A program made the position numbers and the translations under genes. The notes under the pieces were generated by a model. The model was given only the letters and a program-made list of their open reading frames with translations. It was not told the DNA's origin and ran no database searches. Below are positions 1 through 36,924 of a DNA stretch of 36,924 bases, piece after piece. The DNA comes from Ruminococcus sp. (GTDB lineage: Bacteria; Bacillota; Clostridia; Oscillospirales; Ruminococcaceae): the NCBI GenBank assembly GCA_017543335.1, contig JAFYGE010000089.1, positions 1 to 36,924 of the forward strand, in the 5' to 3' direction. Position 1 is the first letter of the stretch. Each line of letters starts with the position of its first letter.

Positions 1-182
1 AAAAGGACAGGACCTCTGAAAAGTTCAAGGCTACAGTTGAAGAGACTAAGGACAGACTCGTTCCAGTATGGCTCACAGCTAATAAGGATGACTTCTCAGC
101 AACAGTAAACCGTCTTCCAGCTATCGAAGACATCGATTACGAGGTTGCTACACACCTTATCGTCGAGCTGTACTCCAAGTAA
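1..182 (+). CDS. rpsD: 30S ribosomal protein S4, C-terminal part
   Basis: This is the 3' end of a gene that begins before the window; the last 59 codons are present. The peptide ends in LIVELYSK, the typical C-terminus of bacterial ribosomal protein S4, and carries the LPAIEDIDYEVATHLIVE-type tail. S4 is a primary 16S rRNA-binding protein that nucleates small-subunit assembly and, in many bacteria, represses its own operon. It ends with tandem stop codons (TAA TAA). The next gene, rpoA, starts 60 nt downstream on the same strand, which is the standard Firmicute rpsM-rpsK-rpsD-rpoA-rplQ order. The identification rests on the tail sequence and gene order and is secure although only the end is visible. 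Confidence 0.95.
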   Translation, partial: KDRTSEKFKATVEETKDRLVPVWLTANKDDFSATVNRLPAIEDIDYEVATHLIVELYSK

Positions 183-242
183 TAAGCTGCTTGATACATC
201 AGAACTCGAAACATACACTAATTGTGAAATAGGAGGGTTTTT

Positions 243-1208
243 ATGCTGGAAAAAATTAATAAGCCTGATATTGATATTGTCGAGCTTAAAAGTGACGGCA
301 AATACGGTAAATTCGTTTTAGCACCGCTGGAGCGTGGATACGGAATCACACTTGGAAACAGCCTCAGACGTGTGCTGCTCTCCTCACTTCCTGGTGTCGC
401 AGTAACATCTGTAAAGCTTTCGGGCAAGGATGGTACTGTTCACCATGAGTTGTCAACTATTCCGGGCGTTAAAGAGGATGTGACAGAGATCATCCTCTCT
501 ATCAAGGGACTTACTGCTAAACTTTACGGTGAAGGTCCTAAGACAGTCTATATAGAGGCAGAGGGCGAATGCGAAATAACCGCCGGAGATATAAAAACCG
601 ACTCTGAGGTTAATATCCTCGATCCCGGTATGCACATCGCAACACTGGGTAAGGACGCTAAGCTTTATATGGAAATAACTATCGACAGAGGAAGAGGCTA
701 TGTTTCCGCAGAAAGAAACAAGAAGCAGATCAACCTCCCGGTCGACGTTATCGCCGTGGACAGCATCTATACTCCTGTTCTGAAGGTAAACTACACAGTC
801 GAGGATACTCGTCTGGGTCAGGTAACCGATTACGATAAGCTTACTATGGAGGTCTGGACCGATGGTACTATCTCCGCAAAGGAAGCTCTATCACAGGCAG
901 CTAATCTCCTTGGCGAGCACCTGAAGCTGTTCATCGACCTCTCAGAGGAAGCTGGACTTGCTGAAGTACTCGTGGAAAAGGACGAGAAGGGTAAGGAAAA
1001 AATCCTTGAAATGACTATCGAGGATCTTGACTTATCGGTACGTTCATTCAATTGCTTAAAGCGTGCCGGAATCAATACCGTGGATGACTTGATAAACAAG
1101 TCTGAGGAAGAAATGATGAAGGTTAGAAACCTTGGAAAGAAATCCTTCGATGAGGTTAAGGAGAAGCTCCAGTCACTTGGCTTCGACCTCAGCTCTGAAG
1201 AGGAATAA
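243..1208 (+). CDS. rpoA: DNA-directed RNA polymerase subunit alpha
   Basis: This encodes the 321-residue alpha subunit of RNA polymerase. The dimer is the scaffold for beta and beta' assembly and binds UP elements and activators. The N-terminal domain (about residues 1-230) carries the family signature [17 protein letters not shown] near residues 33-49. After a short charged linker, the C-terminal domain (about 248-315) contains [16 protein letters not shown] and [15 protein letters not shown], the helix-hairpin-helix that contacts DNA. The length is normal for the family. The start is set by a strong AGGAGGG ribosome site just upstream. It lies between rpsD and rplQ in the conserved ribosomal-protein operon and is presumably co-transcribed with them. 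Confidence 0.99.
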
Positions 1209-1257
1209 ACCTATAACAGTGCACAATTCGCACTAATACGGAAAAGGAGTGAATACA

Positions 1258-1599
1258 ATGCCGGGTACAAGAAAGCTGGGCAGAACAACTGACCATAGAA
1301 AGGCTATGCTCAGAGGCATGGTAACCTTCCTTCTTGAGAACGGTCAGATCGAAACAACCGTTACAAGAGCAAAGGAAGTACGTGCAGTTGCCGAGAAAAT
1401 GATCACTATCGGTAAAAATGATGATCTGCACTCCAAGCGTCAGGTATATGCATATGTAACAAAGGAGAGCGTTGCGAAGAAACTTTTCGACGAGATCGCT
1501 CCTAAGTATGCTGACAGAAACGGTGGTTACACACAGATCGTTAAGATCGGTCCACGCCGTGGAGACGCAGCAGAAATGGCTATCATCAAGCTCGTTTGA
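1258..1599 (+). CDS. rplQ: 50S ribosomal protein L17
   Basis: This encodes bacterial ribosomal protein L17 (113 residues), a large-subunit protein near the exit tunnel. The N-terminus [21 protein letters not shown] and the internal [17 protein letters not shown] match the family closely. An in-frame GTG nine bases upstream (1249) would add three residues, but it overlaps the AAAAGGAG ribosome site at 1242-1249. The ATG at 1258 is therefore the real start and gives the canonical MPGTRKLG beginning. The protein ends in the usual AIIKLV tail. It is the last gene of the rpsD-rpoA-rplQ group and is followed at once by a strong intrinsic terminator at 1617. Confidence 0.99.
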
Positions 1600-1616
1600 T
1601 CGAAATGATATATTTA

Positions 1617-1645
1617 AAGCCGTCCTTCGGGACGGCTTTTTTATT
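1617..1645 (+). terminator. Intrinsic terminator of the rpsD-rpoA-rplQ operon
   Basis: A nine-pair stem (AAGCCGTCC / GGACGGCTT) closes a stable TTCG tetraloop and runs directly into a long T-tract. It starts 17 nt after the rplQ stop codon. Confidence 0.95.
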
Positions 1646-1669
1646 TTTCTTTTTAATTTTTATAAACCC

Positions 1670-1698
1670 TTGCATTCCATTCGCAAATATGTTATAAT
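1670..1698 (+). promoter_or_regulatory. Predicted housekeeping promoter of yajC
   Basis: TTGCAT (1670-1675) and a perfect TATAAT (1693-1698) are separated by 17 nt. The promoter lies just after the rplQ terminator, so transcription would start near 1705 and the leader to the yajC start would be about 50 nt. Confidence 0.8.
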
Positions 1699-1757
1699 AA
1701 ACTTTGTATTGTGAAATGTTTATGAACGCCGCTGTTCTGCGGCAGAAGGAGACAATT

Positions 1758-2294
1758 ATGAAGAAAATTATCAGTTCCATTAGTGCTGCGGCATTGGTTA
1801 CAGCTGTGGCTGCTATGAACGTTATGTACGCTTTCGCTGAGGACGCTACAGAAGCTGCTGAAAAGTCTTCCGGCAATGCTGTAAGTGCCGGAGATATGTT
1901 CAAGAGTATGTTCTTGCCTTTGATCATTATGTTCGCTCTTCTCTACCTTTTCGCTATAAGACCTCAGAAGAAGAGAGAAAAGGAACAGAAGGAAATGCAG
2001 CAGAGCCTCGAAGTTGGTGACGAGATCGTTACTAATGCCGGTATCGTAGGTATCGTTATCAAAACAGGTGAGGACACAGTTGTTATCGAAACCGGCGGCG
2101 AAAAGTCTAAAATGCGTATCAAAACTTGGGCTATTACCGAGAACGTTTCCGCTATGGAGCGTTTTAAGGCTGCAAAGGCTGCTGCGGCTAACAAAAAAGC
2201 TGAGAAAGCCGGAATCGCTTCCGCTGAACTCACTGACGATGAGGACGAAAATAAAAAGTCCAAAAAAAATAAGAAAAAAGACGACGAAGAATAA
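1758..2294 (+). CDS. yajC: YajC, Sec/SecDF accessory subunit
   Basis: This encodes a 178-residue YajC-family protein, the small membrane subunit that associates with SecDF at the Sec translocon. The core is a transmembrane helix followed by the family hallmark FAIRPQKKREKEQKEMQQSL and then the VGDEIVTNAGIVGIV beta-rich cytoplasmic region (about residues 70-115). Unusually, a signal-peptide-like hydrophobic segment precedes the usual helix at residues 1-27 (MKKIISSISAAALVTAVAA, ending near YAFA). The C-terminal tail is lysine- and acid-rich low-complexity sequence. The ATG at 1758 follows AGAAGGAG at 1744-1751; the upstream in-frame ATGs have no ribosome site and lie at or before the predicted transcription start. 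A hairpin terminator follows the stop codon. Confidence 0.93.
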   Translation: MKKIISSISAAALVTAVAAMNVMYAFAEDATEAAEKSSGNAVSAGDMFKSMFLPLIIMFALLYLFAIRPQKKREKEQKEMQQSLEVGDEIVTNAGIVGIVIKTGEDTVVIETGGEKSKMRIKTWAITENVSAMERFKAAKAAAANKKAEKAGIASAELTDDEDENKKSKKNKKKDDEE

Positions 2295-2300
2295 AAAATC

Positions 2301-2345
2301 AAACCTCCGCATAGAATTTAAAAGATTCTTTTGCGGAGGTTTTTT
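2301..2345 (+). terminator. Intrinsic terminator overlapping the next gene's ribosome site
   Basis: An 11-pair stem (AAACCTCCGCA at 2301-2311 with TGCGGAGGTTT at 2332-2342) plus an inner AGAAT/ATTCT stem is followed by T2340-2345. The GGAGG within the 3' arm (2335-2339) is also the Shine-Dalgarno of the gene starting at 2346. Any read-through RNA would therefore fold its own ribosome site into the stem. Confidence 0.85.
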
Positions 2346-2744
2346 ATGCACCGTAAACATCAGTGTATCTGGACTTCTCTGCCGCTTAGTATAGCGGTTT
2401 CTGCGTTATGCGGTCTTTTATCTGTGGCAGCCGCTGGGCTGCTCTTTTCTTTTGTTGTTTTTGCACTCTTTAAAGATGTCAGCCTCGTAAGATATGCGGT
2501 TTATGCTGTTCTTGCGGCAGGTGCTGTCAGTTCAGGTTTTATATGCGGTAAGTACCGCCGCCGTCACGGTCTCGTCCTCGGAGCAGTCTGCGGCTGCGTG
2601 CTGTATCTGTTACTCGTTTTTGCTGCGTTAATTGCTGTCGGCAGCTTTACAAGTCCCACTAAACTGTTGGTGCTCGCCGCTGCCGGAGCTTTCGGCGGTG
2701 TCGTCGGAGTGAACTCCAAGCGGCCGAGGGGACTTAGGGAGTGA
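2346..2744 (+). CDS. TIGR04086 / DUF3792 family membrane protein
   Basis: This encodes a 132-residue integral membrane protein with four predicted hydrophobic helices (about residues 12-38, 46-66, 73-98 and 102-122) separated by short basic loops, including GKYRRRHG. The size, the topology and the position directly after yajC match the TIGR04086/DUF3792 family of Clostridia, whose function is unknown. The ATG at 2346 is preceded by GGAGG inside the yajC terminator stem. Earlier in-frame codons lie within that stem and are not credible starts. The gene converges on the dockerin gene with only four bases between the stop codons and no terminator between them. Confidence 0.8.
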   Translation: MHRKHQCIWTSLPLSIAVSALCGLLSVAAAGLLFSFVVFALFKDVSLVRYAVYAVLAAGAVSSGFICGKYRRRHGLVLGAVCGCVLYLLLVFAALIAVGSFTSPTKLLVLAAAGAFGGVVGVNSKRPRGLRE

Positions 2745-2748
2745 CATA

Positions 2749-4392
2749 TCAGAATAAATCGTATATTGCCACTTGGTCGTCAACGTCAACAGTACCGTCT
2801 CCATTTACATCAGCAAGAGTAATATCTGGAATCGAGTATTCAAAGGTAATATATTTGCTTATGCAATCTGCGTCAGCTTTATTGATTTTACCGTCCATGT
2901 TTACATCACCAACTGAATATTCGCATACAGGTGTTTGAGTTGGAATATCATAGTTGCATCTGGAAGAAGATATGCTAATATTCCATGAGCTATGTCCTGA
3001 TGCACATTTTTTTATGTCTGTGTCGGATTTTAGAAAGTGAGAATATTTTGTTGTTGATGACTGACCATCATGGCAGGCATCAACATGGAAATATCTGCTA
3101 CCAATTCTTACCATAGTCCAGGCATGAGTAGAAGACCCTAAATAATATGCTTCAATACCAGCTTCACGGAGAAGAAGTGTTAATGCTCTTGCATAGCCTA
3201 CACAAACAGTTGTATCTCTCATAAAAACAGATGAATCTACATGACATTCAGATGATGGATCTGGAATAAGTTTCTTTTCGTTATTCGGATCTGGAATATA
3301 TGCGTAGTCAACTTTATTGCAAACCCAGTCGTGAAGTTTTCTTAATTTCTGAGCATCAGTTGTGCAGCCAGCAGTTTCTTTTCTTACGACATCTTTTATC
3401 ATAAAATCAAGGTATTCATCGTAGAATGAAACATGTTCATTATCTAATGCAGCAAAATTAAGCTTGATATAAGGTTCAAATTTTGAATTAAAATATAACT
3501 TACCATTCGAATCTTTCTTCAATATTTGAATGTTATTTATTGTTTTAAGATTTGGACAATATCCTAAAGCACCATTTCTGAAAGTAGCTTGAACGCTGTT
3601 TGTGTTGAGTGTTACATTGGTGATCTTATTACAATTTCTAAAAATGGATTTACCAATCTCGCCAGTGCATCTTATAGTAGCTCTTTTTAGTTGTGTACAA
3701 TTTTCAAATGCGTAATCTCCGATGTATGTTAATGTATCTGGAAGTGTAACAGAGGTTAATTTTGTATTAGAGAATGCATTATGATCGATTTCTTTAAGAC
3801 TTGCTGGGAAAGATACAGATGTTATACATGTATTAGCAAAAGCATATGATTCTATTTTTTTCAGTTTTTCGGGAAAGTTTAAAGAAGTCAAGCCAGATTT
3901 TTTAAATGCATTATTGCATATTTCTTCAAGTGTTGACGGAAAAGAAATATTTGTAAGCTTTATAGTTCCGTAGAAAGCTTTATTTCCAATTTTCTTGATA
4001 CCGGAAGGAAGATTTACATTGGTAAGGTTTGCAGCGTTGCAGAAAGCTAATTTAGGTATTTCAGTTACACTGCTTGGTACAGATATAGATGTTGCCATAT
4101 TATTATTTTGAAATAGCGATGTTTTGAGTGCAGTTACCGTATATGTTTTGTTTGAATTAGTATCTTTTACTTTGCCTGGTATAGTTATTATAGTGCCATT
4201 TCCTTTATATTTTGTGATTATAGCAGTATTATCTGGCTGAATCTCAAATTCCCAGTCTCCGTAGGAAATAGCTGCTTCAGCAACTATAGTGTTTGTTGGA
4301 ATAATGCTGTTGATAACGCTATTATTGGAAGCTGCTGCACCAGTAATAAGAGTAAAAGCTAAAATAGAAGCCGCAATTTTTTTACAATTCAT
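2749..4392 (-). CDS. Secreted LRR / transglutaminase-like / dockerin protein
   Basis: This encodes a 547-residue exported, probably cellulosome-associated protein. Residues 1-22 form a signal peptide. About residues 80-290 contain BspA-type (LRR_5) repeats of the form LTSVTLPDTLTYIGDYAF. About 330-445 is a transglutaminase-like domain with a likely catalytic triad Cys397 (TTVCVGYAR), His423 (THAW) and Asp438 (FHVDA). Residues 494-547 are a dockerin with two calcium-loop motifs, DVNMDGKIN and DVNGDGTVD. By family knowledge the dockerin would dock the protein to a cohesin-bearing scaffoldin, while the other domains suggest protein binding and protein cleavage or cross-linking; this is inferred. 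AAGGAG precedes the ATG. The gene is visibly richer in A and T than its neighbours, consistent with transfer or different expression. No cohesin gene is in the window. Confidence 0.93.
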   Translation of the reverse strand: MNCKKIAASILAFTLITGAAASNNSVINSIIPTNTIVAEAAISYGDWEFEIQPDNTAIITKYKGNGTIITIPGKVKDTNSNKTYTVTALKTSLFQNNNMATSISVPSSVTEIPKLAFCNAANLTNVNLPSGIKKIGNKAFYGTIKLTNISFPSTLEEICNNAFKKSGLTSLNFPEKLKKIESYAFANTCITSVSFPASLKEIDHNAFSNTKLTSVTLPDTLTYIGDYAFENCTQLKRATIRCTGEIGKSIFRNCNKITNVTLNTNSVQATFRNGALGYCPNLKTINNIQILKKDSNGKLYFNSKFEPYIKLNFAALDNEHVSFYDEYLDFMIKDVVRKETAGCTTDAQKLRKLHDWVCNKVDYAYIPDPNNEKKLIPDPSSECHVDSSVFMRDTTVCVGYARALTLLLREAGIEAYYLGSSTHAWTMVRIGSRYFHVDACHDGQSSTTKYSHFLKSDTDIKKCASGHSSWNISISSSRCNYDIPTQTPVCEYSVGDVNMDGKINKADADCISKYITFEYSIPDITLADVNGDGTVDVDDQVAIYDLF

Positions 4393-4705
4393 AATAATTC
4401 TCCTTATAGATAATAAAATAGATTTTGAGTAAATAAGAGATGTAGGAACATACAGGAAAGCTATTCAGGGGCTTTTATGAAGATATGTGACATAAAAAAG
4501 TACCTCCTTTCATAAAAATAGTGGGATATCTATAAACATATACGTTGGGAATCGACAAAGTGTTGCAAATATGTGGGGGAAAATATTTCTTGAAAGAGAA
4601 AAAGAGTAACGTCTATAATATAAACAACTGGGTGACGGTTTTCAGTGCACTTTCAAATAAAAAAATATTTTTAATTATATAATAGTTCAAAAGCAGGGAA
4701 AAAGA
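4393..4705. other. AT-rich leader/intergenic region upstream of the dockerin gene
   Basis: About 310 nt lie between the dockerin gene and the ybaK terminator, with no credible long ORF. The region holds one 10-codon ORF with a near-perfect ribosome site (4461-4493, minus strand). It should also hold the promoter for the minus-strand dockerin gene, but I could not assign clear -35 and -10 boxes. The transcript leader is likely to be long. Confidence 0.6.
4461..4493 (-). CDS. Possible 10-residue leader peptide
   Basis: On the minus strand AAAGGAGGTA (4501-4510) sits at ideal distance before ATG at 4493. The frame encodes MSHIFIKAPE and then a stop. It lies about 70 nt upstream of the dockerin gene start. 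The ribosome site is stronger than that of most full genes nearby. No run of a single amino acid is present, so ordinary amino-acid attenuation is not obvious. It could be a translated upstream ORF controlling the downstream gene, the stub of a decayed gene, or chance. Confidence 0.4.
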   Translation of the reverse strand: MSHIFIKAPE

Positions 4706-4729
4706 AAAAGAGTGCCGAAGCACTCTTTT
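4692..4729 (-). terminator. Intrinsic terminator of the holB-ricT-queH-ybaK side
   Basis: On the minus strand a 10-pair stem (4706-4715 with 4720-4729, arms AAAAGAGTGC / GCACTCTTTT) closes a TTCG loop and runs into a T-rich tract. It begins nine bases after the ybaK stop codon. Confidence 0.9.
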
Positions 4730-4738
4730 GAATTGATA

Positions 4739-5215
4739 TTAAAGCACAATATCCTCAAACTTTCCATTTATCGCCTTAACGAGGTCATTTGGTGAGAGTT
4801 TTATCTGAGTACCGATACGGCCGCCGCTGATGAAGAAGGAGTCCAAAGGCAAAGCGGAGATATGAACGACAGTCAAGAACTGTTTTTTCATACCGATAGG
4901 AGTACATCCGCCACGGACGTAGCCTGTAACTTTAGTAATATCCTTTACGTGGAGCAGTTCGACGGATTTTTCACCGACGCTTTTAGCGGCTTTTTTGAGG
5001 TCGAGCTCGGAGGCTACGGGGAGCAGAAAGCAATAGTAGTTACCGGTTTTGCCATGAGCGACGAGTGTCTTGAAGGTCACATCGAGCGGCTGACCGAGTT
5101 GCTGAGCGGTATGTATACCGTCGATGAACTCATCGCACTCATATGTTTGAATGGAGTAATCGATTTTATTTTTATCGAGGAAACGCATAGCGTTAGTTTT
5201 AAGTTCTTTAGCCAT
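4739..5215 (-). CDS. ybaK: YbaK/EbsC-family aminoacyl-tRNA deacylase
   Basis: This encodes a 158-residue YbaK/EbsC-family protein. Members hydrolyse mischarged tRNA, classically Cys-tRNA(Pro), in trans after prolyl-tRNA synthetase errors. Recognisable family segments include HTAQQLGQPLDVTFKTLV near residues 35-52, ASELDLKKAAKSVGEKSV near 69-86, and GYVRGGCTPIGMKKQ near 98-112, which contains the GGxxPxG-type loop expected around the active site. The C-terminus has SGGRIGTQIKLSPNDLV. The length is normal. Its start overlaps the end of queH by eight bases on the same strand, so the two are probably translationally coupled. A strong terminator follows. The exact tRNA substrate cannot be read from sequence alone. 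Confidence 0.92.
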   Translation of the reverse strand: MAKELKTNAMRFLDKNKIDYSIQTYECDEFIDGIHTAQQLGQPLDVTFKTLVAHGKTGNYYCFLLPVASELDLKKAAKSVGEKSVELLHVKDITKVTGYVRGGCTPIGMKKQFLTVVHISALPLDSFFISGGRIGTQIKLSPNDLVKAINGKFEDIVL

Positions 5216-5855
5216 TTTGAATTGCCCTTTCAGCTCTGAGTTTATCGCTGTTGATCTTACTGAACACGCAGCCGCAGTAATTTTGTCTATAGAGGTTAAA
5301 CTGTTTAGAGAGTTCTATGGAGTGTTTATAGCCCTCATGTTTTTTGAAGTCAGAGAAGAGGTAAGGAACGCCGAATTCCTGAGCTATCGAGCCGCCGCAC
5401 TCGTTGATGAAGGAGCAGTCTTTATGCGGACTGATAGTCAGGGTAGTGGTGAAGAAGTCGCAGCCGAGCTGTTTTGCTTTAGCCGCAGAAGTACGGAGTC
5501 TCAGCTCAATGCATTTCTGACATCTTTCGCCACGTTCGGGGAGGTCTTCGAGACCTTTTGCGAGCTGATAGAAAGGTTCAGGGTCATAAGCATCTTCCAG
5601 CACCTCAATATCGAGATTCATTTCACGGACGAGTCTTTTTAGTTCATCTCTGCGAAACTCATATTCAGACTGCGGAGCGATATTGGGGTTATAGAAATAG
5701 AGGGTGATGCGGAAAAAGTCAGCGATATATGAGAGAGTATGACTGCTGCAAGGAGCACAGCAGGCATGGAGCAGCAGGGAAGGTCTGTCGCCGGAGCGTT
5801 TGAGCTCAGCGAGTTTTTCGTCGAGCAATCTGCCGTAGTTGACTTTCTGCTGCAT
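5208..5855 (-). CDS. queH: Epoxyqueuosine reductase QueH
   Basis: This encodes a 215-residue QueH (DUF208) protein, the cobalamin-independent enzyme that reduces epoxyqueuosine to queuosine in tRNA, the last step of queuosine formation. The signature HACCAPCSSH is at residues 30-39 (Cys32, Cys33, Cys36). Further conserved cysteines are Cys112 and Cys115 (RCQKC) and Cys194 and Cys196 (YCGCVFS), as expected for an iron-sulfur enzyme with a redox cysteine pair. The length matches the family. The start codon overlaps the ricT stop by one base (TAATG) and the stop overlaps ybaK by eight bases, so the three form an operon. Both queH and ybaK act on tRNA quality. No other queuosine gene is in the window. 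Confidence 0.95.
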   Translation of the reverse strand: MQQKVNYGRLLDEKLAELKRSGDRPSLLLHACCAPCSSHTLSYIADFFRITLYFYNPNIAPQSEYEFRRDELKRLVREMNLDIEVLEDAYDPEPFYQLAKGLEDLPERGERCQKCIELRLRTSAAKAKQLGCDFFTTTLTISPHKDCSFINECGGSIAQEFGVPYLFSDFKKHEGYKHSIELSKQFNLYRQNYCGCVFSKINSDKLRAERAIQNG

Positions 5856-6721
5856 TATTTATCCTCTAAATTTTTGAGAGCTTTCAGCTCATCTTTGTTG
5901 AGTTTAATGTTGCCGTCTTTGAGGAGTTTTACCTCGCTTCTGTCGAGAGTAGCAGGGACCTCAGATTTTTCAGTTTTAACTCTGAGCTTGCCGGTGATGA
6001 GGTTAACGTCCTCAACTCTGCCCTTGTCGCCGTCCGGAGTAACAACGATAGCACCGATTTTAGGAGTTATCTTCAGCAATTCCTCGTAGACATTCTGTTC
6101 ATTTTTAAGGCAGCACATAAGTCTGCCGCAGGTACCTGAGATTTTAGTAGGATTAAGGGAAAGACCCTGTTCCTTAGCCATTTTAATGGAAACGGGCTGG
6201 AAGTCGCCCATATAGCCTTTACAGCAGAACTCTCTGCCGCAGATGCCGAGACCGCCGAGAATTTTAGCCTCATCTCTGACACCTATCTGGCGGAGTTCGA
6301 TACGTGTGCGGAACACAGCAGCGAGGTCTTTTACGAGCTCACGGAAGTCGACACGATTTTCGGCAGTAAAATAGAAGAGGAGCTTATTGTTATCGAACGT
6401 ACACTCAACATCCACGAGGTGCATATTGAGCTTACGGAAAGCGATTTTCTCCTCGCAGACAGCGAAAGCGTCTTTCTCACGCTGTTTATTTTGTTCGACA
6501 GTTTTCATATCGGCAGGGGTAGCGATACGGATGATAGGTTTGAGTGGAGAAGTGATTTGCTCGTCGTCGATATTGCGGTTAGCGATAACGACCTCGCCGC
6601 ACTCGACACCACGGACAGTTTCCACAATAGCGTGATCTCCCACATTAGCCTGAATGCCGTCAGGGGAGAAGTAGTATATTTTTCCGACGCTTTTAAAGCG
6701 TACTCCGACAATTTCTTTCAT
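5855..6721 (-). CDS. ricT: PSP1-domain protein RicT (YaaT)
   Basis: This encodes a 288-residue RicT/YaaT protein. In Bacillus subtilis RicT forms the RicAFT (Y) complex that binds iron-sulfur clusters, assists RNase Y-dependent mRNA maturation and affects sporulation and competence. The PSP1 domain covers about residues 60-145. The conserved cysteine region GGLGICGREFCCKGY and GTCGRLMCCL follows at about 155-205. A basic and acidic C-terminal tail ends the protein. AAGGAG lies just before the ATG. In many Firmicutes ricT directly follows holB; here repeat element A separates them, and no good promoter is visible in the remaining 45 nt, so its transcription is a puzzle. Confidence 0.95.
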   Translation of the reverse strand: MKEIVGVRFKSVGKIYYFSPDGIQANVGDHAIVETVRGVECGEVVIANRNIDDEQITSPLKPIIRIATPADMKTVEQNKQREKDAFAVCEEKIAFRKLNMHLVDVECTFDNNKLLFYFTAENRVDFRELVKDLAAVFRTRIELRQIGVRDEAKILGGLGICGREFCCKGYMGDFQPVSIKMAKEQGLSLNPTKISGTCGRLMCCLKNEQNVYEELLKITPKIGAIVVTPDGDKGRVEDVNLITGKLRVKTEKSEVPATLDRSEVKLLKDGNIKLNKDELKALKNLEDK

Positions 6722-6766
6722 AAGAACTCCTTGTAATTTATTTCAGCAATTAAAAAATAAAATTTT

Positions 6767-7155
6767 AAAAACCGGCGGAGCCGGCATTAAGGGATTCTCA
6801 AGGGTTCACAATCCTTGAGCGGGAAGGTGTGCGAGGTTACCCCTACCAGCGGTAGGGGATGTCAGCTTGCTGACAGGGGTGGCTGGACCCGATTAGGGTG
6901 GGCAGAGCCCTTCCTAAGAAGCAGTCCAGCGAGCAAGGCAACGCTGGACGGACGGCTCGCATCGCTCGCCCCAGCTTGACTGGCATAGTTACTTTCGTCG
7001 GTCAAGCCGAGGGAAGCGATGCGGAACGTCCGTAAAACTTCGCTTCGCTGGTTTTACTACTTCTCAGGGGGACGCTGTCCCCCTCGGTCACCTCCTGCCA
7101 AAGGGATAATAATCCCTTTGGAATCCCGTTATTGACCGGCTTCGCCGGCTTTTTA
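6767..7155. repeat. Modular hairpin repeat element, copy A
   Basis: This roughly 390 nt non-coding element lies between holB and ricT, starting (minus-strand sense) 16 nt after the holB stop. It begins and ends with short hairpins ACCGGC/GCCGGC around GGA or TTC. The left arm has a CTCAAGG stem, then CCCCTACC/GGTAGGGG and GTCAGC/GCTGAC hairpins, GGGC-AGA-GCCC, and GTCCAGCG/CGCTGGAC. The centre has CCAG-CTTGA-CTGG and TCGG-TCAAG-CCGA. The right arm has a GTAAAAC/GTTTTAC hairpin, GGGGGAC/GTCCCCC and CCAAAGGGAT/ATCCCTTTGG. Copies B-F share this architecture. The T-run outside each end suggests a terminator facing outward on each strand. Confidence 0.92.
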
Positions 7156-7170
7156 TTCTTTTTTTATTTT

Positions 7171-8151
7171 TTATATGTCAATTATATCACTGCACAGTGC
7201 GGCGAGTACTAACGGCAGACTAACATTGCTGTCAATAGCCCTCTTAGCCCTTTCAATGTGCATATGTATCCTTATAGCCTGATAAGCGGTCAAAGCCTCA
7301 GAGAGCCTTTTAGCGTGCTCTCTACAGCAGCCGATAGTCGCCGCATCAGGGTCCTTGCCAAGCACTGCCGCATCACGCACGAGCAGGTCGAGCATAGACA
7401 GTATTTCGATAGCGTCACGGCGTTCACGGCTGACAGGAAATATGACCGAATTCAGGTGATATTCGTCTTTATTTATTATACTATCTGCGAGCGATTTTGT
7501 CAAATCAACTTTATTTCTAAGTTCCTCGTCAGAGATATATTCAAGGCATCTGCCTATGTTACCGTGAAAACTGTCAACAGCCTTTCTGGAGTCGTCAGTT
7601 TCACAGCCGAAACAGCTCAGAGCTTCGAGAGCTTCATCATCGCTGCACTGAGCAACTCCGAAGCAGACGCAGCGTGAGATTATAGTCGGCAGAAAAGCGG
7701 ACTTCGACTGAGCTGTAAAAATAAAATAAGCATAATCCGGCGGCTCCTCTATCAGTTTGAGGAGCTTATTCTGCGGACGTGGATCGAAATTATCGCAGTC
7801 TCCGAAGATATAGACTTTTACACCGCTGCTGTTGTTCGGCATGACATAAGCGTCACGAGCGACATCAGAGATAGTCTCGACAGAAAATCCGCCGAGTTTA
7901 CCTGATTTATGGACTATTGAAACGTCCGGATGCCTGTCCTCGTCGATAGAGCGGCAGGTCTCGCAGACACCGCAAGGCTTGTCCCCGGACTTATTTCCGC
8001 ACATCAGCAATTTTGTATAATATTTAGCAATAGTTTTTCTGCCGCAGCCTTTTTCACCGTAAAGTATCAGCGAATGGGCAGTTCTTCCGGTCCCGGACAT
8101 AGCTTCGAGCGTCGAGACCAGCTGTTCGTTGCCAAAAACTTTATTATTCAT
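7171..8151 (-). CDS. holB: DNA polymerase III subunit delta'
   Basis: This encodes a 326-residue clamp-loader subunit of the AAA+ family. Residues 1-190 hold the ATPase-like fold: a P-loop variant GEKGCGRKT, a four-cysteine zinc-binding module with CGNKSGDKPCGVCETC, and the conserved LLKLIEEPP segment before the FIFTA strand. The C-terminal half is the helical collar part. The frame is open upstream to 8220, but that would overlap the decarboxylase gene. The ATG at 8151 (MNNKVFGNEQL) lies 14 nt after the decarboxylase stop, has GGGTGA upstream and gives the family's usual beginning. It is probably co-transcribed with the decarboxylase. The tmk gene that often sits between them is absent. Confidence 0.92.
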   Translation of the reverse strand: MNNKVFGNEQLVSTLEAMSGTGRTAHSLILYGEKGCGRKTIAKYYTKLLMCGNKSGDKPCGVCETCRSIDEDRHPDVSIVHKSGKLGGFSVETISDVARDAYVMPNNSSGVKVYIFGDCDNFDPRPQNKLLKLIEEPPDYAYFIFTAQSKSAFLPTIISRCVCFGVAQCSDDEALEALSCFGCETDDSRKAVDSFHGNIGRCLEYISDEELRNKVDLTKSLADSIINKDEYHLNSVIFPVSRERRDAIEILSMLDLLVRDAAVLGKDPDAATIGCCREHAKRLSEALTAYQAIRIHMHIERAKRAIDSNVSLPLVLAALCSDIIDI

Positions 8152-8165
8152 AAGATTCACCCATT

Positions 8166-9494
8166 TTATTTTACCACATTTACAGTCCGGATGCCATACC
8201 TTTTGAAAATATTTATGCAATTTTGGTCGATAATTTCACCGCTTGCGGCGATAGGGACTGCCGGCGGACACGGAAGTCTGACAGCTCCGCAGATCCTACC
8301 CTCGGAGTTTTCAACATCTATGTCCTCAGATGTTGAAAAAACAGCCTCACGTATCGACATAGCACGTTTGGGGAGCGTCAGCGAGAAATCGTCCTTTACC
8401 GGTGCGGAGCGTCCGAGCGTTTTCAGAGCGGCTGAAACGGCGTGATACAGCCTTTTGTAGTCCTCAGAGCGATAGATCGGCGACATGAGAAGTACTACAA
8501 GACTGCTGTCGGAGTACTCGCACTCAACACCGTTCTCACGAAGTGCCTGAGCGAATTCCATGCCGTCATATCCGGATTCAGCGGCTTTGATAGTGATATG
8601 GAAGGGTTCTCCGTCAACAAAAGTCAGTTCAGTGTTGAAAAGTTCACGGAAGCGGCTGAGCTCAGCGAGATTACGATTTATGTCCTCACGGATATGCTCC
8701 GAGATGTACTTGTTGCACAGGTCGAGCGAAGCCATTACGAGATATGACGGACTTGTGCCTGCAAAAAGGCTCATGGCGGACTTTAGCTGCGAAGCGTACT
8801 CCGGACGTGAAGTGTGCAGCATAGCAGCTCCGGTGAGGGCAGGAAGCATCTTGTGAGCAGAATCACAGCACATATCCGCACCGAGTGCGATAGGGTGGAG
8901 ATTCTCCGGCATGAAAGCAAGGTGAGCACCGTGAGCGTTGTCGACTATCAGCCTTGCATCGTACTTGCGGCAAAGGTCACTAATAGCCGGAATATCAGCT
9001 AAAGCACCGGTGTAGTCCGGAGAAGTGAGGTAAATGCAGGCAGGAGCGTCGCTTTTTTGCAGGTGAGCTTCGAGGTCGGCGAGGTCAGCTTTACCGGAGA
9101 GAAGTCCGGCAGTATACTCCGGCACAGACCACTCCACATCGAGGTCGAGGAGTGCGGCAGTATTTAAGAACGACCTATGAACGTTGCGGACTGCAATGAC
9201 ACGCCTTTGCTCCATTTTCATGATTGTGAGCATAGCTTGTATGCATAAAGTCGAGCCGGTTGCGGAATAGACAGTGGCGGCGGTATTATAGAGTGCGGAC
9301 ATATTTTTTTCGCTTTCAGCGATGATGCCGTCCGCTTCAAAGAGGCTGTCCGCACCGGAAATTTCGGTGATGTCGTAGTGGTAGAGCGGAGCGAGGTCGG
9401 CATATTGGGGGATGCCTTTATGTCCGGGGGTATGGGTACGGAGGGTACCGGCGGAATTATAGTTGTTAATAAAATCAAAAATTGGAGTATTCAT
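8166..9494 (-). CDS. Orn/Lys/Arg decarboxylase-family PLP enzyme
   Basis: This encodes a 442-residue fold-type I pyridoxal-phosphate enzyme of the Orn/Lys/Arg decarboxylase family, the type found next to tmk-holB in Firmicutes (YaaO-like). The substrate, probably arginine or lysine, cannot be assigned from sequence. Visible features are TPGHKG near residue 22, the ATGSTLCIQA cofactor-phosphate loop near 77, the VDNAHGAH aspartate segment near 188, and the Schiff-base lysine in CDSAHKMLPALTGAA near 213. The C-terminal segment near 395-425 resembles the family's small domain. Its product would be a polyamine precursor. holB follows 14 nt downstream. The gene starts only 22 nt from repeat element B, leaving no room for a promoter outside the element. 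Confidence 0.88.
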   Translation of the reverse strand: MNTPIFDFINNYNSAGTLRTHTPGHKGIPQYADLAPLYHYDITEISGADSLFEADGIIAESEKNMSALYNTAATVYSATGSTLCIQAMLTIMKMEQRRVIAVRNVHRSFLNTAALLDLDVEWSVPEYTAGLLSGKADLADLEAHLQKSDAPACIYLTSPDYTGALADIPAISDLCRKYDARLIVDNAHGAHLAFMPENLHPIALGADMCCDSAHKMLPALTGAAMLHTSRPEYASQLKSAMSLFAGTSPSYLVMASLDLCNKYISEHIREDINRNLAELSRFRELFNTELTFVDGEPFHITIKAAESGYDGMEFAQALRENGVECEYSDSSLVVLLMSPIYRSEDYKRLYHAVSAALKTLGRSAPVKDDFSLTLPKRAMSIREAVFSTSEDIDVENSEGRICGAVRLPCPPAVPIAASGEIIDQNCINIFKRYGIRTVNVVK

Positions 9495-9516
9495 AAAAAA
9501 CCTTTCAAAAATAATT

Positions 9517-9750
9517 AAAAACCGACGAAGTCGGGCAATAACGGGATTCCAAAGGGATTATTATCCCTTTGGCAAGGGGGTGTGCGAGGGGGAACAGAGT
9601 TCCCCCTAAAGAGTAGTCCAGCGAGCAAAGCAACGCTGGACGGACGGCTCGTAGCACTTCCCCCAGCTTGACTGGCGTAATAAATAAAGGCGAACCATAT
9701 TATAAGTTCGCCTTTTTTGTCGGTCAAGCCGGCAGCGTCACGCTGCTTTT
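9517..9750. repeat. Modular hairpin repeat element, copy B (hybrid right end)
   Basis: This roughly 235 nt copy lies between the decarboxylase start and the stop of the large membrane protein. The left arm is complete: terminal ACCGAC-GAA-GTCGG, CCAAAGGGAT/ATCCCTTTGG, GGGGGAAC-AGA-GTTCCCCC, GTCCAGCG/CGCTGGAC and CCAG-CTTGA-CTGG. The centre carries a terminator-like hairpin (AAAGGCGAAC at 9686-9695 with GTTCGCCTTT at 9706-9715), then GTCGGTCAAGCC. There the right arm stops and is replaced by the tip hairpin of the second repeat family, GCAGCG-TCA-CGCTGC (9732-9746), followed by six T's. Confidence 0.9.
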
Positions 9751-11715
9751 TTAATAATAGATTATATTATGGTCAAATACAAGCACCTTGTACTCAGTAT
9801 TGTTTACAAATACCGACTTAGTCTCCATAGCTTCGTTAAGAAGCGGACTCTGAATGTCCATAAGTGTCTGGTATTCATAAGGATTTGTCAGCAGGAAGTA
9901 ATCCTCCTGATCTTCCTGATCCTTGTACCAATTCTCAGAGGACTGGTAGATTCTCTTAGAAACACCGTTCTGGTCGATATTAACGTCACGTACCTTAACG
10001 TTTGAATCGGAAAGGAGAGTGATAGCGTTAGCGTTCCAGAAAGTAGCATAACCGTAGGAAAGTCCCTCATCTTCGAGGAATTCTGTCAGACCGTAGAGGT
10101 TATTCTCGGTATAGCCGTCCTTAGGCATCTTCTTGATCTCTTTCATGTTGAGGTAGCTTACCATTACCATTGGAATAGCAAGTATAGCGACTATTCTTGA
10201 AGCGTTGGTCTTGTTAGCGATAGCCCAGTGGATGAAGAGAATAGAGATTATAAGTGATGTGCCGATAGCCGGAGTAAGTCTCCAGTCAGCAGCAGCGATA
10301 ACGCCGACGATATATCCAAGAAGGTTGATTCCGAATGCTGCCCAGTGCATCCATATTGCAATGCGGAGCATCTTTGCGTCCTTTGACTTCTTGAACTTAG
10401 GATAGAAGAAAGTAGCGATTATCGGCATTACGAGGAGTATCATAGCAGAAGCGATGTAGATGAGGTTAGTAACGCCCTCCTTTTCGTTAAGAGGAACACC
10501 GCCCATATCCTTAACACCGTTGAGCTTTATCCAAGCGAGTGGGAATGAGTGGTAGTGTTCAGTCCAGTCGCCCATTGGAGAGAAGTTTGAGTTTGCCTGA
10601 GCGTAGCCTGCAACGAGGTCACCGACCCATTTTTCGTTGAGCTTTCCGCCGAGGATTATCATAAGTCCGAAAAGACCGACTGAAACTACAGTGATAAGGC
10701 TCTTTTTGCTGATTATCTTGTTATTAGTATCAACGAAGTGCTCGATAAATATAGCTCCGACGAAAGGTGCAGCAAAGATAGAAAGTGCAGAGATACCGTC
10801 TGTAGCGGTGAACATGATGAACACAAGGAGTATCACGAAAGCTATCAGTATCCGCAGGAAATTGATTTTCGCCTTATTGCTTGCAGTACCCAGTTTCCGC
10901 TGACGCTCTGCAAGATTCATGATCCTGAAATATAGGAATAGTCCTATGACGATGAACAGGATTCCCAGCGAGTAGTAGATAGTGTGCTGCCAGAAGATCT
11001 CACGCATTTTCTGTGACGAGGTAGTCATGGCGAGCATACCGGAAGCTCCGAGGCAGATAGCACGGATGTCCCAGTGCATTTCGCTGAGCATGAGGCAGAA
11101 GAAACCTGTGAGGAGTATGAAGTAGGTCATCATACCCCAGATGTGAGCCTTCATGGAAAGTCCGAACCAGTGTATGAACAGCTGCATCGGCACGTTGATT
11201 CCGAATGGCAGGAAGCAGGCATATCCGAAGTCCTTATCGTAGACCGCATCGCCCTCTATAGAGGCATTTGCCCACATGATAGTGTCTGTACAGTCAGCGT
11301 GGAACTCTTTCTTGTAAGCGACTGTTATGTAGTAGACCATAAGAGCCACAACTGCGATGAATATTGCTAACGGGATAAGATACGAGAGCACCTTTACACC
11401 TTTTTTACCGTAATTGTTCCAGAACAGGAGCAGTTTCTCCTTAGGAGTGAGCTCCGGAACAACGGCAGCTTCACCAGAAGCATCGGGAAGAGCGTCACCG
11501 GAAACTTCAGGTTCACCGGAAATGCTCTCAATGATATTTTCGGCAGCCTCAGGAGCGGACTCAGCGGCAGTTTCAATGGTATCTGCGGCTGTATCAGCTA
11601 TATCTCCGGCTGCTGTTTCAACAGTTTCAACAGCTTCATTTGCTGGATCTTTTGCTGCTTTTACAGCTTTCTCAGCTTTTGAGGAGCTGTTCTTGGACTT
11701 TTTGTTTTCAGCCAT
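9751..11715 (-). CDS. Large polytopic membrane protein, probable GT-C-like glycosyltransferase
   Basis: This encodes a 654-residue membrane protein. Residues 1-95 are a disordered, Ala/Glu/Thr-rich cytoplasmic head. About 11-12 hydrophobic helices follow from residue 105 to about 530 (for example IPLAIFIAVVALMVYYITVA, then YFILLTGFFCLMLSE and ILRILIAFVILLVFIMF-like segments). A soluble tail of roughly 120 residues ends in VFVNNTEYKVLVFDHNIIYY. The first extracytoplasmic loop contains acidic residues (ADCTDTIMWANASIEGDAVYD), as in lipid-linked GT-C sugar transferases, but I see no decisive motif. Downstream of a GtrA-family gene and an FAD oxidoreductase, it plausibly finishes a surface-glycan modification set. 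The function is inferred from topology and context only. Confidence 0.6.
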   Translation of the reverse strand: MAENKKSKNSSSKAEKAVKAAKDPANEAVETVETAAGDIADTAADTIETAAESAPEAAENIIESISGEPEVSGDALPDASGEAAVVPELTPKEKLLLFWNNYGKKGVKVLSYLIPLAIFIAVVALMVYYITVAYKKEFHADCTDTIMWANASIEGDAVYDKDFGYACFLPFGINVPMQLFIHWFGLSMKAHIWGMMTYFILLTGFFCLMLSEMHWDIRAICLGASGMLAMTTSSQKMREIFWQHTIYYSLGILFIVIGLFLYFRIMNLAERQRKLGTASNKAKINFLRILIAFVILLVFIMFTATDGISALSIFAAPFVGAIFIEHFVDTNNKIISKKSLITVVSVGLFGLMIILGGKLNEKWVGDLVAGYAQANSNFSPMGDWTEHYHSFPLAWIKLNGVKDMGGVPLNEKEGVTNLIYIASAMILLVMPIIATFFYPKFKKSKDAKMLRIAIWMHWAAFGINLLGYIVGVIAAADWRLTPAIGTSLIISILFIHWAIANKTNASRIVAILAIPMVMVSYLNMKEIKKMPKDGYTENNLYGLTEFLEDEGLSYGYATFWNANAITLLSDSNVKVRDVNIDQNGVSKRIYQSSENWYKDQEDQEDYFLLTNPYEYQTLMDIQSPLLNEAMETKSVFVNNTEYKVLVFDHNIIYY

Positions 11716-11756
11716 TGTATCACCTCTAATAATTATTTTTTAATATACATATTTTA

Positions 11757-11785
11757 GGGATGCCGTTTCAGGGCATCCCACTTTT
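11757..11785. other. Intergenic hairpin upstream of the large membrane protein gene
   Basis: GGGATGCC (11757-11764) pairs with GGCATCCC (11772-11779) and is followed on the plus strand by a T-run. On the coding (minus) strand there is no T-run after the stem, so it is not a normal terminator for the GtrA gene. Its role is unclear. Confidence 0.5.
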
Positions 11786-11800
11786 TCGTCTGTCGAGCCG

Positions 11801-12032
11801 GCAGGGATGAGATCCCTGCACCCGTATCACGCTTTGCTCGTAAGCTCGCTTACTCTCTGCGAAACCTTTTACTTTGCTTTCTCATACATACAGATGTAAT
11901 ACGCAGCGGTAATTTAAAATGATAATATTACCAGATAAGTAATTACTTGTGTATGCGAAAGGAGATGTCCCGATTCGCACAGAGTAACGAGCTTGCGAGT
12001 GAGAACGTGAAAAGGGTGCAGCGTCACGCTGC
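11801..12032. repeat. Second-family inverted repeat, longest copy
   Basis: This fills most of the 336 nt gap between the GtrA-family gene and the large membrane protein gene. The left tip is the hairpin GCAGGGAT-GAG-ATCCCTGC (11801-11819) followed by CACCC, and the right tip is GCAGCG-TCA-CGCTGC (12018-12032) preceded by GGGT. Between them are matching inverted arms: left CACG..GCTCGTAAGCTCGCTTACTC, right the inverse of GAGTAACGAGCTTGCGAGTG..CGTG. An AT-rich middle includes GGTAATTT and TAATATTACC. The tips differ in stem sequence but are equivalent in position. Related copies are at 21898 and 27825. Confidence 0.8.
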
Positions 12033-12051
12033 CTGCCTGCGGCGATTTGTT

Positions 12052-12546
12052 TTAATTTTCTTGTTTTTTCCCTGAAAACAGGAATACTTTTCTTGCGAAG
12101 AAGTTCCAGAAGAACGCAGCAGCTGTTGATACTATCTTAGCGAGTATCTGATACAGACTGGTCGTATCAGCGAGCCATATCTCGAACAGTTTTGTGATGC
12201 CCATAGTCATGAACAGTCCCACAAGACCTATCGCAGCGAACCCCAGAAATTCCACAAGTCTGGATTCCACCTTAGAATTGCGGAATATCCAGAATGTGCT
12301 TATAACATAGTTGACTATCAGACCGGCTACAAACGAGATAGAGTTTGCAGCTACGGCGTAATTTTCTTGAAAAACGAATTTGAATAGGATGAAGGAAACA
12401 CCCCAGTCCACAACGGTAGCGAATCCGCCGACAAAGAGGTAGCGGAAGAACTGGATGAAAGTATTCTCAGTATCTCCGGCGAACAATTTGCCGAACTGCT
12501 TTTTGCTGAGGATGTCCTTGACCTCCTGAAGCTGAGGATTTGCCAT
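12052..12546 (-). CDS. GtrA-family membrane protein
   Basis: This encodes a 164-residue GtrA-family protein with four predicted transmembrane helices (about residues 34-54, 60-84, 97-118 and 130-155). Typical family segments are QFFRYLFVGGFATVVDWGVSFILF near residues 28-51 and AANSISFVAGLIVNYVISTFWIF near 62-84. GtrA-like proteins are thought to move undecaprenyl-phosphate-linked sugars across the membrane for polysaccharide or teichoic acid decoration. The start codon overlaps the stop of the upstream FAD oxidoreductase by one base (TAATG), so translation is coupled. The next gene of the set is 336 nt downstream, separated by a second-family repeat. Confidence 0.9.
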   Translation of the reverse strand: MANPQLQEVKDILSKKQFGKLFAGDTENTFIQFFRYLFVGGFATVVDWGVSFILFKFVFQENYAVAANSISFVAGLIVNYVISTFWIFRNSKVESRLVEFLGFAAIGLVGLFMTMGITKLFEIWLADTTSLYQILAKIVSTAAAFFWNFFARKVFLFSGKKQEN

Positions 12547-14105
12547 TATTTATTCTTCTCCTCGTGATATTCTTTCTCAGTATTTACGCTCCAGATGTTG
12601 GACTTGTCAGTTGTTCCGGACTTGATATTCTTAACAGCCTCGAAGGAAGTTGCCATGGAGTGGTCGAGGTTATTGTAGCGGTGCTGACCGTTACGTCCTA
12701 CGCAGTAGAGGTTATCTATCTTGCTGAGGTAGCTGATAAGAGTATCCATTTCGTCGTAGGTGTCGAAGTAAGCAGGGTAAGCCTTCTTGACCTTTTCCAT
12801 ATGAGTATCGAGAACATCATTTGTGCTGCTTATAAGACCGAGCTTGACCATTTCCTTAGCACAGAAAGCGGAGAACTGTTCCTCAGTCATATTCCAGTAC
12901 TCATCGCCCTCAGTAACGAAGTACTCAAGACCGAGCCATACAGTATGCTTGAGGTCCTTGACCATGTATGGTGACCAGTTGTTATATATCTGGAAACGAC
13001 CCATTTTAACACGTCTGTCCTGAACGTAGACCCAGCAGTCCGGTACTATATTGCCGACAGTTCTCATATTAGTCTTGTTTTTGAGGTTGAGCTTTGGAAC
13101 GAGCACACCGAGTGTCATATAGTCACGGTATGGGAGTCCTGCGGCGATGCGAGCCTCATTCTCAGGAACGTCGTTCATACCGGCAACGAGGTCCTTAACA
13201 GGCATAGAGGAAATAATATAGTCGCCGTCGAGCTGAACTTCCTGACCGTCCTTGACGTAAGTAACGCCGGTGAGGTGGTTATTCTCGTCTTTGTGGAGCT
13301 TAGTTACAGGAGCTTCCATAATGATAGTACCGCCGAGTTTCTTTATCTCGTCAGCAGTTACTTCCCAGAGCTGACCAGGACCGAGCTTAGGATACTTGAA
13401 TTCCTCGATAAGTGAAGTATTCACCTTACGGTTCTTTACCTTGAAGAGCTTGCCGAAGAAGTCCTTGATGATGCCAACGATAGAAAGGCCCTTAGTACGC
13501 TGAGCACCCCATGAAGCGTCTATCTCGCTTGGGTGACGACCCCAGAGGTTCTCTGTATAGTACTCGAAGAACATAGAATAGAGCTGCTTACCGAAGCAGT
13601 TGATATAGAAGTTTTCGAGGTTAGTCTCCGGACGCTTATGAATTACGGCAGCGAGGTAGCTGAATCCGACTTTCATAGTTGTGAAGAAACCGAAGTTCTT
13701 GATAGTTTCTGGTTTGAGGGAAACAGGGTAGTCATAGAACTTGTTGTTGAAGAGAATACGGGAGACTCTGCGTCTCATGAGCATAACTCTGTTTTCCTTT
13801 TCAGGGTTAGGACCGCCCTTTTCTATTCTTACACGTCTTCTGAGCATGATGTCGTCACGGGAAGGAGCACCCTGTAATGGGAGCATATTGCTCCACCACT
13901 CGTTTACCTCCGGCATTTTGGAGAAGAAGCGGTGACCGCCCATGTCCATACGATTTCCCTTATAGTTTACGGTCTTAGAGATACCGCCGATGTCTTTAGT
14001 TTCTTCGAGGATAGTAACTTCATATTCTCCTGAGCCGTCTTTAAGCAGCTCATAAGCGGCAGTAAGTCCGGCAGGACCTGCACCGATAATAACAACTTTT
14101 TTCAT
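12546..14105 (-). CDS. FAD/NAD(P)-dependent oxidoreductase, UDP-galactopyranose mutase-like
   Basis: This encodes a 519-residue flavoprotein. The N-terminus has the dinucleotide-binding motif [18 protein letters not shown], then GGISKT and [11 protein letters not shown], typical of the amine oxidase/protoporphyrinogen oxidase/UDP-galactopyranose mutase superfamily. Near the C-terminus [20 protein letters not shown] is the second FAD-contact region seen in mutase-like members. The protein is longer than classical Glf (about 370-390 residues), so the substrate may differ. The neighbours (a GtrA protein overlapping by one base and a large membrane protein) suggest it makes or rearranges a nucleotide or lipid-linked sugar for the cell surface. 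AAGGAG precedes the ATG and a good promoter lies about 95 nt upstream. Confidence 0.82.
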
Positions 14106-14199
14106 GTCATTTCTCCTTAAATTTAAACGGATGACCGTCTTATTCTTTGCTTTATCGCTTCAAAGCTTCACTCTGACAGGATATAGCACTACATATAAC

Positions 14200-14228
14200 A
14201 TTATAACATAACTTTATTTATAAAGCAA
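14200..14228 (-). promoter_or_regulatory. Predicted housekeeping promoter of the FAD oxidoreductase-GtrA set
   Basis: On the minus strand TTGCTT (14223-14228) and a perfect TATAAT (14200-14205) are 17 nt apart. Transcription would begin near 14193 and give a leader of about 90 nt. The rest of the gap up to 14401 shows no gene. Confidence 0.78.
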
Positions 14229-14401
14229 GTATTTTTTGCGTGTTTTTCATAGTTTCCTGCAAGGCTGAACTAACTGAAAAAAGCTGTATATAGCCTTTTG
14301 CGGAGTACACACGGTAAGTCGGAGTGAGGAAATGGAGAAGTCAACTTTGTAGTTTTGCACAAAGCATCTGTTTGATTTTTGTACACAGTAGCAAGCAGAA
14401 G

Positions 14402-15085
14402 TCAGAATTTATTGATAACAAATTTATATTTTTCAATATCGGAAGAGCTTCTGGGAGCTTTTCCGTCCTTTTCCAGCCATTGGCGTACAGCAGCTGAAAA
14501 GTCCTTATACGGCGATTTTCCTTTAGCTTGTATCCAGCTGTCCATTCGTTCGATGCATTCGTTTACGTTATTATTTCCGTAAGTCTGACAAAGCTTCCGG
14601 TATTCGCTTTCACTGAGAACTATATTTCCATAGCTTCCATAGCTTTTCTTCTGCTCTGGCTCAGCGTCAGCGGAGCTTTGCTTTTCTTCACCGCTGAGTT
14701 TTTCACAGCGGTCAGGAATATCATTTACAGTATCATTATCAGTTACAGTATCATTATCAGTTACAGTATCATTAACATTAACAGTATCATTATCAGCTTT
14801 TTTTGCTTTTGTTTGCTTTTGGTTTGCTTTTTCAGTTTTGGGTCTGCCGCCTTTTTTTCCGGCTTCCGAGCGTTTTTTGCATATGTTTTCCCACTTGCTG
14901 GTGTCACGGATGAGCTGTTCGCTGATGAAAGAAAATGTAATATCCGCAATCGGAGAGAGCTCCGGAATTTCCTCATCGTTAGCAGAAGCAAGTATCGCCT
15001 TGAAAAGCTGACCTGCATCCTCGTCCGAGAGTTTGATGATATGCTTGTAATAATCGTTATATAGTACGAAACTTTTTTTATTCAT
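14402..15085 (-). CDS. DUF6291-domain protein, phage/plasmid replication-like
   Basis: This encodes a 227-residue protein. Residues 1-85 match the pattern of the DUF6291 domain: SFVLYNDYYKHIIKLSDEDAG, AILASANDEEIPELSPIADITFSFI and KWENICKKRSEAGKKGGRPK. The middle is a lysine-rich and then Asn/Asp/Thr/Val-repeat linker encoded by an 18-bp tandem repeat. The C-terminal part (about 160-220) resembles the helical tail of phage and conjugative-element replication-initiator-like proteins. Such proteins are usually found in mobile elements, but no other mobile-element gene adjoins it. It has an AGGAGG ribosome site. It may be a domesticated remnant. Molecular function is unknown. Confidence 0.75.
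   Translation of the reverse strand: MNKKSFVLYNDYYKHIIKLSDEDAGQLFKAILASANDEEIPELSPIADITFSFISEQLIRDTSKWENICKKRSEAGKKGGRPKTEKANQKQTKAKKADNDTVNVNDTVTDNDTVTDNDTVNDIPDRCEKLSGEEKQSSADAEPEQKKSYGSYGNIVLSESEYRKLCQTYGNNNVNECIERMDSWIQAKGKSPYKDFSAAVRQWLEKDGKAPRSSSDIEKYKFVINKF
14725..14796 (-). repeat. 18-bp tandem repeat inside the DUF6291 gene
   Basis: Four units of 18 bp lie head to tail; the first two are identical (TTACAGTATCATTATCAG on the plus strand) and the other two differ by one to three bases. They encode six-residue units of the type DNDTVT in a disordered linker. The unit is a multiple of three, so gain or loss keeps the frame. Confidence 0.92.
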
Positions 15086-15185
15086 AAAAGCACCTCCTAT
15101 AAGAGGGAGGAGAGGGAAGTGTATTCAATGCAAAAGGGTTTAATAAGAATGTAAAAAAATTTTTAATTTTGAATTGCAAAAAAAT

Positions 15186-15484
15186 AAAAACCGACGAAGT
15201 AATTATGCCAGTCAAGCTGGGGCGAGTGCTGCGAGCCATCCGTCCAGCGTAGCTTTGCTCGCTGGACTACTCTTTAGGGGAGGCTCTGCACCCTAATCGG
15301 GTCCAGCCACCCCTGTCAGCAAGCTGACATCCCCTACCACTGGTAGGGGTAACCCCTCGTACACCTCTCCGCCAAAGGGATAATAGGCTAACCGCCCCGT
15401 CCCCTCTGTCACTTCGTGACATCTCCCCACACTGTGGGGCGTCACCCTTTGGAATCCCGTTATTGACCGGCTTCGCCGGCTTTT
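15186..15484. repeat. Modular hairpin repeat element, copy C (truncated left arm, nested insertion)
   Basis: This lies between the DUF6291 start and the YhfC stop. The left end starts with AAAAACCGACGAAGT and then jumps directly to the core (GCCAGTCAAGCTGGGG). The right arm has the GTCCAGCG-type hairpin, AGGGG, the GTCAGC/GCTGAC and CCCCTACC/GGTAGGGG hairpins and the terminal ACCGGC-TTC-GCCGG with T-run. The CCAAAGGG/CCCTTTGG hairpin (near 15374-15381 and 15445-15452) has its loop filled by a further module with GTCAC-TTC-GTGAC and CCCCAC/GTGGGG hairpins. Confidence 0.9.
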
Positions 15485-15487
15485 CCT

Positions 15488-16129
15488 TTATTCTTTTTCT
15501 ATTTTTATCCAGCATTTGTATGCCGCAAAGCAAATACCTGCGGTCATCAGTGTATTGAACGTTATGACTATAAAGCCGCTGAAACCAAATATCCCCGTGA
15601 ACGTATTGCTGACGGTGTGCAGCATTATCGCCAATGGCAGCATCACCTGCGATTTATTAGTCCGTATGCCATAGAATATAAGCACTGTCAGTCCCACCAC
15701 AAAGGCAGTCCCCTCGGCAGCTGCCCATAGGTTTATCCAGAAAATATTCGGGTCAGCTCTGCCGGTGCCTATCAGCCAAAGACACGACATCCCTGCACCA
15801 AATTCCTCAAATGCTCCGTGACCTATGCCGTAGGTGACTGCGTCTTTAGCGTCAGTATAGGACGTGAGATAGTACTTCAGCACCAGAAATTTCGCAGTTT
15901 CTTCCAGTATCCCATAGAGCAGTCCCTGCTGTAGATAGTAGGAGTAAAAGTCGCTGTGACTGAATCCCGAACGCACTACTGCTCCCACAATAAACACCGG
16001 AAAACACGCTATAAAGGCTATTATCGCAGGTAACCGGCGAGCTCCGGTCTTGTTGTGCCATATCTGGACAAGTATCAGCGGACTTAACAGTCTTGTAAGT
16101 CCGGCAAGCAGACAGCTGATATTGGTCAT
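15488..16129 (-). CDS. YhfC-family intramembrane metalloprotease
   Basis: This encodes a 213-residue protein with about six hydrophobic helices. It carries the expected metal-site motifs of the YhfC/PrsW-type superfamily: GILEETAKFLVLKY near residue 73 (paired glutamates), YGIGHGAFEEFGAG near 100 (histidine and glutamates) and MLHTVSNTF near 175 (histidine and asparagine). Members are predicted membrane-embedded proteases; substrates are mostly unknown. AAAGGAG lies before the ATG and the PNPOx-family gene ends only 14 nt upstream, so both should be transcribed from the promoter at 16642. Repeat element C begins three bases after the stop codon. Confidence 0.85.
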   Translation of the reverse strand: MTNISCLLAGLTRLLSPLILVQIWHNKTGARRLPAIIAFIACFPVFIVGAVVRSGFSHSDFYSYYLQQGLLYGILEETAKFLVLKYYLTSYTDAKDAVTYGIGHGAFEEFGAGMSCLWLIGTGRADPNIFWINLWAAAEGTAFVVGLTVLIFYGIRTNKSQVMLPLAIMLHTVSNTFTGIFGFSGFIVITFNTLMTAGICFAAYKCWIKIEKE

Positions 16130-16143
16130 GACGATATTCTCCT

Positions 16144-16620
16144 TTACGCCTTAGGTTTTGACTTCGCACTGAAATCACAAACCACAACCTTTATTACCGC
16201 TACCGCAGAAGCCATTTGCGTTGTAATTTCAAATTCCCGACCTGTCTGATTCTTCATAAGCAGATAAAGTCCCCTGACCTTTTCTTGTTCGTCGTCCACT
16301 ATCTCTGCGAGTCCACGACCAATGAGCGAGGCGAATGACGAGCTGTAACTGCACGGGATGTCTCCGCCCGATATCAGCTCGGTATCGCAGTCGAGTTCGA
16401 TGCATACATTTTGATTTCGTCTTATCAGGTCGAGCTTGTGACCTTCCTTTGCACTGTGCATATAGAAAATCAGCTTTCCCTCAGCATATTCATATCCGAA
16501 ATGCAGCGGTACGATATATGGAAAATTATCATCAAAAAGTCCGAGCCGAAGCACTTTAGCTCTGTCGACTATGCTTAAAATATCCTCAATTCTGGTGATT
16601 TCACGATCTTTTCTTCTCAT
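16144..16620 (-). CDS. PNPOx/NimA-like flavin-binding protein
   Basis: This encodes a 158-residue split-barrel protein of the pyridoxamine 5'-phosphate oxidase-like family. The segments VLRLGLFDDNFPYIVPLHFGY near residues 23-43, GKLIFYMHSAKEGHKLDLI near 48-66 and CIELD near 73 are typical of NimA-type FMN- or F420-binding reductases. The exact substrate is unknown. The frame is open upstream, but the ATG at 16620 follows AAAAGGAGGG at ideal spacing and lies just after a consensus promoter, so it is the start. The YhfC gene follows after 14 nt. Confidence 0.87.
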   Translation of the reverse strand: MRRKDREITRIEDILSIVDRAKVLRLGLFDDNFPYIVPLHFGYEYAEGKLIFYMHSAKEGHKLDLIRRNQNVCIELDCDTELISGGDIPCSYSSSFASLIGRGLAEIVDDEQEKVRGLYLLMKNQTGREFEITTQMASAVAVIKVVVCDFSAKSKPKA

Positions 16621-16641
16621 TTCAGACCCTCCTTTTTTACA

Positions 16642-16670
16642 ATTATATCGCAAATGAAATTTTGTGTCAA
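16642..16670 (-). promoter_or_regulatory. Predicted consensus promoter of the PNPOx-YhfC pair
   Basis: On the minus strand TTGACA (16665-16670) and TATAAT (16642-16647) are both perfect and 17 nt apart. It lies between the XRE gene's terminator and the PNPOx-family ATG, and gives a leader of only about 15-20 nt. Confidence 0.9.
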
Positions 16671-16673
16671 TGA

Positions 16674-16703
16674 AAATGCGGACCTTTTAAAATGTCCGCA
16701 TTT
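16674..16703 (-). terminator. Intrinsic terminator of the XRE regulator gene
   Basis: A 10-pair stem (AAATGCGGAC at 16674-16683 with GTCCGCATTT at 16694-16703) begins just after the XRE stop codon on the minus strand. It is followed by a short T-run and almost abuts the next promoter. Confidence 0.8.
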
Positions 16704-16704
16704 A

Positions 16705-16947
16705 TCAGTATAATTCCTGTTCAAGTTTACGAAAGACCTCTGTATCAAAGAAGTCTGTTATGGTCATATCAAGACCGTCACATAATTTTTTTATAGTAAT
16801 GATGCCGATATTTTTAGCTCTGTGATTTACGATATCATTCACTGTTGACTGAGTTACTCCTGAAATATTCGATAACTTGTTCACTGTGATGTTGTTCTCT
16901 TTGCAAAGTTCAAGTATTCTTTCTGCAACAGCTTCCGAAATATTCAC
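16705..16947 (-). CDS. XRE-family HTH transcriptional regulator
   Basis: This encodes an 80-residue single-domain Cro/C1-type DNA-binding protein. The helix-turn-helix is at about residues 20-45 (ITVNKLSNISGVTQSTVNDIVNHRAKN) and the domain ends in GLDMTITDFF. No effector domain is present. The start is GTG at 16947, preceded by AAAGGGG at good spacing; an overlapping ATG is out of frame. The gene diverges from two membrane-protein genes, and the shared 150-nt region has two AACGGTAAACCGTT-like inverted repeats around a plus-strand promoter. The simplest reading is that this protein represses (or controls) that promoter; this is inferred. Confidence 0.9.
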   Translation of the reverse strand: MNISEAVAERILELCKENNITVNKLSNISGVTQSTVNDIVNHRAKNIGIITIKKLCDGLDMTITDFFDTEVFRKLEQELY

Positions 16948-17013
16948 ATCAATACGCCCCTTTATGTGAGATTCATATAAATAATAATATCATTTTTTGT
17001 ATAAAATAATTGT

Positions 17014-17023
17014 CGGTAAACCG
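17014..17023. promoter_or_regulatory. Operator 1 (inverted repeat) at the -35 box
   Basis: CGGT-AA-ACCG is a 10-bp inverted repeat whose right flank runs into the TTGACT -35 box. It shares the CGGTAAACCGTT core with operator 2. It is a probable binding site for the adjacent XRE regulator. Confidence 0.72.
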
Positions 17024-17052
17024 TTGACTTTTATTCCACCTCGTGATATAAT
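17024..17052 (+). promoter_or_regulatory. Predicted promoter of the two membrane-protein genes
   Basis: TTGACT (17024-17029) and TATAAT (17047-17052) are 17 nt apart. Operators flank it on both sides, a layout suited to tight repression. Confidence 0.88.
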
Positions 17053-17056
17053 TTTG

Positions 17057-17074
17057 TTAACGGTAAACCGTTAA
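17057..17074. promoter_or_regulatory. Operator 2 (perfect 18-bp inverted repeat)
   Basis: TTAACGGT-AA-ACCGTTAA is a perfect eight-base inverted repeat with a two-base spacer, placed at the expected transcription start. It is centred about 47 bp from operator 1. It is a probable XRE-regulator site. Confidence 0.8.
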
Positions 17075-17098
17075 ATCAACTTTAAGGGGGTTTTTATT

Positions 17099-17620
17099 AT
17101 GAAAAAGAGATATGGTAAATTTATGGCTTATCTTTTCTTCGATGCTGTGTTAGGTGTTTTATGGTGTCCATACTTAATAATAAGGGGGCTATTCATTGAT
17201 GATAGTATGTCTGATTTTGTTCCCAGTTGGATAATAATGTTAGTCTTTTCGATAATTATACTCTTTTTTGTTATACGACATATTAATAAACGAACACCTA
17301 AGGGAGAGAGAGTTGGAACATATTTTAGATGTCTATGCCTTGGTGTAAAAGTTGCTTTTAAAATTACGCTTTGCATTTTGATAGTTTTCATACCGTTTGC
17401 ATTGTCTCATCCTCTCTCTGTTTCTGAAAAAGATAATTATAATCCAGATGATGACTGGTACAGAGAGGGAAAAAGAGTACATGATGATAACGGCAATGAA
17501 TTTACAGTAGGTCGTTCCGGTGATTATGTAAAAGATAAAGAGGGCAATTGGCATAAAGTGAATTTGGAAAAGGGAGAACGTTTCGCAGTAATCGGAAACG
17601 AAAAAAGAAAGCTTTATTAA
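17099..17620 (+). CDS. Small membrane protein with C-terminal VKDKEG motif
   Basis: This encodes a 173-residue protein that I do not recognise. Three hydrophobic segments lie at about residues 7-30, 43-62 and 80-104. A hydrophilic tail of about 65 residues then contains DDNGNEFTVGRSGDYVKDKEGNWHKV. The start ATG follows AAGGGGG. The next gene, 43 nt downstream, encodes another membrane protein whose tail has the similar EDEYGNKRSDL..YVKDREGHIYLRN, so the two appear to share a small C-terminal domain. The gene is AT-rich and is driven by a promoter bracketed by operators for the divergent XRE regulator. Confidence 0.72.
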   Translation: MKKRYGKFMAYLFFDAVLGVLWCPYLIIRGLFIDDSMSDFVPSWIIMLVFSIIILFFVIRHINKRTPKGERVGTYFRCLCLGVKVAFKITLCILIVFIPFALSHPLSVSEKDNYNPDDDWYREGKRVHDDNGNEFTVGRSGDYVKDKEGNWHKVNLEKGERFAVIGNEKRKLY

Positions 17621-17663
17621 GTGATATAAGGGCAGTTCACTAAAAAATAAAGGTGTTGATATT

Positions 17664-18071
17664 ATGAGATCTATTTTAAAAAGCGGACAAATAAAACTAT
17701 GGATTGTTATAGGTATTTTTTGCTATATACATCATAATATGGCTGGAGTGATTTGTGCGGCATTTTTTATTGGATTAATAATATTTTTTTATATCATTTT
17801 CGCAATTGCCGATAAAGTTGATAGTAAAATGAATATAACAAATCCTCCAAGATTTTATGAACAGGAAGAAGATGAAAGTCCGTTTATAGGATATGGTAAG
17901 CTTATGAATGATGTGGTCGACGATCCGCTGGAAGGCTCGTTAATTATTAATCATAACGATGAAACGCTTGAAGATGAATATGGTAATAAAAGAAGTGATC
18001 TTGTAGAAATAGAAGAAACGTATGTAAAAGATAGAGAAGGACATATCTATCTTAGAAATAGGTATAAATAG
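17664..18071 (+). CDS. Small membrane protein, tail related to preceding gene
   Basis: This encodes a 135-residue unrecognised protein. Two hydrophobic stretches at about residues 10-27 and 30-48 are followed by an acidic hydrophilic tail ending in LVEIEETYVKDREGHIYLRNRYK. The YVKD(K/R)EG motif and the preceding 'DEYGN' segment parallel the tail of the previous gene. It is AT-rich, AAAGG precedes the ATG by a longer than usual gap, and it is followed by a terminator at 18135. It is likely co-transcribed with the preceding gene. Confidence 0.7.
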   Translation: MRSILKSGQIKLWIVIGIFCYIHHNMAGVICAAFFIGLIIFFYIIFAIADKVDSKMNITNPPRFYEQEEDESPFIGYGKLMNDVVDDPLEGSLIINHNDETLEDEYGNKRSDLVEIEETYVKDREGHIYLRNRYK

Positions 18072-18134
18072 CAGTAAAAAATTACTGAATGAACGTGAAA
18101 TTTACTGAATATATGTGCAATATAGGCGACTATG

Positions 18135-18169
18135 AAAAAGCAGTTCACAAAAAAGTGGACTGCTTTTTT
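18135..18169 (+). terminator. Intrinsic terminator after the membrane-protein pair
   Basis: A 14-pair stem with one G-T pair (18135-18148 with 18155-18168) closes a six-A loop and ends in T's. It separates the pair from the LexA-type promoter downstream. Confidence 0.9.
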
Positions 18170-18212
18170 GTTTACCCTTATAATTAAAAATAAAACATAT
18201 ATTCTGCACCTC

Positions 18213-18241
18213 TTGACAAGAACGAACTTCTGTTCTATAAT
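18213..18241 (+). promoter_or_regulatory. Consensus promoter with overlapping LexA-type box
   Basis: TTGACA (18213-18218) and TATAAT (18236-18241) are both perfect with 17-nt spacing. Such a strong core promoter in front of an alternative-sigma-like gene suggests it is normally held off by a repressor; the two LexA-like boxes fit that. Confidence 0.92.
18223..18236. promoter_or_regulatory. LexA-type SOS box 1, between -35 and -10
   Basis: CGAACTTCTGTTCT contains GAAC-N4-GTTC, the core of the Gram-positive LexA (DinR) site. It fills the spacer immediately before the -10 box. Confidence 0.7.
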
Positions 18242-18257
18242 AATAAACACAAGGAAT

Positions 18258-18271
18258 CGAACATTTGTTCA
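18258..18271. promoter_or_regulatory. LexA-type SOS box 2, downstream of -10
   Basis: CGAACATTTGTTCA matches the Bacillus/Clostridia LexA consensus closely (GAAC-N4-GTTC with a flanking C). It is centred 35 bp downstream of box 1, within the first transcribed bases. Confidence 0.78.
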
Positions 18272-18332
18272 CGCTACTATGATTTTCTCCCTTAACTCTA
18301 ATTTACATCGCACTGAAAGGAGGCCTCCTTAA

Positions 18333-18566
18333 ATGAAAGACCTATTGAACTCCTACGAAAAAAGCCGTGCTCTGGTAAAAGAGCGGCTCTCGCAACTGAA
18401 TTCACTGAGGAGAGAGTACAAGCATCAAGGCAACAAAGAAGCTATTGAGCAGCTCGACCTCGACCGCCGCATCAGTCTGCTTCAGACCGAAAACATCGAG
18501 CTTACTGATATAATCGACCGCATAAGCGGCTACATAAGGAGGGCGGAAGGTAGTGTCAAAACGTGA
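18333..18566 (+). CDS. Small coiled-coil protein of a sigma-like cassette
   Basis: This encodes a 77-residue protein that is almost entirely helical and charged, with heptad-like leucine and isoleucine spacing (LLNSYEKSRALVKERLSQLNSL and LDLDRRISLLQTENIELTDII), so a coiled coil is likely. It resembles small proteins found just before sigma-like late regulators in Firmicute phages, but I cannot name a family. It overlaps the next gene by 14 bases. The ribosome site AAGGAGG sits within a 14-bp palindrome (18317-18330). The promoter has two LexA-type boxes, so induction by DNA damage is predicted. Confidence 0.75.
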   Translation: MKDLLNSYEKSRALVKERLSQLNSLRREYKHQGNKEAIEQLDLDRRISLLQTENIELTDIIDRISGYIRRAEGSVKT

Positions 18567-18852
18567 GACTTATTCCGATTCATTCACCGGAGAGGCTGAT
18601 AAGGGCATTCGCTCGATACTCGGCTATGACACCGACGACCAGCCTGTTGTGAGGATAAAAAGAGTGTTGGTGAAGGTGATAAACAATGAACTTACTCCGA
18701 AACAGAAGGAGATAGTTATGCTATACTATTATAATAATATTGATACTGTGCAGATAGCTAAGCGGCTTGGGGTGACTCCGCAGGCGGTATGTGCGGTGTT
18801 GAGCAGGGCAAGACTGAGGATATATCGCATATTGAAATATTATTTAATTTAA
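18553..18852 (+). CDS. Sigma-70 region 4-like HTH protein
   Basis: This encodes a 99-residue protein. The C-terminal 50 residues (NELTPKQKEIVMLYYYNNIDTVQIAKRLGVTPQAVCAVLSRARLRIYRILKYY) are a clear sigma-70 region 4-type helix-turn-helix, which in sigma factors reads the -35 box. No region 2 is present, so it is not a complete sigma factor. Similar short proteins act as phage late-gene or competence-type regulators. The N-terminal 45 residues are unrecognised. It begins with GTG at 18553 inside the previous gene, with AAGGAGG and GGAAGG just upstream. Repeat element D starts nine bases after the stop codon. It is probably induced together with the coiled-coil gene. Confidence 0.85.
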   Translation: MSKRETYSDSFTGEADKGIRSILGYDTDDQPVVRIKRVLVKVINNELTPKQKEIVMLYYYNNIDTVQIAKRLGVTPQAVCAVLSRARLRIYRILKYYLI

Positions 18853-18860
18853 TAAAAATA

Positions 18861-19250
18861 AAACCGGCGAAGCCGGTCAATAAGGGATTCTCAAGGGTTC
18901 TCAACCCTTGAGCGGGAAGGTGTGCGAGGTTACCCCTACCAGCGGTAGGGGATGTCAGCTTGCTGACAGGGGTGGCTGGACCCGATTAGGGTGGGCAGAG
19001 CCCTTCCTAAGAAATAGTAAAACAAGCGTAGCGATGTTTTACGGAACGTCCGCATCGCTTCCCTCGGCTTGACCGACGCAGTAATTATGCCAGTCAAGCT
19101 GGGGCGAGTGCTGCGAGCCGTCCGTCCAGCGTTGCTACGCTTGCTGGACTGCTTTTTAGGGGAGGCTCTGCCTCCCCTCGTACACCCTACCGCCAGAGAG
19201 AGAACCTCTCTCTGGACTCTCATTAAGCCGACTTCGTCGGATTATATTTT
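18861..19250. repeat. Modular hairpin repeat element, copy D (core reversed relative to A)
   Basis: This roughly 390 nt element lies between the sigma-like gene and the response-regulator promoter. The left arm has ACCGGC-GAA-GCCGGT, CTCAAGGGTT/AACCCTTGAG, CCCCTACC/GGTAGGGG, GTCAGC/GCTGAC, GGGC-AGA-GCCC and a GTAAAAC/GTTTTAC hairpin. The centre reads TCGG-CTTGA-CCGA then GCCAGTCAAGCTGG, the reverse order of copy A. The right arm has GTCCAGCG-type, GGGGAGGC/GCCTCCCC, CCAGAGAGAG/CTCTCTCTGG and GCCGAC-TTC-GTCGG hairpins. It probably terminates the sigma-like transcript. Confidence 0.92.
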
Positions 19251-19298
19251 TATTTTTTTAATTAATACCTTTTTTCTTATGATTTACTCAATAAATAA

Positions 19299-19327
19299 TT
19301 GACAAAATAAATAATTTGAGGTATAAT
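19299..19327 (+). promoter_or_regulatory. Predicted consensus promoter of the two-component system
   Basis: TTGACA (19299-19304) and TATAAT (19322-19327) are both perfect and 17 nt apart. Transcription should start near 19334, about 36 nt before the response-regulator ATG. Confidence 0.92.
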
Positions 19328-19369
19328 AAAAGTAACAATATATTAATAAAAGAAATGAGGTTTGTTCAA

Positions 19370-20077
19370 ATGGCTATGGATAAAAGTTTAAAAGTTCTTA
19401 TTGTTGACGATGATAAAAACATTTGTGATCTCCTTCGCCTGTACCTCGAAAAGGATGGTTATGGTGTAATTCTCTCTCACGACGGCGAAGAAGCTGTTGT
19501 AAAATTCAATGCTCTTAAACCTGATATGGTCCTGCTCGACATAATGCTGCCGGGTATCGACGGCTGGCAGGTTTGCCGTGAGATAAGAAAAAAATCAAAT
19601 GTTCCGATAATAATGATAACCGCTAAGGGCGAGACTATAGATAAGGTAATCGGACTTGAACTCGGTGCGGATGATTATATCGTTAAACCTTTTGATGCAA
19701 AGGAAGTTATCGCACGTATCAATGCTGTTACACGCCGTGTCGGCACAGGTACTGCTGAACCTGAAATAAAGGAAGTTCACTATGATAAGCTCTCTGTTAA
19801 TATGACAAGATATGAGCTTAAAGTTGCAGGAAAAACTATCGATACTCCTCCGAAGGAGCTTGAGCTTCTCTTCTATCTTGCTTCAAATCCTAACAGAGTC
19901 TATACAAGAGACCAGCTTCTTGACGAAGTCTGGGGATTTGAGTATTACGGTGATTCTCGTACTATAGATGTTCATATCAAGCGTCTGCGTGAAAAGCTCG
20001 AAGGTATTTCCGATAAGTGGGCTTTGAAGACCGTTTGGGGTGTAGGATATAAATTTGAAGCTGACGAAGAAGAATGA
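19370..20077 (+). CDS. OmpR/PhoB-family response regulator
   Basis: This encodes a 235-residue two-component response regulator. The receiver domain (about residues 7-120) has the acidic triad at Asp13-15, the phosphoacceptor Asp57 (LLDIMLPG), Thr84 and Lys106 (DDYIVKPFD). The C-terminal winged helix (about 135-232) has PPKELELLFYLASNPNRVYTRDQLLDEVWG and SRTIDVHIKRLREKL, the OmpR/PhoB DNA-recognition part. The ATG at 19370 follows ATGAGG at good spacing; earlier in-frame ATGs lie at or before the promoter. The kinase gene follows 135 nt downstream after a hairpin. The family (PhoP/YycF/WalR-like) suggests an envelope or nutrient signal, not more specific. Confidence 0.93.
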   Translation: MAMDKSLKVLIVDDDKNICDLLRLYLEKDGYGVILSHDGEEAVVKFNALKPDMVLLDIMLPGIDGWQVCREIRKKSNVPIIMITAKGETIDKVIGLELGADDYIVKPFDAKEVIARINAVTRRVGTGTAEPEIKEVHYDKLSVNMTRYELKVAGKTIDTPPKELELLFYLASNPNRVYTRDQLLDEVWGFEYYGDSRTIDVHIKRLREKLEGISDKWALKTVWGVGYKFEADEEE

Positions 20078-20162
20078 TTTTATAAAGTATTGCCGGAACT
20101 TTGATTCAATTGTTTGAGCGGCGATACTTGTCTTGAAATTATTAATGGCAATGCTAAAAATG

Positions 20163-20188
20163 GGTGCAGGGTCATCACACCCTGCACC
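20163..20188. other. Hairpin between response regulator and kinase genes
   Basis: GGTGCAGGGT (20163-20172) pairs perfectly with ACCCTGCACC (20179-20188) around a six-base loop, 11 nt before the kinase ribosome site. It resembles the tip hairpin of the second repeat family (GGGTGCAG...CTGCACCC). The T-rich stretch after it is broken, so it may attenuate rather than end transcription, lowering kinase relative to regulator. Confidence 0.7.
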
Positions 20189-20212
20189 TGTTTCGTTTTG
20201 GAGGTGTTTGGA

Positions 20213-21907
20213 TTGAATTATAAAGATAGTTCATATTATCGCTCATTCAGATTTTCAATGATAACCTTGTGTCTCGTACTGTTGTTCCTCGGAGTTATTG
20301 TAGTCACCCTTAGTACAAGAGCGTACAAGAATTCAGAGCTTGATTCTCTTAAAAGTACAGGCGACCTCTTTATTAATTGCCTGAAGGATGAGTTCAATGA
20401 GTCCGGAGAAATTTCTACAGAGGACATACAGCGTCTGCACTACCGCTTTACATCGGTAAACAAGCTGAAAATACTTATTTACGATAAGGAAGGCGAGTGC
20501 GTTTTCTCCTCTGTTGACTACGACAGTAAGGACTTTGAGGACGAAAAGGCGTTCATGAAAATACATCCCGAACCGAATGAGGACGAGAAAAAACCTCTCT
20601 CCAATACCATAAAAAAGGCTATCGACGGTAAAAAAAGAAGATACCTTGAACTCGAAAAGACCTCTTTCTCAAAGAATGAACCGTATCTTCTCTATGGTGC
20701 GAGAACTTACCTCTCTTCAAAGGAAAATGACGAAAACGAGGGTAAAATGTATATCCTCTTCTGCGGAAAAACAAAACGTATCAATGTTTTCATGATGAAA
20801 GTCACCGCACTCTACCTCGGCTTTGCTCTGTTAGGTGCATACCTCTCTTTCCTCATTCTGAGAAAACGTGTGAAGAAGCTTGCTGCTTATGAGTTCGATT
20901 TCCTCAAAGTCTGCGAGATGTACGCAAAGGGCGATTTCTCCGAGAAGATAAGCACTGATGTAGAGGGAATACCAAGAGAGATAAGCGAGTACGTCAATGC
21001 TCTTGCGGCTGACGTTGAGAACAGCGAACAGACCTCCAAGACCTTTATCGCTAATGTTTCACACGAGCTCAGAACTCCTATGACTACTATAAGCGGCTTT
21101 GTGTCAGGTATACTTGACGGCACTATCCCGAAAAATAAGCAGAATGAGTACCTTGTTCTGGTTTCAAAGGAAATGCAGAGACTCCGCATACTCATATCCT
21201 CAATGCTGAATATGACCCGCTATGAATCAGGAACTCTCGTTCCGAATTTCAAGGAGACTAACCTCACTGACCTCGTTATTCAGACCGTCCTCATGTTTGA
21301 AAAGCGTATAGAGGATAAGCACCTCCGAGTTGAAGGTCTTGACAGCGAAAGACTTGTTGCTGTTGTCGATCAGGACCTCATGCAGCAGGTTATATATAAT
21401 ATAGTAGAGAACGCTGTAAAGTTCGTGAACGACTGCGGTACTCTCACATTCACATTCGATAAGAACGAAAGCGTTTATATTATCGGTATTCGCAATTCCG
21501 GCGAGGGTCTCACCGAAGAGGAGATCCAGCAGGTATTCGACCGATTCTATAAAACTGATTCCTCCCGTGGCAAGGACGCTACAGGTCTCGGTCTCGGACT
21601 TTCTATCTCACGTAAGATAGTTCACCTCCACAACGGACATATTATCGTCAAGAGCATCCACGGCGAGTATACCGAGTTCCAGATACAGATCCCTGACCTC
21701 AGCTCCGGTAAGGACCATAAGAAAAAGAAGCAGTCAGAGGACAGACCCGATACAATGAAAGATGACCAGCATGAGCTGAATGAGGCTATGCCGGAAATGA
21801 GAAAAGAATATGAGAAGGAAGATCTGCCTGAGATCATGCAAGATCAGGAAAAGGAAAAACTTCCGGAATTCAAGGAAGATATTCTGGAGAATGATGAGCA
21901 GGGATGA
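20213..21907 (+). CDS. Membrane sensor histidine kinase
   Basis: This encodes a 564-residue histidine kinase partnered with the preceding regulator. A transmembrane helix at about 13-34 and another at about 193-217 enclose an extracytoplasmic sensor of about 155 residues. A HAMP-like linker follows, then HisKA with FIANVSHELRTPMTT (His284), and a HATPase domain with the N box VIYNIVENAVKF and the G box DATGLGLGLSISRKI. A charged tail of about 65 residues (for example EKLPEFKEDILEN) is extra to the family. The start is TTG at 20213, eight bases after GGAGG (20200-20204); the ORF extends upstream through the hairpin, which is unlikely to be coding. The last three codons lie in a second-family repeat tip. 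Confidence 0.92.
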   Translation: MNYKDSSYYRSFRFSMITLCLVLLFLGVIVVTLSTRAYKNSELDSLKSTGDLFINCLKDEFNESGEISTEDIQRLHYRFTSVNKLKILIYDKEGECVFSSVDYDSKDFEDEKAFMKIHPEPNEDEKKPLSNTIKKAIDGKKRRYLELEKTSFSKNEPYLLYGARTYLSSKENDENEGKMYILFCGKTKRINVFMMKVTALYLGFALLGAYLSFLILRKRVKKLAAYEFDFLKVCEMYAKGDFSEKISTDVEGIPREISEYVNALAADVENSEQTSKTFIANVSHELRTPMTTISGFVSGILDGTIPKNKQNEYLVLVSKEMQRLRILISSMLNMTRYESGTLVPNFKETNLTDLVIQTVLMFEKRIEDKHLRVEGLDSERLVAVVDQDLMQQVIYNIVENAVKFVNDCGTLTFTFDKNESVYIIGIRNSGEGLTEEEIQQVFDRFYKTDSSRGKDATGLGLGLSISRKIVHLHNGHIIVKSIHGEYTEFQIQIPDLSSGKDHKKKKQSEDRPDTMKDDQHELNEAMPEMRKEYEKEDLPEIMQDQEKEKLPEFKEDILENDEQG

Positions 21908-22006
21908 CATCCCTGCACCCGTCTCACGTTCCCACTCGCTGACCATTACTCTGTACGAGTAGGAAAGTCTGAGCTCACATACGCAGGCAAGTGCGTATCT
22001 GGTAAT
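21898..22006. repeat. Second-family repeat, copy overlapping the kinase stop codon
   Basis: The tip hairpin GCAGGGAT-GAC-ATCCCTGC (21898-21916) contains the kinase stop codon (21905-21907). It is followed by CACCCGTCTCACG, an arm ACTCGCTGACCATTACTCTG, and ATACGCA...TGCGTATCTGGTAATA, which parallel the arms of the copy at 11801. The remaining bases to the htrA start hold a TTACGC...TTATAT pair that could be a weak promoter, but I am not sure. Confidence 0.72.
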
Positions 22007-22092
22007 ATTTTTTAATTACTGTTACGCATTTATACAAACAGTATTATATTGCTGGTTTTTGTTTCATTTTTTATTTATTATAAGGAGATATT

Positions 22093-23652
22093 ATGGACGA
22101 AAAAGATATTAATTCTCCTCAGGAGAATACAACTTATACACCACCGCAGGAAAATCCTCCCTCTCAGGAGCAGGATCCAAGATCCCGCTATATACAGGGA
22201 ATGAGTATGCCTCCCCCCTACGGGAGCAGCCCTACTCCGCCTCCCCCCTACGATCAGGGGGGGGGTACTCCGAATAACTTCGGAGCACGTCCGCAGCAGC
22301 CTTACAATAATTTCGGAACAGGTCAGATACCTCCGCCGAACCAGTATGGCTCGTTCGGAAATAATGCTCCAAGACAGCCTCGGTATGACGCTTTCATGTA
22401 TGAGCCTATCGGCTTTGAGGAGCTTGAACGCAGACAGGCTGAGCAGACTGCGGCAGCTGAGGTCAAGAAAAAAACTCCCGGAGTAAAGGCTGCTATTATA
22501 CTTTTTGTAGTACTTGTTGTGGGAGCTTTCCTTCTCGGCATTTACGGTATAGTCTATGATATCATGAACAGCAAGGAGTCCATAGATAAGCTCGTTGAAG
22601 CTAAGCAGGTCGTTTTCTACCGTGAGTCAAAGCCAAAGGGAGCTAATGACCCAGAAAATTTCAAGGACGAAAATGGCAAGTACACCCCTGAGGGTGCAGC
22701 AATTGCTGTTCGTCCGTCTATTGTTGAGATATACACATACGAGGACGCTAATGCCTATAAAAAGGATATTTACCTCGGAACAGGCTCCGGCATCGTTATT
22801 TCTGATGACGGATATATCGTCACAAACGCTCATGTACTCAAAGAAAACGGATACCACATTATCAGTACCGTAGACGGCGACAAATATCCGGCTAAAGTAG
22901 TAGGACGAGATGTCAAGACTGATATTGCCGTTATCAAGGTCGATACTGATAAGCTTACTCCGGCAACTCTCGGCAACTCCGATGAAGCAATAGTCGGCGA
23001 GACTGTTATAGCTATCGGAAATCCGGCAAATCTCTCCAGCACCGTTACTGACGGCATCGTTTCTGCGGTAAGCCGTAAGATAAGAAGCGACTCCACAGGC
23101 TTTGAAATGGACTGCATCCAGACCAATGCCGACATAAGCCCCGGAAACTCCGGCGGAGCTCTGGTAAATATGTACGGTCAGGTAATAGGCATAACTTCTT
23201 CAAAGTACGTAAGCTCCAGCTTCGAGGGACTCGGCTTCGCTATCTCTATAAATGAGGCTCTGCCTATCATCGAGGAGCTTATCAAGAGCGGTCATATCGG
23301 AGGTCGATTCCGCATCGGTATCACTCTTGTTGATATGTCTGACGCCTCTAAGCTGAAAATCATAGAGGAAAAGCTCGGTTTCGCACTTCCTGAGGACTTC
23401 GAGGGTATCTATATCGACAGCATCAGCGATGACTCCGATATAAAGAATACTGCCCTTAAAGTCGGTGACTTCATCACTAAGGTTGACGGAACTCCTATCA
23501 AGACCTATAATGAATTCTATGACACTATAAGCAGTAAGTACGGTGCGGGAGATACAGTCCCTGCGACCTGTGCTCACATTGATAAGGACGGCAAGATAAG
23601 CTATTATGACATTAAGTTCAAGCTTATCGAGGACACCTCCGGTAATTATTAA
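22093..23652 (+). CDS. htrA: HtrA/DegP-type membrane-anchored serine protease
   Basis: This encodes a 519-residue S1C protease for envelope protein quality control. Residues 1-130 are a Pro/Gln/Tyr-rich cytoplasmic head (PPPYGSSPTPPPPYDQGGGT), residues about 132-156 a single transmembrane helix, and about 205-400 the trypsin-like domain. The catalytic triad is His247 (TNAHV), Asp277 (KTDIAVIKV) and Ser353 (SPGNSGGALVN). A PDZ domain follows (about 405-510: GIYIDSISDDSDIKNTALKVGDFITKVDG). AAGGAG precedes the ATG. A run of nine G's at 22257-22265 lies inside the coding region of the head. It lies downstream of a two-component system, which may control it; that is inferred from position. Confidence 0.95.
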   Translation: MDEKDINSPQENTTYTPPQENPPSQEQDPRSRYIQGMSMPPPYGSSPTPPPPYDQGGGTPNNFGARPQQPYNNFGTGQIPPPNQYGSFGNNAPRQPRYDAFMYEPIGFEELERRQAEQTAAAEVKKKTPGVKAAIILFVVLVVGAFLLGIYGIVYDIMNSKESIDKLVEAKQVVFYRESKPKGANDPENFKDENGKYTPEGAAIAVRPSIVEIYTYEDANAYKKDIYLGTGSGIVISDDGYIVTNAHVLKENGYHIISTVDGDKYPAKVVGRDVKTDIAVIKVDTDKLTPATLGNSDEAIVGETVIAIGNPANLSSTVTDGIVSAVSRKIRSDSTGFEMDCIQTNADISPGNSGGALVNMYGQVIGITSSKYVSSSFEGLGFAISINEALPIIEELIKSGHIGGRFRIGITLVDMSDASKLKIIEEKLGFALPEDFEGIYIDSISDDSDIKNTALKVGDFITKVDGTPIKTYNEFYDTISSKYGAGDTVPATCAHIDKDGKISYYDIKFKLIEDTSGNY

Positions 23653-23662
23653 AAGATTTTTA

Positions 23663-23691
23663 ATGCCGCATTACATATGGTAGTGCGGCAT
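23663..23691. other. Hairpin between htrA and the LRR array
   Basis: A 12-pair stem with one G-T pair (23663-23674 with 23680-23691) closes an ATATG loop just after the htrA stop. There is no T-run after it on the plus strand, so it may stabilise or process the mRNA rather than end it. Read-through could supply transcription of the LRR genes, for which no separate promoter is evident. Confidence 0.6.
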
Positions 23692-23718
23692 ACATTATAA
23701 CTGTAAAAGGGGATATTT

Positions 23719-24471
23719 ATGAAAAAATTTATCATTACAGCAATTACTTTGCTGGTCGCAGCCGGCGTAATTACCGGCACTATCATATTCAAGTCGAAAT
23801 ATGTCAGAATAAACGGGACTATCCACAAGAGGAGTGTAGATAAACTTGATCTTGTCAAAGTTCAGAAAAAGGGATTCAAGATAAGTGAGCTTAATAAGTG
23901 CTCCGAGCTTGAATATCTTAGTACGCAAGAACTAAATGATGATGTCTTGGAGGATATGGGCAGTTTTGATAAGCTGGAGTGTTTCGCTAATTATGGAGCC
24001 AATATAAAAAATAGTGCATCAGAGCTGAATAAATACGGAAAGCTGGATGTTATTCTGTTCCAATTTTCAGAGGTCGACCTTAAAGGAATAAAGAATAACG
24101 CTGTAAGAATAATCTTTTTGTTCGACAGCAAAGTCAAAAATATTTCCGAGCTGAAGAACTGTGATTCACTTGAAAGTATTTCACTTGCAAGTTCAAGCGT
24201 CGCTGACATTATTGATTATAATGAAGCTGATAAAAGACTGACAATGAAAGACAGCTCTGCCTTTGCTGAATTAGACAACGTTAAAAGCCTTAGTATTAAT
24301 GATGCTTATATTGAGGATATTTCCGGAATCAATGATATGGAGAGCCTTGAAGAGTTTACGGCTACTCAGGGCATGATAGACGATGATATGGTCAAGGAGC
24401 TTGAAGATAAGGGAGTTAAGGTCACATTGTCAGAACCGAGGTTTTTTTCTGATAAAGGAAGCGAGAAATGA
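23719..24471 (+). CDS. Membrane-anchored LRR-like protein, paralog 1 of 4
   Basis: This encodes a 250-residue protein with an N-terminal hydrophobic anchor or signal (KKFIITAITLLVAAGVITGTIIF), then about 200 residues of irregular leucine-rich repeats of 20-24 residues: ISELNKCSELEYLS, LEDMGSFDKLECFA, ISELKNCDSLESISLASSSV. It is the most diverged of four tandem paralogs. All share the core blocks 'VDLKG', 'LKDSS(V/A)FA' and 'EDISG' near the C-terminus. The start follows AAAAGGGG. Its stop overlaps the next start by four bases (ATGA). No catalytic motif is seen; a role in binding a surface or extracellular partner is likely but unproven. Confidence 0.82.
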   Translation: MKKFIITAITLLVAAGVITGTIIFKSKYVRINGTIHKRSVDKLDLVKVQKKGFKISELNKCSELEYLSTQELNDDVLEDMGSFDKLECFANYGANIKNSASELNKYGKLDVILFQFSEVDLKGIKNNAVRIIFLFDSKVKNISELKNCDSLESISLASSSVADIIDYNEADKRLTMKDSSAFAELDNVKSLSINDAYIEDISGINDMESLEEFTATQGMIDDDMVKELEDKGVKVTLSEPRFFSDKGSEK

Positions 24472-25196
24472 AAGCAAAAGTCAAAAAAGCGGTTTCGATA
24501 GTGCTCATAGCCGCCGTGACAGCATTTGTATGGATTTTTTTATATAGTCTTTCTAACCATGTTTCTATAGGCGGTGAAAGCTACTCAAAGAAAAGCACAT
24601 GGCTGAATATTGATGCTAACGAAAAGGACTTCACTGTTAAGAAGCTGAATAAATTCACTAAGCTCGAACATCTGACTATCGACCATATCAATGATGAGAT
24701 GCTTGGTGAGTTCGGTGAATTTGATAACCTTAAAGAGCTGTATATTTATTATTCTAAATTCTCCAGTTCTTTGTCAAAGCTGGGGGAATACCAAAAACTT
24801 GGTGTAATAGCCTTTCATCGCTCGACTATTGATTTGAAAAATTTCAATAGTACTGCGGAATATCTGTTTTTCGACGAATGTAAGCTCACGAATATAGCTG
24901 CACTGACAGAGTGTTCTTCTTTGCTCAGTATGGAATTTGAATCTACATCTGTTGACGATTATATAGTACCGATAAAGGAAGGCAATAACGAAACAAAATA
25001 TGCTCTGAAAGACAGCTCGGTGTTTGAAGGATTCAACAGTGTAAAAGTACTCGACTTTGAAAACATTCAGATAGAGGATATTGCTGGTATACTGAAAATG
25101 AAAGAGCTTAAAGTGCTCAAAGTCTCAGAGGACAATATCTCAGCTGAATTTATCACACAGCTGAAAGGAAATGGTATAGAAGTTAAATTTTTATAG
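24468..25196 (+). CDS. Membrane-anchored LRR-like protein, paralog 2 of 4
   Basis: This encodes a 242-residue paralog with a hydrophobic N-terminal segment (AVSIVLIAAVTAFVWIFLYSL) and outward LRR-like repeats. Shared blocks include DFTVKKLNKFTKLEHLTI, MLGEFGEFDNLKELYI, VDDYIVPI, ALKDSSVFEGFNSVK and IEDIAGILKMKELK. It overlaps paralog 1 by four bases, so the two are translationally coupled. Relative to paralogs 3 and 4 it has insertions near the 'YIVP' block. Function is unknown. Confidence 0.82.
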   Translation: MKAKVKKAVSIVLIAAVTAFVWIFLYSLSNHVSIGGESYSKKSTWLNIDANEKDFTVKKLNKFTKLEHLTIDHINDEMLGEFGEFDNLKELYIYYSKFSSSLSKLGEYQKLGVIAFHRSTIDLKNFNSTAEYLFFDECKLTNIAALTECSSLLSMEFESTSVDDYIVPIKEGNNETKYALKDSSVFEGFNSVKVLDFENIQIEDIAGILKMKELKVLKVSEDNISAEFITQLKGNGIEVKFL

Positions 25197-25210
25197 AAAA
25201 GGGGATTCTT

Positions 25211-25927
25211 ATGAATAAAAGATTTATAACTTTAATTGTAATTATTGCCGCTGTCGTTGGCTTTAATATTTATCGCAGAATGGATAAAGTAAAATTGGAC
25301 GGAAGATACTACCCAAAGGATTCTAAGGGACTGAATATTAATGCCAACAGCAAGGACTTTTCTACCGAAAAGCTAAACAAATTCACTGAGCTTGAAAGAC
25401 TTAGTATTTCAAAAGTGAGCGATGGTATACTCGAAGATTTCGGGGATTTTAAGGAGCTTTCCTCAATTACTTTCTTTTATGCTAAGCTGAATAGCTCTGC
25501 CAAAAAGCTCAATTCATATGAGAAGCTTGAAGATGTTTCGTTCTTTAATTCTAATGTTGACCTGCAAGGAGTCTATATCAGTGAGCTTAAAGATATAGTT
25601 TTTGATAAATGCGATGTGAAAAATTTTTCTGCACTGAAAGAATGTGCAAAGCTTGACCATATACAGCTCTCAGGAACAACCGTGGACAGCTATATAGTCC
25701 ATGAAAATCATGAATACGTGCTAAAGGACAGCTCTGTATTTGCAGATCTCGACACAGTTACGAATATCAATCTTGAACATATAGTGCTTGAAGATATATC
25801 CGGAATTCTTGAAATGGATGCTCTTAAAACTGTTGTAGTCGGTATTGGTGAAGTGCCGGACGAAACGGTCGATAAGCTAACTTCACATGGAATAGAAGTC
25901 TGGTCCGTTGCTGTAAGAACAGATTGA
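25211..25927 (+). CDS. Membrane-anchored LRR-like protein, paralog 3 of 4
   Basis: This encodes a 238-residue paralog with a short N-terminal hydrophobic segment (FITLIVIIAAVVGFNIY) followed by LRR-like repeats. It is closest to paralog 4: both contain SKDFSTEKLNKFTELE-like starts, ILEDFGDFKELS, KLNSYEKLE, SALKECAKLD, YVLKDSSVFADLDTV and LEDISGILEMDAL. Codons and DNA are also similar over these stretches, pointing to recent duplication. It starts 14 nt after paralog 2 with AAAAGGGG as ribosome site. Confidence 0.83.
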   Translation: MNKRFITLIVIIAAVVGFNIYRRMDKVKLDGRYYPKDSKGLNINANSKDFSTEKLNKFTELERLSISKVSDGILEDFGDFKELSSITFFYAKLNSSAKKLNSYEKLEDVSFFNSNVDLQGVYISELKDIVFDKCDVKNFSALKECAKLDHIQLSGTTVDSYIVHENHEYVLKDSSVFADLDTVTNINLEHIVLEDISGILEMDALKTVVVGIGEVPDETVDKLTSHGIEVWSVAVRTD

Positions 25928-26004
25928 AAATACGATGCAACTAAAGTCCTGAAACATAATGTGTTAAAAGTTACGATAAAAAATTCCCAACGAAAGGAAG
26001 AATC

Positions 26005-26706
26005 ATGAAAAAAATTATCATATCAGCCATACTTTTAGCAGCAGCAAGTATCGGTGCTGTTTACTTCAAATCAACTCACATTTATATGAATAAAAACTTC
26101 TATTCAAAGGATGAAAAGGAAATGTGGGTGTTTGTTGATGACAAGGATTTTTCGACAAAAAAGCTCAATCAATTCACAGAGCTTGAAACGCTTAATGTTG
26201 AAAATGTGAATGATGATATATTCGAGGATTTTGGAGATTTTAAGGAGCTTAGTCATATTTTTTTCATTAATTCTGAGTTGTATACGTCTACAACAAAGCT
26301 CAATTCATATGAGAAGCTTGAATATGCTCAATTCGATGATTCTGAGGTCGACCTGAAAGGAGTCTGCCTTCCGAATCTGACAGATATATCTTTTCAAAAC
26401 TGTAATGTATATAATATTTCTGCATTGAAAGAATGTGCAAAACTGGACAAGATTTCGCTTGAAAAAACGCTTGTATATGATTCAATATTCCGTGTCGATA
26501 ATAAATATGTAATCAAAGACAGCTCTGTATTTGCAGATTTTGATACAGTAGTGAATCTCGATCTGGATAATATTGTGGTCGAAGATATATCTGGTTTTCT
26601 TGAAATGGATGCTCTGAGATCTATTGGAGGACTTAGGAAAAATAGTCTGTCTGATGAACAAGCTGCGGAGCTGGAAGCTCATGGAATAAAAGTTTATTAC
26701 CGGTAA
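26005..26706 (+). CDS. Membrane-anchored LRR-like protein, paralog 4 of 4
   Basis: This encodes a 233-residue last member of the array, with a hydrophobic N-terminus (KKIIISAILLAAASIGAVYF) and the same LRR-like blocks as paralog 3 (IFEDFGDFKELSHIF, KLNSYEKLEYAQF, VDLKGV, SALKECAKLDKISL, IKDSSVFADFDTV, VEDISGFLEMDAL). The most variable positions lie between these blocks, on the predicted strand faces. It is separated from paralog 3 by 77 nt with no clear promoter and ends before a bidirectional terminator. Confidence 0.83.
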   Translation: MKKIIISAILLAAASIGAVYFKSTHIYMNKNFYSKDEKEMWVFVDDKDFSTKKLNQFTELETLNVENVNDDIFEDFGDFKELSHIFFINSELYTSTTKLNSYEKLEYAQFDDSEVDLKGVCLPNLTDISFQNCNVYNISALKECAKLDKISLEKTLVYDSIFRVDNKYVIKDSSVFADFDTVVNLDLDNIVVEDISGFLEMDALRSIGGLRKNSLSDEQAAELEAHGIKVYYR

Positions 26707-26737
26707 GAAGCTGAGAAATACTATTGAATATCCAGAT

Positions 26738-26785
26738 AAAAAAGTCCGGAGGGAGCCATGCTTTGACCCCCTTCCGGACTTTTTA
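26738..26785. terminator. Bidirectional intrinsic terminator between LRR array and hsp20
   Basis: AAAAAAGTCCGGA (26738-26750) pairs with TCCGGACTTTTT (26773-26784) around a loop with a partial GGG/CCC extension. A-run and T-run on the two sides serve both converging transcripts. Confidence 0.9.
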
Positions 26786-26805
26786 TTCATTTTAAGAATG
26801 GACAG

Positions 26806-27231
26806 TTATTTTATCTCTAATCTTCTTGTTTCCGGAGCTGCCGGCTGTTTCTTCGGAAGACCTACAGTCAGGATTCCGTTTTTGTACTCGGCAGTGATAT
26901 TTGCTGTATCAACATCAGCAATATCGAAGCTCCTCTTATAAGAGCCGTAGCTTCTTTCACGGCGGATATAGTTGCCTTTGTTGTCCTTTTTCTCGTCAAC
27001 ATTGCTGTGCTCAGCAGTTATGACAAGGTAAGAACCATTTATATCAAGTTTGATGTCTTCTTTCTCGAAGCCGGGGAGCTCTGACTCCATAATATATTTA
27101 TCTCCCTCGTCTTTTATATCTGTTTTGCAGGAATTCATCGGCATAGCACCGCCGAAAAAGTCCTTATCCATATCATTGAAAACGTTGAACAGATCGAAAT
27201 TTCTTCCAAAAGGTGTAAGTCCGTACATCAT
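26806..27231 (-). CDS. Hsp20/alpha-crystallin small heat shock protein
   Basis: This encodes a 141-residue small heat shock chaperone that holds unfolding proteins without ATP. The alpha-crystallin domain covers about residues 36-130 with the hallmark ELPGFEKEDIKLDINGSYLVITAEH, the FDIADVD strand and the AEYKNGILTVGLPK (A-x-x-x-N-G-I/V-L) motif. The tail ends in RRLEIK, a typical oligomerisation tail. GGAGG precedes the first ATG of MMYGLTP. A perfect CIRCE operator lies 155 nt upstream, so HrcA control shared with groESL is likely. Confidence 0.95.
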   Translation of the reverse strand: MMYGLTPFGRNFDLFNVFNDMDKDFFGGAMPMNSCKTDIKDEGDKYIMESELPGFEKEDIKLDINGSYLVITAEHSNVDEKKDNKGNYIRRERSYGSYKRSFDIADVDTANITAEYKNGILTVGLPKKQPAAPETRRLEIK

Positions 27232-27385
27232 AAGTCATACCTCCAATAAATTTGTATTTTTATTTTATGCGATTACTTTTGATATATACACCGTTCCATT
27301 GGTATCATCCCTTTCGTTTCATTATCTATATAATAGTCCTGTTTTATGAAAGAAATATCAAAGGTATGTGACGGTATTATGAAAA

Positions 27386-27412
27386 TTAGCACTCTCGGTG
27401 TGAGAGTGCTAA
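27386..27412. promoter_or_regulatory. CIRCE operator of hsp20
   Basis: TTAGCACTC-N9-GAGTGCTAA is perfect in both arms, the binding site for the heat-shock repressor HrcA. It sits far from the hsp20 start (155 nt) and only 21 nt from repeat element E. I could not find a confident promoter next to it. Confidence 0.95.
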
Positions 27413-27432
27413 ACAGTAGTTAATTAAATAAT

Positions 27433-27793
27433 AAAAACCGGCGTAGCCGGCAGAAAAGGGATTCCAAAGGGTTCCCAACCCTTTGGCGGAGAGGTGTGCG
27501 AGGGGAGGCAGAGCCTCCCCTAAAGAGTAGTAAAACCAGCGGAGCGAGGTTTTACGGACCGTCCGCATTGCTTGCCTTGGCTTGACCGACAAAAAAGGCG
27601 AACCATACTACAGGTTCGCCTTTAATTATTACGCCAGTCAAGCTGGGGGAAGTGCTGCGAGCCGTCCGTCCAGCGTTGCTACGCTCGCTGGACTGCTTCT
27701 TAGGAAGGGCTCTGCCCTTCCTCGCACACCTTCCTGCCAAAGGGTTGGAAACCCTTTGGAATCTCGTGATTGCCCGACTTCGTCGATTTTTTT
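27433..27793. repeat. Modular hairpin repeat element, copy E
   Basis: This roughly 360 nt copy lies between the hsp20 CIRCE site and the end of groEL. The left arm has ACCGGC-GTA-GCCGGC, CCAAAGGGTT/AACCCTTTGG, GGGGAGGC-AGA-GCCTCCCC and AAAACC/GGTTTT hairpins, then TCGG..CCGA-type core. The centre has a terminator-like hairpin (AAAGGCGAACC at 27594-27604, GGTTCGCCTTT at 27613-27623). The right arm has GCCAGTCAAGCTGG, GTCCAGCG-type, GGGC-TCT-GCCC, CCAAAGGGTT/AACCCTTTGG and a CCGAC-TTC-GTCG end with T-run. Confidence 0.92.
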
Positions 27794-27824
27794 ATTTGTA
27801 TTTTATTACCGCACCGGACTTACT

Positions 27825-27908
27825 TCCGTATGCGAAAGCAGACTTTCCGCCTCGCAGAGAGTAAGCGAGTTTACGAGCGAAGCGTGAAAGGGTGCAGCGT
27901 CACGCTGC
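27825..27908. repeat. Second-family repeat, copy abutting the groEL stop
   Basis: TATGCGAAAG, then CGCAGAGAGTAAGCGAGTTTACGAGCG, CGTGAAAGGGT and the tip GCAGCG-TCA-CGCTGC (27894-27908) closely match the right half of the copy at 11801. The tip hairpin ends at the base before the groEL stop codon (27909-27911, minus strand). Confidence 0.82.
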
Positions 27909-29841
<1,933 letters not shown>

Positions 29842-29866
29842 CTAAAAATAAATAGCAAATCATTGA

Positions 29867-29893
29867 TTAGCACTCTCTTTCTTTGAGTGCTAA
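29867..29893. promoter_or_regulatory. CIRCE operator of groESL
   Basis: TTAGCACTC-N9-GAGTGCTAA is perfect in both arms and lies directly after the groES promoter on the minus strand, the standard HrcA repressor arrangement. Confidence 0.97.
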
Positions 29894-29897
29894 TTAT

Positions 29898-29925
29898 ATT
29901 TTACCACCTTTTTATAATAAATCAA
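29898..29925 (-). promoter_or_regulatory. Predicted promoter of groESL
   Basis: On the minus strand TTGATT (29920-29925) and TAAAAT (29898-29903) are 16 nt apart, placing the start inside the CIRCE site. Confidence 0.65.
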
Positions 29926-30034
29926 GGGTTTTCAGGAAGGTTTCACAAATTTTGGAAATTTGCACAGTTTTTTCAACAGACTGTTAGTTTGGGTGAAGCA
30001 AAATAAATCCCGGAAAGACCTTATCATTATTATT

Positions 30035-30062
30035 ACCGTTTTTTCGGGTACTGCATATAATA
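30035..30062 (+). promoter_or_regulatory. Possible sigma-K-like promoter of dpaAB
   Basis: CATATAATA (30054-30062) fits the sigma-K -10 form CATANNNTA, with ACC 16 nt upstream. The same bases contain TATAAT, so a housekeeping promoter with a poor -35 cannot be ruled out. In Bacillus the orthologous genes are read by sigma-K in the mother cell. Confidence 0.4.
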
Positions 30063-30103
30063 TATAAAACTCAATAAAAATCAAATCAAGAAAGGCAGAA
30101 TAT

Positions 30104-30952
30104 ATGACTGATAAAAGAATACTTATTGCCGGCGGCGATATGCGTCAGATATACTGTGCAGAGCGGCTTTCGGCAAAATACGATATTACACTTGCAGGCT
30201 GGGACAAAGAACTTGTTCCCGATGGACTTGGTATCGTCCCTTACGGTGAGTATGACTGCTTGCTTCTTCCGGTACCTCCGCTTGCTGAAAACGGGAGCAT
30301 CTCAACACCGTGTTTCAGCGGCACACTTGTACCTGACGAGCTGAAAGGACTGCTTGCTCCGGAAGCAGTTATCCTCGCCGGAAAGTACGACAAGCGGCTG
30401 AGCAGTTATTTTCCGGATAACGCTGTTGTGGACTATATGGAGCGTGAGGAGCTTAGTCTGAATAACGCAGTCCCGACCGCTGAGGGAGCTGTTCAGATAG
30501 CACTTGAAGAACTTCCCGTGACACTAAGCGGCTCTAAGGTGCTGATAGCAGGAATGGGGCGTATCGGTACTGCTCTTGCAGAGATACTGAAAGGTTTCGG
30601 AACTGAGATTCACACGGCAGTAAGAAATCCGAACGGAGCTGCAAAGGCACGTATCCACGGCATAAAAGCGGTTACCGCAAATACTATGGACAGCGATTAT
30701 ACTGTAGTATTCAACACTGTTCCCGATATGATATTCACTCGTGAGCGGCTGAGCAGGATGAGTACGGCAACTCTGTTCATTGACCTTGCTTCAAAACCCG
30801 GCGGCATCGACTTTAATTCAGCGGCTGAGCTCGGCATAAAAACTATCTGGGCACTCGGACTTCCCGGCAGGACAGCTCCGGTAACAGCAGGTGAAATGAT
30901 AGCTGAGACAGTTGAACTCATAATCGCAGAAAGGAGTATCGAACATGACTGA
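30104..30952 (+). CDS. dpaA: Dipicolinate synthase subunit A
   Basis: This encodes a 282-residue DpaA (SpoVFA) protein. With DpaB it converts dihydrodipicolinate from the lysine pathway to dipicolinic acid, the spore-core solute. The N-terminal half has the family's AGGDMRQIYCAERL start. The C-terminal Rossmann domain has VLIAGMGRIGTALAEILKGFG at about 145-165, then NTVPDMIF and FIDLASKPGG, and ends near ALGLPGRTAPVTAGE, all typical. AAAGG precedes the ATG. It overlaps dpaB by eight bases. Its presence implies that the organism or a recent ancestor sporulates. Confidence 0.96.
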   Translation: MTDKRILIAGGDMRQIYCAERLSAKYDITLAGWDKELVPDGLGIVPYGEYDCLLLPVPPLAENGSISTPCFSGTLVPDELKGLLAPEAVILAGKYDKRLSSYFPDNAVVDYMEREELSLNNAVPTAEGAVQIALEELPVTLSGSKVLIAGMGRIGTALAEILKGFGTEIHTAVRNPNGAAKARIHGIKAVTANTMDSDYTVVFNTVPDMIFTRERLSRMSTATLFIDLASKPGGIDFNSAAELGIKTIWALGLPGRTAPVTAGEMIAETVELIIAERSIEHD

Positions 30953-31529
30953 TACACTTAATGGACTGCGTATCGGCTACGCTATGACAGGCTCTTTCTG
31001 TACATTTGAGAGAAGCTTTGAGCAGGCAGTTTGTCTGCGTGAAGCCGGAGCTGAGCTAATACCGATAATGTCGGAAAATGCCGCTTTGACCGATACAAGG
31101 TTCGGCAAAGGAGCTGAAAATCTCGCACGGCTCAGGTATATTGCCGGCAGGGATGTGATAACCGATATATCCGGAGCTGAACCCATTGGACCTAAGTCGA
31201 TGACCGACCTTATGATAATAGCTCCATGTACGTCAAATACAGCCGCAAAGCTCACAAACGGGGTTACAGACGGTGTTGTGACTATGGCAGTTAAGTCGCA
31301 TCTGCGGAGCGGAAAGCCGGTTTTGCTGGCGATAGCATCAAATGATTCACTGCTTGGTTCGGCGAAGAATATAGGGGAGCTTTTTAATCGGAAGAATTAT
31401 TATTTTGTACCGATGCGGCAGGATGATTGGGTAAAGAAGCCGACATCGCTTGTGGCGGAGTTTGAGAAAATACCGCAGGCGGCAATAGCGGCGATGAACG
31501 GAATACAGTTGAGACCAATAATAATATAA
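30945..31529 (+). CDS. dpaB: Dipicolinate synthase subunit B (flavoprotein-like)
   Basis: This encodes a 194-residue DpaB (SpoVFB), a flavoprotein-fold subunit partnered with DpaA. It carries GYAMTGSFCTFERSF near the N-terminus, the ISGAEPIGP segment, LMIIAPCTSNTAAKLTNGVTDG (a flavodecarboxylase-like site), and NYYFVPMRQDDWVKKPTSLVA near the C-terminus, all typical. AAAGGAG lies inside the end of dpaA, so translation is coupled. Repeat element F begins 13 nt after the stop codon and probably supplies the transcript end. Confidence 0.96.
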   Translation: MTDTLNGLRIGYAMTGSFCTFERSFEQAVCLREAGAELIPIMSENAALTDTRFGKGAENLARLRYIAGRDVITDISGAEPIGPKSMTDLMIIAPCTSNTAAKLTNGVTDGVVTMAVKSHLRSGKPVLLAIASNDSLLGSAKNIGELFNRKNYYFVPMRQDDWVKKPTSLVAEFEKIPQAAIAAMNGIQLRPIII

Positions 31530-31541
31530 AAAAGAAAAAAT

Positions 31542-31965
31542 AAAAAACCGACGAAGTCGGCATAATGAGAGTCCAGAGAGAGGTTCTCTCTCTGGCGGAG
31601 AGGTGTGCGAGGGGAGGCAGAGCCTCCCCTAAAAAGCAGTCCAGCGAGCGTAGCAACGCTGGACGGACGGCTCGCAGCACTTCCCCCAGCTTGACTGGCG
31701 TAATAATTAAAGGCGAACCATATTAGAGGTTCGCCTTTTTTTGTCGGTCAAGCCGAGGCAAGCAATGCGGACGGTCCGTAAAACCTCGCTTCGCTGGTTT
31801 TACTGCTCTTTAGGAAGGGCTCTGCCCACCCTAATCGGGTCCAGCCACCCCTGTCAGCAAGCTGACATCCCCTACCACTGGTAGGGGTAACCTCGCACAC
31901 CTTCCCGCTCAAGGGTTGGGAACCCTTTGGAATCCCGTTATTGACCGGCTTCGCCGGTTTTTTTA
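31542..31965. repeat. Modular hairpin repeat element, copy F (longest)
   Basis: This roughly 424 nt copy lies between converging dpaB and a membrane-protein gene. The left arm has ACCGAC-GAA-GTCGG, CCAGAGAGAG/CTCTCTCTGG, GGGGAGGC-AGA-GCCTCCCC, GTCCAGCG/CGCTGGAC and CCAG-CTTGA-CTGG hairpins. The centre has the AAAGGCGAACC/GGTTCGCCTTT terminator-like hairpin (31709-31738). The right arm has TCGG..CCGA, GTAAAACC/GGTTTTAC, GGGC-TCT-GCCC, GTCAGC/GCTGAC, CCCCTACC/GGTAGGGG, a mixed CTCAAGGGTT/AACCCTTTGG hairpin and ACCGGC-TTC-GCCGGT with T-run. It can terminate both converging transcripts. Confidence 0.93.
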
Positions 31966-31973
31966 TTTTTTCT

Positions 31974-32660
31974 TTATTCTTTGTTATTCTGCTCTGATTG
32001 CTCTTTGGCACGCTGTGCGTCAGTTTTCTCATTATCATTATCATCAAAGAATCCTCGATATTCCGCAACTCTCGCCCTGTCACCGTGACAGTCTACCTCT
32101 ATCATTTCCTTGTGCAGCATCGTCTTCAATCCAATAAAAAGTACACTGTATGCGACCGCATTTATTAGTATCCCAAAATAAAGTCTTATTCCGAATACTA
32201 TCCCAAGCATTCCTGTAAGTATTATCGCTATGCAGATTATCAGGAATATCTCCAGACACTTCTTATACGGGTCAAGCTCTATCAGCGAGAAGCACACTGC
32301 CGCCGACAGTACCGAATGTATTATAGCCAGTGCCGTTGAATATGGATGATAGAAATCCCTTGTCAGATACGAGTGCAGCTCGCAGAACATAAGCACGGCT
32401 TCCATGAGTATGTAAAATGCTATGGCGGACTTCATTCTTAGTCTCATACGGACTGTAGTCCAGACGAAGTAAAGTCCCAGAGCAAACACCATGAAACCAA
32501 ATATCAGCACCATATAGTCTGTGAATTCAAGGAACTTGATAAATCCCTGTGATGCCTTGAAAAAGAGCTTATAGTAAAAATAAGTGATTACTGCAAACAG
32601 CAGAAACATTATATTTCCTGTAAGACAGAGAGTCAGACCCAAATCAAGCTTTTTATGCAT
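31974..32660 (-). CDS. Polytopic membrane protein of unknown function
   Basis: This encodes a 228-residue protein with about seven hydrophobic stretches (between residues 8 and 188) and a charged C-terminal tail of about 40 residues (DDNDNEKTDAQRAKEQSEQNNKE). I do not recognise a family. The ATG at 32660 has GAGGA upstream. An in-frame TTG at 32678 lies inside purD and is less likely. It starts 10 nt after the purD stop and is probably co-transcribed with it. Repeat element F lies directly after its stop codon. Confidence 0.78.
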   Translation of the reverse strand: MHKKLDLGLTLCLTGNIMFLLFAVITYFYYKLFFKASQGFIKFLEFTDYMVLIFGFMVFALGLYFVWTTVRMRLRMKSAIAFYILMEAVLMFCELHSYLTRDFYHPYSTALAIIHSVLSAAVCFSLIELDPYKKCLEIFLIICIAIILTGMLGIVFGIRLYFGILINAVAYSVLFIGLKTMLHKEMIEVDCHGDRARVAEYRGFFDDNDNEKTDAQRAKEQSEQNNKE

Positions 32661-32670
32661 GGTATTTTCC

Positions 32671-33957
32671 TCAGTCAAGAGCTTTCAGAGCACGCTGACC
32701 GATGTCTTTTCTGAAATGTGCTCCCTCGAAGCTTATCTTTGATACACCCTCGTAAGCCTTATCGAGTGCGGACTGTAAGTCTTTGCCTCTTGCGGTAACA
32801 CCGATGACACGTCCGCCGTTTGTGAGGAACTTTCCGTCATCGCTGAGCTTTGTACCTGCGTGGTAAACGAAGCATCCGTCTATCTGACCTTTATCGTCAA
32901 AGCCGTTCATCTCTATGCCCTTTGGGTAGCTCTCAGGGTAGCCGCCGCTTGCCATGATAACACACGCACAGCTTCCGTCGTGCCACTTTATGTCGACCTT
33001 ATCGAGCTCGTGATTGTAGATAGCCTCGAATATCTCGTAGAGGTCAGCGTCGAGCATAGGGAGTACTACCTGTGTCTCAGGGTCACCGAAACGGCAGTTA
33101 TACTCGATTACCTTTGGTCCCTTTGGAGTTATCATAAGTCCGAAATAGAGGCATCCCTCGAAAGTGCGTCCCTCAGCGTTCATAGCGTTTATTGTCGGGA
33201 GGAATATCTTCTCCATGCACTCCTTAGCTATATCCTCTGTGTAGCATGGGTTAGGGGAGATTGTTCCCATACCGCCTGTATTAAGACCCTTATCGCCGTC
33301 GAGAGCTCTCTTGTGGTCCATAGAGGAGATCATAGGTACAACAGTCTTTCCGTCTGTGAAGCTGAGCACTGATACCTCAGGACCTGTGAGGAATTCCTCG
33401 ATAACTATTCTTGCGGAGCTCTTACCGAATTTGAGCTCGTCTATCATATCGTGGACTGCGGCGATAGCCTCCTCCTCATTCTGAGCTATGATAACACCCT
33501 TGCCGAGTGCAAGACCGTCAGCCTTGATAACAGCCGGATAGCTGTTCTGTTCTTTGAGGTAAGCTATTGCCTTATCGGACTCTGTAAATACCTCATAGAA
33601 AGCGGTAGGGATATTGTACTTCTTCATAAGCTCCTTTGAGAATACCTTAGAGCCTTCGATTATAGCTGCGTTTGCCTTTGGACCAAATGTCATGAAGCCC
33701 TCAGCCTGTAAAGCGTCTACCATACCGAGTACGAGCGGGTCATCAGGTGCAACTACTACCATATCAGGTTTAAGCTCCTTAGCGAGAGCAACTACGCCGT
33801 CAATATCTGTAGCTCCAACGCCAAAGCACTCAGCGTACTTGGATATACCGCCGTTTCCGGGAGTACACCATATCTTTCCCACCTTTTCGCTCTCTGCGAG
33901 CTTCATGATGATAGCGTGCTCTCTTCCGCCGCCGCCTACTACTAATACATTCTTCAT
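32671..33957 (-). CDS. purD: Phosphoribosylamine-glycine ligase (GARS)
   Basis: This encodes a 428-residue ATP-grasp enzyme that joins phosphoribosylamine and glycine, the second step of purine synthesis. The N-terminal VLVVGGGGREHAIIMKL and TPGNGGI, PDMVVVAPDDPLVLG, the ATP-grasp VIKADGLALGKGVIIAQ, SFTDGKTVVPMISSMDHKRALDGDKGLNTGGMG and EYNCRFGDPETQVVLP are all typical. AGGAGG precedes the ATG. The length is normal for the single-function enzyme. No other purine gene is in the window, so it is separated from the usual pur operon. A TTTAAC..TAACAT pair in the 62-nt gap upstream is only a weak promoter candidate. Confidence 0.98.
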   Translation of the reverse strand: MKNVLVVGGGGREHAIIMKLAESEKVGKIWCTPGNGGISKYAECFGVGATDIDGVVALAKELKPDMVVVAPDDPLVLGMVDALQAEGFMTFGPKANAAIIEGSKVFSKELMKKYNIPTAFYEVFTESDKAIAYLKEQNSYPAVIKADGLALGKGVIIAQNEEEAIAAVHDMIDELKFGKSSARIVIEEFLTGPEVSVLSFTDGKTVVPMISSMDHKRALDGDKGLNTGGMGTISPNPCYTEDIAKECMEKIFLPTINAMNAEGRTFEGCLYFGLMITPKGPKVIEYNCRFGDPETQVVLPMLDADLYEIFEAIYNHELDKVDIKWHDGSCACVIMASGGYPESYPKGIEMNGFDDKGQIDGCFVYHAGTKLSDDGKFLTNGGRVIGVTARGKDLQSALDKAYEGVSKISFEGAHFRKDIGQRALKALD

Positions 33958-34019
33958 TTTTATATTCCTCCTGTAAATTATTGTTATATGTTATGAGCTT
34001 ATTGCTCCGGTTAAACACA

Positions 34020-34595
34020 TCAGGGTGTGTATTCTGTGGACTCTATCATATCCTTTACGATAGGAAGTACCTTGTCGGAATCTTTTGTAAAATAATTACG
34101 TGCAGCTATAGTCAGCGAATGACCGCCTTTTGAGGCAACTGCGACAGCTGTTGAAATATCTCCTGACGAGTAATCGATGATATATGTATATATGTTGTCG
34201 TGCGATGAGTGTTCATTCCTTATATCGCCGCCTATCATATTAGCTTTGTATAGCTGTTTGAGCTTTTTTACAGCTTCCTCTTCTTCAAGTGCAGGTTCAG
34301 TTTCAGTTTTTTTATCAACGATGACGAGTGATAGTGGTATCTCTTCATCGTAAATAGTATAGGATAACGGCAGTGAGTCATCGCTGTTGTCCTCATCATA
34401 CTTTGTATCTAATGTTTCAAAGCCGTTGTTTACTTTGAATTTGAAATGCTCAGTGGAGAGAAAATTGAACTCGTCTGAGGTATACTCGGGTTTCCCGTGG
34501 ATGAAATTTCCGGAGCTGCTGCTGTCTTTTGAAGCACATCCGGTAAGCAGTACTGCCATGGCAGCTGCTGCGGAGACAATAGTTTTTATTTTCAT
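34020..34595 (-). CDS. Lipoprotein, one-domain member of a tandem family
   Basis: This encodes a 191-residue lipoprotein. The signal MKIKTIVSAAAAMAVLLTGC ends in a good lipobox (LLTGC, Cys20). The mature part contains EYTSDEFNFLSTEHFKFKVNNGFE and ends with VLPIVKDMIESTEYTP. Compared with the two genes upstream it carries only the N-terminal domain: it stops at the point where they continue into a second domain. The signal DNA and ribosome site (AAAGG) are almost the same as those of the next gene. Function is unknown. Confidence 0.85.
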   Translation of the reverse strand: MKIKTIVSAAAAMAVLLTGCASKDSSSSGNFIHGKPEYTSDEFNFLSTEHFKFKVNNGFETLDTKYDEDNSDDSLPLSYTIYDEEIPLSLVIVDKKTETEPALEEEEAVKKLKQLYKANMIGGDIRNEHSSHDNIYTYIIDYSSGDISTAVAVASKGGHSLTIAARNYFTKDSDKVLPIVKDMIESTEYTP

Positions 34596-34609
34596 ATTGA
34601 GCCTTTCTG

Positions 34610-35833
34610 CTATTTAAGTTTGATACTGTCGATAAGATTATTGAAGTCTTCTTCGCTGCTTTTTGAGTTTTCAAGGTATGAGCTCATCAATATTACGATT
34701 TTGCCGTTATGTTCAAATAGGATAGACTTTACCACAGTTTTATGGTTGGGGATATAGAAAGAAATAGTTTCTGCTGGTATTCCCTTAAATTCAGATTTGC
34801 ATTGTTCTATATCTGAATATACATTATCTAAATATTCATTGTATTCTTTTAGTCCTGATATTATATTATTTGAAAGTTCTGAAACGGAAGAAAAATCTGT
34901 CTTATCAATTGTGTTTATGCTGAACAAACTGTGCCATTGTTCGTTATTTTCAGACCAACTGTACTTGATATTATAGGAATCAGTTATATTGATTTTAAAG
35001 GAAGAATGAATAAAATAATCCATAAGAACTATGCCGTCATCTTTACAATTGTATTTCTGGTCAATAGGAATTGAAAAAACATCATTATCAATTTCTTTTA
35101 TGCCTTCACTGATATTGGTATCAGAAATATATTTGGTAGATTCGATAACATCTTTAAGCATTGGAACGACTTTTGTAAGAGCATCTTTATTGTAAAACGG
35201 AACGGAGATATTTAATATATTACCGTCTTTTGCAGCAATTGCTATTGAATATGCTGTATTACCAAACGTACCGGAGATTATACCCGTATATATCCCATCG
35301 TGTTCAGAGTGCTCAAAATATATATCATCGCAATCATCCATATCAACATACATATCGTAAAAGCTCATTAAATAAACTTCCGGTTCGACCCTGTCATTAT
35401 GTAAGGTTATGTCAATTTTCTGAGCAAGTTCGTGTCTGAATGTAAGATGAAGTGGAATATCATTATTTTCATAGTCGAACTGATCGGATGTGATCAAATG
35501 AAAGTCATTATTCATTTTGAATGAAAAAGCGTTATTATTGTAATCATGAAAATTATCAGTGCTATACTCAGGAGCGTCATAGTTCAGAGTTTTTATTTCT
35601 GCCTGACTTTTATTGGTTTCGTCAGTAACGTCATTTTGTGAAGCAGCAGTTGCATTGTTTTCTGAGTGCTGTGACGTGGTTTCGTCAGTAATTTCATTTT
35701 GTGAAGCAGCAGTTGTATTGTTATCTGAGTTCTGTGACGTACTTTCCTCGGAGCTGCTGCTGTTTTTTGAAGCAAATCCGGTAAGCAGTACTGCCATGGC
35801 AGCTGCTGCGGAGACAAAAGCTTTTATTTTCAT
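34610..35833 (-). CDS. Lipoprotein-like protein with lost lipobox cysteine
   Basis: This encodes a 407-residue protein with the same signal as its neighbours, but the lipobox reads LLTGF; residue 20 is Phe (TTT) instead of Cys (TGT in the paralog). It may be secreted after normal cleavage, kept as a membrane anchor, or be degraded. A linker of two 21-residue repeats (TSQNSDNNTTAASQNEITDE type) follows. Domain 1 (about 85-220, NAFSFKMNNDFHLI..KDVIESTKYIS) and domain 2 (about 225-407, ending FNNLIDSIKLK) match the third paralog. The frame is intact. It starts 14 nt after the upstream gene and 14 nt before the next. Confidence 0.85.
   Translation of the reverse strand: MKIKAFVSAAAAMAVLLTGFASKNSSSSEESTSQNSDNNTTAASQNEITDETTSQHSENNATAASQNDVTDETNKSQAEIKTLNYDAPEYSTDNFHDYNNNAFSFKMNNDFHLITSDQFDYENNDIPLHLTFRHELAQKIDITLHNDRVEPEVYLMSFYDMYVDMDDCDDIYFEHSEHDGIYTGIISGTFGNTAYSIAIAAKDGNILNISVPFYNKDALTKVVPMLKDVIESTKYISDTNISEGIKEIDNDVFSIPIDQKYNCKDDGIVLMDYFIHSSFKINITDSYNIKYSWSENNEQWHSLFSINTIDKTDFSSVSELSNNIISGLKEYNEYLDNVYSDIEQCKSEFKGIPAETISFYIPNHKTVVKSILFEHNGKIVILMSSYLENSKSSEEDFNNLIDSIKLK
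35615..35740 (-). repeat. 63-bp tandem duplication in the lipoprotein-like gene
   Basis: Two adjacent 63-bp units (35615-35677 and 35678-35740) are about 85-90% alike by eye and encode two 21-residue Ser/Thr/Asn/Gln-rich linker units. Since 63 is a multiple of three, the frame is kept. Confidence 0.9.
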
Positions 35834-35847
35834 ATTGAGCCTTTCTG

Positions 35848-36924
35848 TTATTTAAGTTTGATACTGTCGATAAGATTATTGAAGTCTTCTTTTATTTCAG
35901 AAGAGTTCTCGCTTACGAGAGTATTTATCTGGACGATATATTTATCCTTTTCAAATACGATATATCTGAGGGCAGAGTTGGAGTGGTCCGGTAAAGTCAT
36001 AGAGAGTTCTTCTGCCGGAATGCCCTTGAATTCTGAATGGTTCTGAACGGTATCAGCGGTATTTAAGCTTTGATTGTAAGTAGCATTCATTTCAGTAATG
36101 ATCTTTTCAGCGGTATCGCCTTCATTTTTTTCAAATATAGTGATATTGATGCTGCTCTGGTACTGTTCTTTGTTTTCGGCACATTTGTAAAGTACGTTGT
36201 ATCTGCTTGTATTATTATAGTCAGCGGACTCAAAGCCTATGGACATTTCGTCAGTGACAACCATATTATCCGGAACTTCAAGAGTCATAATATCGTTATC
36301 TATATTGCCTATGCCCGAAGGAGGCTCTTTATCTGAGATAAGCTTAGCGGACTCGATAATATCTTTTATCATAGGTACAACAGTCTGGATATTGTCAACA
36401 GGATAGCTCGGAGCTTCAACCTCAAAAGCGTATCCGTTTTTTATAGCGACAGCCACGGTAGCCGCATCGTAATCGGTCACAGAAGTTATGAGGAAAGAGT
36501 ATATACCGTCACTTTCGTCATGTTCTGTATAGATGTTGGTAACATCAGGGCTGCTGCTTGAGATACTGTAAAAGACATCTTCGAGAGTTTTCGGCTCTGC
36601 ATAGGCATCAAAGCTGTGTAAGACCAGTTGAGCTTTCGGGTTATCGAAGGTGTAGCTTTTTGAGCTTTCAGACTGTTCAGCACCGGAATCATTCAGCTGG
36701 AAGTCATTATTAATGCTGAAAGAGAAGTCCTGAGTGGAGTAGTCAGAAAAGTCAGCGGAGGTATATTCAGCCTCGCCGTAGCTGAGGGTCTGAGGGGTGA
36801 GCTCATTATTTTCGGAAGCAGTGGTTTCGGCTTCCTGAGTTGAAGCAGCAGTATCAGTCTGTGAAGAATCTGAACAGCACTCTGAGCTGCTGTTTTTTGC
36901 TGAGCAGCCTGTGAGCAATAAAGC
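35848..36924 (-). CDS. Two-domain lipoprotein, N-terminus beyond window
   Basis: This gene runs off the right edge; the first visible residues are ALLLTGCSAK, the end of a signal with an intact lipobox cysteine. The mature protein has a Ser/Glu/Thr-rich linker, domain 1 (EYTSADFSDYSTQDFSFSINNDFQL..IVPMIKDIIESAKLIS form) and domain 2 ending FNNLIDSIKLK, the same nine residues as the second paralog. Spacing to the next gene is 14 nt with the same intergenic DNA. It is the likely ancestor-like full-length member of the tandem set. Function is unknown; two repeated DUF-like domains suggest surface ligand binding. Confidence 0.88.
   Translation of the reverse strand, partial: ALLLTGCSAKNSSSECCSDSSQTDTAASTQEAETTASENNELTPQTLSYGEAEYTSADFSDYSTQDFSFSINNDFQLNDSGAEQSESSKSYTFDNPKAQLVLHSFDAYAEPKTLEDVFYSISSSSPDVTNIYTEHDESDGIYSFLITSVTDYDAATVAVAIKNGYAFEVEAPSYPVDNIQTVVPMIKDIIESAKLISDKEPPSGIGNIDNDIMTLEVPDNMVVTDEMSIGFESADYNNTSRYNVLYKCAENKEQYQSSINITIFEKNEGDTAEKIITEMNATYNQSLNTADTVQNHSEFKGIPAEELSMTLPDHSNSALRYIVFEKDKYIVQINTLVSENSSEIKEDFNNLIDSIKLK

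What the first reader, a model, noticed from the sequence alone, without database searches (positions are those of the whole stretch)
6767..31965. Six-copy modular hairpin element whose stems covary between copies
The copies at 6767, 9517, 15186, 18861, 27433 and 31542 share an ordered set of hairpins. The loops and linkers (GAA/TTC, AGA/TCT, CTTGA, GGTGTGCGAGG) are conserved, but the stems change on both sides together. Examples: terminal CCGGC-GAA-GCCGG against CCGAC-GAA-GTCGG; second stem CCAAAGGG/CCCTTTGG, CTCAAGGG/CCCTTGAG or CCAGAGAGAG/CTCTCTCTGG; third GGGGAGGC/GCCTCCCC, GGGGGAAC/GTTCCCCC or GGGC/GCCC; core CCAG-CTTGA-CTGG against TCGG-CTTGA-CCGA. Paired changes of this kind show selection for base pairing in RNA or single-stranded DNA rather than for sequence or protein. 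Six copies in 37 kb predicts very many per genome. It could be a hairpin-array RNA, a non-autonomous mobile unit, or both. I vaguely recall GTCAC-TTC-GTGAC/CCCC hairpin repeats in Faecalibacterium-like genomes but cannot verify a link.
Basis: partly seen in the sequence, partly recalled or inferred. Interest (0 to 1): 0.88.

Follow-up and report, generated by a model that had tools for sequence, protein, structure and literature searches.

The report
Shuffling hairpin repeats in Ruminococcus genomes
A family of non-coding, hairpin-rich DNA repeats scattered between genes of gut and rumen Ruminococcus appears to swap whole hairpins and flip its middle, so the matched base changes in its stems look at least as much like DNA recombination as like a working RNA.

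Summary
The six copies are real. They belong to a non-coding intergenic repeat of Ruminococcus: about 41 places in this genome, strong matches in 16 of 119 genomes searched (own included), none in the 37 other genera sampled. The unit is a ~160-nt half-element of five hairpins ending in an almost invariant CTTGA-loop hairpin; full copies are two unlike halves facing each other. Pairing is strongly preserved (96.8% of cells; 23 of 36 pairs change on both sides). At the same sites in a ~90-95% identical relative, stems often differ as whole hairpins that other copies carry (57 of 155 comparisons changed in both arms, 13 in one), and type order is reversed in 5 of 10 full copies. Hairpins reassort almost freely in these two genomes; G-U pairs are scarce; the arms of one copy avoid matching near the centre. 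One copy lies in the holB-yaaT junction, element-free in 28 of 28 other Ruminococcus inspected. Best reading: a non-autonomous MITE/BIME/BOX-like repeat with terminator-like ends, kept palindromic and reshuffled by DNA-level recombination. An RNA role is not excluded. Main caveats: both genomes compared are metagenome assemblies, and no mobilising enzyme was found.

The parts
6767..7165 (.). Element E1: type 1 half (left) facing type 2 half (right), between holB and yaaT
   Evidence: cores at 6971-6983 and 6998-7010
6835..6900 (.). Optional ~63-nt two-hairpin module nested in hairpin H3 of E1; absent at the same site in G001
   Evidence: (I17)
5855..6721 (-). ricT/yaaT gene on one side of E1
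   Evidence: NF041131 RicT_YaaT, 304.9 bits
7171..8220 (-). holB-like gene (DNA polymerase III delta') on the other side of E1
   Evidence: PF13177 over cut-off; TIGR00678 134.5 bits, below its cut-off of 180.6
9517..9750 (.). Element E2: type 1 half, centre hairpin 9686-9715, then a type 2 core fused to a GCAGCGTCACGCTGC hairpin with T-run (remnant of a third arm type; longer in G001)
15186..15495 (.). Element E3: left half lost, type 1 half on the right; module 15289-15354 in H3 and a second nested module (~15386-15446) in H2. The G001 counterpart lacks the centre and cores
18857..19250 (.). Element E4: type 2 half facing type 1 half; module 18928-18993
27428..27797 (.). Element E5: type 2 half facing type 1 half, with centre hairpin; most of the left half absent at the same site in G001
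31535..31975 (.). Element E6: type 1 half facing type 2 half, filling the space between the stop codons of two convergent ORFs (31529 / 31974)
31548..31560 (.). E6 hairpin H1 (CCGAC-GAA-GTCGG), terminator-like on the minus strand
31573..31595 (.). E6 hairpin H2 (CCAGAGAGAG / CTCTCTCTGG)
31611..31629 (.). E6 hairpin H3 (GGGGAGGC-AGA-GCCTCCCC)
31639..31664 (.). E6 hairpin H4 (GTCCAGCG / CGCTGGAC)
31686..31698 (.). E6 core hairpin H6, type 1 (CCAG-CTTGA-CTGG)
31709..31738 (.). E6 centre hairpin (AAAGGCGAACC...GGTTCGCCTTT)
   Evidence: (D20)
31744..31756 (-). E6 core hairpin H6, type 2 (TCGG-CTTGA-CCGA)
31827..31892 (.). Optional module in H3 of the E6 right half
   Evidence: D18
31945..31957 (+). 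E6 outer hairpin of the right half followed by a T-run, terminator-like on the plus strand

Best explanation
A non-autonomous, non-coding interspersed DNA repeat of the genus Ruminococcus. Its unit is a ~160-nt half-element of five local hairpins (H1, H2, H3, H4, core H6). Many solo units lie between AT-rich imperfect inverted ends; full copies are two unlike halves head to head. Shown here: pairing is preserved in every hairpin; at the same sites in two close genomes whole hairpins differ, into alleles that other copies carry, and alleles are almost unassociated with each other; the interior occurs in both orientations; unlike arms are found in the centre; a copy entered an otherwise element-free gene junction in the window's lineage. 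Inferred: ectopic recombination or gene conversion between dispersed copies, and between the inverted arms of one copy, does the shuffling; hairpin-templated repair (template switching) and/or selection for perfect DNA palindromes keeps the stems matched, which would explain the scarcity of G-U pairs; copies with like arms are lost because long perfect palindromes are unstable (recalled knowledge); an unidentified transposase spread the unit; the outer hairpins with T-runs act as terminators in both directions, so copies are tolerated just behind stop codons.
For: Pairing. Whole-hairpin replacement: 31 half-elements at orthologous sites (flanks 89.5-98.9% identical, mostly 93-98%); of 155 hairpin comparisons 57 changed in both arms, 13 in one arm (6 of these are a module insertion), 77 identical, 8 not comparable. 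Of the 57, 42 are fully paired before and after, and 20 are H4 or H6 of the five flipped copies. G001 alleles also found in G000: H1 31, H2 34, H3 33, H4 33, H6 35 of 36 half-elements; in the set of other species 4, 33, 0, 4 and 23 of 36. Reassortment: no association among H1-H4 in G000 and one (H1-H4) in G001; 31 of 33 and 34 of 36 half-elements' worth of distinct combinations. Flipping: type order differs in 5 of 10 orthologous full copies; in pairs 14 and 30 the best match among 12 G000 interiors is the inverted ortholog. Unlike arms: same allele in both arms 0 of 13 (H3), 0 of 14 (H4), 0 of 14 (H6) in G000 against 4.9, 2.8, 6.3 by random pairing; H4 and H6 0 of 16 in G001 against 4.8, 7.7; H3 and H4 differ in 9 of 9 pairs read by eye from FD-1 and Firm_05. 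Insertion. Terminator-like ends: 8 of 10 H1-type ends in the window. G-U scarcity.
Against: No mobilising enzyme: no Y1 transposase in G000 (86% complete) and no longer element bounded by the inverted ends seen in the 8 genomes searched for them (read by eye). No clean target duplication could be read. Site sharing between G000 and G001 is high in the window region (6 of 6), so transposition is slow; elsewhere I fetched only element-bearing stretches, so sharing there cannot be judged. G000 and G001 are metagenome assemblies, where repeats can be misjoined; in FD-1, an isolate, the mosaic is present but 4 of 10 hairpin pairings are associated (p 0.004-0.010). Like arms are not significantly avoided in H3 of G001 (2 of 12, 3.2 expected) nor in H2 of either genome, and H1 is not avoided. 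H4 and H6 are linked in both genomes and H1-H6 weakly in G001 (p 0.034). With an automatically predicted structure the element's G-U share is 2.6% and one-sided changes 91 of 611; in the other-species set G-U is 3.8%: less extreme than 1.3%.
Confidence: 0.72

Rival explanations
1. A structured non-coding RNA (hairpin-array RNA or 3' UTR element) kept by selection on the transcript; copies spread with or without mobility and stems evolve by compensatory mutation.
For: Very strong covariation in two alignments; conserved unpaired CTTGA, GAA and GGTGTGCG; full copies lie behind at least one gene (none of 13 and none of 14 between divergent genes), so many are probably transcribed.
Against: G-U 1.3% (2.6% with predicted structure) of paired cells against 9.4% in RNase P of the genus; one-sided share of changes 38 of 502 (91 of 611) against 140 of 371. 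Whole-hairpin differences at orthologous sites. No fixed orientation, interior in either orientation, halves missing at orthologous sites. No Rfam family. Strong matches in only 16 of 119 genomes searched, weaker ones in 24 more.
Confidence: 0.14
2. The paired stem changes arise locally: during replication each hairpin templates its own repair (template switching), making new matched stems without exchange between copies.
For: Template switching is reported to make and repair matched stems and to invert spacers between inverted repeats (PMC8794818, abstract and opening of the text; PMC8604942, abstract); scarce G-U fits.
Against: It can copy one arm onto the other but does not by itself bring in a new arm: stems such as GGAAGGGC/GCCCTTCC against GGGGGAAC/GTTCCCCC differ at 4+4 positions, and the second is an allele present elsewhere in both genomes. 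It may still act alongside exchange.
Confidence: 0.08
3. The shuffling is an artefact: short-read metagenome assembly joined different copies inside the repeats.
For: G001 is a MAG by its record title and G000 is an unnamed, incomplete 95-contig assembly taken to be one; some contigs end inside elements (e.g. L049, L206, L209).
Against: E1 and pair 19 have identical interiors in both assemblies; FD-1, an isolate genome, also has many combinations of its hairpin alleles; covariation and the holB-yaaT insertion do not depend on it.
Confidence: 0.06

Closest known systems
BOX elements of Streptococcus pneumoniae (PMC3049150; abstract and passages seen)
   Same: Modular, non-coding, structured, intergenic, spread in the past but now moving slowly; lineage-restricted; there overrepresented between convergent genes.
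   Different: No sequence comparison was made. BOX has boxA, variable boxB and boxC modules; here there are five different hairpins per half, two unlike halves facing each other, and hairpin alleles reassort between copies.
REP / BIME / REPIN palindromes (PMC3733652 abstract and passages, PMC3116915 abstract)
   Same: Palindromic units in opposite orientation, mosaic composition, behind genes; REPINs are inverted doublets.
   Different: Half-unit ~160 nt with five hairpins rather than a 20-40 bp palindrome; no Y1/RAYT transposase in G000; G-U pairs scarce, whereas the frequency of GT pairing in stems is used there as support for RNA function.
TIR-type bacterial MITEs such as ERIC and Correia elements (recalled; named in PMC3049150 passages)
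   Same: Short, non-coding, inverted ends, intergenic, structured.
   Different: Inverted ends here are AT-rich and imperfect and clear only on solo copies; no target duplication established.
Template-switch maintenance of hairpins (PMC8794818, abstract and opening; PMC8604942, abstract)
   Same: Matched multi-base stem changes and inversion of the spacer between inverted repeats.
   Different: Those abstracts describe local templates within a gene; here alleles are shared and reassorted among dozens of dispersed copies.

Membership tests
REP/BIME/REPIN with RAYT (Y1 transposase) | Y1/RAYT transposase in the genome | tested here: not met
   PF01797: 0 matches in G000 (86% complete); one doubtful match in G001 (23.6 bits inside a 4124-aa frame); 6 in FD-1 and 1 in RGIG5027.
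REP/BIME/REPIN with RAYT (Y1 transposase) | 20-40 bp palindrome with unpaired GTAG or CGTC tag | tested here: not met
   Unit is ~160 nt with five hairpins; the four bases ending at the first base of H4 are GTAG in 42, GCAG in 33 and others in 8 of 83, not a fixed tag.
REP/BIME/REPIN with RAYT (Y1 transposase) | Units in opposite orientation, behind genes | tested here: met
   14 and 16 head-to-head pairs; full copies not between divergent genes, 0 of 13 and 0 of 14.
BOX-like modular repeat | Mosaic of modules in variable number | tested here: met
   Optional modules, missing halves, third arm type.
BOX-like modular repeat | Sequence relationship to boxA/B/C | not tested
   No BOX sequence was compared.
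TIR-type MITE | Terminal inverted repeats | tested here: inconclusive
   Many solo copies share imperfect inverted AT-rich ends; most full copies show only A-rich/T-rich ends plus H1.
TIR-type MITE | Target-site duplication | tested here: inconclusive
   Empty holB-yaaT junctions come from distant relatives and the ends are A/T rich.
TIR-type MITE | Insertion into an otherwise empty site | tested here: met
   holB-yaaT: 28 of 28 other genomes inspected have a 15-107 nt junction without the element.
TIR-type MITE | Autonomous partner with the same ends | tested here: not met
   No pair of inverted ends enclosing a transposase gene seen in 8 genomes (by eye).
Functional structured RNA | Covarying base pairs | tested here: met
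Functional structured RNA | G-U pairs tolerated as in an RNA of the genus | tested here: not met
   1.3% (2.6% with predicted structure) against 9.4% in RNase P; 3.8% in other species. Not a formal test.
Functional structured RNA | Stable transcript or phenotype | not testable with these tools
   No RNA-seq available.
Functional structured RNA | Match to a described RNA family | tested here: not met
   Rfam 15: 0 at gathering score; one 18.7-bit match at E 4.2.

The most novel reading that the evidence does not exclude
A genome carries a freely recombining 'population' of hairpin alleles: dozens of dispersed elements exchange single hairpins of about 13-27 nt as intact cassettes and flip their centres, by a dedicated single-stranded or cruciform-DNA process that reads the near-invariant CTTGA core and linkers. 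Covariation then measures DNA exchange, not RNA function.
Probability: 0.25. Interest if true: 0.85.

Novelty: new variant of a known kind. Interest (0 to 1): 0.62.

Why it matters
Paired changes in stems are commonly taken as the best evidence for a functional RNA. Here is a repeat with overwhelming covariation in which hairpins at the same site differ as whole units that other copies carry, G-U intermediates are rare and the interior lies in either orientation. It is a natural test case for telling RNA selection from DNA-level hairpin exchange, and a warning for covariation-based discovery of RNA genes in repeats. It also offers strain markers and movable terminator-like elements in rumen and gut Ruminococcus, and shows unlike arms in the two genomes compared and in the pairs examined from FD-1 and Firm_05, as expected if long perfect palindromes are purged.

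Tried and rejected
Rfam: nothing above cut-off. Coding role: a few ORFs of about 95-111 aa overlap elements; read as chance frames, not pursued. Y1/RAYT mobilisation: none in G000. Autonomous element with the same inverted ends: none seen. H1 as a general terminator of the genome: of 22 exact CCGRCGAAGYCGG sites 19 are at half-element ends, 2 beside third-arm pieces on C42, 1 alone (C44:43106). Phage or plasmid carriage: no similar DNA in the plasmid or phage collections; 6 short exact motif matches in viral contigs, not examined; the nested module's pattern had none. Promoter in the solo half (TTGAC core plus a -10 at 17 nt): 7 of 16 and 7 of 23 solo-type ends in G000 and G001, 0 of 26 in other species (there 8 of 26 at 15 nt): not enough. 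Long arm-to-arm cruciform as the selected structure: it is the predicted minimum-energy fold of E6, but arms avoid matching in the centre, so local hairpins are the better unit. Clean presence/absence between G000 and G001: one G001 half-element (C51:15573) is absent in the window near 20110 but the site is not clean; a second site (C49:15655) has bare inverted ends in G000 and the full solo in G001, read as loss between CGACG repeats, though gain is possible. My first alignment seed used only 5 halves because the H1 pattern was too strict; it was replaced by the 83-row alignment, from which one 110-nt half (L042:8451-8560) and one hit longer than 190 nt (L207) were left out; halves interrupted by modules were not used there. 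The first RNase P alignment mixed strands and was discarded; one search reoriented the sequences. Orthologous pair 33 looked rearranged but one search shows matching outer flanks with the left half replaced by a third-arm array; it is kept (without it 52 of 150 comparisons change in both arms). Literature: searches; none listed a paper on such a repeat in Ruminococcus, but most subscription journals are not held.


Full report
Observation. Repeats found mechanically show the larger plan: a full copy is an inverted pair. One half ends in CCAG-CTTGA-CTGG (type 1), the other in TCGG-CTTGA-CCGA (type 2), and in the four window copies with both halves there is one of each (one type 2 core there reads TTGG-CTTGA-CCGA). 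Copy 9517 has a truncated second half and copy 15186 has lost one half.

Family. The whole assembly G000 (2.45 Mb, 95 contigs, 86% complete) has 108 overlapping matches to copy 31542, about 41 places after merging in the fetched stretches: 14 head-to-head pairs, 23 with one core, 4 fragments. Of the 41, 21 are on three contigs (C77, C23, C56) that hold 5% of the bases. A covariance model matched 40 of 119 genomes at E 1e-4 or better, all in the window's genus (1 of 38 genera sampled), 16 of them at 1e-20 or better, the window's own included; at most 24 candidates were scored per genome, so counts are lower bounds, and the weakest matches may be other hairpin repeats.

Anatomy. A half-element reads: A-rich stretch, H1 (5 bp, loop GAA), H2 (8-10 bp), a GGTGTGCGAGG-like linker, H3 (8-9 bp, loop AGA), a CCTAA-rich linker, H4 (7-8 bp plus a 2-bp cap), a variable linker, and the core H6 (4 bp, loop CTTGA). 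Many solo half-elements lie between AT-rich imperfect inverted ends. Other variants: a ~63-nt module nested in H3, another nested in H2, a centre hairpin, and a third kind of arm sharing only H1 and the core. Smaller derivatives exist: inverted ends with only the core (L314) and bare inverted ends (L172); at the L172 site the relative G001 has the full solo.

Pairing. On 83 contiguous half-elements 96.8% of 2982 cells are standard pairs, 23 of 36 pairs change on both sides, 464 cells do so (149 in shuffles), and structures slid by 1-3 columns reach 33-49%. In 53 half-elements (52 distinct) from genomes other than G000 and G001, three of them already in the first set, the values are 96.6%, 23 of 36 and 312 against 105 (fitted to the model). 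G-U pairs are 38 of 2888 paired cells (1.3%). In 30 RNase P RNAs of the same genus, with the structure predicted from their alignment, they are 302 of 3204 (9.4%), and changes on one side only are 140 of 371, against 38 of 502 in the element. With the same automatic prediction the element gives 2.6% and 91 of 611. In the 53 others G-U is 69 of 1810 (3.8%). A G-U pair on one strand is an A-C mismatch on the other, so the scarcity points to palindromes kept at the level of DNA or of both strands; the comparison uses different structures and divergences and is not a formal test.

What happens at one site. G001 (Ruminococcus sp. RGIG2886; the same genome as handle G004, by its coordinates) is collinear with the window at about 90-95% identity. 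All six window sites hold an element in both genomes, though E3 of G001 lacks the centre and cores, E5 lacks most of one half and E2 has a longer third-type arm. Over all fetched places, 23 sites could be paired and 31 half-elements compared hairpin by hairpin: H3 changed in both arms in 18, in one arm in 5, same in 4, not comparable in 4; H4 17, 1, 12, 1; H2 8, 3, 19, 1; H1 3, 3, 23, 2; H6 11, 1, 19, 0. Of the 57 two-arm changes 42 are fully paired before and after, and 20 are H4 or H6 of the five flipped copies; 6 of the 13 one-arm cases are module insertions. Most alleles are already carried by other copies of both genomes; H2 alleles are also shared with other species (33 of 36), H3 alleles are not (0 of 36). 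H1-H4 alleles are not associated with each other across copies in G000, and in G001 only H1 with H4; H4 and H6 are linked in both, as expected from the two types, and H1 with H6 weakly in G001 (p 0.034). With 33 and 36 half-elements and several alleles each, weak association could be missed. In 5 of 10 full copies the type order is reversed while outer hairpins mostly stay; in two of these the inverted ortholog is the best of 12 G000 interiors, in one nearly so, and in two another copy matches better. So both flipping in place and replacement from elsewhere seem to occur. At one site (pair 33) a half has been replaced by a third-arm array.

Unlike arms. The two arms of one copy share an H3, H4 or H6 allele in 0 of 13, 0 of 14 and 0 of 14 cases in G000 (P 0.002, 0.034, 0.0006), and H4 or H6 in 0 of 16 in G001 (P 0.0012, 0.0002); random pairing predicts 4.9, 2.8, 6.3 and 4.8, 7.7. 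H3 in G001 is 2 of 12 (3.2 expected), H2 is 3 of 14 in each (not significant), and H1 is not avoided (5 of 13, 8 of 12). Long perfect palindromes are known to be unstable in bacteria (recalled), which would produce this; short-read assembly may also miss like-armed copies, but FD-1 is an isolate.

Insertion. E1 lies between a holB-like gene and yaaT/ricT. Of 75 genomes searched 70 matched the region; the 28 other Ruminococcus loci returned as best matches all have the two genes 15-107 nt apart with no element, and ten of these 28 genomes carry strong matches elsewhere. G000 and G001 have 453 and 392 nt. The element therefore most likely entered in their lineage. Of the ten H1-type ends in the window, 8 score as terminator-like in the outward direction (the scan finds about twice as many such sites as in shuffles). 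The yaaT-side end of E1 is not on the scan's list, but by eye it is the H1 hairpin followed by a T-rich stretch, so the copy should reduce transcription into yaaT unless a promoter lies beyond it; this is a prediction only. Full copies lie behind at least one gene (none of 13 and none of 14 between divergent genes, with a simple ORF finder); in G000, 12 of 15 distances to a stop codon are within 25 nt.

Reading. The best account is a slow-moving, non-autonomous repeat whose copies recombine with one another. Shown: pairing, whole-hairpin differences at fixed sites, near-absence of association, both orientations, unlike arms, one insertion. Inferred: the recombination pathway, palindrome purging, terminator function and the missing mobilising enzyme. 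A functional RNA is possible but nothing here requires it.

Comparison. It works like BOX, BIME/REPIN and MITE repeats but fails or does not settle their defining tests: no RAYT in G000, no GTAG/CGTC-tagged short palindrome, no established target duplication. Template switching may help keep stems matched but does not by itself supply new alleles. I file it as a new variant of a known kind.

Noticed in passing
window 15386-15446; L046, L086, L123, L129, L322: A nested two-hairpin module (CCCCACAGTGTGGGG, GTCAC-TTC-GTGAC type) sits in H2 of some half-elements in several Ruminococcus genomes; similar stretches occur in 3 unannotated human-faecal phage records (84-89% identity).
   Followed up: partly
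L052 6270-6530; window 9719-9747; window 27826-27912: A third arm type: a longer, different hairpin array (GCATACG.../CGTATGC...) that shares only H1 and the core hairpin with the other two, at some sites reduced to a single terminator-like hairpin.
   Followed up: partly
window 27386-27412: A TTAGCACTC-N9-GAGTGCTAA inverted repeat (looks like CIRCE, recalled) beside element E5, upstream of an HSP20 gene; in G001 most of the left half of E5 is missing and the rest nearly abuts it.
   Followed up: no
G000 contigs C77, C23, C56: Elements are strongly clustered: 21 of 41 places on 5% of the assembly; collinear contigs of G001 (e.g. C51, C47, C52) are also rich. Cause unknown.
   Followed up: no
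window 11924-11987 and 21946-22009: Another inverted repeat pair, 64 nt, 73% complementary, between distant places in the window; the region of the first one also matches several places in G001.
   Followed up: no
L279-L282 (G043, Firm_05): Type 1 core is CCGG-CTTGA-CCGG there instead of CCAG-CTTGA-CTGG, still paired with a type 2 core in 4 of 4 head-to-head pairs examined.
   Followed up: yes
window 24245-26629 and 34511-35891: Diverged direct repeats between neighbouring ORFs (about 720-790 and 1238 nt spacing), suggesting tandem gene duplication.
   Followed up: no
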